Assembly (NCBI GenBank): GCA_015680905.1
Contig: CM027377.1
Span: 2,690,501-2,754,500, forward strand
Source: Coptis chinensis
Taxonomy: Eukaryota > Streptophyta > Magnoliopsida > Ranunculales > Ranunculaceae
Direction of reading: 5' to 3'
DNA: 64,000 nt
The first letter of the stretch is position 1; each line of letters begins with the position of its first letter. The notes beneath the pieces were generated by a model that saw nothing but the letters and a program-made list of their open reading frames with translations, did no database searches and was not told where the DNA came from. The position numbers and the translations under genes are program-made. Positions 1-64,000 of this stretch are shown piece after piece.

Positions 1-1028
1 ACATAAAAAACGGAGCAGCCATAGCCATCACAAAAGCTCATAAAATAATCAGTGGGTTTTACATTAATAATGTTAAACACACTTCTTTTCTTTCAATGGA
101 ACAATGTTTGAGACAGATAATAGTTGGCAATATAAAAAATATATATATATACAGTGTAGGAACAAAAATGAGAAAATTTACCAGGTAAAATGTGCTAATT
201 GTAAACCTAGAAAACTTACAAGAATAATTATGGGGAAAAAAAGGGATGGTGTACGTATACACAGAATACAGATAGGGAATGGTATGACGGTGAAGCTTCA
301 TTAAAGCTGTCCAAAATCCGTTTGATGAGAATGCCGGATGGAAACTTATTCACAGGCAGCAACAACTAGATGCTTGCCCCAACAAATTCACCTCACAGAG
401 CAAGATGGCGAGGAGTTTCTCCTTTGTCCACAACTTTGAAGGAAGAACACAGTTTAAGACCTGCTGAAGCAGAAACGCAATGCTGAAACTCAGTAAGGGA
501 ATTTAGCTTAAGCATGTTACAAAAGCATCCTGAAGAGGGGACAATCCTATAAAAAGAAAACAGGTTTGGAGGGGGATCTAAACAAGCAAGCCACAATAAG
601 ACAAGGTCATACAAAACAAATCAGAAACATAAGCAACTTAAAGAAAGAAAATGCAAGTCGAATAGAAGAACAGTTATGGAAATGCAAGTGTTACAGAAAA
701 AAAAAGAAGTAAAACAGACAACTTAAAACCTAAGACTTTTCCTAGTATGCTTCTATCTCGTTTTCCATAGTACGCCAACAATTGCTTCTATCTCGTTTTC
801 CATAGTATGAATACCCACATTTTATTTAATACAAAATCAAAAAGTCGTAATATTCATCATATACTGACATCTTACTGATTTCAATGAGAAACACTAGCAT
901 GAAAAGGACAAATTTCCTTCTAACAACACTGAGAAAAGAAAAATATTTGAAACAAACAAAAAGGAGAGTGAGAAAAGAGGGGGGGGGGGGGATGGGGATG
1001 GGGATTTACCTTTGAAATGTCTGCACTG
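1..1028. other. Downstream flank of the GT77-like gene, no gene seen
   Basis: AT-rich sequence after the stop codon of the minus-strand transferase; its 3' untranslated region probably lies in the right part. It holds a short TA run near 140-152, a G homopolymer near 980-990 and a short direct repeat (ctatctcgttttccatagta) at about 751-770 and 788-807. I see no convincing coding sequence; the small reading frames are not conserved-looking. Confidence 0.5.
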
Positions 1029-4000
1029 TCAATCTTTCCCCTCTTCTTGTACAGGTGAACTTGAACTATAATGACGGAGGGATGCAAGACTGAAAAATTA
1101 TTGTTGTCAAACAAAATCATGTAGCAGTAGACAATAATGAAATACAGAAGTTAAAAACTATCTAAAAGAGATTTTTGTCTAAGATCATCCAGAATATGTT
1201 ATTGACCACATAACGAATACTTTGATATGGATGAGAACAACATGCAATAATTTGATAAAATATTTTATTTTCTACCTGCAATTCTGTGGGATCCTCCAAG
1301 ATGAAAGCGATGCTCTCTTCACACTAGGTGGCAGAGTCATGAACTTTCTCCAATCCTCAAGCATAATTCGCAAATCATGAAGCTTGCTATCCATACCATA
1401 GCAACAATTTGCATGCATCGTACAAACTTGATTTAAACTTTTGCTAGGTTCACATAACCCACCGAAGTAAGCAGTATTCAGAAATCTCATCGTTAGTCCG
1501 ATTTCAGTGATGAAAGGATCAAACTTGATCATATTAAGCACGTCCTGATCATGGTATCCTGGATGGGTCTCTCTCGAAGAGTACCAATATTTGTAGAATG
1601 CTATTGTGCGGTTATTGGATTTGACATAGTTAAACCCACCATTCGGTTTATTATTGAGGTCAAAGGAATTACCCATAAAGTGATCACAAGCAATCTGGAA
1701 ATCTGCATCTAAATAAAAGCGCGGAAATGGGTCTCGAAACCACATTACATCAGCATCCTGAAATATTAAACCATCCAAAACTAATAGAATGAGTAAAAAT
1801 AGCTATGGAGCAAAAAAGTTAAGATTTACGAACAGATAACTATGGAGGGTGAATGAGGAATAAAGAATGTCACTTTGCTTGCAAGATAAGTTGACTTTCT
1901 ACTCCTTGAATAGATCATGCCCAGGCCTTTGGTGGTTGTACCAAAGATCCAGGGTTCAAGTTCTATTCTCATCATCTGGGGATGGCTCGGGGATTTTCCC
2001 GTTCTTTTTATATAATTTTGGGATTGTGTGTGTGTGTGGAAGAGGGGGGAAGGATAGGACAGTTTATTGCATTCCAAAGGAAAGCTGAACTGAGGCAGAC
2101 ATCCTACCAATTAAACCAGTCAACTTTTATCCTCCTCATATTATCTAATATAATTTAAAGCCAATAACCCTAATAGGCAAACATCCAAATTTCTTTTTAG
2201 AGAAACATAAAAAGAAGAAAGAAAATAATTTATACAACATCAAATCAGAAGTAAGAGCATATCTCCAAGAATCAACTTACATATATATGAAATCCAGGAG
2301 CTATCATTCTTCCGTTTTAGACGCATAATTACAGCTGATCAGATAAACTATGGAAGAGAATGTACTAAACAACAATGCCTACAATTGCATTTTTGTTTTT
2401 GAGCAAAATAATTTGCACAAGTTCTAAACGTTCTTCAACTACAAATTTAATGGTTAAAGGGCAATAAGAAGAAGAAGAAGAAGAAGAATATAGTTATTAC
2501 TGAACCATAAGCAATAAGCAATATGCTTCTCTTCTTCTGAAGGACTACAGATATAAAAATTATACATCTTATAAGATAGGGAAGAAAAAGAAGAAGAAGT
2601 TATTAGTTATTACTGAACCATAAGCAATATGCTTCTCTTCTTCTGAAGGACCACAGATATAAAAATTATACTTCTTAGAAGACAGTAAAGTGGATAGATC
2701 TCTATAACCCTATTCTGCCTTACTGTAGCGGGTAGCAAAGCAACTATGATTCATTAACACAGATTGCAGTAGTATTCTGATAATCAAATAAAACAGCATG
2801 TTATTGTCTATTCAACATAAACGAGTGTATGTGCAAACACATTTATCACAAAGATACACATGTGGAGAGAGAGACAGAGAGAGTACCGTAAAAACGAAGT
2901 TGTATCCCATCTCAAGAACAGACCGTAAAAAATCTATCCTTCTCCACATCATCTTCAGGTAGTCAGGTGTCATAAAATATGCCTCCTTGGAGAAATCAAG
3001 CCCTTCTGTGGTAAGAGCAAAGCAATGGGTGTGTAGGGCCAAGCAACGAATGTATGCTTTCCGGTCCAATGTAATGATCACCAAATGCTTCAAAAGCCTA
3101 TGTGTCTGATTTCCAATTCGGAAACTCTCAAGAAAGAGATCAATAATTGAATCTGAGGCTGCCCAAGCTTCATTCAAAGTCGTCAGTATAACAGTTCCAT
3201 CATCCATTGATGCCTCCTTTAGAACTCTATCCAGCCTAACTTCATCAGGTTCCTGCATATATATATATATATATATGAAACGCAAATCATGAGCCTGGGC
3301 TTTTCTTGCCCCTTCTGTCAAATATTTGAAGAATCCTCTTTACATATATTCTTCCAATGTGAATGGGTAAAGAAGGGGGGGGGGGGTGTCTGGTTCAGCT
3401 CTTCAACAGCTATTAGAAAGAATGACCGCCAATATCCATTCACGAGTTGATACATTTGGGAATAGTACATTAACAAATATTGGGCTTCATAATAAAAAGA
3501 GCCTAACTACCCGTGTAATGCCCACAAATATATTCATTTTTTTTCCCGATAATACTACAAATATATTCATAATACTATAATGTCACAATGTTTATGTAAG
3601 CCTAGAACCTTTTCCTATGATACACCTCAAGTTCTTATCTGCGTAAGCCTGGGTTCAATGCAAGTGTGAAATCCCAAAATTGCCACCTGTGTGTTTTATA
3701 GATGAATTACCATATATCTTACTTTTGGTAAATAACTCTCCATTTTGTAGAGAAACAATTCAATACGCTACATAAGAGGTGCTACTCTTGCCTTTTACGC
3801 TAGTCAATTATGATATCCAAGTGCATAATTTTATATGCTAAATTATGTTGATTAAATATAATGGTGACTTCGACATTGAGGTTACATTGTTGCGAAACGA
3901 GACCAAGTCCAACACACAACACTCCCAAGTCAAAACATATCAAAACAGTTTCTAGAAAAGGATTCCGTGGTCGTAGGTAAACTATTAAGTATTGGCCCAA

Positions 4001-4427
4001 TTAACTATTCCACGTGGCAACTTTTCATAGACCAACCTATGCTCTTAAAAGTTACGACTGAAACAGCATATCAGTTCTCAACTCTCTAACGTGCACCTAA
4101 ACATGCTAACGTGCGCCGAAAAGTGCAGCAAACACAAGAAAAAAAAAACAAACATGTTAATTGAATTGAAACAGTTACCGAAGTAGAATTGATGGTGTCG
4201 AACGTAGAGTGATCAATAACAACGGTTGAAGAAGAAGAAAACGAAGAAGCAGCTTGATAAATTACTAAACAAGGAAACGCGACAGCTGCTAAAAACAACA
4301 TGAATGTCAGAACCCGACGAAAAATAAAGCCGGAATCTGACGAAATTTCAGTATTGGTATTTCCGTATGAACGAAATATCTTCAACATTATTGTCGATCT
4401 TCTTCGCGATCTTCCCGTTCTCCTCAT
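1029..4427 (-). CDS. Nucleotide-diphospho-sugar transferase, GT77/DUF271 family (At4g15970-like), 4 exons
   Basis: Predicted Golgi type II membrane glycosyltransferase of the plant DUF271/GT77 group; donor and acceptor substrates are not known from sequence. Exons on the minus strand: 4427-4179, 3252-2887, 1757-1276 and 1089-1029, all with GT-AG borders and compatible phases, giving about 385 residues, a normal length for the family. Residues 1-83 are a basic N-terminus followed by one hydrophobic anchor (FMLFLAAVAFPCLVIY). Exon 2 carries the start of the family domain (VILTTLNEAWA). Exon 3 opens with the nucleotide-sugar/metal motif DADVMWFRDPF and contains HDQDVLN. The last exon is small: splicing after the TGCAG at 1276 gives NCSLASLRHY, the usual family ending, whereas reading through the donor gives a stop at once. 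The upstream sequence has a doubled TATA region and is duplicated near 37.6-38.0 kb. Family assignment is firm; the C-terminal exon is inferred. Confidence 0.9.
1880..2110. mobile_element. Possible tRNA-derived SINE remnant in intron 3 of the transferase gene
   Basis: The segment has a pol III B-box-like string (agggttcaagttc) near 1951-1963 on plus, and an A-box-like string (TGGTTTAATTGG) on the minus strand near 2108-2119. A GT microsatellite and G-rich patch lie between. The two boxes point in opposite directions, so this may be two fragments or chance. No target-site duplication was found. Confidence 0.25.
2491..2682. repeat. Tandem duplication (~80 bp, twice) with GAA microsatellites in intron 2
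   Basis: Copies at about 2491-2577 and 2604-2682 share a long near-identical stretch starting tagttattactgaaccataa and including gcttctcttcttctgaagga. The first copy has an extra ataagca. Each is preceded by a (GAA)n run (2468-2487 and 2581-2598). It lies between exons 2 and 3 and probably has no coding effect. Confidence 0.8.
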
Positions 4428-4440
4428 CGATTAAAACTAG

Positions 4441-4888
4441 GGCTTAATTTCTTCTTCTTTTCCATTGTGTGAAAAAAGAATACAACTTTCGAGGACGGAA
4501 CTCTTTTTATAGTTTCAAAGCTGATGTGGAACTCTTTTTATATAAGTGTGAATTGGTTTCAAAGCTGATGTATATTAGTTGTGGACGTAGAGGGGTTAGG
4601 AGTTTAAGAGGAGTGTTAATTTTAAAGACTAAACCGTCATTAAGGGTTTATCAAACGTTTTTAATCAGCACGTGGCATTGATTGTGATGTTATGAAATCT
4701 TTGTACTTTGACTGTTTCCAACTTTCTATGTTGGTCAATTTCAAAATTCAAAGTATAGTTTAGTTTAGCTGTTTAGATAAACTTGGTCCCAAATCCCAAG
4801 CAAAGCGAGATTTCCTCTGTTGGGGATTCTAGTTATCTCGAGCTATCTAACCTAATCGCCTAATACCCTCTAGTCACATCAATTTGTA
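4441..4888. repeat. Segmental duplication copy 1: transferase promoter (partner at 37632-38022)
   Basis: Shares ordered, same-orientation blocks with 37632-38022, including ttgtggacgt, gggtttatcaaacgttttta, cacgtggca, gttatgaaatctttgtactt, aattcaaagtatagttta and tttcctctgttggggattct. Similarity stops near catcaa on the far side and just upstream of the transferase ATG on the near side. The two copies differ by several indels, so the duplication is not very recent. Confidence 0.9.
4497..4571 (-). promoter_or_regulatory. Core promoter of the transferase with a duplicated TATA segment
   Basis: Two direct copies (4497-4527 and 4528-4571) each begin ggaactctttttata and end caaagctgatgt. On the minus strand each gives a TATA-box-like TATAAAAA or TATATAAAAA, about 80 and 110 bases upstream of the ATG at 4427. 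The paralogous promoter copy at 37.6 kb has only one version and lacks a good TATA box. The transcription start is inferred, not seen. Confidence 0.5.
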
Positions 4889-4904
4889 TTCGGGCAGGTC
4901 CAGC

Positions 4905-5384
4905 TAGGGTGGAACTTAGGTCGGGTTAGTAAAAGCCCAATGAATTAAAATCTAGTTTTTTATTGTTTTGGGCTAATATATCAGATCTGTGGTTTGGATT
5001 TGATTTTGATATTCTAATCCAACTTGTGTGCATATATGTACGATATATTTCAATCATTTTATTTTTGTAAAAAATAAAGTTGAAAATCTATATTTTAGAG
5101 AGAATAATGTAATCATCAACAAGGTTAATTTCACTTTCAAACAATCAAATCTCTTTGATTTCATTATAAGATTTCAATTTTAGTGTTTTTTATCTCATAA
5201 ATCTAAAAAAAATCCGAGAAGTTTGACCAACCAGACCAAACCCAAATTGGTCGGGCTAGGACTTGGGCTGAAAATTTAAAGACCGACTAAGGCTTGGTCC
5301 CGGACTTGAGTTAAAGCATTTGAAACTCGGGTTAAACTCAGGTTATGTCTCAACCCGACCTAACCCGCCAGAGTTCCACCCCTA
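4905..5384. mobile_element. Non-autonomous hAT-like element
   Basis: Begins TAGGGTGGAAC and ends GTTCCACCCCTA, imperfect inverted ends of the hAT type. The 8-bp flanks (ggtccagc and gttcctac) match at 5 of 8 positions, as expected for an old target-site duplication. The interior is AT-rich with gggctaggacttgggc-type text and no reading frame. Confidence 0.5.
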
Positions 5385-5392
5385 GTTCCTAC

Positions 5393-7200
5393 CCACTGCT
5401 AGGAAGAATGCCCATGCGCCCATGCCCAAAGTTCCAAACTTCTAATCCAAGTAGCCCTAACTAATCAAAATAAAATACAAAATGTTAGCCATGAGTTTAC
5501 TACAATGAGCTTTCGCGTAATAATTATTTTTTGCTCCTTGACAAGGCATGAGTTTAAAGTATTGGGTTGTTGCCTGTTGATTACTTGGTTGATTTGCTTA
5601 ACATTTTTCTTTATCAGAGACAATTCCTTGTCCAGAGTTCATAAATTAACTAGGTGAGACGACCTCAAAGGCTGGATTAATAAGCACATGTTAGGAGGAA
5701 CATCCTAGTTAAGTAATTAGGAGACTAATTCCTTGTTAAGTTGTTAATTTTGAGATCTATTCCGTAGTCACAAAACGTTTTATATCTATTATAACAAAAC
5801 AAATGGGAAGACAAATGGTGGTCGGGATCGCGCAGGGATCTGCATTAGGATTGTTTTGGGATCAGCTAAAAACACATACGACAAAGATTGTTTTGAAACC
5901 CCTTTGAGAATATTCTCAATGAAAATTAAAGTATGTTGTTAGTGAGTTAAATGTTACTAAATATTTTTCCACAACTTAATTAGTCATTCAACATACCACA
6001 TGCAAACGTTTTATTTCTCGAGCCAACTTTTGACTACCCAAGAGACAAGAACCACTGAAGCAATTCTCTTTCTTAATAAGAACTTCAAATCCCATTTTCG
6101 TAGCTGCGGGTGTTATTTTTTAAAATTAAAAAGTTTTAAATGAAAATGTTTTTTTGAGCCTTGGGGATTTAATATAAATTTACACTATAAATTTTCATTA
6201 CCATTTGGTTATTGGGGTTTAAGTTCTGCTAAAGCAAAATGGCTAGATACTTTGTCACTTCCGCTACATCTACCACTTCATTAGCTTCTTAAACTGTCCA
6301 CTTGCCTTAAATCATTCATTCCAAATTCTCTTATAACTTTTTCCCTCCTTTCCATTTGGTATAAATTTCTTTTAAATTGCTTGCTGGAACCTTTTAGAAA
6401 AACCTTCAAAAGGTACGAAATAATATGGCCCTATATATCTTGCTATCTATATTTCTTTAGCGGAATGTTCATATTATATTTAACATCTTTATCATCTATA
6501 TAAGAAATTCTATTTGCCTACTTTATTGACGTATTTTCTAAGTATTTGTTTAAGATTTTGGGTATTTGAACCGTCAGTGATCTACTTCAGTCAGGCATCT
6601 CTTCTCCGTCTCTAACCAGCAAAGTCTCATGTAACTTTTACATTACAGATTACTGATTACGTGTCCTTCTTCGTCGGCCACACTTGACGAAATGAAGTTT
6701 TGCTTTGTTTCTTATTGTTTTTCTTCATGTTGATGTTGTTAGTCCATTTTTGCCATGTCCAATCAATAATGATCGTCGTCGTGAAACTTTGATCCAGTAT
6801 ACGAGTTCGGTGTTGTGAAGTACCTGTGGAAAATGACTATATGGTAGTTGATGCCACTTTCGTTGAAATTTGCTTGACCACTAGGAAGATTTTTTTTTGT
6901 TAGTAATGAGCAAGCATTGAGACAGAGAAAAGTCTCAACGGCGTGTTGTTATGTTTCTACCATTATTTTGGTTAAGGAAAAATCCATTCTACCGATTGTA
7001 ATGCTATACTAATCAATGTTATTCTTAATAGGAAAGAACTTACCTTTCCTTGATGTTATGACCGAAAAAATTGACTCAGTAAGTATTGCATAGTTGTTTC
7101 TCGCTATGAGCAATCTAATGAGTATTTGATCATTTTTTATTTTACATTAATGAGAATATCTAATTTTCAGGGTTAGGCTTTATAGTATATTTCACAAACC
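5393..7200. other. Intergenic sequence, nothing recognised
   Basis: AT-rich, with no long reading frame in either strand, no clear inverted ends and no strong similarity to other parts of this window. It separates the transferase promoter from the 3' end of the retroelement remnant. Confidence 0.5.
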
Positions 7201-9380
7201 TCAAAATCTTTGCCTCAAATGAATCTTTTCATGCCGATCAAACGTCTTAGCTGCCTCTCTAAAAAGGGATGGTGGACAAGTACGAATCGCAAATACCAAC
7301 TTAGATAGCCCAACACAAGCACGTAAGAGAGCTAACTCACACTGTGGATCGTTTAATGTAGCTAAACGGTCCATCAAAGTCACAACCTTTTCAACACGCT
7401 TGCAAGCAAGGCCCCTGACAAAGGATGGATCGATCTTGACTGCACCTCAAGCAACCCGACTCCTGACTGAGGATCGGGACAAATCTGAAGGAAAAAGACC
7501 AGGGGTGGAGCGACGTGGATCCAATGATGGCCAAAATAGCTCAGTTTTAGCCACATTAAGAACCATCCCATAAGAAGGTCCTTCTTCCTGAATCATACTC
7601 AAAGCTGTAGCCACCTGTTCTGTATCTCCAATCAGAGTCCCATCATCTAGATACCAAGCATGTAGCCACAACTGACAACTGGACTGGATCCGCAGAATCA
7701 GGGGATGCAACACCAGTGCAAATAGAAGGGGACCCAAAGGATCACCTTGCTGGACCCCAGTAGTAGACCATATGTAGCTATCCCCCATATATAACCTCGC
7801 AGGTTGACAATACAAGTACTCAACCCAAGGGGAAATAGCTGGGCAACGGATACGAACCTCTCTCAACATAGTAGTCCGATCAACCATGTTAAAAACATTA
7901 TGAAAATCTACAAGCAACATCGAAAGAGAGGTACTGTCACTAGTAGCATACACTATCGGTTTGGCCGGCGTGCAAAATAAACGCGCACCACCGAAACACC
8001 AACCCCATACCGAAAAATCCTGCAAAGTATCCTACCACATCTTGGGAAACTCCTTTCATTGCAATCTTAGAGACCAAACGGCCAAACCATCCCCACGGCT
8101 ATAGGGCCGAATACTATTATCCGGCGAGAAGTGGAGTAAAGCGAAAACACTTCGCAATGAATTCCACTAACGGATGTGGACATCGTCCCCTCAGAACCAA
8201 AGATTCACCATAGGGTCAATGCATCTAGCAAATCGTCGGCGATATGGCTGCGCAACCCCACTCATGGCATCCAACAAATGGTGAGCTTGAAGACCATCCA
8301 CGACCACAAAAGTACCCTTCGAAATGACCTAATACATGACAATAGGGCATCTCTCTACCACCAAAAGGAGGCTCGAAAAAGGAACGGTCGGTCTCACAGT
8401 GGTTGTCGCGATCGGGTGTTTCTCCTCTAATGCACATATAGTCTCCGCAGATTTGAGGCAACAACTCCTGGCGATGATAACACTTTGACCGCTGCAGAAA
8501 ATGTCCATCGACAACTTTTCAGAAAACAAATGCGCATTATTCCGAGTGGAGGCAGATTTCCGGTCGGATGGATCGGGGAGACTCATTCTGACTCTAAGAG
8601 ATCGAAACATCCCGCCCGGGCTCATTCCATGTCGTCAAAGCATGGAGAATCTGTTTTTGCTGAAAGTTTTTCCTAGTGCCAGAACGATGTTCCTGACGAT
8701 TTTGTGGTCAGAAAACTTGTAGAGTGCAACGCGGCAAGAGGAGGAGACGAACCCAAGACATAACTGAACTAGGATCAGTTGTAATATCCCAGAGAGCCGA
8801 TTTCAGTGCACCCGAAAATGCCAATTGACAAGCACGTGGTATACTTTTCACGGTTCGGAAAGGTATACGAAATGCATTATCCAGTAATTTCTCATTAAGA
8901 GAAGAAGGGACAACAAGCGGATCAAGGTATCACCACCACCCCTCTGTGTCGTGGATGCAAGATCTATAGTGTCGGGCTTAGGAGGTGGTTGTGGTATGCC
9001 CACAATGAAACATGGGGATTCCCATTCTCCAACAAAATAGGTGGTGGTATGATAGCATCCGGATGACGACCACGGTATACCAAATGCGTGGATACCCGGA
9101 TAACGACCACACATCCATTTGTCTATATAGACTTTAAGGAATTCTCCAATAACAAATACAAATCACAATCATCCTTAAGTTCATCCCGTACCCTATCAAT
9201 ACTCAACTGACAACCTACGTGTTGTTTATCAAAATGCGTGAGAAAGTAGGGAATAGTAAAGCCATTACTGTTAACCCCATTAGTGCATCCATGACGATCA
9301 CGGAAAGGGCAATGAACACGTTTCTTAAGAGGCAGGACAATAGAACCAGAAGAAACAACTTTATTCTTTCTCATATCCAA
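7201..9380 (-). mobile_element. Degraded non-LTR retrotransposon: N-terminal zinc finger plus reverse transcriptase
   Basis: Reading on minus: 9380-9123 encodes an N-terminal segment with a C2H2-like zinc finger (CPFRDRHGC ... FLTHFDKQH). 8300-8220 resembles the region before the RT fingers in a plant RT family (AHHLLDAM, DLLDALTLW). 8165-7447 is the RT core with motif A (VDFHNVFNMVD), motif B (GVQQGDPLGPLLFAL), the catalytic WYLDDGTLIGD and motif D (AKTELFWPS). 7383-7201 continues the thumb side (LNDPQCELALLRACVGL). The frame is broken by several frameshifts and stops, so it is a pseudogene. Motif B and LDD mark it as non-LTR (LINE-like). The family's expected C-terminal part (zinc knuckle and endonuclease-like domain) is absent here but fills the tandem arrays from 10.3 kb on. 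No target-site duplication or poly-A tail was identified, so the ends are approximate. Confidence 0.8.
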
Positions 9381-9395
9381 ATCCTGTCAATAACT

Positions 9396-10314
9396 CAACA
9401 AAACCCAAATCCAATCAAACAAAACCCAACATAAGCAAATCCCCAATCCTGTCAGCAAAACTACAAATCCCACACCTCATCCCATCAACACACAAAACCT
9501 AAACCAAAACCTCTCTGACAGAACAAACCAGCCCAGAAAATAGTTTATATCTGACAGCCACAAAAACCCAACAAATGAGTTCACCAAGGCAACCCAAACC
9601 TAACGAACCTAATACAAGTCATTTCCTACCCCAAACCACCCCGAATTAGTTGCGGGAGGTAGTGGTAGAATCCAACAAAAACGATGGAGCTTCTCGGGTG
9701 TTTGGCGGTGGGGATATAGAGGTGTGGCAATAGTGTGGTGCTGATAAGGAAGGAGGGTAGTGATTGTACTGGTGGCTGATGGTGTTGCGGTGATAAGGGA
9801 GGATTGGTTATGGACCGGATAAGCGGAATACAAATAAAAATCGGTGTTGGGTTTTGGTCCCCCTTGGAAGGTGGCGATGGAAGCAACAGTTGTTCTTGAT
9901 GGGAGGAGGTGGTCGGGGGTTGTGGTGGTGATTTGGAAGGTGATTCAAGGTGGTGCGGTGGTGGGGCAAGGTGATGGTGATGCAGCAGTAGCAAGGTTGG
10001 GTTTAGATCGGTGGAGAGGGTGGAGGATTAATGGTGGTGGTGGCAAAATGGCGGTGGGAGGTGGTTGAGAAGAAGGTTGAGAGACGCTGAAGACCAGTTG
10101 GGATTAGGGGGGAGGACGGTGGTGGTAGCTGTAGGTGGTGGGCGGGTTTTCAGATTTGGGGTTTAAAGGAGGCGGTGGTGGCAACGATGAGGTGCCATGT
10201 CGGGTGGTTTATGGGGGCGTCGGTGGGAAGTGGTGGCGAGGGTGTGGGCAAGACAAGGTCTTTGCAAGTTACAGTGAAGAAGAAGGTCGAAGAAGAAGAA
10301 TAGTCTTTAAAGCT
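9396..10314. other. GGT/CCA-rich low-complexity block, possible leader of the RT element
   Basis: A strand-asymmetric stretch, rich in GGTGG on plus and CCACC on minus at 9640-10280, with C/A-rich text at 9380-9600. It sits directly upstream, in minus-strand sense, of the zinc-finger ORF, so it could be the retroelement's 5' leader. The long reading frames in it (H/P-rich on minus, G/V-rich on plus) are composition artefacts. Confidence 0.4.
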
Positions 10315-10618
10315 GAATTTTTTTATTTTTTATTATTTTTTTTTGTAGTGGATAATAACCTAAGAAAAATAGAAAATGATGACGTTTTTTTTTTTTTTTT
10401 TGTAGTATATACTCTACAAATAAAAGAAAATATTGTTGTTTTTATTGTTGTTATTTTTTTTTATAATATATACTCTTCGAATAAAAGAAAATATTTTTTT
10501 TTTTTTTTATTTTTTTTTTTTTTTGTAGTATATACTCTTCGAACAAAAGAAAATTTTGTTGTTGTTGTTTTTTTTAAGTGGAAATTTTATTGATAATGAT
10601 AACGAGTTTTACAAATAA

Positions 10619-11165
10619 TTAGGACAAGCGTGCAACAAGTTGTGACTCAAGTCCTTTCTGAACGGCAAATCCTATCCTCCTGAATACAAACTCGTTCGAA
10701 CCACCTGTCATTAGGTTGCAGTTCATAACTTTCTGCAATCACTTAAGGAGCTTAACAGATTGTTGTGGCAAGAAACCAAAAGTGTCGAAATTGAACAGAA
10801 TCAAACAATGCTGGTTAGCTTTACAAGCCTCCTCGTGTTTCCAATTCTTACCTGCTGCTGCCTTATTAGTTGCTTCTCCCAACTCAAATACTCCATTCCC
10901 GAGCCGTACCAAAGGAGAGGCTCTAGTTACATCAAAACACGCATGCCACCACACAAACCAACTTTAGACCAATACATCCACAGGCCGAAGTGTTAATCTT
11001 TCCCCATTCGGATCAGTGAAAAAATTCAAGGGAGCCTCTTTTCTTCACTTGTACTCAGATACTCCAAAATGCATCACATAAAATATCCTTTGACATGATC
11101 ATATCGGTATTTGAAACCTGGAAAATGTATACAATGTGTTTGTCAATGATACTCCGGCATGAAAG
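10619..11165 (-). pseudogene. Array unit L1, RT C-terminal domain remnant, subtype C
   Basis: The minus strand encodes a broken version of the endonuclease-like C-terminal domain. It has the subtype C marker: a TAA just after DVLV (actttagac on plus) followed by ccaccacacaaacc. It keeps TGG where several other copies have TAG after the GK. It is the outermost left copy, next to the GGT-rich block. Confidence 0.8.
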
Positions 11166-11974
11166 TTCAAGAAAAGATGTAAAAACTATTATGTACATAT
11201 TATATTAAGTTTCTAATAAGAAATCCTAATTCAATACTACTAGTGTGAGATATCTAGACAATTTTTCACCATAGAAAAGAAAACAAAACTTTGTCACTAA
11301 GTACACTTATTCATAAAAAGCTTTATACAACCTAAAAACTGCGAGTAAATTTTGCTTCCGTGTTCTTACCACCCACAAAAAAAAGGATGCTTTCTCCTCA
11401 AAATGTCAAGAGATGAAGAAAAAATACCTATGAAGCATGAAAAAATTAATTTTTTCAAAGATGGGTTATTTAACATGTCAAAAGATTTCCTAAATATCGA
11501 AGATCGTGGCTTTGTAATGAGGTAGAACATATGGAAGAATGTTTCACAAGGTAGTTAGACCAACACGATTATTCTTTCATGATGGCGAAACTTCAATAGT
11601 GGAAGATCGTTTTTGGAGCTTATAGAGTATTTTCACAAGCCGACCGATATGAGATGGGAATAAGTTCAGTTAGCTTTGCTTTTGTAAGATTTTGATTTGT
11701 TTTATTTTTAAAGATGATTTTTTTTTGTAGTGAATAATCTATGAAAAAAAGAAAATGATTATTTTTTTATAGTTTTTTTTTGTAGTATATACTCTTCGAA
11801 TAAAAGAAAATGTTGTTGTTTTTGTTGTTGTTATTTTTTTTTTTTATTTATAGTATATACTCTTCGAATAAAAGATTTTTTTTTAGTATATATATCTTCA
11901 AATAAAAATGTTGTTGTTGTTGTTGTTTTTTAGTGAAAATTTTATTGATAATGATAACGAAGTTTTACAAATAA

Positions 11975-12524
11975 TTAGGACAAGCGTGCAAGTCAAGTCC
12001 GCGGACACAAGTCCTTTTTCGAACGACAAATCCTATCCTCCCGAATACAAACTTCGTTAGAACCAGTTGTCATTAGGTTGCATTCCATAACTTTCTGCAA
12101 TCACTTAAAGAGCTTAACAAATTGTTGTGCCAAAAACCAAAAGTGTCTAAACCAATGGAATGAAAGAATGCTTTGGGGTTAGCTTTACAAGCCTCCTCGT
12201 GTTTCCAAATCTTTTTCTCGCTGTTGCTTCTATTAGTCGCTTCTCCCAACTCAAATACTCCATTCCCAAGCCCTACCAACGATAGGCTCAAGTTACATCA
12301 AAACACGCATGCTTCCCTTCAAACCAACTGTAGACCAATAAATCCATAGGCCAAAGTGTTAATCTTCCCCATTCGGATCGTTGAAAAAATTCACGGGGCC
12401 TCTTTCTTCACTTATACTCCAGCCTTCTCCAAAATGCATCACATAAAATATCCTTGACATGATCATGTCGGTATTTAAAACATGGAAAATGTATACAATG
12501 TGTTGTCAATGATACTTCGTGCAT
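11975..12524 (-). pseudogene. Array unit L2, RT C-terminal domain remnant, subtype B-like
   Basis: Carries the marker cttcccttcaaaccaactgt, matching right-array units R2 and R5 rather than its neighbours. Several small indels break the frame. The unit is shorter than average (about 1.28 kb) because its non-coding part has lost about 250 bases. Confidence 0.75.
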
Positions 12525-13254
12525 GAATGTTCAAGAAAAGATGTAAAACTATTAAATTTTGCTTAAAGTTTCTAAAAGAAATGCTTTCTAATCAAAATAC
12601 AAGAGTGAAGAAAGAAAATCTAGAGAAAATTTTCATCATACAAAAGGAAACAAGACTTTGTCACTATATGCAACATTCAAAAAGAAAGTTAAAAATATCA
12701 CACCAATCAATGAAAACAAACAAATATCACACAAAAGGAAAAAGATAGCACACCAAATGAGACATGTGCTTTGTCCCGACATTCTTATGTGGTATGTAAG
12801 TGAAAAGTTAATTTTTCAAGATGGGTTTTTAACTTCAACATTCTTGACGAAATCACGGCTTTGTAAATGAGGTAGAACATATGGAAGAATGTTTCACAAA
12901 GTAGTTAGACCAAAATATTCAATTGATGTTAAAAAAGTATGACAGCTAATAGAAGTGCAATAAAAAGATTTTGATTTGAAAATTTTTTTTTTTTTTTTTT
13001 TTTTTGAAGATAATCACACGAAAAAAAAGAAAATGATGATTTTTTTATTATTATTATTTTTTGTAGTATATACTATGTAAAAGAAAAAATTGTTAATTTT
13101 TCAAGATTTCTATTTTTAGTATTACTCTTGAATAAAAAATTTTTTTTTTTTTTTGTAGTATATACTCTTGAAAAAAAGGAAATGTTGTTTTGTTGTTGTT
13201 GGCTTTGTTTTTTATGGAAATTTTATGGATAATGATAATGAGTTTTACAAATAA

Positions 13255-13640
13255 TTAGAAGATCGTTTCGAACGGCAAATCCTATCCTCTGAATTGAAAC
13301 TTCGTTAAACCAATTATAATTTGGTTGTACCATAACTTTCGCAATCACTTAAGGGAGTTTAACATTTGTTATGCCAAGAAACCAAAAGTGCTCAATTGAT
13401 TAAATGAAACAATGCTAGTTAGGTTTACGAGCCTATAGAGTTTCCAAATCTTCCCCTCCCTTATCTATTTGATGTTTCTCCTAACTAAATACTCCAATCA
13501 CAAGCCCTACCAACGGATAGGCTCTAGTTACATCAAAACAGATTTTGATCTGTTTTCCATTTTTAAAAAAAATTCAGGAGCCTCTTTTTTATTTTTTTTT
13601 TCACATTTTTTATCCTTTGATAATGATCATGTCCGTAAAA
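13255..13640 (-). pseudogene. Array unit L3, truncated RT C-terminal remnant
   Basis: The most decayed and shortest unit (about 670 bases). The coding remnant starts at the usual stop but runs into a long A/T homopolymer near 13640-13680, so the RHDHVKD end and the whole non-coding part are missing. Many substitutions set it apart, so it is probably the oldest left copy. Confidence 0.7.
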
Positions 13641-13923
13641 AAAATGAAAAAAAAAAAAAAAAAAAATTTTTTTTTTTTTTTAGTTTTTTTTGTAGTATAT
13701 ACTTTTTTGAATAAAAGAAAATATTGTTGTTTTTTGTTGTTGTTTTTTTTATTTTTTTTTTATTTATAGTATATACTCTTCGAATAAAAGAAAATGTTTT
13801 TTTATTTTTATTTTTGTTTTTTTTTGTATTATATACTCTTCGAATAAAAGAAAATTTTATTGTTGTTGTTGTTGTTTTTTAAGTGGAAATTTTATTGATA
13901 ATGATAACGAGTTTTACAAATAA

Positions 13924-14461
13924 TTAGGACAAGCGTGCAACAAGTTGTGACTCAAGTCCTTTCTGAACGGCAAATCCTATCCTCCAGAATACAAACTCGT
14001 TCGAACCAGCTGTCATTAGGTTGCAGTCCATAACTTTCTGCAATCACTTAAGGAGCTTAACAGATTGTTGTGGCAAGAAACCAAAAGTGTCAAAACTGAA
14101 CGGAATGAAAGAATGCTGGTTAGCTTTACAAACCTCCTCGTGTTTCCAAATCTTCCCTCGCTTCTTCTATTAGTCGCTTCTCCCAACTCAAATACTCCAT
14201 TCCCAAGCCCTACCAATGGAGAGGCTCCAAAGCCTCAAAACACGATGTCTCCCCTCAAACCAACTATAGATCAATACATCCACAGGTAGAGTGTTAATCT
14301 TCCCCATTCGGATCGTGAAAAAATTCACGGAGCCTCTTTCTTCACTTCAGATTCAACTCCGGCCTCCAAAATGCATCACATAAAATATCCTTGACATGAT
14401 CATTTTGGTATTTGAAACATGGAAAATGTATACAATGTGTTGTCAATGATACTCCGTGCAT
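13924..14461 (-). pseudogene. Array unit L4, RT C-terminal remnant, subtype D
   Basis: Shares the marker gtctcccctcaaaccaacta with right unit R7. TGG is kept after GK, but indels break the frame. The full-length non-coding part follows to about 15390, including the antisense-looking segment found in every complete unit. Confidence 0.75.
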
Positions 14462-15439
14462 GAATGTTGAAGAAAAGATGTAAAAACTATTAAGTGCATA
14501 TTATTATATTAAGTTTCTAAGAAGAAATCCTAATTCAAATACTAGTATGAGATTTCTAGATAATTTTCATCATAGAAAAGGAAACAAGACTTTGTCACTA
14601 AGTACACTTATTCATAAAGAAGCTATATACAACCTAAAAACTGTGTAAATTTTGCTTCAAGTTCTTACCACCCCCAAACAGAAGGATGCTTTCTCCTCAA
14701 AATGTCAAGAGATGAAGAAAAAAAATACATGTGAAGCTTGAGAAAAAATTCAGCCAACATCAAGGAAAAAAAGTGTGTCGAAAGCACAATATGCAACATG
14801 TCAAAAGAAAGTTAAAAATATGACACCAATCAATGAAAACAAACAAATATCACACAATAGGAAAGAGATAGCACAACAAATGAGACATGTGCTTTTGTCT
14901 GACACTCCTACGTGGTATGTAACGTGAAAAAGTTAATTTTTTCAAGATGGGTTTTTAACTTCAGATTTCCTAGACGCGAAGATCGTGGCTTTGTAATGAG
15001 GTAGAACATATGGAAGAATGTTTCACAAGGTAGTTAGACCAACACGTATATTCCTGAATTGATGGTACAAACTTCAATAGTGGAAGTTGTTTGGAGCTTA
15101 TAGAGTAGTTGCACGCCGATTTGTATTTGAGAAGAATAAGTTTAGTTAGCTTTGTTTTGTTAGATTTTGATTTGTTTTATTTTTTTGTGGTTTTTTTTTT
15201 TTTTTTAATTTTAAGTGTTTTAAAAAAAAAAAATGATTTTTTTTTTTTTTATTTTTTAGTTTTTTTTTTAGTATATACTCTATGAATAAAAAAAGAAAAT
15301 ATTGTTGTTTTTATTGTTGTTATTTTTTTATTTTTTTTATTTATAGTATATATACTCTTCAAATAAAAGAAAATTTTGTTGTTGTTGTTGTTTTTTAAGT
15401 GGAAATTTTATTGATAATGATAACGAGTTTTACAAATAA

Positions 15440-15976
15440 TTAGGACAAGCGTGCAACAAGCTGTGACTCAAGTCCTTTCTGAACGGCAAATCCTATCCTC
15501 CTGAATACAAACTCGTTCGAACCACCTGTCATTAGGTTGCAGTCCATAACTTTCTGCAATCACTTAAGGAGCTTAACAGATTGTTGTGGCAAGAAACCAA
15601 AAGTGTCGAAACTGAACAGAATGAAACAATGCTGGTTAGCTTTACAAGCCTCCTCGTGTTTCTAAATCTTACATGATGCTGCCTCATTAGTTGTTTCTCC
15701 CAACTCAAATACTCCATTCCCGAGCCGTACCAACGGAGAGGCTCTAGTTACATCAAAACACGCATGCCACCACACAAACCAACTTTAGACCAATACATCC
15801 ACAGGCCGAAGTGTTAATCTTCCCCATTCGGATCGTGAAAAAATTCACGGAGCCTCTTTCTTCACTTGTACTCCAAAATTCCAAAATGCATCACATAAAA
15901 TATCCTTGACATGATCATATCGGTATTTGAAACATGGAAAATGTATACAATGTGTTGTCAATGATACTCCGCGCAT
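15440..15976 (-). pseudogene. Array unit L5, RT C-terminal remnant, subtype C
   Basis: Matches L1, L7, R3 and R6 in the actttagac stop and the ccaccacacaaacc marker, and has TAG after GK. With L4 it forms a two-unit block that resembles L6-L7, suggesting a dimeric higher-order repeat on this side. Confidence 0.8.
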
Positions 15977-16997
15977 GAATGTTCAAGAAAAAGATGTAAA
16001 AACTATTAAGCATATATTATATTAAGTTTCTAATAAGAAATCCTAATTCAATACTAGTGTGAGATTTCTAGACAATTTTTTCATCATAGAAAAGGAAAAA
16101 AAACTTTGTCACTAAGTACACTTATTCATAAAGAAGTTTTATACAACCTAAAACTGTGTAAATTTTGCTTCAAGTTCTTACCACCCCAAACGGAAGGATG
16201 CTTTCTCCTCAAAATGTCAAGAGATGAAGAAAGAAAATACCTATGAAAATGAGAAAAAAAATTCAGCTAACATCATGCGGCAAAAGTGTGTCCAGCACAA
16301 TATGTAACATGTCAAAAGAAAGTTAAAAATATCACACCAATCAATGAAAACAAACAAATATAACACAATAGGAAAGAGATAGCACACCAAATGAGACATG
16401 TGCTTTTGTCCGACACTCTTACGTGGTATGTACATGAAAAGTTAATTTTTCAAGATGGGTTTTTAACTTCAGATTTCCTAGATGAAAGATCGTGGGCTTT
16501 GTAATGAGGTAGAACATATGGAAGAATGTTTCACAAGGTAGTTAGACCAACACGATATTCTGAATTGATGGCGAAACTTTTAATAGTGGAAGCCGTTTGG
16601 AGCTTATAGAGTATTGCACGCGATCAGATTTGAGCGTAATAAGTTCGCTTAGCTTTGCTTTTGTTAGATTTTGATTTGTTTTATTTTTTAAGGTAGATTT
16701 TTTTATTTTATTTTTTTTTGTAGTGGATAATCTACAAAAAAAAAAATGAAAATGATTTTTTTTTTTAGTTTTTTTTTTTAGTATATATATACTTTGAATA
16801 AAAAGAAAATGTTGTTGTTTTATTGTTGTTATTTTTTATTTTTTTTTATTTATAGTATATACTCTTCCTAATTTATTTTTATATTTATTTTTTGTATTTG
16901 TATATATACTCTTCAATAAAAAGAAAATTTTATTTGTTGTTGTTGTTGTTTTTAAGTGGAAATTTTATTGATAATGATAACGAAGTTTTACAAATAA

Positions 16998-17533
16998 TTA
17001 GGACAAACGCGGCAACAAGTCATGGACTCAAGTCCTTTCTCGAACGACAAATTTTATCCTCCGAATACAAACTCGTTATAACCCGGGCTGTCATTAGGTT
17101 GCATTCCATAACTTTCTGCAATCACTTAAGGAGCTTAACAGATTGTTGTGCCAAAAAAAAAGTGTCAAAACCGAACGGAATCAAAGAATGTTGGTTAGCT
17201 TTACAAACCTCCTCGTGTTTCCAAATCTTCCCCATGCGCTCTATTAGTCGCTTCTCCCAACTCAAATGCTCCATTCCCAAGCCCTACCAACGAGAGGCTC
17301 CAGTTACATCAAAACACGATGCTTCCCCTCAAACCAACTATAGACCAATACATCCACAAAGGGCGTGTTAATCTTCCCCATTCGGATCGAGTGAAAAAAT
17401 TCACGGAGCCTCTTTCTTCACTTGTACTCAAAACCTTCCAAAATGCATCACATAAAATATCCTTGACATGATCATGTCGGTATTTGAAACATGGAAAATG
17501 TATAAAATGTGTTGTCAATGATACTCGCGGCAT
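16998..17533 (-). pseudogene. Array unit L6, RT C-terminal remnant, subtype D-like
   Basis: Marker gcttcccctcaaaccaacta, close to L4. Small indels scramble the frame after DAFW. It pairs with L7 in the L4-L5 / L6-L7 dimer pattern. Confidence 0.75.
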
Positions 17534-18520
17534 GAATGTTCAAGAAAAGATGTAAAAACTATTAAGTACATATTATATTAAGTTTCTAAGAAGAAATCCT
17601 AATTCAATACTAGTGTGAGATTTCTAGACAATTTTCATCATAGAAAAGGAAACAAGACTTTGTCACTAAGTACACTTATTCATAAAGAAGCTATATACAA
17701 CCTAAAAATCTGCGTAAATTTTGTTTCAAGTTCTTACCACCCCAAAACGTAGGATGCTTTCTCCTCAAAATGTCAAGAGATGAGGAAAAAAAAATACCTG
17801 TGAAGCTTGAGAAAAAATTCAGCCAACACTGCGGCAAAAAGTGTGTCAAGCACAATATGCAACATGTCAAAAGAAAGTTAAAAATATGACACCAATCAAT
17901 GAAAACAAACAAATATCACACAATAGGAAAGAGATAGCACAGCAAATGAGACATGTGCTTTTGTCTGGACACTCCTACGTGGTATGTACGTGAAAAATTA
18001 ATTTTTTCAAGATGGGTTTTCTAACTTCAGATTTCCTAGACGAAGATCGTGGCTTTGTAATGAGGTAAAACATATGGAAGAATGTTTCAAAAGGTAGTCA
18101 GACCAACACGTATATTCTGAATTGATGGCGCAAACTTCAATAGTGGAAGTTGTTCGGAGCTTATAGAGTAGTGCACGCGACTGTATTTGAGAAGAATAAG
18201 TTCAGTTAGCTTTGATTTTGTTAGATTTTGATTTGTTTTATTTTTAAAGTGGTTTTTATTTTATTTTTATTTTATTTTTAGTGGATAATAACCAACGAAA
18301 AAAAGAAAATGATGATGATGATGATTTTTTTTTTTTTTTTTTTTTAATTTTTTTGTAGTATATACTGTATGAATAAAAGAAAATATTGTTGTTTTTATTG
18401 TTGTTATTTTTTTATTTTTTTTATTTATAGTATATATACTCTTCAAATAAAATTTTTTTTTGTTGTTGTTGTTTTTTAAGTGGAAATTTTATTGATAATG
18501 ATAACGAGTTTTACAAATAA

Positions 18521-19060
18521 TTAGGACAAGCGTACAACAAGTTGTGACTCAAGTCCTTTCTGAACGGCAAATCCTATCCTCCTGAATACAAACACGTTCT
18601 AACCACCTGCCATTAGGTTGCAGTCCATAACTTTCTGCAATCACTTAAGGAGCTTAACAGATTGTTGTGGCAAGAAACCAAAAGTGTCGAAACTGAACAG
18701 AATCAAACAATGCTGAATAGCTTTACAAGCCTCCTCGTGTTTCTAAATCTTACATGCTGCTGCCTCATTAGTTGTTTCTCCCAACTCAAATACTCCATTC
18801 CCGAGCCGTACCAACGGAGAGGCTTTAGTTACATCAAAACACGCATGCCACCACACAAACCAACTTTAGACCAATACATCCACATGCCGAAGTGTTAATC
18901 TTCCCCCATTCGGATCAGTGAAAAAATTCACAAGAGCCTCTTTCTTTACTTGTACTCTCACCCTCCAAAATGCGTCACATAAAATATCTTTGACATGATC
19001 ATATCGGTATTTGAAACCTGGAGAAGGTATACAATGTGCTGTCAATGATACTCCGTGCAT
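18521..19060 (-). pseudogene. Array unit L7, RT C-terminal remnant, subtype C, innermost left copy
   Basis: Reads HGVSLTAHC, FKYRYDHVKDILCDAFW and NFFTDPNGGRLTLR before the shared TAA after DVLV. Like R3 and R6 it has the ccagg version of the segment before FKYRYD. Its inner junction at about 20020 is the mirror image of the junction beside R1. Confidence 0.85.
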
Positions 19061-20026
19061 GAATGTCCAAGAAAAGATGTAAAAACTATTAAGCATATAT
19101 TATATTAAGTTTCTAAGAAGAAATCCTAATTCAAATACTAGTGTGAGATTTCTAGACAATTTTTTCATCATAGAAAAGGAAACAAAACTTTGTCACTAAG
19201 TACACTTATTCATAAAGAAGCTTTATACAACCTAAAAATGTGTAAAAATTTTGCTTCAAGTTCTTACCACCCCCAAACAGAAGGATGCTTTCTCCTCACA
19301 ATGTCAAGAGATGAAGAAAGAAAATACCTATGAACCTTGAGAGAAAATTTAGCTAACACTACGGCAAAAAGTGTGTTGAGCAGAATATGTAACATGTCAA
19401 AAGAAAGTTAAAAATATCACACCAATCAATGAAAACAAACAATTATAACACAATAGGAAAGAAATAGCACACCAAATGAGACATGTGCTTTTGTCTGGAC
19501 ATTCTAACGTGGTGTGTCAAGATGGGTTTTTTAACTTCAGATTTCCAAGATGAAGATCGTGGCTTTGTAATGAGGTAGAACATATGGAAGAATGTTTCAC
19601 AAGGTAGTTAGACCAACACATATATTCTGAATTGATGGCGCAAACTTCAATAGTGGAAGCTGTTTGGAGCTTATAGAGTATTGCACGCGACTGTATATGA
19701 GCAGAATAAGTTCAGTTAGCTTTGCTTTTGTGAGATTTTGATTTGTTTTATTTTTAAATGTTTTATTTTTTTTTTATTTTTTTATGTTTTATTTTTTTGT
19801 AGTTGATAATCTACGAAAAAAAGAAAATTATGATTTTTTTTTTAATTTATTTTTATATTTTTTTTTGTAGTATATACTCTTCGAATAAAAGAAAATATTG
19901 TTGTTTTTGTTGTTGTTATTTTTTATTTTTTATTTATAGTATATACTCTTTGAATAAAAGATTTTTTTTTTTTTTTTTGAATATATACTCTTCAAATAAA
20001 AGAAAATGTTGTTGTTGTTGTTGATA

Positions 20027-21181
20027 TATTTATAGTATGCACTCCCCGATTATCTTTTTCAATCAGGTTCACAGAAAATCCAATTTTTCTTAGTTTGTAA
20101 TACAATAGAATATTCAAGGCACACAATATTCAAGGCTCAAGAAAGGAAAGGAAGGCTTGGATAAGAAGGTATTAGTACTTAAGCAAAATGTTCAGAGATT
20201 TAAGTTTCGGATTTCAAATCGATTGCCTCGTCGAGTTCAATGAGATTTCTACTAATGAGGTATAATCACCACGCTGGCGGTTAATAACCATTTAGAAGGC
20301 TATGATGTTTGAATCAAGGGAGAAAATGGCACTCATGTGAGGTAGGCTTAGGCTTGCAATAGATTTATGAATAAACAATTTTTTAAACATTGTTTCCTGT
20401 ACTTATATAACTGTGGTTACATTGATTTGTTTTTGGGTTATTTAGACTTTGGTACCACTTTTTATACCGATATTAGGAAATAGTACCAAATTTCAAAAAA
20501 ATTAGGAAATTGTACCACTTCTGTCAGTTGACCGAGTTGACTAAAGTCAAACTGTTTCAATCTGTTCAGATTTTCATAATGTCCACAATACCCTCAGGGT
20601 TTTTTATACTTTGGTACCACTTTTTAGACCGATATTAGGAAATAGTACCAAATTTCAAAAAATAGGAAATAGTACCACTTTGATGGACCAAGTCGCGACT
20701 GCTCACAAAACATGCATGCCCGAAGTTAAATAATTTCTCCTTCGGTATTTCGGCCCTTTATACTTTCGATATTTACCATGCCAAATGTTCATTCCGAATC
20801 ATTTGCCATCTTTACAAAAAAGATTTAGGCCGAACATCAAGAGACAAGGTAGTCGTGTAAATGTGTAATTGACATGCCGTATTATCATTTTGGGCGGGCC
20901 TAAACCTTGATACAACCGAACACGGCTTTCTAAACTATTTATTTATTTTTCCCAAAAGAATTGAATTTTTAAATCAAGAAGAAACCTTTTAGTTACAAAA
21001 GGAGACGAGATGTTTAGATTATGAGGAAAACTTGGGATGTTGAGAATAGGATCAAAGTTTATGAAGCGAGAAAAATTGAATATCAATAGTGAAACCAAGA
21101 AACGCCGTCCTCCTCGTGAGTTAACCGCCTAACCGCAATGTAGCGAAGGAGGAGATGACCGTGTGCTTTGTTGTGTTTATG
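20027..21181 (+). repeat. Left inverted-repeat arm (partner 23189-24330)
   Basis: Reverse complement of 23189-24330 over its whole length, from the array junction (gtatgcactccccgattatc) to ggaggagatgaccgtgtgct. Internal indels are few. Each arm contains two direct copies of a ~95-bp sequence with tttggtaccactttttagac and gatattaggaaatagtacca (left arm at about 20447-20540 and 20595-20690). No reading frame of note. Confidence 0.95.
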
Positions 21182-21299
21182 AAAGGTAATTACCCCTTTG
21201 TACGAAGTTAAATCACCTTTGATAATCGGGTAGTAGTAAAAGTAAAATTAAAAATGTCCCTTGTTTATTATGGGAGCTTCCTTCTTTATGGATTTAGAT

Positions 21300-21990
21300 G
21301 TGCTTCAATGACTCTAAAGTTTATATTATTGGAGGTCTTGACTCGGTGATTCTCACCGCCTTAATATCATCATATTCCATCATCGACCGTCCGTGTCATT
21401 GACACTCCCTCTTTGGCAAGACCGCTAGTATGAGTGTGGGCAATGCAATGTAATGCGGTGGCAAGTTTTCGACTTTTAACGATTGTTTTGGATGGGAAAA
21501 TTTATGTATTCGGGTTCTACCGGGAGAGCCGCAAAAAGTTTTGATCCGCTACTTAATAGGTGGGAAGGTTTATCTTATCCTTCCGAAAAGGTTATTAACC
21601 TTTTAAAGAGTAGGGTTGGTATACCCATAGTTTATGAAAAACAGAAGAAGATTCTTGTGTTATACAATGGCGTTTGTGAGTGTTATTTTGATGTATCTAC
21701 TCATTTATGGAAATATGATCTAATTTTGCCTATAAGAAAGGACTGCTATATGACCCGGGTGGAAGTGTTATTGTAGATGACCGCCTATACATGTTCTTCG
21801 TTTGCCTAAAAAGGAATTGTATGCCTATGATCTAGTCCAGGGGAGGGCAAGACTTCATTCTGGTGCATGGTTTAGAAAAGGCCGTCGAGTCAATAAATCT
21901 TCACGATCGTCGAGCAGGATACACACATATGTTTCATTTGGGAAACAGAGTTATATGTATGGTCTAGCTTGTATGGACTTTCTCTTCGTA
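21300..21990 (+). pseudogene. Kelch-repeat protein fragment, broken
   Basis: Two kelch blade starts can be read: KVYIIGG near 21325-21345 and LDGKIYVFG near 21487-21513, the latter followed in another frame by SFDPLLNRWEGLSYPSE. Further blades (VLYNGVCECYFDV, LWKYDL, ELYAYDL) follow. Frameshifts and stops separate the pieces, and no start or F-box region is present. In plants such proteins are often F-box/kelch adaptors; which one this came from is unclear. It lies inside the palindrome spacer, so it is a captured or stranded fragment, not a working gene. Confidence 0.6.
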
Positions 21991-22392
21991 TGATGTGAAT
22001 TGTGTTGAATATTATCGTATTCACTGTTTGAAGTTTCATATATGTCAACGATGATGGCTTGCATCTTTGTTGTTGACACCGCGATTACTATCGTCAAAGG
22101 TTTTGTCGATGTCTCTGATTGCTTTGTAATGTAAGTATTCATGTCTTTGTCTTTCAATTTTAATTTTTCAAGTTTTTCCTGGCGAGTCATAGTTGGTGGT
22201 CTTGAGGGAGCTGGAAACACCTTCAGAGGATTTGCATGCTTCAATGATGCATGAGAACTTCCATAGTCCATCAGTACCGCTTGATGTTGATCTCTCTCGG
22301 AATGACCATTTGGTAGTGTTGGCATGGTAAATATCAAAAGTATAAAAGATGAAATACCGGAGGTGAAATATCGAGCGCCGAGGTAGCGCCAT
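21951..22392 (-). pseudogene. Possible LNK-like (clock-associated) gene fragment
   Basis: A 128-residue frame (22337-21951) reads MPTLPNGHSERDQH, DYGSSHASLKHANPLKVF and SRPPTMTRQEKLEKLK. The MTRQEKLEKLK part resembles the conserved C-terminal region of plant LNK1/LNK2 proteins as I remember them. After that the frame loses resemblance. No gene start is seen. The identification is tentative and rests on a short motif. Confidence 0.3.
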
Positions 22393-23188
22393 CGCTTCCT
22401 CTAGTAATCAAATAAATAATGGCATTGGTAAAGTTTTAGCCATCGCTTCAGGTGCTTGATAGATAGAATATACATCATTTAGTTTATAGATACTTATACA
22501 TCATTTAGTTTATAGATCATTTAGTTTATAGATAGAATAGAAGTCAAAAGGAATAAAAGCAAGAGATAAGATCGAGAAAAAGCAGGTCTTTGATTGCAGC
22601 CGGCATTGCTCTGGGCTAGGTAAAAGAGAATAAGCTTGCGGTTAGCTTACCTTATTCCTTGGGTTGTATTTGTTGAAAAGGACAGCGGAAATATCTGGTG
22701 ATAGTTTGCGTTGATCCTATCCTTGATATGAGCTCTCTTGGGCTACGGTTGAGGTGAACAGTGAGATAGTGGTGGATCGATAAAGAAGGAATTCTAACCC
22801 TTTTGTTTTGCTACTGCTTTTGAACTAATCATATTAAACCGGATTGCTTATCCAAGAAAGTATGGTATACATTACTTAGACAAACCGTGAAGGATATTAC
22901 TTGGGCAATGGAATATTATGAGCAGCCTTCCCTATGGCCGGCTATCTTTTCACACAAATAGCCTATCTGATTTGCTGAAATGAGTTGTTTCTTTCTCCGA
23001 TAACGGGTGAGCTGAGCTGTGATTTAACGGGTATTTAAGAATGTTGCTGCTTTGCAAGAGGTTGCTGAGGCTTATTCGGTCGGGCTATTTGAGGACACAA
23101 ACCTCTGTGCAATTCATGCCAAGCGAATCACTATCATGCCTAGAGTGACGAGTTAGGAGACGGAGTAAGATGTAAACATATTGATATT

Positions 23189-24330
23189 CATAAACACAAC
23201 AACGCACACGGTCATCTCCTCCTTCGCTACGTTGCCAGTTGGGCAGTTAACTATGCGAGGATGACGTTTCTTGGTTTCACTATTGATATTCAATTTTCTC
23301 TGCTTCATAAACTTTGATCCTATTCTCAACATCCCAAGTTTTCCTCATAATCTAAACATCTCGTCTCCTTTTGTAACTAAAAGGTTTCTTCTTGATTTAA
23401 AAATTCAATTCTTTTGGGAAAAATAAATAAATAGTTAAGAAAGCCCGTGTTCCGGTTGTATCAAGGTTTAGCCCGGCCCAAAATGATAATACGGCATGTC
23501 AATTACACATTTACACGACTACCTTGTCTCTTGATGTTCTGGCCTAAATCTTTTTGTAAAGATGGCAACAGTAGATTTGTAATGAACATTTGGCATGGTA
23601 AATATCGAAAGTATAAAGGACGAAATACCGAAGGAGAAATTATTTAACTCGGGCATGCATGTTTTGTGAACAGTGCGACTTCGGTCAACTGACAGCAGTG
23701 GTACTATTTCCTAATATCGGTCTAAAAAGTGGTACCAAAGTCTAAAACCCTTGGTATTGTGGACATTATGAAAATCTGAAAATCTCATTGAAACAAAAGT
23801 TTTGACTTTAGTCAACTCGGTCAACCTACGTAAGTGGTACAATTTCCTAATTTTTTGAAATCATTACTATTTCCTAATATCGGTATAAAAAGTGGTACCA
23901 AAGTCTAAATAACCCAAAACAAATCATCATGTAACCCACAGATATATATATACAGAAACAATGTTTAAAAAAATTGTTTATTCATAAATCTATTGCAAGC
24001 CTAAGCCTACCTCACATGAGTGCCATTTTCTCCCTTGATTCAAACATCATAGCCTTCTAAATGGTTATTAACCGCCAGCGTGGTGATTATACCTCATTAG
24101 TAGAAATCTCATTGAACTCGACGAGGCAATCGATTTGAAATCCGAAACTTAAATCTCTGAACATTTTGCTTAAGTACTAATACCTTATTATCCAAGCCTT
24201 CCTTTCTTTTCTTGAGCCTTGAATATTGTGTGCCTTGAATATTCTATTGTATTACAAACTAAGAAAAATTGGATTTTCTGTGAACTTGATTGAAAAAGAT
24301 AATCGGGGACTGCATAGTATAAATATATCA
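23189..24330 (-). repeat. Right inverted-repeat arm (partner 20027-21181)
   Basis: Mirror copy of the left arm, ending at gataatcggggactgcatag beside right unit R1. The mirrored ~95-bp repeats lie at about 23700-23760 and 23830-23920. Because array junction, unique arm and spacer edge are all mirrored, one inversion-duplication event is the simplest reading. Confidence 0.95.
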
Positions 24331-24373
24331 ACAACAACAACAACATTTTCTTTTATTTGAAGAGTATATACTA

Positions 24374-24408
<35 letters not shown>

Positions 24409-25312
24409 TTATTCGAAGAGTATATACTATAAATAAAAAAATAAAAAAAAATAACAACAACAAAAACAACAACATTTTCTTTTATTCGAAGAGTATATAC
24501 TACAAAAAATCTATAAAAATAAATTAAAAAAAAACATCATCATTTTCTTTTTTTCGTAGATTATCCACTACAAAAAAAATAAAAAAAAACCATTTAAAAA
24601 TAAAATAAAACAAATCAAAATCTCACAAAAGCAAAGCTAACTGAACTTATTCTGCTCTAATACAGTCACGTGCAATACTCTATAAGCTCTAAACGACTTC
24701 CACTATTGAAGTTTGCGCCATCAATTCAGAATATACGTGTTGGTCTAACTACCTTGTGAAACATTCTTCCATATGTTCTACCTCATTACAAAGCCACGAT
24801 CTTCGTCTAGGAAATCTGAAGTTAAAAAACTCATCTTGAAAAAATTAACTTTTCACGTACATACCACGTAGGAGTGTCCAGACAAAAGCACATGTCTCAT
24901 TTGGTGTGCTATCTCTTTCCTATTGTGTGATATTTGTTTGTTTTCATTGATTGGTGTGATATTTTTAACTTTCTTTTGACATGTTGCATATTGTGCTCAA
25001 CACACTTTTCGCCGCAGTGTTAGCTGAATTTTTTCTCAAGCTTCACAGGTATTTTCTTTCTTCATCTCTTGACATTTTGAGGAGAAAGCATTCTTCTGTT
25101 TGGAAGTGGTAAGAACTTGAAGCAAAATTTACACAGTTTTTAGGTTGTATATAGCTTCTTTATGAATAAGTGTACTTAGTGACAAAGTCTTGTTTCCTTT
25201 TCTATGATGAAAATTGTCTAGAAATCTCACACTAGTATTCGAATTAGGATTTCTTCTTAGAAACTTAATATAATATGTACGCAATAGTTTTTACATCTTT
25301 TCTTGAACATTC

Positions 25313-25852
25313 ATGCACGGAGTATCATTGACAACACATTGTATACATTTTCCATGTTTCAAATACCGACATGATCATGTCAAGGATATTTTATGTGATG
25401 CATTTTGGAGGGCTGGAGTAAAGGTGAAGAAAGAGGCCCCCGTGAATTTTTTCACTGATCCGAATGGGGGAAGATTAACACTTCGGCCTGTGGATGTATT
25501 GGTCTACAGATGGTTTGAGGGGAAGCATGCGTGTTTTGATGTAACTGGAGCTACTCCGTTGGTAGGGCTTGGGAATGGAGTATTTGAGTTGGGAAAAGCA
25601 GCTAATAGAGTAGCAACAGGGAAGATTTAGAAACACAAGGAGGCTTGTAAAGCTAACCAGCATTATTTCATTCCGTTCAGTTTCGACACTTTTGGTTTCT
25701 TGGCACAAAAATCTGTTAAGCGCCTTAAGTGATTGCAGAAAGTTATGGACTGCAACATAATGACAATTGGTTCTAACGAGTTTGTATTCAGGAGGATAGC
25801 ATTTGCCGTTCAGAAAGGACTTGCGTCACAACTTGTTACACGCTTGTCCTAA
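25313..25852 (+). pseudogene. Array unit R1, RT C-terminal domain remnant, subtype A
   Basis: Open from ATG 25313 for 105 codons: a zinc-knuckle-like remnant (HGVSLTTHC), FKYRHDHVKDILCDAFW, then the endonuclease-like block LRPVDVLVYRW ... ACFDVTGATPL. A TAG stands where other copies have Trp (after GKI), and TGA follows LLKR-type context further on. The aspartates expected of a PD-(D/E)XK-like site (PVD and FDVTG) are kept. Confidence 0.85.
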
Positions 25853-26049
25853 TTATTTGTAAAACTCGCTATCATTATCCATAAAATTTCCACTTAAAAA
25901 ACAACAACAACATTTTCTTTTATTCGAAAAGTATTAACTACAAAAAAAAAAAAAAAAAAAAAAAATCTTTTATTCGAAGAGTATATACTACAAAAAAAAA
26001 TAAAAAAAAAAAATCATTTTCTTTTTTTTTTTTCATAGATTATCCACTA

Positions 26050-26094
<45 letters not shown>

Positions 26095-26789
26095 AAATCT
26101 CACAAAAGCAAAGCTAACTGAACTTATTCTGCTCAAATACAGTCGCGTGCAATACTCTATAAGCTCCAAACAGCTTCCACTATTGAAGTTTGCACCATCA
26201 ATTCAGAATATACGTGTTGGTCTAACTACCTTGTGAAACATTCTTCCATATGTTCTACCTCATTACAAAGCCACAATCTTCGTCTAGGAAATCTGAAGTT
26301 AAAAAACTTATCTAGAAAAAATTAACTTTTCACGTACATACCACGTAGGAGTGTCCAAACAAAAGAACATGTCTCATTTGGTGTTCTATCTCTTTCCTAT
26401 TGTGTGATATTTGTTTGTTTTCATTGATTGGTGTCATATTTTTAACTTTCTTTTGACATGTTGCATATTGTGCTCGACACACTTTTCGTCGCAGTGTTGG
26501 CTGAATTTTTTCTCAAGCTTCACAGGTATTTTCCTTCTTCACCTCTTGACATTTTGAGGAGAAAGCATCCTTCTGTTTGGGGGTGGTAAGAACTTGAAGC
26601 AAAATTTACACAGTTTTTAGATTGTATATAGCTTCTTTATGAATAAGTGTACTAAGTGACAAAGTCTTGTTTCATTTTCTATGATGAAAATTGTCCAAAA
26701 ATCACACACAAGTATTCGAATTAGGATTTCTTCTTAGAAACTTAATATAATATGTACGCAATAGTTTTTACATCTTTTCTTAAACATTC

Positions 26790-27328
26790 ATGCACGGAGT
26801 ATCATTGACAACACATTGTATATATTTTCCATGTTTCAAATACCGACATGATCATGTCAAGTATATTTTATGTGATGCATTTTGGAGGGCTGGAGTACAA
26901 GTGAAGAAAGAGGCTCATGTGAATTTTTTCACTGATCCGAATGGGGGAGGATTAACACTTCGCCCTGTGGATGTATTGGTCTACTGTTGGTTTGAAGGGA
27001 AGCATGCGTATTTTGATGTAAATGGAGCCACTCTGTTGGTAGGGCTTGGGAATGGAGCATTTGAGTTGGGAGAAGCAGCTAATAGAGCTGCAACAGGGAG
27101 ATTTGCAAACACGAGGAGGCTTGTAAAACTGACCAGCATTCTTCCATTCCGTTCGGTTTCGACACTTTTCGTTTCTTGGCACAACAATCTGTTAAGCTCC
27201 TTAAGTGATTCCAAAAAGTTATGGAATGCAACCTAATGACAACTGGTTCTAACAAGTTTGTATTCAGGAGGATAAAATTTGCCGTTCAGAAAGGACTTGC
27301 GTCACAGCTTGTTGCACGTTTGTCCTAA
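26790..27328 (+). pseudogene. Array unit R2, RT C-terminal domain remnant, subtype B
   Basis: A 148-codon open frame from 26790. After ANRAATGR a one-base deletion compared with R1 shifts the frame, so the tail (TRRLVKLTSI) is not the family sequence. The endonuclease-like block is kept but FDVTG reads FDVNG. Confidence 0.85.
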
Positions 27329-28313
27329 TTATTTGCAAAACTCGTTATCATTATCAATAAAATTTCCACTTAAAAAACAACAACAACAACATTTTCTTTT
27401 ATTCGAAGAGTATATACTACAATATATATATTTTTTTTCCGGAGAGTATATACTATAAATAAAAAAATAAAAAAATAACAACAATAAAAACAACAACATT
27501 TTCTTTTATTCGAAGAGTATATACTACAAAAAAAAACTATAAAAAAATAATCATTTTCTTTTTTTCGTAGATTATCCACTACAAAAAAAAAATCCTATTT
27601 AAAAAAAAACAAATCAAAATCTCACAAAAGCAAAGCTAACTGAACTTATTCTTTCCAAATCAAATACAACAAGTGCAAAACTCTATAAGCTCCAAACAAC
27701 TTCCCTCTTGAAGTTTACGCCATCAATTCAGAATATACGTGTTGGTCTAACTACCTTGTGAAATATTCTTCCATATGTTCTACCTCATTACAAAGCCACG
27801 ATCTTCGTCAAGGAAATCTGAAGTTAAAAAACCCATCTTGAAAAAATTAACTTTTCACGTACATACCACGTAAGAGTGTCCAGACAAAAACATATGTCTC
27901 ATTTGGTGTGTTATCTCTTTCCTATTGTGTGATATTTGTTTGTTTTCATTGATTAGTGTGATATTTTTAACTTTCTTTTGACTTGTTACATATTGTGCTC
28001 AACACACTTTTTGCCGCAATGTTAGCTGAATTTTTTCTCATGCTTCATATGTATTTTCTTTCTTCATCTCTTGACATTTTGAGGAGAAAGCATCCTTATG
28101 TTTGTGGGTGGTAAGAACATGAAGCAAAATTTACGCAGTTTTTAGGTTGTATAAAGCTTCTTTATGAATAAGTGTACTTAGTGACAAAGTTTTGTTTTCT
28201 TTTCTATGGTGAAAATACTGTCTAGATATCTCACACTAGTATTCGAATTAGGATTTCTTATTAGAAACTTAATATAATATGTACGCAATCGTTTTTACAT
28301 CTTTTCTTGAACA

Positions 28314-28856
28314 TTTATATACGGAGTATCATTGACAGCACATTGTATACATTTTACAGGTTTCAAATACCGATATGATCATGTCAAGGATATTTTATGT
28401 GATGCATTTTGGAGGGCTGGAGTACAAGTGAAGAAAGAGGCTCCTGTGAATTTTTTCACTGATCCGAATGGGGGAAGATTAACACTTCGGCCTGTGGATG
28501 TATTGGTCTAAAGTTGGTTTGTGTGGTGGCATGCGTGTTTTGATGTAACTAGAGCCTCTCCGTTGGTACGGCGCGGGAATGGAGTATTTGAGTTGGGAGA
28601 AACAACTAATGAGGGAGCAGCATGTAAGATTTAGAAACACGAAGAGGCTTGTAAAGCTAACCAGCATTGTTTGATTCTGTTCAGTTTCGACACTTTTGGT
28701 TTCTTGCCACAACAATCTGTTAAGCTCCTTAAGTGGTTACAGAAAGTTATGGACTGCAACCTAATGGCAGGTGGTTCAAACGAGTTTGTATTAAGGAGGA
28801 TAGGATTTGCCATTCAGAAAGGACTTGAGTCACAGCTTGTTGCACGCTTGTCATAA
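28314..28856 (+). pseudogene. Array unit R3, RT C-terminal domain remnant, subtype C
   Basis: Has the subtype C TAA after DVLV, and the ATG of other copies is changed to ATA. It is the only right copy with TGG, not TGA, before LQKVMDCN, so 28671-28856 is open through the natural end QLVARLS. Confidence 0.85.
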
Positions 28857-29031
28857 TTATTTGTAAAACTCGTTATCATTATCAATAAAATTTCCACTTA
28901 AAAAACAACAACAACAAAATTTTCTTTTATTCGAAGAGTATATATACTAAAAAAAAAAAAATAAAAAATAACAACAATAAAACAACAATATTTTCTTTTA
29001 TTCAAGAAACAACAATATACTACAAAATAAA

Positions 29032-29068
<37 letters not shown>

Positions 29069-29828
29069 ATCATTTTTTTTTTTGGTTGGTTATTATCCAC
29101 TACAAAAAAACCACTTTTTAAAATAAAACAAATCAAAATCTAACAAAATCAAAGCTAACCGAACTTATTCTTCTCAAAAACATACGTGCACTACTCTATA
29201 AGCTCAGAACAACTTCCACTATTGAAGTTTGCCCATCAATTCAGAATATAACGTGTTGGTCTAACTACCTTGTGAAACATTCTTCCATATGTTCTACCTC
29301 ATTACAAAGCCACGATCTTCATCTAGGAAATCTGAAGTTAGAAAACCCATCTTGAAAAAATTAACTTTCCACGTACATACCACGTAGGAGTGTCCAGACA
29401 AAAGCAAATGTCTCATTTGTTGTGCTATTTCTTTCCTATTGTGTGATATTTGTTTGTTTTCATTGATTGGTGTCATATTTTTAACTTTCTTTTGACATGT
29501 TGAATATTGTGCTCGACACACTTTTTGCCGCAGTGTTGGCTGAATTTTTTCTCAAGCTTCACAGGTATTTTTTTTCTTGATCTCTTGACATTTTGAGGAG
29601 AAAGCATCCTTCTGTTTGGGGGTGGTAAGAACTTGAAGCAAAATTTACGCAGTTTTTAGGTCGTATATAGCTTCTTTGTGAATAAGTGTACTTAGTGACA
29701 AAGTCTTGTTTCCTTTTCTATTATGAAAATTATCTAGAAATCTCATACTAGTATTCGAATTAGGATTTCTTCTTAGAAACTTAATATAATATGTACGCAA
29801 TAGTTTTTACATCTTTTCTTGAACATTC

Positions 29829-30368
29829 ATGCACGGAGTATCATTGACAACACATTGTATACATTTTTCATGTTTCAAATACCGACATGATCATGTCAAT
29901 GATATTTTATGTGATGCATTTTGGAATGCTGGAGTACAGGTGAAGAAAGAAGCCCCAGTGAATTTTTTCACTGATTCGAATGGGGGAAGATTAACACTTC
30001 GGCCTGTGGATGTATTGGTCTACAGATGGTTTGAGGGGAAGCATGCGTGTTTTGATGTAATTGGAGCCACTCCGTTGGTAGGGCTTGGGAATGTAGTATT
30101 TTTGTTGGGAGAAGCAGCTAGTAGAGCAGCAACAGGGAAGATTTAGAAACACAAGGAGGCTTGTAAAGCTAACCAATATTGTTTCATTCCGTTCAATTTC
30201 GACACTTTTGGTTTCTTGGCACAACAATCTGTTAAGCTCCTTAAATGATTGCAGAAAGTTATGGACTGCAACCTAATGACAATTGGTTCTAACGAGTTTG
30301 TATTCAGTAGGATAGAATTTGCCGTTCAGAAAGGACTTGCGTCACAACTTGTTACACGTTTGTCCTAA
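29829..30368 (+). pseudogene. Array unit R4, RT C-terminal domain remnant, subtype A
   Basis: Near twin of R1 one trimer (about 4.5 kb) away: the same cagatggtttgaggggaagc marker, the same TAG after GKI and a 105-codon open frame. Differences include DVIGATPL in place of DVTGATPL. Confidence 0.85.
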
Positions 30369-31302
30369 TTATTTGTAAAATTCGTTATCATTATCCATAA
30401 AATTTTCACTTAAAAAACAACAACAACAACAACATTTTCTTTTATTCGAAAAGTATATACTACAAAAAAAAAAAAAAAAAAAATCTTTAATTCGAAGAGT
30501 ATATACTACAAAAAAACTATATATAAAAAAAAATATATATCATCATTTTAATTTTTTCGTAGATTATCCACTACAAAAAAAAAACACTTTAAAAATAAAA
30601 CAAATCAAAATCTCACAAAAGCAAAGCTAACTGAATTTATTCTGCTCAAATACAGTCGCGTGCAATACTCTATATGATCCAAACAGCTTCCACTATTGAA
30701 GTTTGCACCATCAATTCAGAATATACGTGTTGGTCTAACTACCTTGTGAAACATTCTTCCATATTTTCTACCTCATTACAAAGCCAAAATCTTCGTCTAG
30801 GAAATCTGAAGTTAAAAAACCCATCTAGAAAAAATTAACTTTTCACGTACATACCACGTAGGAGTGTCCAAACAAAAGAACATGTCTCATTTGGTGTGCT
30901 ATCTCTTTCCTATTGTGTGATATTTGTTTGTTTTCATTGATTGGTGTCATATTTTTAACTTTCTTTTGACATGTTGCATATTGTGCTCGACACACTTTTC
31001 GCCGTAGTGTTGGCTAAATTTTTTCTCAAGCTTCACAGGTATTTTTTTTCTTCATCTCTTGACATTTTGAGGAGAAAGCATCCTTCTGTTTGGGGGTGGT
31101 AAGAACTTGAAGCAAAATTTACACAGTTTTTAGATTGTATATAGCTTCTTTATGAATAAGTGTACTAAGTGACAAAGTCTTGTTTCCTTTTCTATGATAA
31201 AAATTGTCTAAAAATCTCACACTAGTATTCGAATTAGGATTTCTTCTTAGAAACTTAATATAATATGTGCGCAATAGTTTTTACATCTTTTCTTGAACAT
31301 TC

Positions 31303-31841
31303 ATGCACGGAGTATCATTGACAACACAGTGTATACATTTTCCATGTTTCAAATACCGACATGATCATGTCAAGGATATTTTATGTGATGCATTTTGGAG
31401 GGCTAGAGTACAAGTGAAGAAAGAGGCTCCCGTGAATTTTTTCACTGATCCGAATGGGGGAGGATTAACACTTCGGCCTGTGGCTGTATTGGTCTACAGT
31501 TGGTTTGAAGGGAAGCATGCGTGTTTTGATGTAACTGGAGCCACTCTGTTGGCAGGGCTTGGGAATGGAGCATTTGAGTTGGGAGAAGCAGCTAATAGAG
31601 CTGCAACAGGGAGATCTGGAAACACGAGGAGGCTTGTAAAGCTGACCAGCATTCTTTCATTCCGTTCTGTTTCGACACATTTCGTTTCTTTGCACAACAA
31701 TCTGTTAAGGTCCTTAAGTGATTGCAGAAAGTTATGGAATGGAACCTAATGACAACTGGTTCTAACGAGTTTGTATTCAGGAGGATAAAATTTGCCGTTC
31801 AGAAAGGACTTGCGTCACAGCCTTTTGCACGTTTGTCCTAA
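31303..31841 (+). pseudogene. Array unit R5, RT C-terminal domain remnant, subtype B
   Basis: Twin of R2: a 148-codon open frame with the same one-base deletion after ANRAATGR and the same tataTATA-rich junction downstream (near 31935). It keeps FDVTGATLL. Confidence 0.85.
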
Positions 31842-32839
31842 TTATTTGTTAAACTCGTTATCATTATCAATAAAATTTCCACTTAAAAAACAACAACAAC
31901 AACATTTTCTTTTATTCGAAGAGTATATACTACAATATATATATATTTTATTCGGAGAGTATATACTATAAATAAAAAAATAAAAAAATAACAACAATAA
32001 AAACAACAACATTTTCTTTTATTCGAAGAGTATATACTACAAAAAAAAACTATAAAAAAAATAATCATTTTCTTTTTTTTCGTAGATTATCCACTACAAA
32101 AAATAAATAAAAAAAAATCCTCTTTAAAAATAAAACAAATCAAAATCTCACAAAAGCAAAGTTAACTGAACATATTCTGCCCAAATACAGTCACGTGCAA
32201 TACTCTATAAGCTCCAAACAGCTTCCACTATTGAAGTTTGTGCCATCAATTCATAATATACGTGTTGGTCTAACTACCTTGTGAAACATTCTTTCATATG
32301 TTCTACCTCATTACAAAGCCACGATCTTCGTCAAGGAAATCTGAAGTTAAAAAACCCATTTTGAAAAAATTAACTTTTCACGTACATACCACGTAAGAGT
32401 GTCCAGACAAAAGCACATGTCTCATTTGGTGTGCTATCTCTTTCCTATTGTGTTATATTTGTTTGTTTTCATTGATTAGTGTGATATTTTTAACTTTCTT
32501 TTGACATGTTACATATTGTGCTCGACACACTTTTTGCCGCAGTGTTAGCTGAATTTTTTCTCATGCTTCATAGGTATTTTCTTTCTTCATCTCTTGACAT
32601 TTTGAGGAGAAAGCATCCTTCTGTTTGTGGGTGGTAAGAACCTGAAGCAAAATTTACGCAGTTTTTAGGTTGTATAAAGCTTCTTTATGAATAAGTGTAC
32701 TTAGTGACAAAGTTTTGTTTTCTTTTCTATGGTGAAAAAATTGTCTAGATATCTCACACTAGTATTCGAATTAGGATTTCTTATTAGAAACTTAATATAA
32801 TATGTACGCAATAGTTTTTACATATTTTCTTGAACATTC

Positions 32840-33379
32840 ATGCACGGAGTATCATTGACAGCACATTGTATACATTTTCCAGGTTTCAAATACCGATATG
32901 ATCATGTCAAGGATATTTTATGTGATGCATTTTGGAGGCCTGGAGTACAAGTGAAGAAAGAGGCTCCTGTGAATTTTTTCACTGATCCGAATGGGGGAAG
33001 ATTAACACTTCGTCCTGTGGATGTATTGGTCTAAAGTTGGTTTGTGTGGTGGCATGCGTGTTTTAATGTAACTAGAGCCTCTCTGCTGGTACGGTGCGGG
33101 AATGGAGTATTTGAGTTGGAAGAAACAACAAATGAGGTAGCAGCATGTAAGATTTAGAAACACGAGGAGGCTTGTAAAGCTAATCAGCATTGTTTGATTC
33201 TGTTCAGTTTCGACACTTTTGGTTTCTTGCCACAACAATCTGTTAAACTCCTTAAGTGATTGCAGAAAGTTATGGACTGCAACATAATGGCAGGTGGTTC
33301 GAACGAGTTTGTATTCAGGAGGATAGGATTTGCCGTTCAGAAAGGACTTGAGTCACAGCTTGTTGCTCGCTTGTCCTAA
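32840..33379 (+). pseudogene. Array unit R6, RT C-terminal domain remnant, subtype C
   Basis: Twin of R3 and cousin of left units L1, L5 and L7: TAA after DVLV, the tttgtgtggtggcatgcg marker and the HFPGFKYRYD variant. It has the common TGA before LQKVMDCN, which R3 lacks. Confidence 0.85.
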
Positions 33380-34366
33380 TTATTTGTAAAACTCGTTATC
33401 ATTATCAATAAAATTTCCACTTAAAAAACAACAACAACAAAATTTTCTTTTATTCGAAGAGTATATATACTATAAATAAAAAAAAAAAAAATAACAACAA
33501 TAAAAACAATAATATTTTCTTTTATTCGTAGAGTATATACTACAAAAAAAACTAAAAAAAAAATAAAATAAAAAATAAAAAATAAACATCATCATTCTCT
33601 TTTTTTCGTTGGTTATTATCCATTACAAAAATAAAAATAAAAATAAAAAAACACTTTAAAAATAAAATAAATCAAAATCTAACAAAAGCAAAGTTAACTG
33701 AACTTATTCTTCTCAAATACAGTCCCGTGCACTACTCTATAAGCTCCAAACAACTTCCACTATTGAAGTTTGCGCCATCAATTCAGAATATACGTGTTGG
33801 TCTAACTACCTTGTGAAACATTCTTCCATATGTTCTACCTCATTACAAAGCCACGATCTTCGTCTAGGAAATCTGAAGTTAGAAAACCCATCTTGAAAAA
33901 ATTAACTTTTCACGTACATACCACGTAGGAGTGTCCAGACAAAAGCACATGTCTCATTTGCTGTGCTATCTCTTTCCTATTGTGTGATATTTGTTTGTTT
34001 TCATCGATTGGTGTCATATTTTTAACTTTCTTTTGACATGTTGCATATTGTGCTCGACACACTTTTTTCCTTGATGTTGGCTGAATTTTTCTCAAGCTTC
34101 ACGGTATTTTTTTTTTCATATCTTGACATTTTGAGGAGAAAAGCATCCTTCCGTTTGGGGTGGTAAGAACTTGAAGCAAAATTTACGCAGTTTTTAGGTT
34201 GTATATATAGCTTCTTTATGAATAAGTGTACTTAGTGACAAAGTCTTGTTTCCTTTTCTATGATGAAAATTATCTAGAAATCTCACACTAGTATTCAATT
34301 AGGATTTCTTCTTAGAAACTTAATATAATATGTACGCAATAGTTTTACATCTTTTCTTCAACATTA

Positions 34367-34905
34367 ATGCACGGAGTATCATTGACAACACATTGTATAC
34401 ATTTTCCATGTTTCAAATGCCAACATGATCATGTCAAGGATATTTTATGTGATGCATTTTGGAATCTTTGGAGTACAAGTGAAGAAAAGAGGCTCCGTGA
34501 ATTTTTCACCGATCCGAATGGGGAAGATTAACACTTCGGCCTGTGGATGTATTGATCTATAGTTGGTTTGAGGGGAGACTTGCGTGTTTTGAGGTAACTG
34601 GAGCCTCTCCGTTGGTAGGGCATGGGAATGGAGTATTTGAGTTGGGAGAAGCAGCTAATAGAGCAGCAGCAGGGAAGATTTGGAAACACGAGGAGGTTTG
34701 TAAAGCTAACCATCATTCTTTCATTCCGTTCAGTTTTGACACTTTTGGTTTCTTGGCACAACAATCTGTTAAGCTCCTTAAGTGATTGCAGAAAGTTATG
34801 GACTGCAACCTAATGACAGCTGGTTCGAACGAGTTTGTATTCTGGATGATAGGATTTGCCGTTCAGAAAGGACTTGAGTCACAGCTTGTTGCACGCTTGT
34901 CCTAA
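34367..34905 (+). pseudogene. Array unit R7, RT C-terminal domain remnant, subtype D
   Basis: Indels disrupt the first third. From 34543 to 34785 the frame is open through YSWFEGRLACFEVTG, KIWKHEEVCKAN and FIPFSFDTFGFLAQQSVKLL, the longest in-frame run of the C-terminal half in the array. It has TGG after GKI like left unit L4. Confidence 0.85.
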
Positions 34906-35943
34906 TTATTTGTAAAACTCGTTATCATTATCATTAAAATTTCCACTTAAAAAACAACAACAACAACAATAAAATTTTCTTTTATTCGAAGAGTATATAC
35001 TACAAAAAAAAAAAAAAATAAAAAAAAAAAACATTTTCTTTTATTCGAAGAGTATATACTATAAATAAAAATAAATAAATAAAATAACAACAATAAAAAC
35101 AACAATATTTTCTTTTATTCGAAAAGTATATACTACAAAAAAAACTATAAAAAAAAAAAAAAAAAATCATCATTTTCTTTTTTTCGCAGGTTATTATCCA
35201 CTACAAAAAAAAAAAAAAAAAAAAAAAATAAAAAAATAAAACAAATCAAAATTTAACAAAAGCAAAGCTAACTGAACTTATTCTACTCAAATACAGTCGC
35301 GTGCACTACTCTATAAGCTCCAAACAAATTCCACTATTGAAGTTTGCGCCATCAATTCAGAATATACGTGTTGGTCTAACTACCTTGTGAAACATTCTTC
35401 CATATGTTCTACCTCATTACAAAGCCACGATCTTCATCTAGGAAATCTGAAGTTAAAAAACTCATCTTGAAAAAATTAACTTTTCACACACATACCATGT
35501 AGGAGTGTCCAGACAAAAGCACATGTCTCATTTGGTGTGCTATCTATTTCCTATTGTGTGATATTTGTTTGTTTTCATTGATTGGTGTGATATTTTTAAC
35601 TTTCTTTTGACATGTTGCATATTGTGCTCGACACACTTTTCGCCGCAGTGTTGGCTGAATTTTTTCTCAAGCTTCACAGGTATTTTCTTTCTTCATCTCT
35701 TGACATTTTGAGGAGAAAGCATCCTTCTGTTTCGGGGTGGTAAGAACTTGAAGCAAAATTTACGTAGTTTTTAGGTTGTATATAACTTCTTTATGAATAA
35801 GTGTATATAGTGACAAAGTCTTGTTTCCTTTTCTATGATGAAAATTATCTAGAAATCTCACACTAGTATTCGAATCAGGATTTCTTCTTAGAAACTTAAT
35901 ATAATATGTACGCAATAGTTTTTACATCTTTTCTTCAACATTC

Positions 35944-36486
35944 ATGCACGAAGTATCATTGACAACACATTGTATACATTTTCCAGGGTTTAAATACCGA
36001 CATGATCATGTCAAGGATATTTTATGTGATGCATTTTGGAAGGCTGGAGTGCAAGTAAAGAAAGAGACTCCCGTGAATTTTTTCACTGATCCGAATGGGG
36101 GAAGATTAACACTTCGCCCTGTGGATGTATTGATCTACAGTTGGTTTGAGGGGGACATGCGTGTTTTGATGTAACTGGAGCCTATCCGTTGGTAGGGCTT
36201 GTGAATGGAGTATTTGAGTTAGGAGAAGCAGCTAATAGAGTAGCAGTAGGGAAGATTTGGAAACACGAGGAGGCTTGTACGTAAACCTAACTAGCATTGT
36301 TTCATTCCGTTCAGTTTCGACACTTTTGGTTTCTTGGCACAACAATCTGTTAAGCTCCTTAAGTGATTGCAGAAAGTTATGGACTGCAACCTAATGACAG
36401 CTGGTTCTAACGAGTTTCAATTCAGGAGGATAGGATTTGCCGTTCAGAAAGGACTTGCTTCACAGCTTGCTACATGCTTGTCCTAA
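35944..36486 (+). pseudogene. Array unit R8, RT C-terminal domain remnant, subtype D variant
   Basis: Open from ATG 35944 to 36174, then a one-base loss in gagggggacatgcg shifts the frame. It has an insertion (acgta) in the lysine-rich stretch near 36280. It is the outermost complete right unit. Confidence 0.85.
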
Positions 36487-36526
36487 TTATTTGTAAAACT
36501 CATTATCATTATCCATAAAATTTCCA

Positions 36527-36563
<37 letters not shown>

Positions 36564-36586
36564 GCAACAACAACAAAAACAATAAC

Positions 36587-36618
36587 ATTTTCTTTTTATT
36601 GGAAGAGTATATACTACA

Positions 36619-36649
<31 letters not shown>

Positions 36650-37165
36650 TATTTTCTTTTTATATATATTATCCACTTTTTTTCGTAAAAAAAAAAAAAA
36701 AAAAACCTTTAAAAAATAAAACAAATCAAAATCTCACAAAAGCAAAGCTAACTGAACTTATTCTGCTCAAATACAGTCGCGTGCACTACTCTATTAGCTC
36801 CGAACAGCTTCCATTATTGAAGTTTGCGCCATCAATTCAGAATATACGTATTGGTCTAACTACTTTGTGAAACATTCTTCCATATGTTCTACCTCATTAC
36901 AAAGCCACGATCTTCGTCAAGGAAATCTGAAGTTAAAAAACCCTTCTTGAAAAAATTAACTTTTCACTTACATACCACGTAAGAGTGTCCAGACAAAATC
37001 ACATGTCTCATTTGGTGTGCTATCTTTTTCCTATTGTGTGATATTTGTTTGTTTTCATTGATTGGTGTGATATTTTTAACTTTCTTTTGACATGTTGCAT
37101 ATTGTGCTAACACACTTTTCGCCGCAGTGTTGGCTGAATTTTTTCTCAAGCTTCACAGGTATTTT
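36587..37165 (+). repeat. Partial array unit R9 (non-coding part only)
   Basis: Starts like the other units and runs to the cttcacaggtatttt landmark at about 37165, then breaks off into minisatellite. The coding remnant is missing, so this is the outer truncation of the right array. Confidence 0.8.
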
Positions 37166-37185
37166 ATTTCTTTTATATGTTCTGG

Positions 37186-37545
37186 AAAAAAAAATCTTTT
37201 ATTCGAAGAGTATATATTACAAAAAAAAAAAATAAATAAATAAATAAATATAAATACAAAACCAACATCTTCTTTTATTCGAAGAGTATATAAAAAAAAA
37301 AAAAAAAAAAAACAATATTTTCTTTTATTCGAAGAGTATATACTACAAAAAAAATTAATAATAAAAAAAAACCTACATTTTCTTTTATTCGAAGAGTACT
37401 ACAAAAAAAAACATTTTTTTTTATTCGAAAATTATATACTACCAAAAAAAAAACCAATATTTTTTTTTATTTGAAGAGTATATACAACCAAAAAAAAAAA
37501 AAAACCAACATTTTCTTTTATTCGAAGAGTATATACTTCAAAAAA
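37186..37545 (+). repeat. Minisatellite of the junction motif, seven copies
   Basis: Seven copies of ttttattcgaagagtatata plus tactac, spaced 35-75 bases by A runs, near 37196, 37271, 37321, 37381, 37424, 37465 and 37512. The same motif occurs two to four times at every unit junction in both arrays. Here it has expanded on its own at the array edge. Confidence 0.85.
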
Positions 37546-37631
37546 AAAAAAGAAGTTATATGAACTTGCTCAGCTTTCAGAGTATACCATTCGGAGCAAT
37601 CTTAAAGCTATTTGGGGTATTTCAAAACCCT

Positions 37632-38022
37632 GGCTTAGTTGTCTTCCATTGTGTGAAAAAAAACACCTTTCGAGGTGGGAACTCTATTTAATTAATGCTG
37701 ATGTATATTAGTTGTGGACGTTAGAGAGAGGAGTGCTAATTTTAAAACTAACCATCATTAAACGCAGATTATTTTGAAAATAGGGTTTATCAAACGTTTT
37801 TAATTAGCAGCACGTGGCAATCATGCCAATTTCGGTTGTTTTGATCATGATGTTATGAAATCTTTGTACTTTGATTGTTTCCAACTTTCTATATTTTGGT
37901 CAATTTCAAAATTCAAAGTATAGTTTAGGACTTTAGGTCAACTTGGTCCCAAATCCCGAGATTTCCTCTGTTGGGGATTCTAGCTATCTAATCTAATCGT
38001 CTAATACTCTAATCACATCAAC
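37632..38022. repeat. Segmental duplication copy 2: transferase promoter without its gene
   Basis: Direct-orientation partner of 4441-4888. The transferase coding sequence that should adjoin at the left is absent: about 85 bases of unrecognised sequence (37547-37631) separate it from the minisatellite. It has extra segments compared with copy 1 (for example near 37760-37785) and only one of the two TATA-region repeats. Confidence 0.9.
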
Positions 38023-38049
38023 TAGATTTTGAACCCGTCCTATAAACAG

Positions 38050-38175
38050 TACAGTTATATAAATTATTTTAAAAAATATTTGATACTATACAAAACTATG
38101 AGATATGAATACTATATTAATTGTTTATATAAATTATTCTGAAAAATATTTGCTACTATGCAAAGTTATGAGATA
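38050..38175. repeat. Short tandem duplication next to the Helitron
   Basis: Two copies of about 50 bases (about 38058-38106 and 38124-38175) share tatataaattatt, aaaaatatttg and ctatg ... atgagatat. The second ends exactly at the A that precedes the Helitron 5' TC. Confidence 0.65.
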
Positions 38176-38397
38176 TCTATATCTTAATATTAAAGCTCCC
38201 ACAAGGGGTATTTTTCGAGCTCTATTAAAATTTCACGACATCTCCTATTAAAACGAGAATTTTTCTCCTATTTGAAAAACGGGAATTTCTTTTCTATTAT
38301 AACGAGAATTATTCTCCTATTAAAACAAATTCTAACACTTTTAATTAAAGCGGGAATTGTCCCATATAGTTCCCCCGAAAAAACAATAATGCTTTAG

Positions 38398-39490
38398 ACG
38401 TAGTTAGTATTCCACCAATCATCCTTGCTCTCTTCTTTGCTGCAGTTGTTCTTGTGTCATTTTGTGGCGCATCTTATTTGGAGGTGGTGACTTTTCGAGA
38501 GGATCAAGTTCCAACAGACGGTGATTTTCTTGCTGCTTTGCTTCCCTTGATTTGTATTCCGCAAAGGTGTTGACTCTATGTTCCGGTCTGTACAAATGGT
38601 AGGTATATGTGATGTAATTTGACTTCAAACTGAATTACGTGTTGCAGTTAGTATATTTTCAAACTTATAATACTTGTTCTCTCCCCAGGAAAGATGACGA
38701 CTGGAAACTTTCTCGAGGTGTTTATATTTTTGTTGGCATCAGTCTTATACTTTTACTCTGTGCAATTGCAGTTGTTACTGTTATAGTTAAACCATGGACG
38801 GTGAGTTATCTGGAGCATATCTTGAAGTCACGATGCATCTTAAATTTTGGCTTGCATCTATATAACTTGTACCGTGCTTACTGAATCTTTTGTTTTCAAT
38901 TTCTCCATGTTGTTTCTATGGCAACAGATAGGGTTTGCTTTCCTTTTAGTACTTCTTGTTGTTGTCCCAGTTATTGGTGTTATGCACTACTAGGCTTCAA
39001 ACAATTTTTATTTGACCCGGACGCAAATGATGTTTGTATGCTTCCTAGCTTTTCTTTTGGCTTTGGCTGTTTTTATGGTTGTGGACTAGTTGAAGGTAGC
39101 AACACAATCTTTAACTTTTACTCATGGAGGCCACTTCTGGGTTTTAACCTGTCCGTATTGACTTAATCTCCTTTGGCAAATCTCATTATTTGTTCGCAGT
39201 AAACCCTTTCTTGGTGCATCAATTGGGTACTTCTCATTTCTCTTTCTTCTTCTTTGGAAGGGCTCTAACTATGAGTTTTATACTTTTATGCTGTTTTTAG
39301 TCATTCATTGTTCAAATGGTTGTGTAATTCAGTTACGTGTGTTTGGTTTCATTTCATGAAAAGAAAATATTTTAATGACAATGGACATTTCATTTTCAGT
39401 GTGCTTCATCACCCCCATTGTCGTTTACTCTCCAAGAGTTCTACCGGTATATGTTTATGATGCTCATGCAGATTGTGCAGAAAATGTCAG
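38398..39490 (+). pseudogene. DEK1: Captured fragment of the phytocalpain gene DEK1, five exons with introns
   Basis: DEK1 is a plasma-membrane calpain that controls epidermal fate. This fragment is from its multi-pass membrane domain. Exons: about 38398-38566 (FFAAVVLVSFCGASYLEVV, DFLAALLPLICIP), 38689-38800 (DDDWKLSRGVYIFVGISLI, VKPWT), 38928-39095 (IGFAFLLVLL, ASNNFYLTRTQMMFVCFL), about 39200-39276 (KPFLGASIGYFSFLFLL, then GRALT one frame away) and 39400-39490 (VVYSPRVLPVYVYDAHADC). Introns have GT-AG borders except after exon 4. Exon 3 has two Trp-to-TAG stops (HY*ASNN and VVD*LK) and exon 4 a frameshift near 39258. The calpain protease domain is absent. It is non-functional and lies inside the Helitron. 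Confidence 0.85.
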
Positions 39491-39519
39491 GTTGGTTGTA
39501 GTTTTTATATCACTTTCCC

Positions 39520-40401
39520 TTATTCACCTTCATATTCTCTTTCACTGCACTGTAACAAGAAGAGCTTGGCGATTCACAACCCACCTTTTCGAGATGCAAC
39601 ATTTGCCATAAGAGATCAATGACATACTTCAAAATTCAAAGCATTTTAGCTCCTTAATACTTGACATGTGGAAAGCAACCATCATTACTTGTTTGGCCAG
39701 TCTATGGAAGAACAGGAACAAAGTTCTATATAACGAAAAAGGCTCAGATCTTAAAGGCATATGCTACCAGATTAGAAGTGTAGCAGTTCGAGCTCATGGA
39801 AAATCTAAGGGTTATATGAACAATACTTTGCAGGATCTAAACACTCTTCATTCTCTGATAGTAGCCCACAAGCTCAGGTGCCCCACAAATTCTAGAATGC
39901 TTCTTGTTACTCCCTCCTGTGGGCATACTGAAGGTTAACACAGACGGGTGTTTTCTTGGCAATCCGGGTAGATCTGGTTGGGGTAACATTCACAAGAACT
40001 ATGACGAGGAGTTGGTTGGTGCTGCAGCTGGTGGGATGGGCATAACCACAAACTTTATGGCAGAAAATCATGCAATAGTTGAAGGGATCAAGAAAGGTAT
40101 TGCACTAGGTTGGGCAAGCATATGGGTGGAAACCGATTCATCTTCAGTTGCTCTTGCATTCCAATCTGACAGGGTACACTGGAAGCTCAAGGACAAATCG
40201 GACGATCTCAAGAAGCGAGCAATATGGATTAACATCACTTCCACCTGGCGTGAGGTTAACTTTGGAGCAGATTGCCTATCTAAGTTTGGAGCAACTTTAG
40301 CAAAGAACAATGAAACATGGTGGAATGAGAAACCTGATCTCTTGCATAGGATTGAAAATCCAAACACCACGTATTTCAGATTTGTGACTGTAAAGGCGTG
40401 A
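39520..40401 (+). mobile_element. LINE (L1-type) 3' fragment: zf-RVT and RNase H
   Basis: 39520-39609 encodes the end of a zf-RVT-like region (LHILFHCTVTRRAW). 39666-39938 continues as a linker with LWKNRNKVLYNEKG, then one frameshift leads into 39904-40401, an RNase H domain with KVNTDGCFLGNPGRSGWG, AENHAIVEGIKKGIALG, VETDSSSV and FGADCLSKFGA. The D, E, D and final D of the RNase H active site are all present. The reverse transcriptase itself is absent. It joins the DEK1 fragment almost directly after 39490, inside the Helitron. Confidence 0.8.
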
Positions 40402-42006
40402 TTCAGCTTTCCTTTACAAATACAGTCGGAGGGGAACTAAAAAGGGTTATTATTGGGACCGAGTTCGGCTTAGGAGCGAACTACCTACGTATCTTGCTCT
40501 CGATTTGTGAGAGAGAGAAGAATCAGGTCTGGCGTAGTTCATGGGAGGGGTATTTATAGATGTTCAGAATGAATCCTCGCTCACTACGTGTAAAGTGCAT
40601 CACCAACGTGGGGTCTAGATCAAGGAGGCGTGCGAGACTTGTCTTTATAGGCCTGCTGTGATGATGGAAATTAGTAGTCTGGGCAAGTAGCTTGCGGCAG
40701 TGGTCAGTAGCTGGTGGCAGTGATCCGTGCATGTGCCTCTTTGTTCATGATTGCTTCTAGAAGGCAAGCTGAGTCACGTTATAGCCTGGTTCGCGTACTG
40801 GGGCGAACTGTGCTAGAACGTTCTCTTAGCTTACAGGTGCGATCTGGTTCCCCAAATCGGTGTGATATTTCCACCGTGCTGAGTACGCGCTTGATATTCC
40901 TAAAGGGGGATATCGCTCCCTTACAGTGATATAGAAACTTGACTTTTGTAACATTTCCATTATTTTATTAATCAATTAACTTTTAACAAAGGAAAAAAAA
41001 AAACGCGCCGCAAACGACCCCTGGAGGAGATTCCTAGTTCAGCCACTTATGCCAAGCAATAAAACTTCAAACTATTAAAAATAAATAAATAAACAAACAA
41101 ATAAATAATGACAATTTCGATATACAAGAATACACGATCAAACATCGGGAGAGTGCCTCACAAGTTAGATTAAAATACATTGATATTTCTCGGCATACCA
41201 TGCCATCACCGAGGACGACAGCTTTGTATGCTGCACGTAGAATTAATGTTATGATCCTAGCTAGTTAAGTAATTATAATTAGCTTTAGCTTTAGCTTTCT
41301 GCCCTTGTAGAAGCATAAAGATTCTTGGACACAAAGTTATAGCAATGTCATGTACATACTGTACAGTTTCATCACTAATTAAGCTTAAAAAGAGTCTTTT
41401 CAGAATCTTCTTCTCCACTAAGATTCCATGGCTCTGGTTCATCAGTTGCAATTTAATCGAATATACTAAAAAAGAAATCGCATTTGAATGAACAGAATGT
41501 GGGTTGTTAATCGTAAGCAACCACTGAACACAGTGTAACAACAATAATTAAGCAAGAACAGGGGTAATTAAGCTCACGCATACGTACATGCATGTTGGAT
41601 ATCCTAGTCAACACTAATTGTCGGAATTTGAGAGCCACAAGAATTGTCTCAGAGGCTCAGAGCAATTGTTTAATTACATCATTTTTATTAATTAACTAAT
41701 TCACTTTCGAGGTATGACAAAGCAAGCACCAAGATATAGAACTATTCAATGCGCATCAAGTAGATCTCAAAGACCATCGAAAATAGTGGTCAGCTATCGG
41801 AGCAGAAATCTTTTACTATTTTAAAAATCGGGAGCCCCATCTACAGTGCTGTAATAGTGATTAAAAAAATGTTTTGCCCTTATAATTATGTGATAACTAC
41901 AAATTTATTCCTAAACCGAAAACAAAATCAAAAAAATAAATACTGCATACAAACAGGTTAAATAAGTAATTCAATTTTTGTAGATTATTTTATAGAATGG
42001 GACTAG
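40402..42006. other. Helitron interior of mixed origin, no gene recognised
   Basis: 40402-40930 is less AT-rich with text such as gaactacctacgtatcttgc and ggtctggcgtagttcatggg, which resembles degraded transposable-element sequence but which I cannot place. 41040-41110 is a poly-(AAAT) stretch. On minus near 41470-41390 a short frame (ATDEPEPWNLSGEEDSEKTL) could be the last exon of another captured gene; this is a guess. Confidence 0.4.
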
Positions 42007-42033
42007 AGGTGCGTAGCACCTGCATCAGACTAG

Positions 42034-42294
42034 TCTATATAAAATATTTTGTGTTTTTTTTTTTTTTTAAAAAAAAAAAGTTACCTATGGGTAGAACTTT
42101 TGAATTTGTATGACCAAAAATTAGGTGGTGTAACTTTTAGGACCAATCAAATGATAATCTATAATTTTTGTTACAAAACCAAACTAATTACAGGGAGCCG
42201 GATAAGACTAACTCAAATAGTGTAAATTAATATATTTTTTTCCAAAAATATCCTTCTCTAATTTTTATTTTATTTTTATTTTTATTTATTTTTT
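42034..42294. other. AT-rich gap between Helitron end and lone domain copy
   Basis: Homopolymer-rich sequence with T and A runs at about 42056-42080 and a TTTTA-rich tract at 42255-42295. No gene or clear repeat boundary. Confidence 0.5.
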
Positions 42295-42961
42295 TATACT
42301 GATAACGAATTTTATAAATAATTAGGACAAGCGTGCAACAAGCTGCACTGCAAGTCCTCTATGAATATCAAATCCTATCCTAGCTTCTAAAAACAAACTT
42401 ATTATAACCAGCTGTCATAACGTTACTGTCCATAATTTTCTGAAGTCTCTTGAGGAGCTCAACCGACTATTATTCAAAGAAACTGAAAGTGTCGAAACTA
42501 AATAGAATTAAACAATGTTGGTTAGCCTTGCAAACTTTTTCATGTGTCTCTATTTTTCTTGTCACTGCTCTCTTAGCTGCTTCTCCCACCTCAAAGTCAC
42601 TATTCCCCAACCCCACCAACAGAGAGACTTCAGTAACATATTATCAACACATGCATGTTTTTCTTCATACCAACTGTAAATCAAGACTATCCGCAGGCCG
42701 AAATATCGATATGCCCTAATTTAGACCATCCACAGGCCGAATTGAAATGTCGATCTGCCCTCATTCAGATCAGTGAGAAAATTAATAGGAGTTTATTTCT
42801 TTACTTGTACTCTAAGCTTCCAAAATGCATTACACAAAATGTCTCTAACATTATCATATCGGTATTTAAAACCCGAAAAATGTCTACAATGTGATGCATA
42901 GTCCCCATAAGCATCTAATCTATTCTTTTTGCATACAAGGCAAATACCACCATCATATATA
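42295..42961 (-). pseudogene. Lone diverged copy of the RT C-terminal domain, with zinc knuckle
   Basis: Homologous on minus to the array units but outside the arrays and clearly diverged. Going upstream it encodes what the units lack: CLVC, then about ten residues, GDYASHC, then FKYRYDNVRDILCNAFW. That is a CCHC knuckle placed just before the endonuclease-like domain, as in R2-type elements. A TAA follows KVQVKK-type sequence, and further stops and indels break the rest. At the codon where most array units have TGA this copy has AGA (LLKRLQKIMDSN). It probably shows the state before array amplification. Confidence 0.8.
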
Positions 42962-43745
42962 TTTATTTATTTATTTATTTTCCCGGTAACAACTAACAAC
43001 CTTATTCTTTTTCAAATCTAAGAATCCGAAAAATAATTCACTCAAATATTCTCACCTCTACATCCATTCTCTTCTTTCTCTCTTAGTCAGTCATCTTATT
43101 CACTTCAATTTGTAGTAGAGCTGTAGAGAAGAGAAAGATATATGCATTTATCAATTTACACCAATAATTAACCAGCAAAATATTTATTAGTTTCCAAATA
43201 TAATAAATTAATAAGGGCAATACGTTAAACTGTTCAAGAAAAGAAAAGAGAGTAGATAGCAAGTTAAAATTTTACTTAATTAAGCTTCTTCCCCATCCAT
43301 TTTCTTTAACACTCCTCCATTAATCCTTCAAAATGTTTTTATATAAGTTTAGAATGAACTCAGACCTGCCCCATTTTCCTTGATTATTGTCCTTGACCAG
43401 AAGTGCTAGCTAGTATATCATTTTGTCTAATATAACACTGTGTCATAAACTTTATTATAAATTATATTCTCTCTACGATATTGTACGATATCTCTTATCT
43501 AGGTGAATATCCCCTAGTTTACATTGATATAGTTAAATCTCAGCCATCTGTAACAACTTTTTCATTGACAAAAGCCTCCTACTATCGAACGACAGGTACT
43601 GTGCATTTCAGACGTATACTCATGTAGTCATGCAACATAAAGTCATAAAGTAGCTGGTGGACACCTACTCCCATGCCCCAAGTTCACAACTCATAAGCCA
43701 AAAAAAATTGAAAAGACAAAGAAATCCTGTCAGTGTGGCCGCGCC

Positions 43746-43753
43746 TATATATA
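43746..43753 (+). promoter_or_regulatory. TATA box of the OCT4-like gene
   Basis: TATATATA 76 bases upstream of the ATG at 43829, in a GC-richer setting (ggccgcgcc) than its surroundings. The sequence from 42962 to 43745 is AT-rich upstream DNA in which I see no other gene. Confidence 0.6.
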
Positions 43754-43828
43754 GAGAGAGACCACAGACAATTTCAATTACACTACTGCAACTACGTACT
43801 GCACACAAACTAAAGAAAGAAAACTCTA

Positions 43829-46323
43829 ATGGAGGAACAACAAGGTCTAGTTTTCCATGATGTTGAAGGAGAAACAAAATTAAGTGCAATCAAATGCTGC
43901 AATCAAATAACAAAATTAGAGCTAACAGTTGATGAGGTGATAGAAGAATATGTCGGGTCTTTCGGCTTTTCACAACTCCTTCACGTCTTCTTTGTTTCTT
44001 TAGCTTGGATTTTCGACTCGCAGAACACTATGGTCACCATTTTCAGTGATGCTCAGCCATCATGGACATGCAAAGGTGGTGGTGACTGGTGCAATAAGGG
44101 TCCAGCCAATTCAATGTGTGGGCTCGAGCCAGGGACTTGGGAATGGACCATGGGAAGTAGTAGTTCCACTATAGCTGAGTGGGGACTTGTTTGCGAACAT
44201 AAATTTCGTGCTGGGATACCTGCTTCTTTGTTCTTCCTTGGCTCTCTTCTGGGTATGTTTTCCATAAGAATTTGTTGCCTTGTTGGCCAATTATTCTGCT
44301 TGTTTTGATTTATTAGCATAGGTAAAACAGCTAGCTAGTCGCATAACCTAATCTCTTCGCATAAAAAAATTGTCTGTTTTTTCAGTATAATTATTTACCC
44401 CGGCCAATGCAAGAACAAGTTGGCCGAAAACGTCTACACTACAGTCTGTATCCAAGAACATCCTGTCTAACAACAAAATTCTATATAGAACAAATCCTAA
44501 ATTAATTTCATGTAGGGCCATTATGTTTGTTTGCGAAAAATACAAATTTATATTAATATGATACAATACCTCTACCCTCTTGATCTGAATCTCTGTTAGA
44601 AATGCAGAAATGGTCTGATTCACTTGAATAAAACCTTCCGTATGTTAAAACTCAAAAAATGTGCAAGTGATGTGCTTCTTCAGTGGTAAAGCATGAGTGT
44701 GGCAATGTTTCCACGATGAAGTCATGACATATCGTGTGTCCCGTGCACGTTTTGATGGTTTTAAGATGAGATACGCAGGCCAAATATCTTCTAGCTTGCA
44801 TGTTGCAATAACTACGTGGCGCACAAACTTGCCCTCTCTCTTTTCTACCGGCCAAAATAGCTGTTGATTTATCATATCAGACCCCTGATTTTGGATAAAT
44901 ATCATTGTTATATGATAATATATCAGAGTACATTGAATTCCTGAGCAAAAAACACAACTCAAACCCAATTGAAAAAGCCACGACTTACTGGGACTAAAAA
45001 TTCACACATATAAATCATGAGATAGTGGTACTTAAGTTGTAATAAGACTATGAACATCAAATACAGTAAAAATTCTGTTTTAATTCTTCAAAATGTTTTG
45101 ATCTTCTTAAGTGTGTTGTTTTGTTTGCAGGCTGTGTGTTTTATGGACACGTTGCTGATCAATATTTAGGAAGAAAGAAGGCTGTGCTTGTTTCATGCCT
45201 ACTTTCATCCTTAACTTCTTTCCTTACATCCATGTCGCCAAATGTGTGGATCTATGCCCTCCTCAGATTCTCCAACGGCTTTGCCCGATCAGGCATTGGA
45301 ATCTGTTGCCTTGTGCTGTCAACTGAAGCTGTAGGACGAAAGTGGCGCGGCCAAGTTGGTCAATATGGTTTCTTCTTCTTCACATTAGGCTTCTTTTCCC
45401 TACCATTGATCGCTTACCCTGCAAGAGCAAACTGGAGAAGTATATACATTGTGATCTCACTGCTCCCACTGATATACTCCATCACAGTACTCCCCTTCGT
45501 GTCTGAATCACCGCGTTGGCTTATAGTTAAGGGAAGAACAAAAGAAGCAATGGAAGTTTTGAACAAGTTAGCACGGCTTAACGGAAAGAAATTACCGAAG
45601 AACTTAGTTATCTCAGTTCCTTTTGTTGAACCAAATACCACTACTAAGAGCATATGGTCTACAAAGTGGGCCGCAAAGAGAATGATCACTCTTATGCTTG
45701 CTGGTTTTGGAGTAGGATTTGTTTATTACGGATTTCAGTTGAATGTTGAAAACTTGGACTTCAACTTATACTTCACAGTTGCACTAAATGCTTTAATGGA
45801 AATTCCAGCAGTTTTTGTCGGCAGTGTTCTCTTAAGCTTCATTGACCGTCGTTTGCTTCTTTCTTCATCAGCTTTTCTCGCTGGAGTTTCATGCATTTTA
45901 TGCATCTTCTTCTCTAGAAAGGACAATGAAGGGGTGAGTGAGCACAATGGATCAAAAGGAAGTTGGCTTCAATTATCAGCAGAAGCGGTGGGATTCATGG
46001 CAGCATCAACAACATTTGACGTGCTATATGTTTACTGTGTCGAGTTGTTCCCAACAAATGTTCGTAACTTTGCAGTGTCATTGTTGAGGCAAGCATTGAT
46101 GTTGGGAGCTTCAATCGCCCCTCTTCTAGTCGTACTTGGGCGCTTGAGCTCATCGGTTTCATTCCTTATATTTGGGATTTTCGCAATATTTAGCGGCATT
46201 TTGACATTAATGTTGCCTGAGACTAGAAATTCTTCACTCTATGAAACATTAGAACAGCAAGAGGAAGAGGAGGAAAAACTAAGGGTAGGTCCTGATAATT
46301 GTTTGGAACTTGGTAAGCAATAA
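43829..46323 (+). CDS. OCT4: Organic cation/carnitine transporter 4-like (MFS), 2 exons
   Basis: A major-facilitator transporter of the plant OCT group, related to animal SLC22 carriers; members sit in the vacuolar or plasma membrane and the substrate here is unproven. Exon 1 is 43829-44252 and exon 2 is 45131-46323. The donor gtatgt and acceptor tttgcag split a Gly codon. The product is about 538 residues, close to Arabidopsis OCT4. The first transmembrane helix ([16 protein letters not shown]) is followed by a long Cys-rich extracellular loop ([11 protein letters not shown] ... [11 protein letters not shown]). Motif A spans the splice site ([12 protein letters not shown]). Later come [23 protein letters not shown] (the sugar-porter-like PESPRWL) and [10 protein letters not shown]. 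The C-terminus is acidic (QQEEEEEKL). The frame is intact. It is convergent with the PAO gene downstream. Confidence 0.93.
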
Positions 46324-47153
46324 GGATTATCTTTTGTAGGTTTGCGCTAGTCCTAAGATTTCGCTGCTTGTATCAGTCCTGTAATTGCTTAAGAGATCTC
46401 TTGAACAGAACCTTTGTACCTTTTGGAATTTGAAATGATAAGAGTGACGACCAGAAGAAGACATTGGGGAAGGGAAGGGCTTGGCAGTGTCGTTTGCTCA
46501 GGGGAATAATACTAGATTCCCTTGTGAATATCCAACTGTACAAATTCATATGGATCCAATTAAAAAAGAAGACATTGTAACTTGTAAGAAGATTCTTCAT
46601 ATATTGGTTGACTTCCAAAGTTCGCGTAGAGATTAACATAAAAGGCAAGTGTTGTGACAAACTGACAATTCAAATTGAAGTTCAAACCATCTACAACAAA
46701 GCAAGAAGATCTTCACATCAAAGAATTCAAATAAAATTCCAAAACTTTCTAATAACCTTACAAAATCGGAGGGGACTTAGCTGATCCGGCTTTCTGACAT
46801 AATAATAACCTTATGCGACTCATGCTGTGTTTGTCTTACTAGTTTCCCTTTCAGCTTATCAATGATGGAGACATTTGTATCACATGGTTTCGCTCGAGAA
46901 AGCTGTGGAATGAGCATAAAGCCACTCCTGAGATACTGGAGATACAAGGGGCTTGGGAGATACAGAATTCAGTCAATTATACAGCAGTTTGCCGTCTGAA
47001 CACTGTTGGCAACAATTTCATCTCTCTGAACAAATTTTTGGCTAGTATTGATTGAATAAAATATTCAAGATTTAAAAATGAAAGGAAAACTTGACTTTTC
47101 CAATGAATTCATGAATCAAAAGTTTGAATAATACATCAACAAAAATAAATGGC
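46324..47153. other. Shared 3' region of the convergent OCT4-like and PAO4-like genes
   Basis: 830 bases between the two stop codons. It should hold both 3' untranslated regions. No third gene is seen, and no overlap of the coding parts. Confidence 0.7.
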
Positions 47154-50100
47154 TCACATCCTTGAGATCTGAAGTGGCACCATTGTTTCAATAGTTTCAT
47201 CCCTTGAGGATGCGAGCTGTAACAGTTCAAAGTTACCAAATTGTTCCAATAGGTGCTTTCGACAATCTTCTGCCGCCAGCACTCCTGCTGAATATGCTCC
47301 ATGAACTGAACCAGCATGGTCCATACTCGCAGCCTCTCCTCCGAAGAAGAGGTTACCAACCGGAGCCTGAAGCTTCTCATACAAATCAGGGGACTTGCCA
47401 ACTAAATCGTTGGAATAGGAACCAAGAGAATCTGGATCTGTGCCCCACCTCGAAACAAGATACTGAATCTGTTGAGAAACCAAGTAATTCACCATTGAAA
47501 TCATGTCACCATTGAAATTACGAAAAATAGAAAGGGGGGGACGGAGCAAAAGATGTAGCAACTTTCAGGCCACAGTAAGAACATAAGAAGCAACCAAAAA
47601 CAAAGCAATTAACCATTTTCCTAAATGTCGCAAATCAACCAAGCAATGGAGGAGATGTTACAAGGGCCAAAGACATGGGGTCCTTTATAGTAGCAACTAG
47701 ATATCCATTTCTACACCAAATATAGTTAATTGCTAACAAGTTTTCAAGTTTCCATAGTGTGTCATAATTTAATGACCAAACAAAAAATTTCACAAAACTT
47801 AGGGCTATTTTAAAAACCAGAAATCTTACCGGTTCAGTTGCATCAGCAAACATTTTCCTAAGCTGCAACATCACAAAATCAGCTGCGGCTTTATCAGACA
47901 ACTTCTCTATGTCATAAGCAAACCGTCCAGCTGCCATATAAACTAGGACAGGTTGTCCTGTTGCTTTGTGAAGATTAAGGAAATAGCCACACGCGTATGA
48001 TGTGGGTGCAACAATGCCTAAAAACTCGACATTTGGCCAAAAAGCTGTGTCAAAGCGCAAGGCGATCTTGTTCTCATTACCAACCCCCAGATCAGAAATT
48101 GCATCAATCTTCCACCCAGGTAGCTTAGGCTTGAACTCAATCAGATTGGCTTTTAGAACACCAAGTGGTACTGTTATAATAGCAGCATCAGCAACAAAAG
48201 ATCTTCCATCTTCCACAGTCAGCATCACTCCGTTACCCCAGTTGGAAATTTGCTTTACCCTAGATATCAGAATTCACAAAAAGTGTACAGCAGTCAAAGG
48301 AAATAACCAAACCACTCCGTGAGATAAAATTATTAAACATCACAAACTACAGAACTCTGATATCCAGTTACATTATCAAATTCTGAACAAAAGCAACATC
48401 AAACAAGACGTTCCAACTGAAAGAATGAATGGACATGAGATGTTAATAATGTCAACACCCAATGCCAAAATAGAAATCTATTTTGGTTTCTATTGAGATT
48501 ATTATATATAGGTATGTGTTATTTACTATACTCAACATGCTTTGAAGAGGAAGTTCGTACTAGCTATTTACTCTGAAGATGCAATTTCTCCTGATAAGGA
48601 AAAAGAATGAGGAGGGTAAGGAAATAGGCGAGCATACCTATGATTCAACCGTATATCGATATCTTTGGAAAGAGCCTGTATAACAGGGTAATATCCTTGC
48701 ACCATAAGTCCATGACCGCCGGAAAGAACTTGTTCCTGTACTCCAGAAAACACAAACCAGATAAGCTTTGATAACCAAGATCAAGTGAGCTAACACTGAA
48801 TTGGCAATAAAAATTGGGATAGCAAAATTTTGAGGGTGAAACTTACTTGGTCCCAGTTTTTCAACGATATCATATCTGCATCAGCAGCAAACCAAGCCTC
48901 CATTCTACATATGTACCATTGCAATACTTCATGGGCAAGCCCGTGTTGTCTACAAAAGCAGTAACTGGATATTTAAGATCAATTTATTTCACAATACAGA
49001 AAAGGACACTAAATACAAACTCATTTGCAATAACATCATCAATTCATCATCATAACACTGCATACCTCAAATCTGGATTCTGTTCCAAAACAATTGAAAT
49101 GGCTTCAAGAACAGACATGTCTTCATTATGTTCATCTCTAACTTTCTCTGTCTGGACCAATCAAAAAATAAATAAATTCACTACTAATTAAACAAACCAT
49201 CAAAAGTTCAAAGAAAAACAGGTACCTCTTCGAGGATTTTCTTAAATGTATCACCAACTTCAATGACCAGCCGTTGAGGGACTTGATAGCCATCCATATC
49301 AAAAAGCACGTAGCTGGAGATACAATCCAGACAGTCAAGAGATAAAATCTAAAATACACTGTTGGGAAACAAAAAATGGGCCTAACGCATCTATACGCCG
49401 TATGCACAGAGAATCCATATTACACATTTAAAGGGCAAGAGTCATTACCTTTCTAAATCGTGATCATATAGCACAGAGTTGTCACCACTAGTACGGTATA
49501 ATGGTAGCCCTAAGCAACGGATAAGAGGAGCCAAGGAGTTCTCATTGCACGCACCATGTAACCTGAATTAACAACATAACCGAAAATTAAACATCACAGA
49601 ATTCAAATAGTACCTCAGCAAAATTCAGTTAATATAGATGCACATATAAGAATTAAGAACTACTACTAGTTTTTTAAGAGATAAAAGTAACAAATAGCAT
49701 GCTTACACATGTATTAGTCCAGATACAAATCATGCATTCACATATACGACCGATCGAATAACTCACCATGATGCACCCATATCAACCGGACAACCAAATG
49801 AATAGTCAGTATGAATACGCCCACCAAGTCTATCCCTTGATTCTAACAAGATCACCTGGACATGAATAAAACATTTTAAAAAAAAAAATGTAAGAACAGT
49901 CATAAGAAGCATAACAAGCACTACTTACATAACTCAGATATATTATAATGCATTACCTTAAAAGAAGCATTACATAGCGCACGGGCAGCTGCAATTCCTG
50001 AAATACCTCCACCTATCACAATGACCGAAGGAGGGGAAGGTTGTTGCCTCTCAAAGTGTGAGAAGAAAGTGCCTAATCATGGGGAAAATTCATTAGGAAT

Positions 50101-50809
50101 TTCCAATTACATAAGATTTGAATCATGTTGAAAAGAAAGAAAGGAGATTGTCCTTCAATATATGGATAACCAAAAAAAAAATTGCCTTATCCCCCCCATA
50201 CGAACAGAATGGGAATTATAAACCACAAGAATATCATATAATGATAAAGCAGGTACGATGTAGGACAAGTGACCTACTGCCGTGACAATAAGAGACTGTA
50301 AGTAAACGAAAAAAGAAACGCTATCACCAAGGACGTCTCCCAAATGAAAAAGAAAATGTTTGGAACATAACCCCGTGTACGCATCACTGCTAAAGGTCGA
50401 TTGACTGAGGTAAGGAGACAGTTATTTGGTTGAATGCTCCTAGATGAAGTTTATTCTAAACATGTTTTACAATTAAATCAAAATAAATACTACACATTTC
50501 TCCTCATTTTTCATGAATTTATATTCTCTACCCGCGCTAGACTACGCCCACTATTTAAACTTTCTACAAGGCATTCCAATGATCTTGGGTCACATTATTC
50601 CTATATCTTACAATTCATTCAAGTTATCATAAAATGCTAGAGAAACATCATAACATTATAATTATAATCACACTGTGCACTTATACAAACTTGTGAGCAT
50701 TCCAATAAAAAATTGACCAATAAAAAAGACATACATTCCACATGCAATCACCACAAAAACAAAATGAATAAATAAATTACTAACCATCAAGCAAGTCTTT
50801 AGTCTCCAT
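47154..50809 (-). CDS. PAO4: Peroxisomal polyamine oxidase, PAO4-like, 10 exons
   Basis: FAD-dependent amine oxidase that back-converts spermine (and spermidine) to smaller polyamines, giving hydrogen peroxide in peroxisomes. Exons on minus: 50809-50785, 50072-49957, 49855-49767, 49562-49449, 49313-49226, 49151-49066, 48949-48847, 48735-48638, 48259-47830 and 47468-47154. All introns are GT-AG and all phases join, giving about 487 residues against about 497 for Arabidopsis PAO4. The FAD dinucleotide motif [15 protein letters not shown] is in exon 2, [14 protein letters not shown] in exon 3, and the FAD-contacting [20 protein letters not shown] in exon 10. The end, LQISRM, is a type 1 peroxisomal signal (SRM). 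Sequence such as [12 protein letters not shown] and [18 protein letters not shown] fits PAO4 better than PAO2/3. The first exon encodes only eight residues and a partial codon, METKDLLD. Confidence 0.93.
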
Positions 50810-51755
50810 GGAATTGAAGCAAAGAGGGGGTAAAACCGTAAAAGAAGATGAATTGAAGAAAATGAAAAAGAAAAAAATGAGTATTATGAAAATTGGTTTA
50901 CGGTTTTATAGGAATCAAGAAATTAGAAATCAAGAAAAAATAATGATAAAGAATGAAAATTAAAAGGCCGGCAATAAAGCGGCTTGTTAAATTCGTTGCA
51001 AACCAACTCTTCCTCATAATAAGTAAGGACATGAAAAAGATGCAATCACAAACGAAGCCAGGGAGAATGATTGATTTTTTTTTTTTGTTTTTTTTTCCTT
51101 CACCTCGTTTTAACTTCTGTATATAAAACTCACACGTAGTAGTAGAGATTCATTTGTGTATGTGTTAGTACAAATATACCCTTTGAAGACTTATTATAAG
51201 AAGGTATCGGGAGGGGTACATATGGTTTAATATATACGGTATCAAATTAGAATCTGAACAGGTGATTTTAATCATTAGGGTGCCAGCTAGAATCTTCTAA
51301 TTATTTACACGTTTATCGCATGTTCTTACCCGGAAAATAATAGCATGGTTGATGGATGGTTCGTGGATGTGGCGGTTGAAGAGTCTAGAGGTTTAGAATG
51401 ATAATTTGACCATGCTTAAAAAAGCAGACAAGTGGCTGGGGTAGGATTGTCGTATATGACGAAACATGGTATTGGCGAATAGAAACAAGTGGCTGTTTTG
51501 GTTATATTGAGAAGAAGTGCTAGGAACTTTGAAACAAGAACTCGAGATCCCTACAACCGGGTACAGAGATCATTTTTGTAACCATGTTATCTCGCCGTTG
51601 ATCCGAATCCGAGATGTGTGTGTGCCTCGATACCTGTGTGTGTGCTCCAAGATGTGTGTGGGTGCGTCGAGATACGAGATGTGTGTGTGTGGTACAGAGA
51701 TCAATTTCTGTACCCGGTTATAGAGGAACCGGACTCTTGAAACAAACATAGTTTA
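50810..51755. other. Upstream region of the PAO4-like gene
   Basis: AT-rich upstream DNA with purine-rich text (gaaaatgaaaaagaaaaaaatg) next to the ATG, presumably 5' untranslated. At about 51600-51700 there is a (GT)n-like region with repeated gagatgtgtgtg and cgagat. A pair of related strings, gggtacagagatcatttttg at 51559 and ggtacagagatcaatttctg at 51691, flanks it. No gene. Confidence 0.5.
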
Positions 51756-52251
51756 GAGCATTCTTAATGCAACTGAAAAAGAGGGGGAATGCAGCTGAAA
51801 AAGAGGGGGATATGAAAATTTTTACCTTTTTTTTGTTCAAAATTAGTGCTCAATACAGAGGTGAAAAAGATAGTGACTATTTTTCTAAGTTATTTCAGAG
51901 TGAAGCCTTCCACCGAGATAGTGGCTGATTTGTAAATTTCATATAGGATATTGGATTTCGTCTGGTGTGTTTTTTTTTTAAATGGGGGATTTTTTTTTTC
52001 AGACGGAATGTTGGATTTCGTCTCGCATGATTTTTCGATTTTTTTTTTAAAATTTCAGACGGGATGTGTCATTCCGTGTTTTTTCAATTTTTACATTCAA
52101 ACAGAATCTAATATCCCATCCGAAATTAATATTCACCTTTGCATTGGGCAGCTTCACCTTGTTTTTCATCAAAACGGTGATAAAATGGGGAAATACTGCC
52201 TACGTGGAGGTGATAAGAGGAGAAAAATATTGATTTGCATTGGGAATGCTC
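51756..52251. mobile_element. Tourist-like (PIF/Harbinger) MITE, 496 bp
   Basis: Inverted ends GAGCATTCTTAATGCA and TGCATTGGGAATGCTC with TTA on both sides (51753-51755 and 52252-52254), the target-site duplication of PIF/Harbinger elements. The left end contains a near-repeat (gaaaaagagggggaatgcag). The interior repeats ttggatttcgtct and cagacgg. No coding capacity. Confidence 0.8.
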
Positions 52252-52284
52252 TTAGTATTTTCACAAATATTTATCGCATTTGTG

Positions 52285-52856
52285 TACCGTTTAACCGGAA
52301 CTGGAACTAGAAAAAATCATAGTTCTAGTTCTTATTTTTAGAAATCATTTAAAAATGAGTACTAAAAAAACCAGATCATATAGAATCGGAATCGAACAGG
52401 AACCAAACGTAATCGTACTTTTAACATAAAAAATATAAAAACTCATTGTTCATTTATATATTATTAAATTTTATTTATTAGTGTAATATATATATGCAGT
52501 TTTATAATATTTAATGTTATAAATAATATAAAAATATAGTTTTATTTAACTTATTATTGAATGATTTAATTACTTATATGAATATTAAAAAAATAACTCG
52601 TTTGTGCGTTATTTATGTGTTTTTAGTATATATTTTTTAATAAAATCAATAAAAAATAGTGTAAATAGTAAATATCTTAAGAACTGAAATGAAGAACTGT
52701 AACTGGAAATACCCGGAAGGAACTGATGATTTTGGATATGGTTCTACAATTTTAAAAACTATAAAGAATCGGAACCATAATCGGAAACGTAAAATTAAAT
52801 AGTTTTTAGTTTTTACAACATTGAGAACCGGACCAGAACCAGGCCGTTCACACCCA
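52285..52856. mobile_element. hAT-like non-autonomous element
   Basis: Flanked by catttgtg (52277-52284) and tatttgtg (52857-52864), an 8-bp duplication with one mismatch. The ends are weak inverted repeats (TACCGTTTAACCGG against TGGGTGTGAACGGCC). The interior is full of aaccgg/ggaacc text common in such elements and has no gene. It lies 33 bases after the MITE. Confidence 0.45.
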
Positions 52857-52864
52857 TATTTGTG

Positions 52865-54674
52865 CCTTTTTAAATTGGATGATAGAAAGACTTGATAAAA
52901 TATCTTTGGAGGGGTCACGGGTGCATCTTTTGGGTGTGGCAGCGAGGACAGATTGTCATGACTCATAAGGTGGTTGATGAATGATGAATTGAAGAATTGA
53001 TGAAACAATAATATACCGCCACAAGTTTCCAGTTTTAAATTATTCTTAATTGTAAAACTTAGGCAGAGGGGAAGCACCTAAGTACCGTGTAAAGTTGTAA
53101 TTAATAAATTGTTGGATGTTGTTGATATTGTAAATAAACCAGTTGATAATGGTTGGTGGTCAAAGTGGTCACGGAGAAACAACAAAATAATAAGAGTATA
53201 TAACTGTAAACTGTGTAAGAGGAACAAAGAAAAATTGTTTGGGAAATTGTGAGGACTGATTAGGTCATTATTTGATTGCTCTGTCATTAACTCATATATT
53301 CTAGCAGCTGTGCAAAATATTGAATGTATTAGCCATATTCACAGATGGATCAGGTGTGTATTGGGTTAAAAGATAAGATCAACACCATTATATGTATTGG
53401 GCCCAGAAAATAGGCCTAAGACTATATTATGTCCCATGAAATAAACCTAAAGAGAGAAAGTGAGTAGATGAGATGAGAAAAGGGATATAAAAAGGAGGAG
53501 GGAGAATAGAAGAGAGAGTTCATAAGAGAAGCAGAGAGAGGGAGGGGTGAGGAGACCGGAGTGAACTACGGTGGCTTAATCCCAAAATTGATACATAGAC
53601 AAACTAATTGGTGCTGTCAATAAAAAATAGAGCTTTAATACAAAAAAAGTTAAAGGTCGCGGTAATTGGGTGCGACATTGACGTTAGCCTGTTTGCCACA
53701 TCCGAAAAATGTTGGGTCTTGGTTTGTTATTGTAAGTGGCATGCATTGTCAGTCTCACGATTGTTGCTGGACCTTTTAATGGGCCATTACTCACATTTAA
53801 AGACGAAGACACGTGGGGGCCCCCAATTTTTAAAAAACCCAAAAAATTACACTACAATTACAATTATAATTAGTACAAAAATTCATCAATATATAAATAT
53901 ATAAGATATATAAGGATTCCCTTCCAAAAAATTTGAGGGTAGTGTACTATTGCCCCTTCATATACCTTGCCCACCCTAACCCAAATTCATGGCTCTGTCC
54001 CTGCTCACATTGTTGCTGCTGCGCACTTTGTTGGGAAATGAAGTTTTTTGTAGTTTGTTAGGAGGTGCTATTTGGTATTGAACTGCTAAAGTATTGCACC
54101 TACAAGTGTTTTCTTTCAAATTTCTGAATCTATATGTCAATTTTAAATTTCATTGGGTTTTTATAAAGATATAATTATAACTAAAGGTGTTATTTAAAAA
54201 AAAAAAAAAAACAAACAAACAATAGTAAAGTTGGTAAAATCTTTGGGTTATGATACTAGGGGTTTGAACCCCGTTAGCATCAAATGGGTTGTTTGGCAAC
54301 CATTATTAAGAGAAATAATTATATTTTTAAAATCAATTCTAATGTAAATATTTTTGAGATAATCTTTTATGGAATAAATGATACCAAACAATCAAATACA
54401 AAATCAAATTTTTTATTTTATGACTAAACCAAAAATGGAAACAAAAATTGCCAAAAACAAAAAATAAAATAAAATATGGTAACTTGTTTTATAGGGAAAA
54501 CCCTATAAATATTATTTCTCATTCTTTAAACTATTTTTTTTATATATATTTTAATGAATTATCTCAATTTTGAGAATGAGATAATGGTTTTTACAAAATT
54601 TTACCAAACAATTTTTATTTTTATTTTTATTTTTTTTAAAGTCTAAAAACAATTATGGGACTCATAATATATTA
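52865..54674. other. Intergenic repeats, possible LTR-element fossil
   Basis: 53450-53610 has a TATA-like string (gggatataaaaaggaggagg), a purine-rich stretch and then aattggtgctgtc, which resembles the end of an LTR followed by a primer-binding region. If so it is a small, broken, old fragment; no coding part is seen. The rest is AT-rich with poly-A/T runs, for example at 54193-54225. No host gene. Confidence 0.35.
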
Positions 54675-55124
54675 CTAGCTTATAGCTAGGCTCGTGCATA
54701 CGCACCAGTTCTTTTGAAAACATTTAGATTTTTTAAAAAAAATTGGGACTACCGTTTTAGTCGCTAACCAATTTTAATTTTCTAACAAATTGTTTTAAAT
54801 GAAGTTTTAATTAAGTTTTAAAAACCAGTTTTTTTAATTGAGAAAAAAATCCTATTTTAATAGGAGAATAATTCCCGTTTTAATTAGATATGTTAGATTT
54901 TCCATTTTCAATAGGGGGGAATTATCATTTTAATAGGAGAATGATTTCTGCTTTAATTAGAAGTGCTAGAATTTGTTTTAATAGGAGAGAAATTCTCTTT
55001 ATAATAGAAGAGAAATTACCGTTTTTCAAATAAAAGAAAAATTTCCGTTTTAATAGGAGATGATATGAAATTTTAATAGAGCTCGAAAAATACATTTGTG
55101 GGAGCTTTAATATCAAGATATAGA
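54675..55124 (-). mobile_element. Short non-autonomous Helitron, 450 bp
   Basis: On minus it starts TCTATATCTTGATATTAAAG after an A and ends, after a hairpin region (GTGCGTATGCAC), with GCCTAGCTATAAGCTAG before a T. The interior repeats ttttaataggagaga-like units. The 5' 40 bases match the large Helitron at 38176 almost exactly. The 3' hairpin differs, so the two are related but not simple copies. Confidence 0.75.
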
Positions 55125-57122
55125 TATGCTATAAAATGGATTCTCATAATCGTTGCCAAACGGCTCCAACGAATTACTAATCTCATTTAAAACAAACTTA
55201 TCAATCAAAATAATAATAATAAAAAAATAGTTGACATTTAACGAACTTCAAACTATTTAAGAGCCCAAAAAATCGTAAAGGAAAAATGCCACTTCATCAA
55301 CATAAAAATGTTGGGCCTATCAATGTCTTCTTCCATTTTACCAACTTAGAGTAGGGCTATAGGGGGAGGGACTTGGGGACGATAGGGGGTGGGATAAAGT
55401 AATGTTGGCATTACGTGCATCATATCTAAGGAAAATGAAGAAGATCGGGAGGCTAAAAGGCTGAAACAGAATGATGGCCAATGGCATTATATAAGGATTG
55501 GCACCTGTTATTTGTTGTGCTTCATTAGAGAGCTGTAGAAATCTGAAGTTTAGGTGTTAGGAGTTAGTCAGTTAGGACTAGTATAGACAAATGAAACGGA
55601 CTCCCATCTCTTTCCAAACTTTGTTCTATTAAATAAACCAAAATTCACACTGATTTAAACCCACGTCACTTTAATTTGACTTGAATTTCACCCAGAAGTA
55701 TCCAATGTTCCACTTTCTATTATTATTATATATATTTTTTATTTATTTATTTTTTAGATGAACTATAGAGCATACAATCATACATACCCTCTCTTTTCCA
55801 CTTTCAGCCGCAAATCAGATTTTTGAAGCAGAAGTGGATTTCAAATATTAAGAACCTCAAGTTATGAGAGATTTTAGGTTTTTAATTATCAGCAGCATTG
55901 TGCTACATCTCTTATCCCAATTTTCTTTCAAGGATTCTGTACAATAAATTAGCAAAGTTTTTATTTGATAAATTTGTCAGAAAAATTGTGATGTATTTGA
56001 TAAAATATCATGATTTTTTCACGATATACTCTCGGTAAGCTCAATTCCCATACCTATACCTAAGGCTATTAAGGGATTAGTTTGTGTCGATTCGAGAAAA
56101 TTTGAATTCCAACCAATAAGATAATTGGGTATATATCCGAAACCGAACCGAACGATAGCATGGTATTTCATGATTTTCATTCGAAACCGAACCAAACCGA
56201 TAAGATATATTGCAAACTGAAACCAAACCAACCTGAACAGAAAACTATAAAATCAATTAAGTCCTAAATTAAATCGATTAATTTCAGTCTAAACCCATTA
56301 CCGAACCGAAACCAAAATATCAAAACCTAAACCACTTTTTATCGATTTGGTTCGGATCGGTTATCGGATTATCAAAACCCATTGACATCCCTACCCATAC
56401 ACATGGAATGTTTCGCCATATTTCAACATTGTTTTGTTTGAAAACCGGCATGTTGTATGATGACGTAGACTGTTCAGAGATTTATATTGTGTGAACAGTG
56501 AACTGTGAAGATATCAAAATAGGGTTTTTTGGTCACACTATTTAAACACCGAACCCTAAAAATAATTTGGCCGAAAAACCCATGTGAGGGTTAAAAGCCC
56601 GAAACCATATCCGAATTTCAAAGAACCCAAAACCCGCTTATATAGGGTAAAATGCGTGTGTATTTCACGTAAAAATTCCCAACAACTATATTTTCATTTA
56701 TTATCTATTTATCTTCCAACAAACAAATCAAAGTTTCTTACCTTTCGACCGCATCTAATAACGTCATTGTGTTTTAAAACTCTCCAAGAACAAGAACCAA
56801 CCCCGGTGTGTGTTGCTGTAGAAGCAAAATGTGGTCACCAAGGCCGAAGTAAATGAAGATATATCTATTCTTTCTACTTATTAATGCGGCGTGGGGAGCC
56901 AGCCATCAAGTCGATGACGTGGATGTTCGTGTCGTTCGTCACATTTTTTGTCCTTTTGTTTGTCTCCTGCTTTGTTTGTCTCCTCCATTCAGCAAACTAA
57001 CCATTCAACACTTAATCCCTTTTTCTCTACACGACGTGTGCACCAAGGACCCACAAATTAAGTGTCTTAGTAGGTTGTGCATGGCACGTGCAAAGGACTA
57101 GTCTTGATTGGTTAGCATGCGT
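55125..57122. other. Intergenic, with an hAT-like end near 56393
   Basis: The stretch at about 56055-56393 is rich in gaaccgaacc and ends CATTGACATCCCTA, the usual right end of a plant hAT MITE family. The flanking cccatacc and cccataca agree at seven of eight, but the left end is not recognisable. Elsewhere only short frames, for example at 56584-56856, without family resemblance. Confidence 0.4.
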
Positions 57123-58444
57123 TAGGGCTGTTCTCGGTCCGGTTTGGCGGTTTCTACCAATTCTTATAGAAACCGTAAACCGAACCAATATATTCGGTTT
57201 TCTAAAAATCTAAACAGAAACTTAGGGGTTGTTTGTTTTTTTTGAATTCAGCATTCAGAACCTCTTAAACTTAAGTTTTAAGCATTCAGAGGCTCAAAAC
57301 TTGTTTTGTTTTTTTTTGTCCTTTGTTTGTTTAAGCATTCATTCAAGGTAACTTTTCAAGATTCCCACACGACGTGTTGTTCAAAGACCAAAATTTCTTC
57401 CGAATTTGAATTTAATACTTGAAACAAGAAGTCCCTTCTTGCCCTTTCTTAAGAACCCAATCTTAAGAACCCATCTACTTTCCTTTTAAGTAGTTTACTT
57501 TTATGGCTTCAAAATAAGTTCTTCAAAATTTGATGTTGAGTTGGCGTTTCTTACGGGTTTTTCATTTTTGGGTGAATGATATCCACTTTGTTAAAAATAG
57601 AATTACATATATATATTTACATATATATATTCGAAAATAAACAAAATATGAAAATAAACCGTTAAAATATATTTGTGAAAATATATTTTAAATAAATTTA
57701 TTTATCATTTATTTTTTTCGATAATCCATCTCTTCTCCTCAAATATAATATATATTTTGTTTAACAAGAAATCAAGTTAGTGTTTAAAATAGATAGCATG
57801 AGTAAAATTGTCCTAATGATTTATATTCACCTTTGAGAGCCGTGTTATTATAACGTAAAAACAAACATGTTTTTAGAACTTCAAAGAATCAAAGATTTAG
57901 CATTCAGAGAATGAGCCATTCAGCATTCAACATTCAGCATTCATAGGCTCAGAAAAACAAACAACCCCTTAACCAAACTTGAACGAAAATGGCAATAAAA
58001 CCAAATTGAATGTTCGGTTTCAGTTTTGGTTCAGTTGTCAATTTGGGCCTTCTATCAAGCTTCAAATCAAAGCCTATATAGGAGTAATGAGACTACTAAT
58101 TACTAGCCAAGTGAATTTTAATAAATATGTTGAATAGTATTTATGCAAATTTAGGCATGTTGACAAGTTATAACGTAAATTATAAGAATCAAGTATTCAA
58201 GTGTTCAGTAATATGAACTATTTAGCTCGACAAAAAAAATAAATAATCTCTCTCTCTCTCTCCATATATAACACCCCAGTTTGGTTCAGTTTATATCGGT
58301 TAACTGAATCCCCAAACAAAAAACCAGACCTAACTAATCGGTTTTGTCTTTTGAGAACCGACAATCGAACCAAAAAAATAAAAATCCATTAATTTTACCC
58401 ATTTCGGTTCGGTTTTTTGGTTCCCCCTTTTTTTAACAACCCTA
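57123..58444. mobile_element. hAT-like element with a nested MITE
   Basis: The ends TAGGGCTGTT and AACAACCCTA are inverted repeats. The flanks gcatgcgt (57115-57122) and gcatgtgt (58445-58452) form an 8-bp target-site duplication with one mismatch. The outer sequence is rich in cggttt/aaccga text. Without the nested insertion it would be about 575 bp. No coding sequence. Confidence 0.8.
57225..57968. mobile_element. PIF/Harbinger-type MITE nested in the hAT element, 744 bp
   Basis: Perfect inverted ends GGGGTTGTTTGTTTTT and AAAAACAAACAACCCC (one or two bases apart in the T run), with TTA on both sides (57222-57224 and 57969-57971). Both ends have repeated gcattcag motifs. It interrupts the hAT sequence, so it is the younger insertion. 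Confidence 0.88.
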
Positions 58445-58452
58445 GCATGTGT

Positions 58453-58955
58453 CGAAGTGATAAAGGGAAGGTATAGCCTAATCAATAGTCCCTTATAGTC
58501 CACAAGGACTGCTAATTGTACCAACCTACCAACATATACTTGTCTGTCTTCTTTTAATTTACGTGAAAATTTTAGGATAAGATTTGAAGAAAATACATTT
58601 AATATTTATTTCCAACTTTATATCTATGATAATTGATATATGTATGGCACTATGGTAGAAATACTTTTATATAATCATAAAATCATGTACTAGATCTTGC
58701 TAATTCGCTATATATGTCTAGTTGTCCACCAATTTTTATAATATTTTTTCCTAAATTCCCCCTTAACCTCTAACTTCACCACTAATTCATTACAGTCTCT
58801 GATATCGTGATTCCATTAAACTACTGCCAGAGAGTAGTTTAATACTGGGCGAGAGATTAGTATCTTACCTTCTACATTGAAGTATTGAACTAGTACAACA
58901 AAAGATACAATCTAAAAGAACAATTATAGACGTTGCTATACTAGTTTAATCTTCA
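58453..58955. other. Intergenic, nothing recognised
   Basis: AT-rich, without long frames or paired ends. Confidence 0.5.
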
Positions 58956-59403
58956 GAGCAAGTCCAATGGAAATGTACTAAAAGGGTGCCACATAGGATT
59001 TTTAGACTTTTTAACTTACCAACCAAATTTGGCATGCCAAAACATGAAAACCCAGTCTAATGATTTTTTTTTTAGCATTTTATGAAATTGGTGGACGGAC
59101 GGTAGAAAGTCTGCTGTTTATCACTATGCACTTAAAAAATAAACAATACAAATGAATAGTATTGTGAGTAGGGATAGTAAAAATGAACAGTACAGACGGC
59201 AGAAACTCTGTCATCCGTTATAATTAAACGCACAGTCTCATAACTTCTTTTTAGCAACTGCTAGACAAGACCACAAATCTAGCTGGATATATCACACTAG
59301 CCAAATTTAGAACCCTTTTAGTAGTCCCATTGGAATGGTTATTTGGTTTTTGGGGTGTTATATAGCATTTAGCCGCTCATATACTACCTCATTGGACTTG
59401 CTT
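58956..59403. mobile_element. MITE, Harbinger-like, 448 bp
   Basis: Ends GAGCAAGTCCAATGG and CATTGGACTTGCTT are inverted repeats. TCA stands on both sides (58953-58955 and 59404-59406), a 3-bp duplication close to the TWA of this superfamily. A second internal copy of the end (cccattggaatgg) lies near 59325. No coding capacity. Confidence 0.65.
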
Positions 59404-59410
59404 TCAAAAG

Positions 59411-59851
59411 TAGAGTTGTCAATGGGTTTCGATAACTCGATAACCGACCTGAACCAAGCCGATAAAAAATAGTGTGGGTTTTGGTACTTTGGTTTGCTCC
59501 CATCGTCCCTAAACCGAACTTATAAGATATTGGTTTGGTTTGGTTTCGGGTTTTGCCCTCTACTGAACCGATATGAACTTGAACCAATAAAATGATATTT
59601 TAATAATATTTATGATAAATTTTGTATATGTTTATTAATTGTGTAGTTGAAATTAATTGATTTAATTTAGAATTTAATTAATTTATAGTTTTCAGTTTAG
59701 ATTAGTTCGGTTTTGGTTTGTAATATATTTTATAGATTCAATTCGGTTTTAGATGAAATATAATATTATCGGTTTGGTTTGGTTTTAAGTTCATAATTTT
59801 TTTTTCGATTCAGGTTTGAATTTTTCAAAATCCGACCCAAACTCAGCCCCA
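59411..59851. mobile_element. hAT-like non-autonomous element
   Basis: Starts TAGAGTTGTCAATGGG, a common plant hAT end, and stops at about CTCAGCCCCA. The flanks ttcaaaag (59403-59410) and ctcaaaag (59852-59859) agree at seven of eight. The right end matches the left poorly. It inserted right beside the preceding MITE. Confidence 0.5.
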
Positions 59852-60423
59852 CTCAAAAGGTAGAAGTAGGATTTATGTCTAGGTCGACCATAGACTAGTA
59901 GTGTGGCCGGTCGATGTCTTGAAGATATGAAGATGTGATGATAAATTTAAGCGTGGAGCCTTATCCACAATTCCTTTTCTTTCCCATAGTACTTTGGGTG
60001 GGTGGGGCTAAAGGGAGACAAATAAAGATGAAAGCAGATAATGCCGAATCTATAATTATATTATTTCATTAAAATACCGTATACTTATCTCTACATGCTG
60101 CTGGTTTTTAACAATTGACATAAATAATTAATGAATAACTGTTTTTTTATTTATCAGGAATACTTGTTGACACACACGTATCATACAATCACATAATGAC
60201 CACAACACAATATGATAGTATTCTATCCACTTAGAAATATAAATATTGGTCTCACCATAAATGTTCTGTGTCATTGTGTAATGTTTTCATGAAGAGATAA
60301 GGCAGAAAAGCTGATATTGTGTATGTGAGAAAGGTGGTACAGTTATAGATCTTTAGAGCTAGTTTGAGTTCCAACTACAAATTGCTTGCAATACTTCTTT
60401 GTTGTTGAGACTTGAGAGAGAAG

Positions 60424-60433
60424 TATATAAAAA
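60424..60433 (+). promoter_or_regulatory. TATA box of the OXS3-like gene
   Basis: TATATAAAAA 83 bases before the last base preceding the ATG at 60516. The region 59860-60423 upstream is AT-rich and has no other gene. Confidence 0.6.
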
Positions 60434-60515
60434 CGCATGGTTAGTTGGTGGGAAAGGTTGAGGCATCATAGACTATCATCAAGAAACTTGAAGAATTATT
60501 GTCAAAGTGAGCTGA

Positions 60516-61225
60516 ATGGATATTTCTTTCATCCAACAAAGCAACCATGGGATCATGGATGAAGAAGATGATTTTGATTCCATATCTTCTTCATCATCAA
60601 ATGGTTCCAACTTGTCATCTTCATCAGACTTTTTGGAAGATGCAACCTCTTCATCACCTTCCATGTCTTCTTTATCATCATCTCCAACATCTGATCATAT
60701 CGATACTAATAATACCAAAGGTGGCCCTTTGTATGAAATGGCCTCTCTCATGCAACAACTTCCGTTCAAGTAAGTCTTTATTTTCTATTATCCTTTTAAT
60801 TTAGAAACCTTATAGGCTGAATCACTGAATCAGTATCGTTCTTTGGAGTTAAGTTAATGTTAATGTGATTTATTGTTTAATTTGCTGCTTGTAGGAGAGG
60901 GTTGTCAAAGCATTACCAAGGAAAGTCGCAATCCTTCACATCTTTATCCAACGTGAGATCCTTAGAAGACCTTGCAAAGCTTGATAATCCATGCAAGAAA
61001 AAAATGAAATCATGCAAGAGTTATGGAGGAGGATTATCTGAGACAAGTAACAAAGTTTCTCATCCAAAAACATGTTCAAAAATCATCTCAAAGAAAACTG
61101 CAGCGAGGGGATCATGGTCTTCACTCGCTGCAAAGAGGAATAATAGCTTTTTGGGAAACAGGCCACCAGTTCCACCACAAAGAACTTGTAGTACTCTTTT
61201 CAATCAAACCTCTTTATTTGCTTGA
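60516..61225 (+). CDS. OXS3: OXS3-like (OXIDATIVE STRESS 3) stress-tolerance protein, 2 exons
   Basis: A small nuclear protein family linked to tolerance of oxidative and heavy-metal stress in Arabidopsis; the biochemical role is not settled. Exon 1 is 60516-60769 and exon 2 is 60895-61225. The donor AA|GTAAGT and acceptor GTAG|GAG join in the middle of Lys. The product is about 194 residues. Residues 15-65 are a Ser-rich acidic stretch. The family signature crosses the splice site: GPLYEMASLMQQLPFK, then RGLSKHYQGKSQSFTSLSNV and RSLEDLAK. The C-terminal part is basic and Ser-rich and ends PPVPPQRTCSTLFNQ, then a short tail. The frame is intact and the start is the first ATG after the TATA box with a good frame. 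Confidence 0.88.
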
Positions 61226-61502
61226 AAGATCAGGATGTAGATCTAACATCTAATATATGATGTATGATATTCAAGCATGTTTGTAGCTGCAATCAAATTC
61301 GAAAGAAGATAAAAAGGAGTTTCTTGAACACATTATCTATATTTCTGTAAGGTTTGTAAATTGTGATGGAAGGATATAGCTACCTCTCTGTTATAGCTCT
61401 TTATAGGAACAATTAATCTTTTTCATTTGATTATTTCTACAACACTAGCAAACTCCTCGATCCATCAGATTTCTGATCAGATTATGTTAACTCAAGCTAA
61501 GC

Positions 61503-61644
61503 TTGTCCAAATTTTACTTCCTACATGATCTTATGTTTAGATCTTAAATGGTATGCTATCAATATCGGTTATATTGTCCAAATTTTACTTCCTACATGAT
61601 CTTATCTTTAGATCTTAAATGCTATGCTATCAATATCCGTTATA
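61503..61644. repeat. 71-bp tandem duplication
   Basis: 61503-61573 and 61574-61644 are head-to-tail copies, both starting ttgtccaaattttacttcct, with only a few differences (for example tatgtttag against tatctttag). It lies in the 3' flank of the OXS3-like gene. Confidence 0.9.
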
Positions 61645-62229
61645 TCGGCGGTTAATGGCGACCCGATTAGTTTTTATCGATTTTTAAACTTTTCTCATTA
61701 AATCGATTTAATCACCGAATTGACCTATTAATTGACCAAGATGAATTGAGAAATTGTTTTATTGAAAATATCAGTTCCCACCCGAAAAAATATGTAAAAT
61801 TAACAAATTGGATTTTTAAACAGTATTAATAATAATGGAACCTAATAAACATACAAAACTAAGAGTTTATTTATTTTTTTCTCTTAACGAATATTAAATA
61901 TACAAATTATTGTATTATCTCTATAATATATATTATCTCCTCTCTCTCCTTATTTCTTTAAATATTTAACATAATTATTGTGTTTGGCGAATTTGTAATA
62001 CTCTAAAATTGAGTTGATTAGATATGATCATGAAAATTTGATATTTTTTGTTACATCTCGTATAACTATTTAGAAATATTTTGTATTAATTATATTATTG
62101 TATATTTTGAAAGTGCCAAATATATACATCCAATATAACCGATTAAATTGCTGATTCGCATATCGCTCCTCATTAGTTTAAAAAACCAATTTTAACTGTC
62201 CTAGCTTAAATGAGATAAGAGGATGACCC
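61645..62229. other. AT-rich intergenic DNA, perhaps a decayed hAT-like element
   Basis: The left side has cggcggttaatggcgacccg and the right side ccaattttaactgtcctagc, text that resembles decayed plant hAT ends, but no target-site duplication was found. No gene. Confidence 0.3.
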
Positions 62230-62930
62230 AAAGAGAAATGTTTATACCAATCAACCCTTACACACAATTTGGAGATTTTAGATCCGGTATTGTGAAAGAA
62301 GTTAGTTTCAAGCCAAAACAAATCTGTCATAGAAAAAAGCAATAACATCGATGGGTATCAAAACCGGATTCCTTTTTCAATGTAAATAGTGGGTGAGAAA
62401 GCAGTATTTACTATTTAGGGTTCTTTAGATGAGAAATGCAAGCATTCGCTGCTCGCATGCAACACTGATTTGCCGACATTCCACCGTGCCAAAAATTAGC
62501 TTCCTTATGGGTATTGGTTTCGAGTTTGCAGACTACTTTGCTCATGTTTTGTCCCCTGGGATCCTTGCACGCTTTGTTCTCTAAAAAAGTGGAATATGCA
62601 TTTGGAATTTTTACTATACCGCACGCAAACGCCAAACTTCCTAGTCCCCAAAGAGGCCAAGGCCCGACATTATAACAGCACAGTAAGACAAGTTTCTCGT
62701 GCCACTTCTGGGAATCTGAAAAAAGATGGTACTTCGCCGATATATCTTGCTCTTTGGGAGGATATTGTGCCTCTAAAAAATTTATTGGGCAGCCCATTTT
62801 AGGGTACTTGCTTCAATCGATCCAAAAAGGAGTAGGTATCTTGGATCATTTCCTAATAAGGATCATCGTTTAAGAGCTTGGTCCGTTCCTGAACTGTTGC
62901 ACCGTCATTTCGTTGGTTCTTAAAATACGA
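62230..62930. other. Segment of distinct composition with a 128-residue minus frame
   Basis: Visibly richer in G and C than the DNA on either side. A minus frame at 62797-62411 is open for 128 codons and Cys/Trp/His-rich (LLCCYNVGPWPLWGLGSLAF). I do not recognise it. It could be an insertion of organellar DNA, an old transposable element or an unknown small gene. Confidence 0.35.
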
Positions 62931-63876
62931 TCAAAATAATATATAACAGCTACAATAAATTTACATCCCACTCCACATTCCACATCACTAGACAAAAATT
63001 AAATCATCTGCAAATCTGGTCAGCCTGACCTGGAATGCACATCAAGATGAATGTGTACTTGCACGTCTGGAAAATCACTGTGCTTGTGTGTTAACTCGAC
63101 ATGACAGTTCCTAAAAATGGAGCGTGCCCATTATATATAGGTTGGGGGATGAGGAAGAACAAATCATCTGCACAAGTAGCACACAAGAAATGGAAATTAG
63201 ATTATCAATATTAAGTGTAACACACAAAATAAAAGGTTTGAACTTCACCAGAAAAGAGAACTGAAACACATGAAACAAAATGAAGATCACGAAATACGTG
63301 GAACAAGGTAAAGAATAAGGCTTGAATGTTGTTCCAACAACCAGATAATGGTGCTGGTTACCATAACCAAGTTTTTTTTTCTTAATGAATTGTAATGGAC
63401 AGTTCTCACCAAGTCTAGTCTCTCAATAATTATTAAAATGGTGTTATTCTCACCTGAAAGCACATAATCTCCACTCTCCAAGGTGATCTTGTGCATTGAA
63501 ACTGAACCTCATTACAGCCTATCGCACCAACTACAGACCATGGCTATATTCTCAGAATTTGTTCCTTATCTTGCAAACAATATGAGTCGGCCATGTCTAT
63601 GTCCAGGCCAGGCAGTTGAAAATAATATAGTTTAAAGTGGACAAACATAAATAGTTGAACTGGTTTCCTTACAGTCCATGATTCTACCTTTAGAATGTTT
63701 ACCCAGTTATGGCAATCAGCGTTCTGGAGAATCCAGAAATTATAATACAAATCCAATGTTTACTGATCAGGAACAAATCCTTATACCTGCAGTTACGGTG
63801 ACTGGATCCACATTTTCAATGAGACTACGACCAGTTCAACAATGAAGAGGCTTAAAGATATGCAGGAAAATAAGAA
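62931..63876. other. Probable 3' flank of the gene entering from the right
   Basis: No convincing coding exon. A TATA-like tatatatagg string stands near 63136. If the minus-strand exon at the edge is real, part of this is its 3' untranslated region. Confidence 0.4.
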
Positions 63877-64000
63877 CTAATTAAGAAGATTCTCAAAAAA
63901 CTGTTTCGCATTTTGTGCTACCTCTGCTTCTAGTACTGCTTCCAACATGATATCTGATCCTTTTGCATCATCTATCATTACATAAAGCCATGAAATCTTG
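63877..64000 (-). CDS. Last exon of an unidentified gene, cut by the window edge
   Basis: On minus the frame is open from the window edge to TAG at 63879-63877: about 40 residues including SWLYVMIDDAKGSDIMLEAV, then LEAEVAQNAKQFFENLLN. It looks like genuine helical coding sequence. I cannot name the family from so short a piece. The rest of the gene would lie beyond 64000. Confidence 0.5.
   Translation of the reverse strand, partial: KISWLYVMIDDAKGSDIMLEAVLEAEVAQNAKQFFENLLN

Follow-up and report, generated by a model that had tools for sequence, protein, structure and literature searches.

What built the 27-kb palindromic complex in this stretch of the Coptis chinensis genome: a mobile element, or a rearrangement of DNA of another kind? 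The window, i.e., the whole stretch of 64,000 nucleotides analysed here, corresponds to C1:2690501-2754500 of the 935.6-Mb assembly. As the first-pass annotation had described, it holds two arrays of units of about 1.5 kb in opposite orientation (about 10315-20022 and 24330-37172; Table 1). The arrays had been called facing, which we correct: both read outward, away from the centre. The claimed inverted arms of about 1.15 kb each (about 20023-21185 and 23188-24329) are borne out by their alignment, which has 1086 identical columns and 32 mismatches, plus 67 gap columns that make up 36 gap events. The array-to-arm junction is likewise mirrored, and the mirror runs on across the first minisatellite spacer of about 290 bp (266 identical, 7 mismatched and 43 gap columns), with inverted similarity reaching 13743/30532 at 89.0%. 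These kilobase-long inverted matches of arrays and arms far exceed chance. Each arm consists of a 412-bp segment (armA) and one end of a candidate Mutator-like element (MULE), and the spacer consists of the remainder of the MULE and part of a region termed U.

Table 1 Positions of the components of the palindromic complex and of a related solitary copy in the window.
Feature	Position	Strand	Remarks
Left array	10315..20022	-	oligo(A) and A-rich minisatellite between units
Left array units	L1 19741-18478, L2 18231-16954, L3 16674-15397, L4 15170-13881	-	
Left array, outer units	fragment 13540-13215, L5 12928-11932, L6 11695-10576	-	
First spacer of left array	19742..20022	-	oligo(A)/AAC and motif TTTTATTCGAAGAGTATATACTAC; mirror copy at 24330-24614
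Left armA (412-bp segment of recurrent block)	20023..20434	-	terminates in the 9-bp MULE target-site sequence TTTGTTTTT (20426-20434)
MULE left end	20435..21185	+	begins GGGTTATTTAGACTTTGGTACCAC
MULE interior	21186..22369	+	continues the end at 20435-21185; right end deleted, likewise in C85 (L014) and C64 (L016)
Region U, part	22370..23176	+	matches L014 and L016 as far as 23176
Palindrome junction, 11-bp filler	23177..23187	.	12-mer TATTGATATTCA at 23179, repeated at 23281 within right arm
Right arm, inverted copy of MULE left end	23188..23915	-	cut at junction
Right armA	23916..24329	+	from arm alignment
Right array	24330..37172	+	first spacer, then R1 24615-25895, R2 26092-27371, R3 27614-28899
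Right array, middle units	R4 29133-30411, R5 30605-31884, R6 32140-33422	+	
Right array, outer units	R7 33672-34948, R8 35246-36529, truncated R9 36726-37172	+	
Retroelement 3'-end part (example from R1)	25320..25895	+	FKYRHDHVKDILCDAF...LRPVDVLVYRWFEGKHACFDVTG, then oligo(A)
Outer minisatellite of right array	37173..37551	+	
Solitary copy of the retroelement 3' end found in array units	42261..42920	-	CCHC-like stretch upstream, A-rich tail

The 2-kb centre had been taken to be unique, which the assembly refutes. With 40 candidates scored per search, a 1081-bp arm query had full-length matches at no fewer than 10 places, two of them inside the window, and at least 1987 of the 1991 bp of the spacer were matched at three or more places, one inside the window. 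The further claim that array end and unique DNA were inverted and duplicated together stands in part: the junction of array and flank is mirrored, but the centre is not unique. Nine other cores share one order, i.e., region U, MULE, 412-bp segment, A-rich minisatellite and 1.5-kb units. All nine are one-sided within their own 10-kb stretches (a single armA, units on one side only), and no 1.5-kb units were found on their opposite side across at least 2.5 kb. The deletion of MULE and U seen in the window is also present in L014 and L016. Paired cores have equal orientation on C85 (at 25.9 and 46.1 kb, 20 kb apart) and on C64 (at 157.6 and 190.9 kb, 33 kb apart), and on both contigs arrays of a second unit type, of 1.27 kb, lie between them. 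The bodies of the two unit types are unrelated; positions 37161-37182 of the window resemble the tail of the 1.27-kb type weakly (22 bp, E 0.019). Since the 7.5 kb upstream of the first core on C85 contain no unit, we do not assume that blocks run head-to-tail over long distances. Units occur in both orientations on C37, and orientation switches are therefore not limited to the window. The MULE copy of L014 holds a possible kelch-like fragment (Kelch_FKB95, E 0.0099, 16 bits, under the curated cutoff of 70). For one frame of region U, a PRP39-like identity was considered and rejected (Pfam E 0.071, below cutoff; no PDB match).

The central component, 2.2-2.7 kb long, is assigned to the Mutator-like elements from its long inverted ends and 9-bp target-site duplications, the latter a hallmark of that group. 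Its left end measures 751 bp, and the right end inversely matches the first 363 bp of it in L009, L010, L011, L013, L015, L017 and L018, and the first 210 bp in L021. The 9-bp target-site duplication is identical, as judged by eye, in five of the six array-linked copies with two ends; the sixth, L021, has 8 bp at this site. In each of two dispersed copies, 8 of the 9 target-site bases agree. Given the same duplication in array-linked copies, the MULE probably inserted before the block multiplied. The likeness to described Mutator-like elements (PMC9168764, in part) lies in these ends and duplications, whereas here the MULE is only one component and in the window is truncated, occurring as one long and one short piece.

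The 1.5-kb unit terminates in a retroelement 3' end followed by oligo(A). By motif this end looks R2-like: its CCHC, followed by RHD...RP.D...DVT, is a series that we take to be of R2 type, and the same motifs are found in the solitary copy at 42.3 kb. A reverse transcriptase (RT) fragment at 7447-8031 matched RVT_1 (E 1.2e-12) and, weakly, four R2-type or reverse-transcriptase-like proteins in the PDB (E 0.015-0.052). These matches and motifs are shared with R2-group non-LTR retrotransposons (PMC4640811, in part), in contrast to which the 3' part of the array matched nothing in Pfam or PDB, and RT and endonuclease were not seen together in a single element. A profile of the unit ORF had 0 PDB matches up to E 10, a protein search with one unit ORF returned 72 candidates, none significant, and Rfam gave 0 matches. 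A structure model (pLDDT 33) was not used. Coding selection on the endonuclease-like part was rejected, its codon positions varying alike (292/253/234) with no bias. In the covered part of the literature on elements with a restriction-like endonuclease, none was found described from a flowering plant. Both unit types end in oligo(A) and then a motif close to TCTTTTATTCGAAGAGTAT, present in the spacers of the 1.5-kb units and at 5/8 ends of the 1.27-kb unit; it is absent at the other 3/8 and from the A-rich tail of the solitary copy.

The head-to-head joint between the two blocks is at 23176/23188 and carries 11 bp of filler. In the whole assembly the junction pattern had 1 match at ≤3 mismatches (control 0). 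A 12-bp echo lies near the filler; such echoes arise by chance at 1.4% of window positions outside the complex (477/33500) and at 4.6% of those inside the core (187/4100). At the outer ends, a search for exact duplications that passed over words made almost entirely of A or of T found no target-site duplication; the 220-bp flanks share two 8-mers, neither at both boundaries. Common terminal inverted ends were not found either: the best inverted flank alignment scored 27, and 40 shuffles gave 24.5 on average and 35 at most. The octamer TCAGCTTT stands mirrored at both ends of the complex, which counts against the reading preferred below. The first-pass annotation had reasoned that recurrence of the whole with target-site duplications would mean a mobile element and a single locus a rearrangement; what we find is a recurrent block that is rearranged here, with a junction seen once, one-sided relatives and no outer duplication found.

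In a comparison with 8 other arms, from which the divergent C52 arm was left out, three substitutions, by count, and a 3-bp insertion, visible in the alignment, are private to the two window arms, whereas other arm pairs share 9 and 6 private sites. IQ-TREE pairs the window arms (ultrafast bootstrap 88), FastTree places them apart, and both sit on long private branches. They are 92.4% alike, compared with 95.2 and 95.0% to the C18 arm. From the shared private sites and the IQ-TREE pairing, and with FastTree disagreeing, it is plausible but unproven that the arms have common descent or underwent gene conversion later. As the arms are closer to C18 than to each other, on long branches and with few private sites in common, we do not prefer a simple local inverted duplication to the joining of two different blocks. 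Clustered indels make up many of the differences between the arms and may reflect errors of assembly.

The right array has 8 full units and a truncated ninth, and the left has 4 full units, 2 shortened units and 1 fragment. The outer parts had been described as unlike in unit order and number, with later change in the arrays, and unit comparisons support independent change. The right array contains a doubled trimer (R1/R4 95.0, R2/R5 96.2 and R3/R6 95.7%, where neighbours average 91.7%), a pattern that stops after R6 (R4/R7 92.4, R5/R8 92.7), and the inner left units alternate (L1/L3 94.3, L2/L4 92.7). L1 is nearest to L3 (94.3%) and R6 (94.2%), and only 92.0% identical to its mirror partner R1. 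Mirror pairs average 92.36% identity, compared with 91.64% for all 32 pairings of a unit from L1-L4 with one from R1-R8, and 92.55% at a shift of three; there is thus no clear mirror order, which we rejected. One unit variant unites L1, L3, L6, R3 and R6 (support 1.000), and L016 also has such a unit. The first part of the unit starts at its base 1 or 2 in all 26 matches listed at other loci and in 14/15 matches within the window. Tandem monomers with a higher-order pattern are thus present, as in a satellite or macrosatellite.

We consider it probable that the complex consists of two macrosatellite blocks joined head-to-head at one place by an end-joining rearrangement, and is not a new mobile element. 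The anatomy of the block, its recurrence, the single junction with its filler and the higher-order unit pattern are all present in the assembly; from them we infer by what pathway and in what order the events took place, and that the junction exists in the plant. A block comprises region U (perhaps with a host gene fragment), a non-autonomous MULE, the 412-bp segment, the A-rich minisatellite and the array of 1.5-kb units, and on C85 also the array of the 1.27-kb unit. Unequal crossing-over and conversion between units would change the length of the arrays in both directions, and exchange probably takes place in the A-rich minisatellite. At this locus a break within U in one block may have been joined in opposite orientation to a break inside the MULE end of another or sister copy by error-prone end joining, leaving the filler, after which the arrays would have diverged separately. 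Neutral turnover accounts for the data, and no cellular function is proposed.

The assembler may instead have joined two inverted repeat blocks that lie apart in the plant, which we judge unlikely, though by no means negligible. The parts look high-copy (a unit search of the assembly gave 5778 first-look candidates, 40 of which were scored), the nine other cores sit on contigs of 113-245 kb, and the clustering of indels in the arms and in units of the left array suggests an imperfect consensus. A simple hairpin-read artefact was rejected: there are 32 substitutions and 36 gap events between the arms, and the arrays do not agree in the order or number of their units. A misjoin is not expected to leave filler with an echo close by, yet echoes arise by chance at the core rate given above. 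Far less credible is a giant foldback-type DNA transposon with tandem repeats in long inverted ends, like FB, Galileo and Tetris. The geometry fits: Tetris (PMC4079207, in part) and Galileo (PMC3573991, in part) likewise have tandem repeats within inverted arms of unequal length around a spacer, and here the octamer is mirrored at both ends. However, no mobility signature was found for the whole complex, and the units have roughly seven times the length of the ~220-bp repeats of Tetris (PMC4079207, in part). The single junction in the assembly, the one-sided relatives and the outer flanks, which lack a duplication and align in inversion below the shuffle maximum, led us to reject it; the target-site duplication that does occur belongs to the small central MULE.

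It is also improbable that non-autonomous retroelement copies built the arrays by inserting, time after time, specifically into the A-rich tail or minisatellite of the copy before, the palindrome then being two such founder arrays. Two unrelated unit bodies followed by oligo(A) and a TCTTTTATTCGAAGAGTAT-like motif would fit this, as would the retroelement 3' end in the 1.5-kb unit and the preference of most retroelements with a restriction-like endonuclease for specific repeats (PMC4640811, in part). Against it, separate insertions are expected to give variable 5' truncation, whereas the fixed unit start fits unequal crossing-over; the doubled trimer reflects duplication of unit groups, and the tail motif is missing from the solitary copy and some ends of the second unit. 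Equally improbable is a bolder version, in which an R2-like retroelement of flowering plants builds satellites as non-autonomous copies insert head-to-tail into their own A-rich tail motif, and the palindrome is a rearranged outpost. If true, the two unrelated unit types with a common tail motif would represent a self-targeting satellite factory.

Under the preferred reading of two joined macrosatellite blocks, the block is a macrosatellite derived from a retroelement. Satellites from Ogre 3' untranslated regions in Lathyrus sativus (PMC7004042, in part) likewise have a monomer from the 3' part of a retroelement, in tandem and with variable unit number. Ogre is an LTR element, whereas the source here looks non-LTR and R2-like; the monomer is 1.5 kb, and the arrays are embedded in a MULE-bearing block, accompanied by a second unit type on two contigs and inverted in the window. 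The complex would thus represent a plant satellite block assembled from several transposable elements, i.e., a retroelement 3' end and a MULE, in which a single end-joining event may convert a one-way array to a palindrome. The tail motif common to two unit types offers a place to study how such arrays start.

Self-comparison recovered, where the first-pass annotation had placed them, two oppositely oriented arrays of ~1.5-kb units, the inverted arms and a spacer of 2 kb; the complex is real in the assembly, and that description is good in outline. With the unit's open frame as sense, the left array reads along the minus strand and the right one along the plus strand, thus both are directed outward. 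The right array comprises eight full units and a truncated ninth, and the left array four full units, two shortened ones and a fragment (R1-R9 and L1-L6, numbered outward). The unit core measures 1264-1290 bp in the 12 full units, and the listed spacers between units measure 193-297 bp, except for one 952-bp gap in the left array. The complex is best read as the head-to-head joint of two macrosatellite blocks, in favor of which a new kind of element was set aside.

The arm query matched at least 50 places in the assembly, of which at least 10 covered the whole query (scores were computed for 40 of 310 candidates), and its positions 1-335 and 336-1081 were each found apart from the other at further places. 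Positions 336-1081, together with the spacer's first ~1180 bp, form an element of 2.2-2.7 kb that is dispersed in the genome and has long inverted ends starting GGGTTATTTAGACTT, so the center is not the unique DNA it had been taken for. Target-site duplications, read by eye, were an identical 9 bp in five array-linked copies; a sixth copy shares the site, with 8 bp, and in each of two dispersed copies 8/9 target-site bases matched. On sequence grounds, the 9-bp duplications identify the element as Mutator-like (MULE).

Nine further cores, each comprising region U, the MULE, a 412-bp segment (armA) and an A-rich minisatellite followed by 1.5-kb units, were fetched from contigs C15, C18, C37, C52, C64 (two), C83 and C85 (two). 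All nine had one armA (partial in C52 and one C64 core) and, within the fetched stretch, 1.5-kb units on one side only; the C52 arm was more diverged (80-84% vs other arms). Region U, on the far side of the cores, was common to six loci at 90-96% identity. Its deletion form was found in L014 (on C85), L016 (on C64) and the left half of the complex, and L012, another fetched stretch, shares part. On C85, the 1.5-kb array closes with a partial unit; ~136 bp further, similarity to a second array begins, whose unit is 1.27 kb, and a piece of region U comes after that array. An array of this second type adjoins region U on C64, and the edge of one is visible at the C83 core, on the side away from the 1.5-kb units. 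The 1.27-kb unit ends in oligo(A), followed at five of eight ends by a motif close to TCTTTTATTCGAAGAGTAT. Pairs of cores in equal orientation are separated by 20 kb on C85 and by 33 kb on C64 (the DNA between was read in part); farther upstream on C85, 7.5 kb of sequence gave no match to any part of the block. There may be another orientation switch on C37, because units lie there in both orientations (56754, plus; 159681 and 164311, minus). Among the 40 unit matches scored from 5778 first-look candidates, 5 were in the window and 35 on C15, C18, C28, C32, C37, C52, C64, C75, C83, C85 and C96.

The last ~575 bp of the 1.5-kb unit hold a reading frame with FKYRHD...KKEAPVNFF...LRPVDVLVY...FDVTG, followed by a conserved end and oligo(A). 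We take this frame to be the C-terminal part of an R2-like non-LTR element, bearing its restriction-like endonuclease; since neither library nor fold tests confirmed an endonuclease, that the unit ends in an R2-like endonuclease 3' end is something we infer from its motifs. The reverse-transcriptase fragment outside the array weakly matched four PDB entries, which are named as R2 or reverse-transcriptase-like proteins. Across 27 units (13 from the window, L5 left out, and 14 near-full ones from eight other loci), the codon positions of the endonuclease-like part varied alike (292, 253 and 234), and variation per column was higher there (1.46) than in the non-coding part (1.14). The endonuclease-like part is therefore not kept as protein.

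The right array contains a doubled trimer: identities of R1/R4, R2/R5 and R3/R6 were 95.0%, 96.2% and 95.7%, against a mean of 91.7% for neighbors. For L1-L4, the closest pairs were units two apart, by pairwise identity and in the tree. A variant formed by L1, L3, L6, R3 and R6 was well supported (1.000) and also includes one L016 unit. The innermost right unit was not the best match of the innermost left unit; the proposed mirroring of the two halves is therefore clear for the arms and first spacer, but not for unit order beyond.

The left half of the complex follows L014 up to 23176; 11 bp then precede the right half, which starts at 23188, inside the MULE end. Allowing up to three mismatches, the assembly has a single match to the pattern across this joint. 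The junction 12-mer TATTGATATTCA was found again 102 bp downstream, which suggests a templated filler, though not with certainty, because 12-bp echoes within 300 bp arise at 4.6% (187/4100) of core positions and, outside the complex, at 1.4% of the positions in the window. Templated fillers are consistent with error-prone end joining by the polymerase theta pathway.

Three substitutions and a TTA insertion were private to the two window arms (eight other arms compared, C52 set aside), and two other arm pairs shared 9 and 6 private sites. IQ-TREE paired the window arms (support 88), FastTree left them unpaired, and some sites united one window arm with C64 arms. Each window arm was 95% identical to the C18 arm and the two were 92.4% identical to each other, being nearer to C18 because both have long private branches. 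Given this sharing, the conflict between trees and the closeness to C18, both origins of the head-to-head joint stand: a single block may have been duplicated, or two related blocks may have been joined and later converted.

Inverted similarity of the outer flanks did not rise above shuffles, and the comparison gave no flanking duplication other than two 8-mers (words made up almost wholly of A or of T were skipped). The octamer TCAGCTTT occurs mirrored at both ends (10309-10316 and 37570-37577) with similar sequence after each, and a 22-bp stretch at the right end weakly resembles (E 0.019) the 1.27-kb unit's tail. Near 10.3 kb, the array's left end adjoins purine-rich DNA upstream of the reverse-transcriptase fragment.

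Features of the window and of stretches fetched from other loci (L numbers)
Feature	Position	Strand	Remarks
Window within assembly	C1:2690501-2754500		935.6-Mb assembly, 116 contigs
Host-family frame	1272-1802	-	Nucleotide-diphospho-sugar transferase
Reverse-transcriptase fragment	7447-8031	-	RVT_1 E 1.2e-12
Broken retroelement	7447-8031 (-) and 8848-10314		Includes the reverse transcriptase; presumed start with zinc-finger-like motif near 9.3 kb
Minisatellites	38241-38358 and 54854-55025		ATTCTCCTATTAAAA-like core common to units, opposite orientation
Degenerate stretch	38400-39500	+	Putative exons of a DEK1-like calpain gene (membrane domain)
RNase H frame	39865-40401		RVT_3 E 2.7e-10; after the degenerate stretch
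Solitary copy of retroelement 3' end	42261-42920		CCHC-like stretch upstream, A-rich tail
Host-family frame	45070-46323	+	MFS/sugar transporter
Host-family frame	47635-48273	-	Flavin amine oxidoreductase
Kelch-like fragment, MULE interior	L014 4075-4608		Possible host gene capture; E 0.0099, below curated cutoff
PRP39-like fragment, region U	L013 1242-1631		Possible host gene capture; Pfam E 0.071, below curated cutoff
1.27-kb tandem unit	L022 1-6313; L023 1584-5501		Body unrelated to 1.5-kb unit; same tail motif at 5/8 ends

The complex belongs to a known class, the retroelement-derived satellites; the surprise lies in how composite the block is and in a tail motif common to two unit types.
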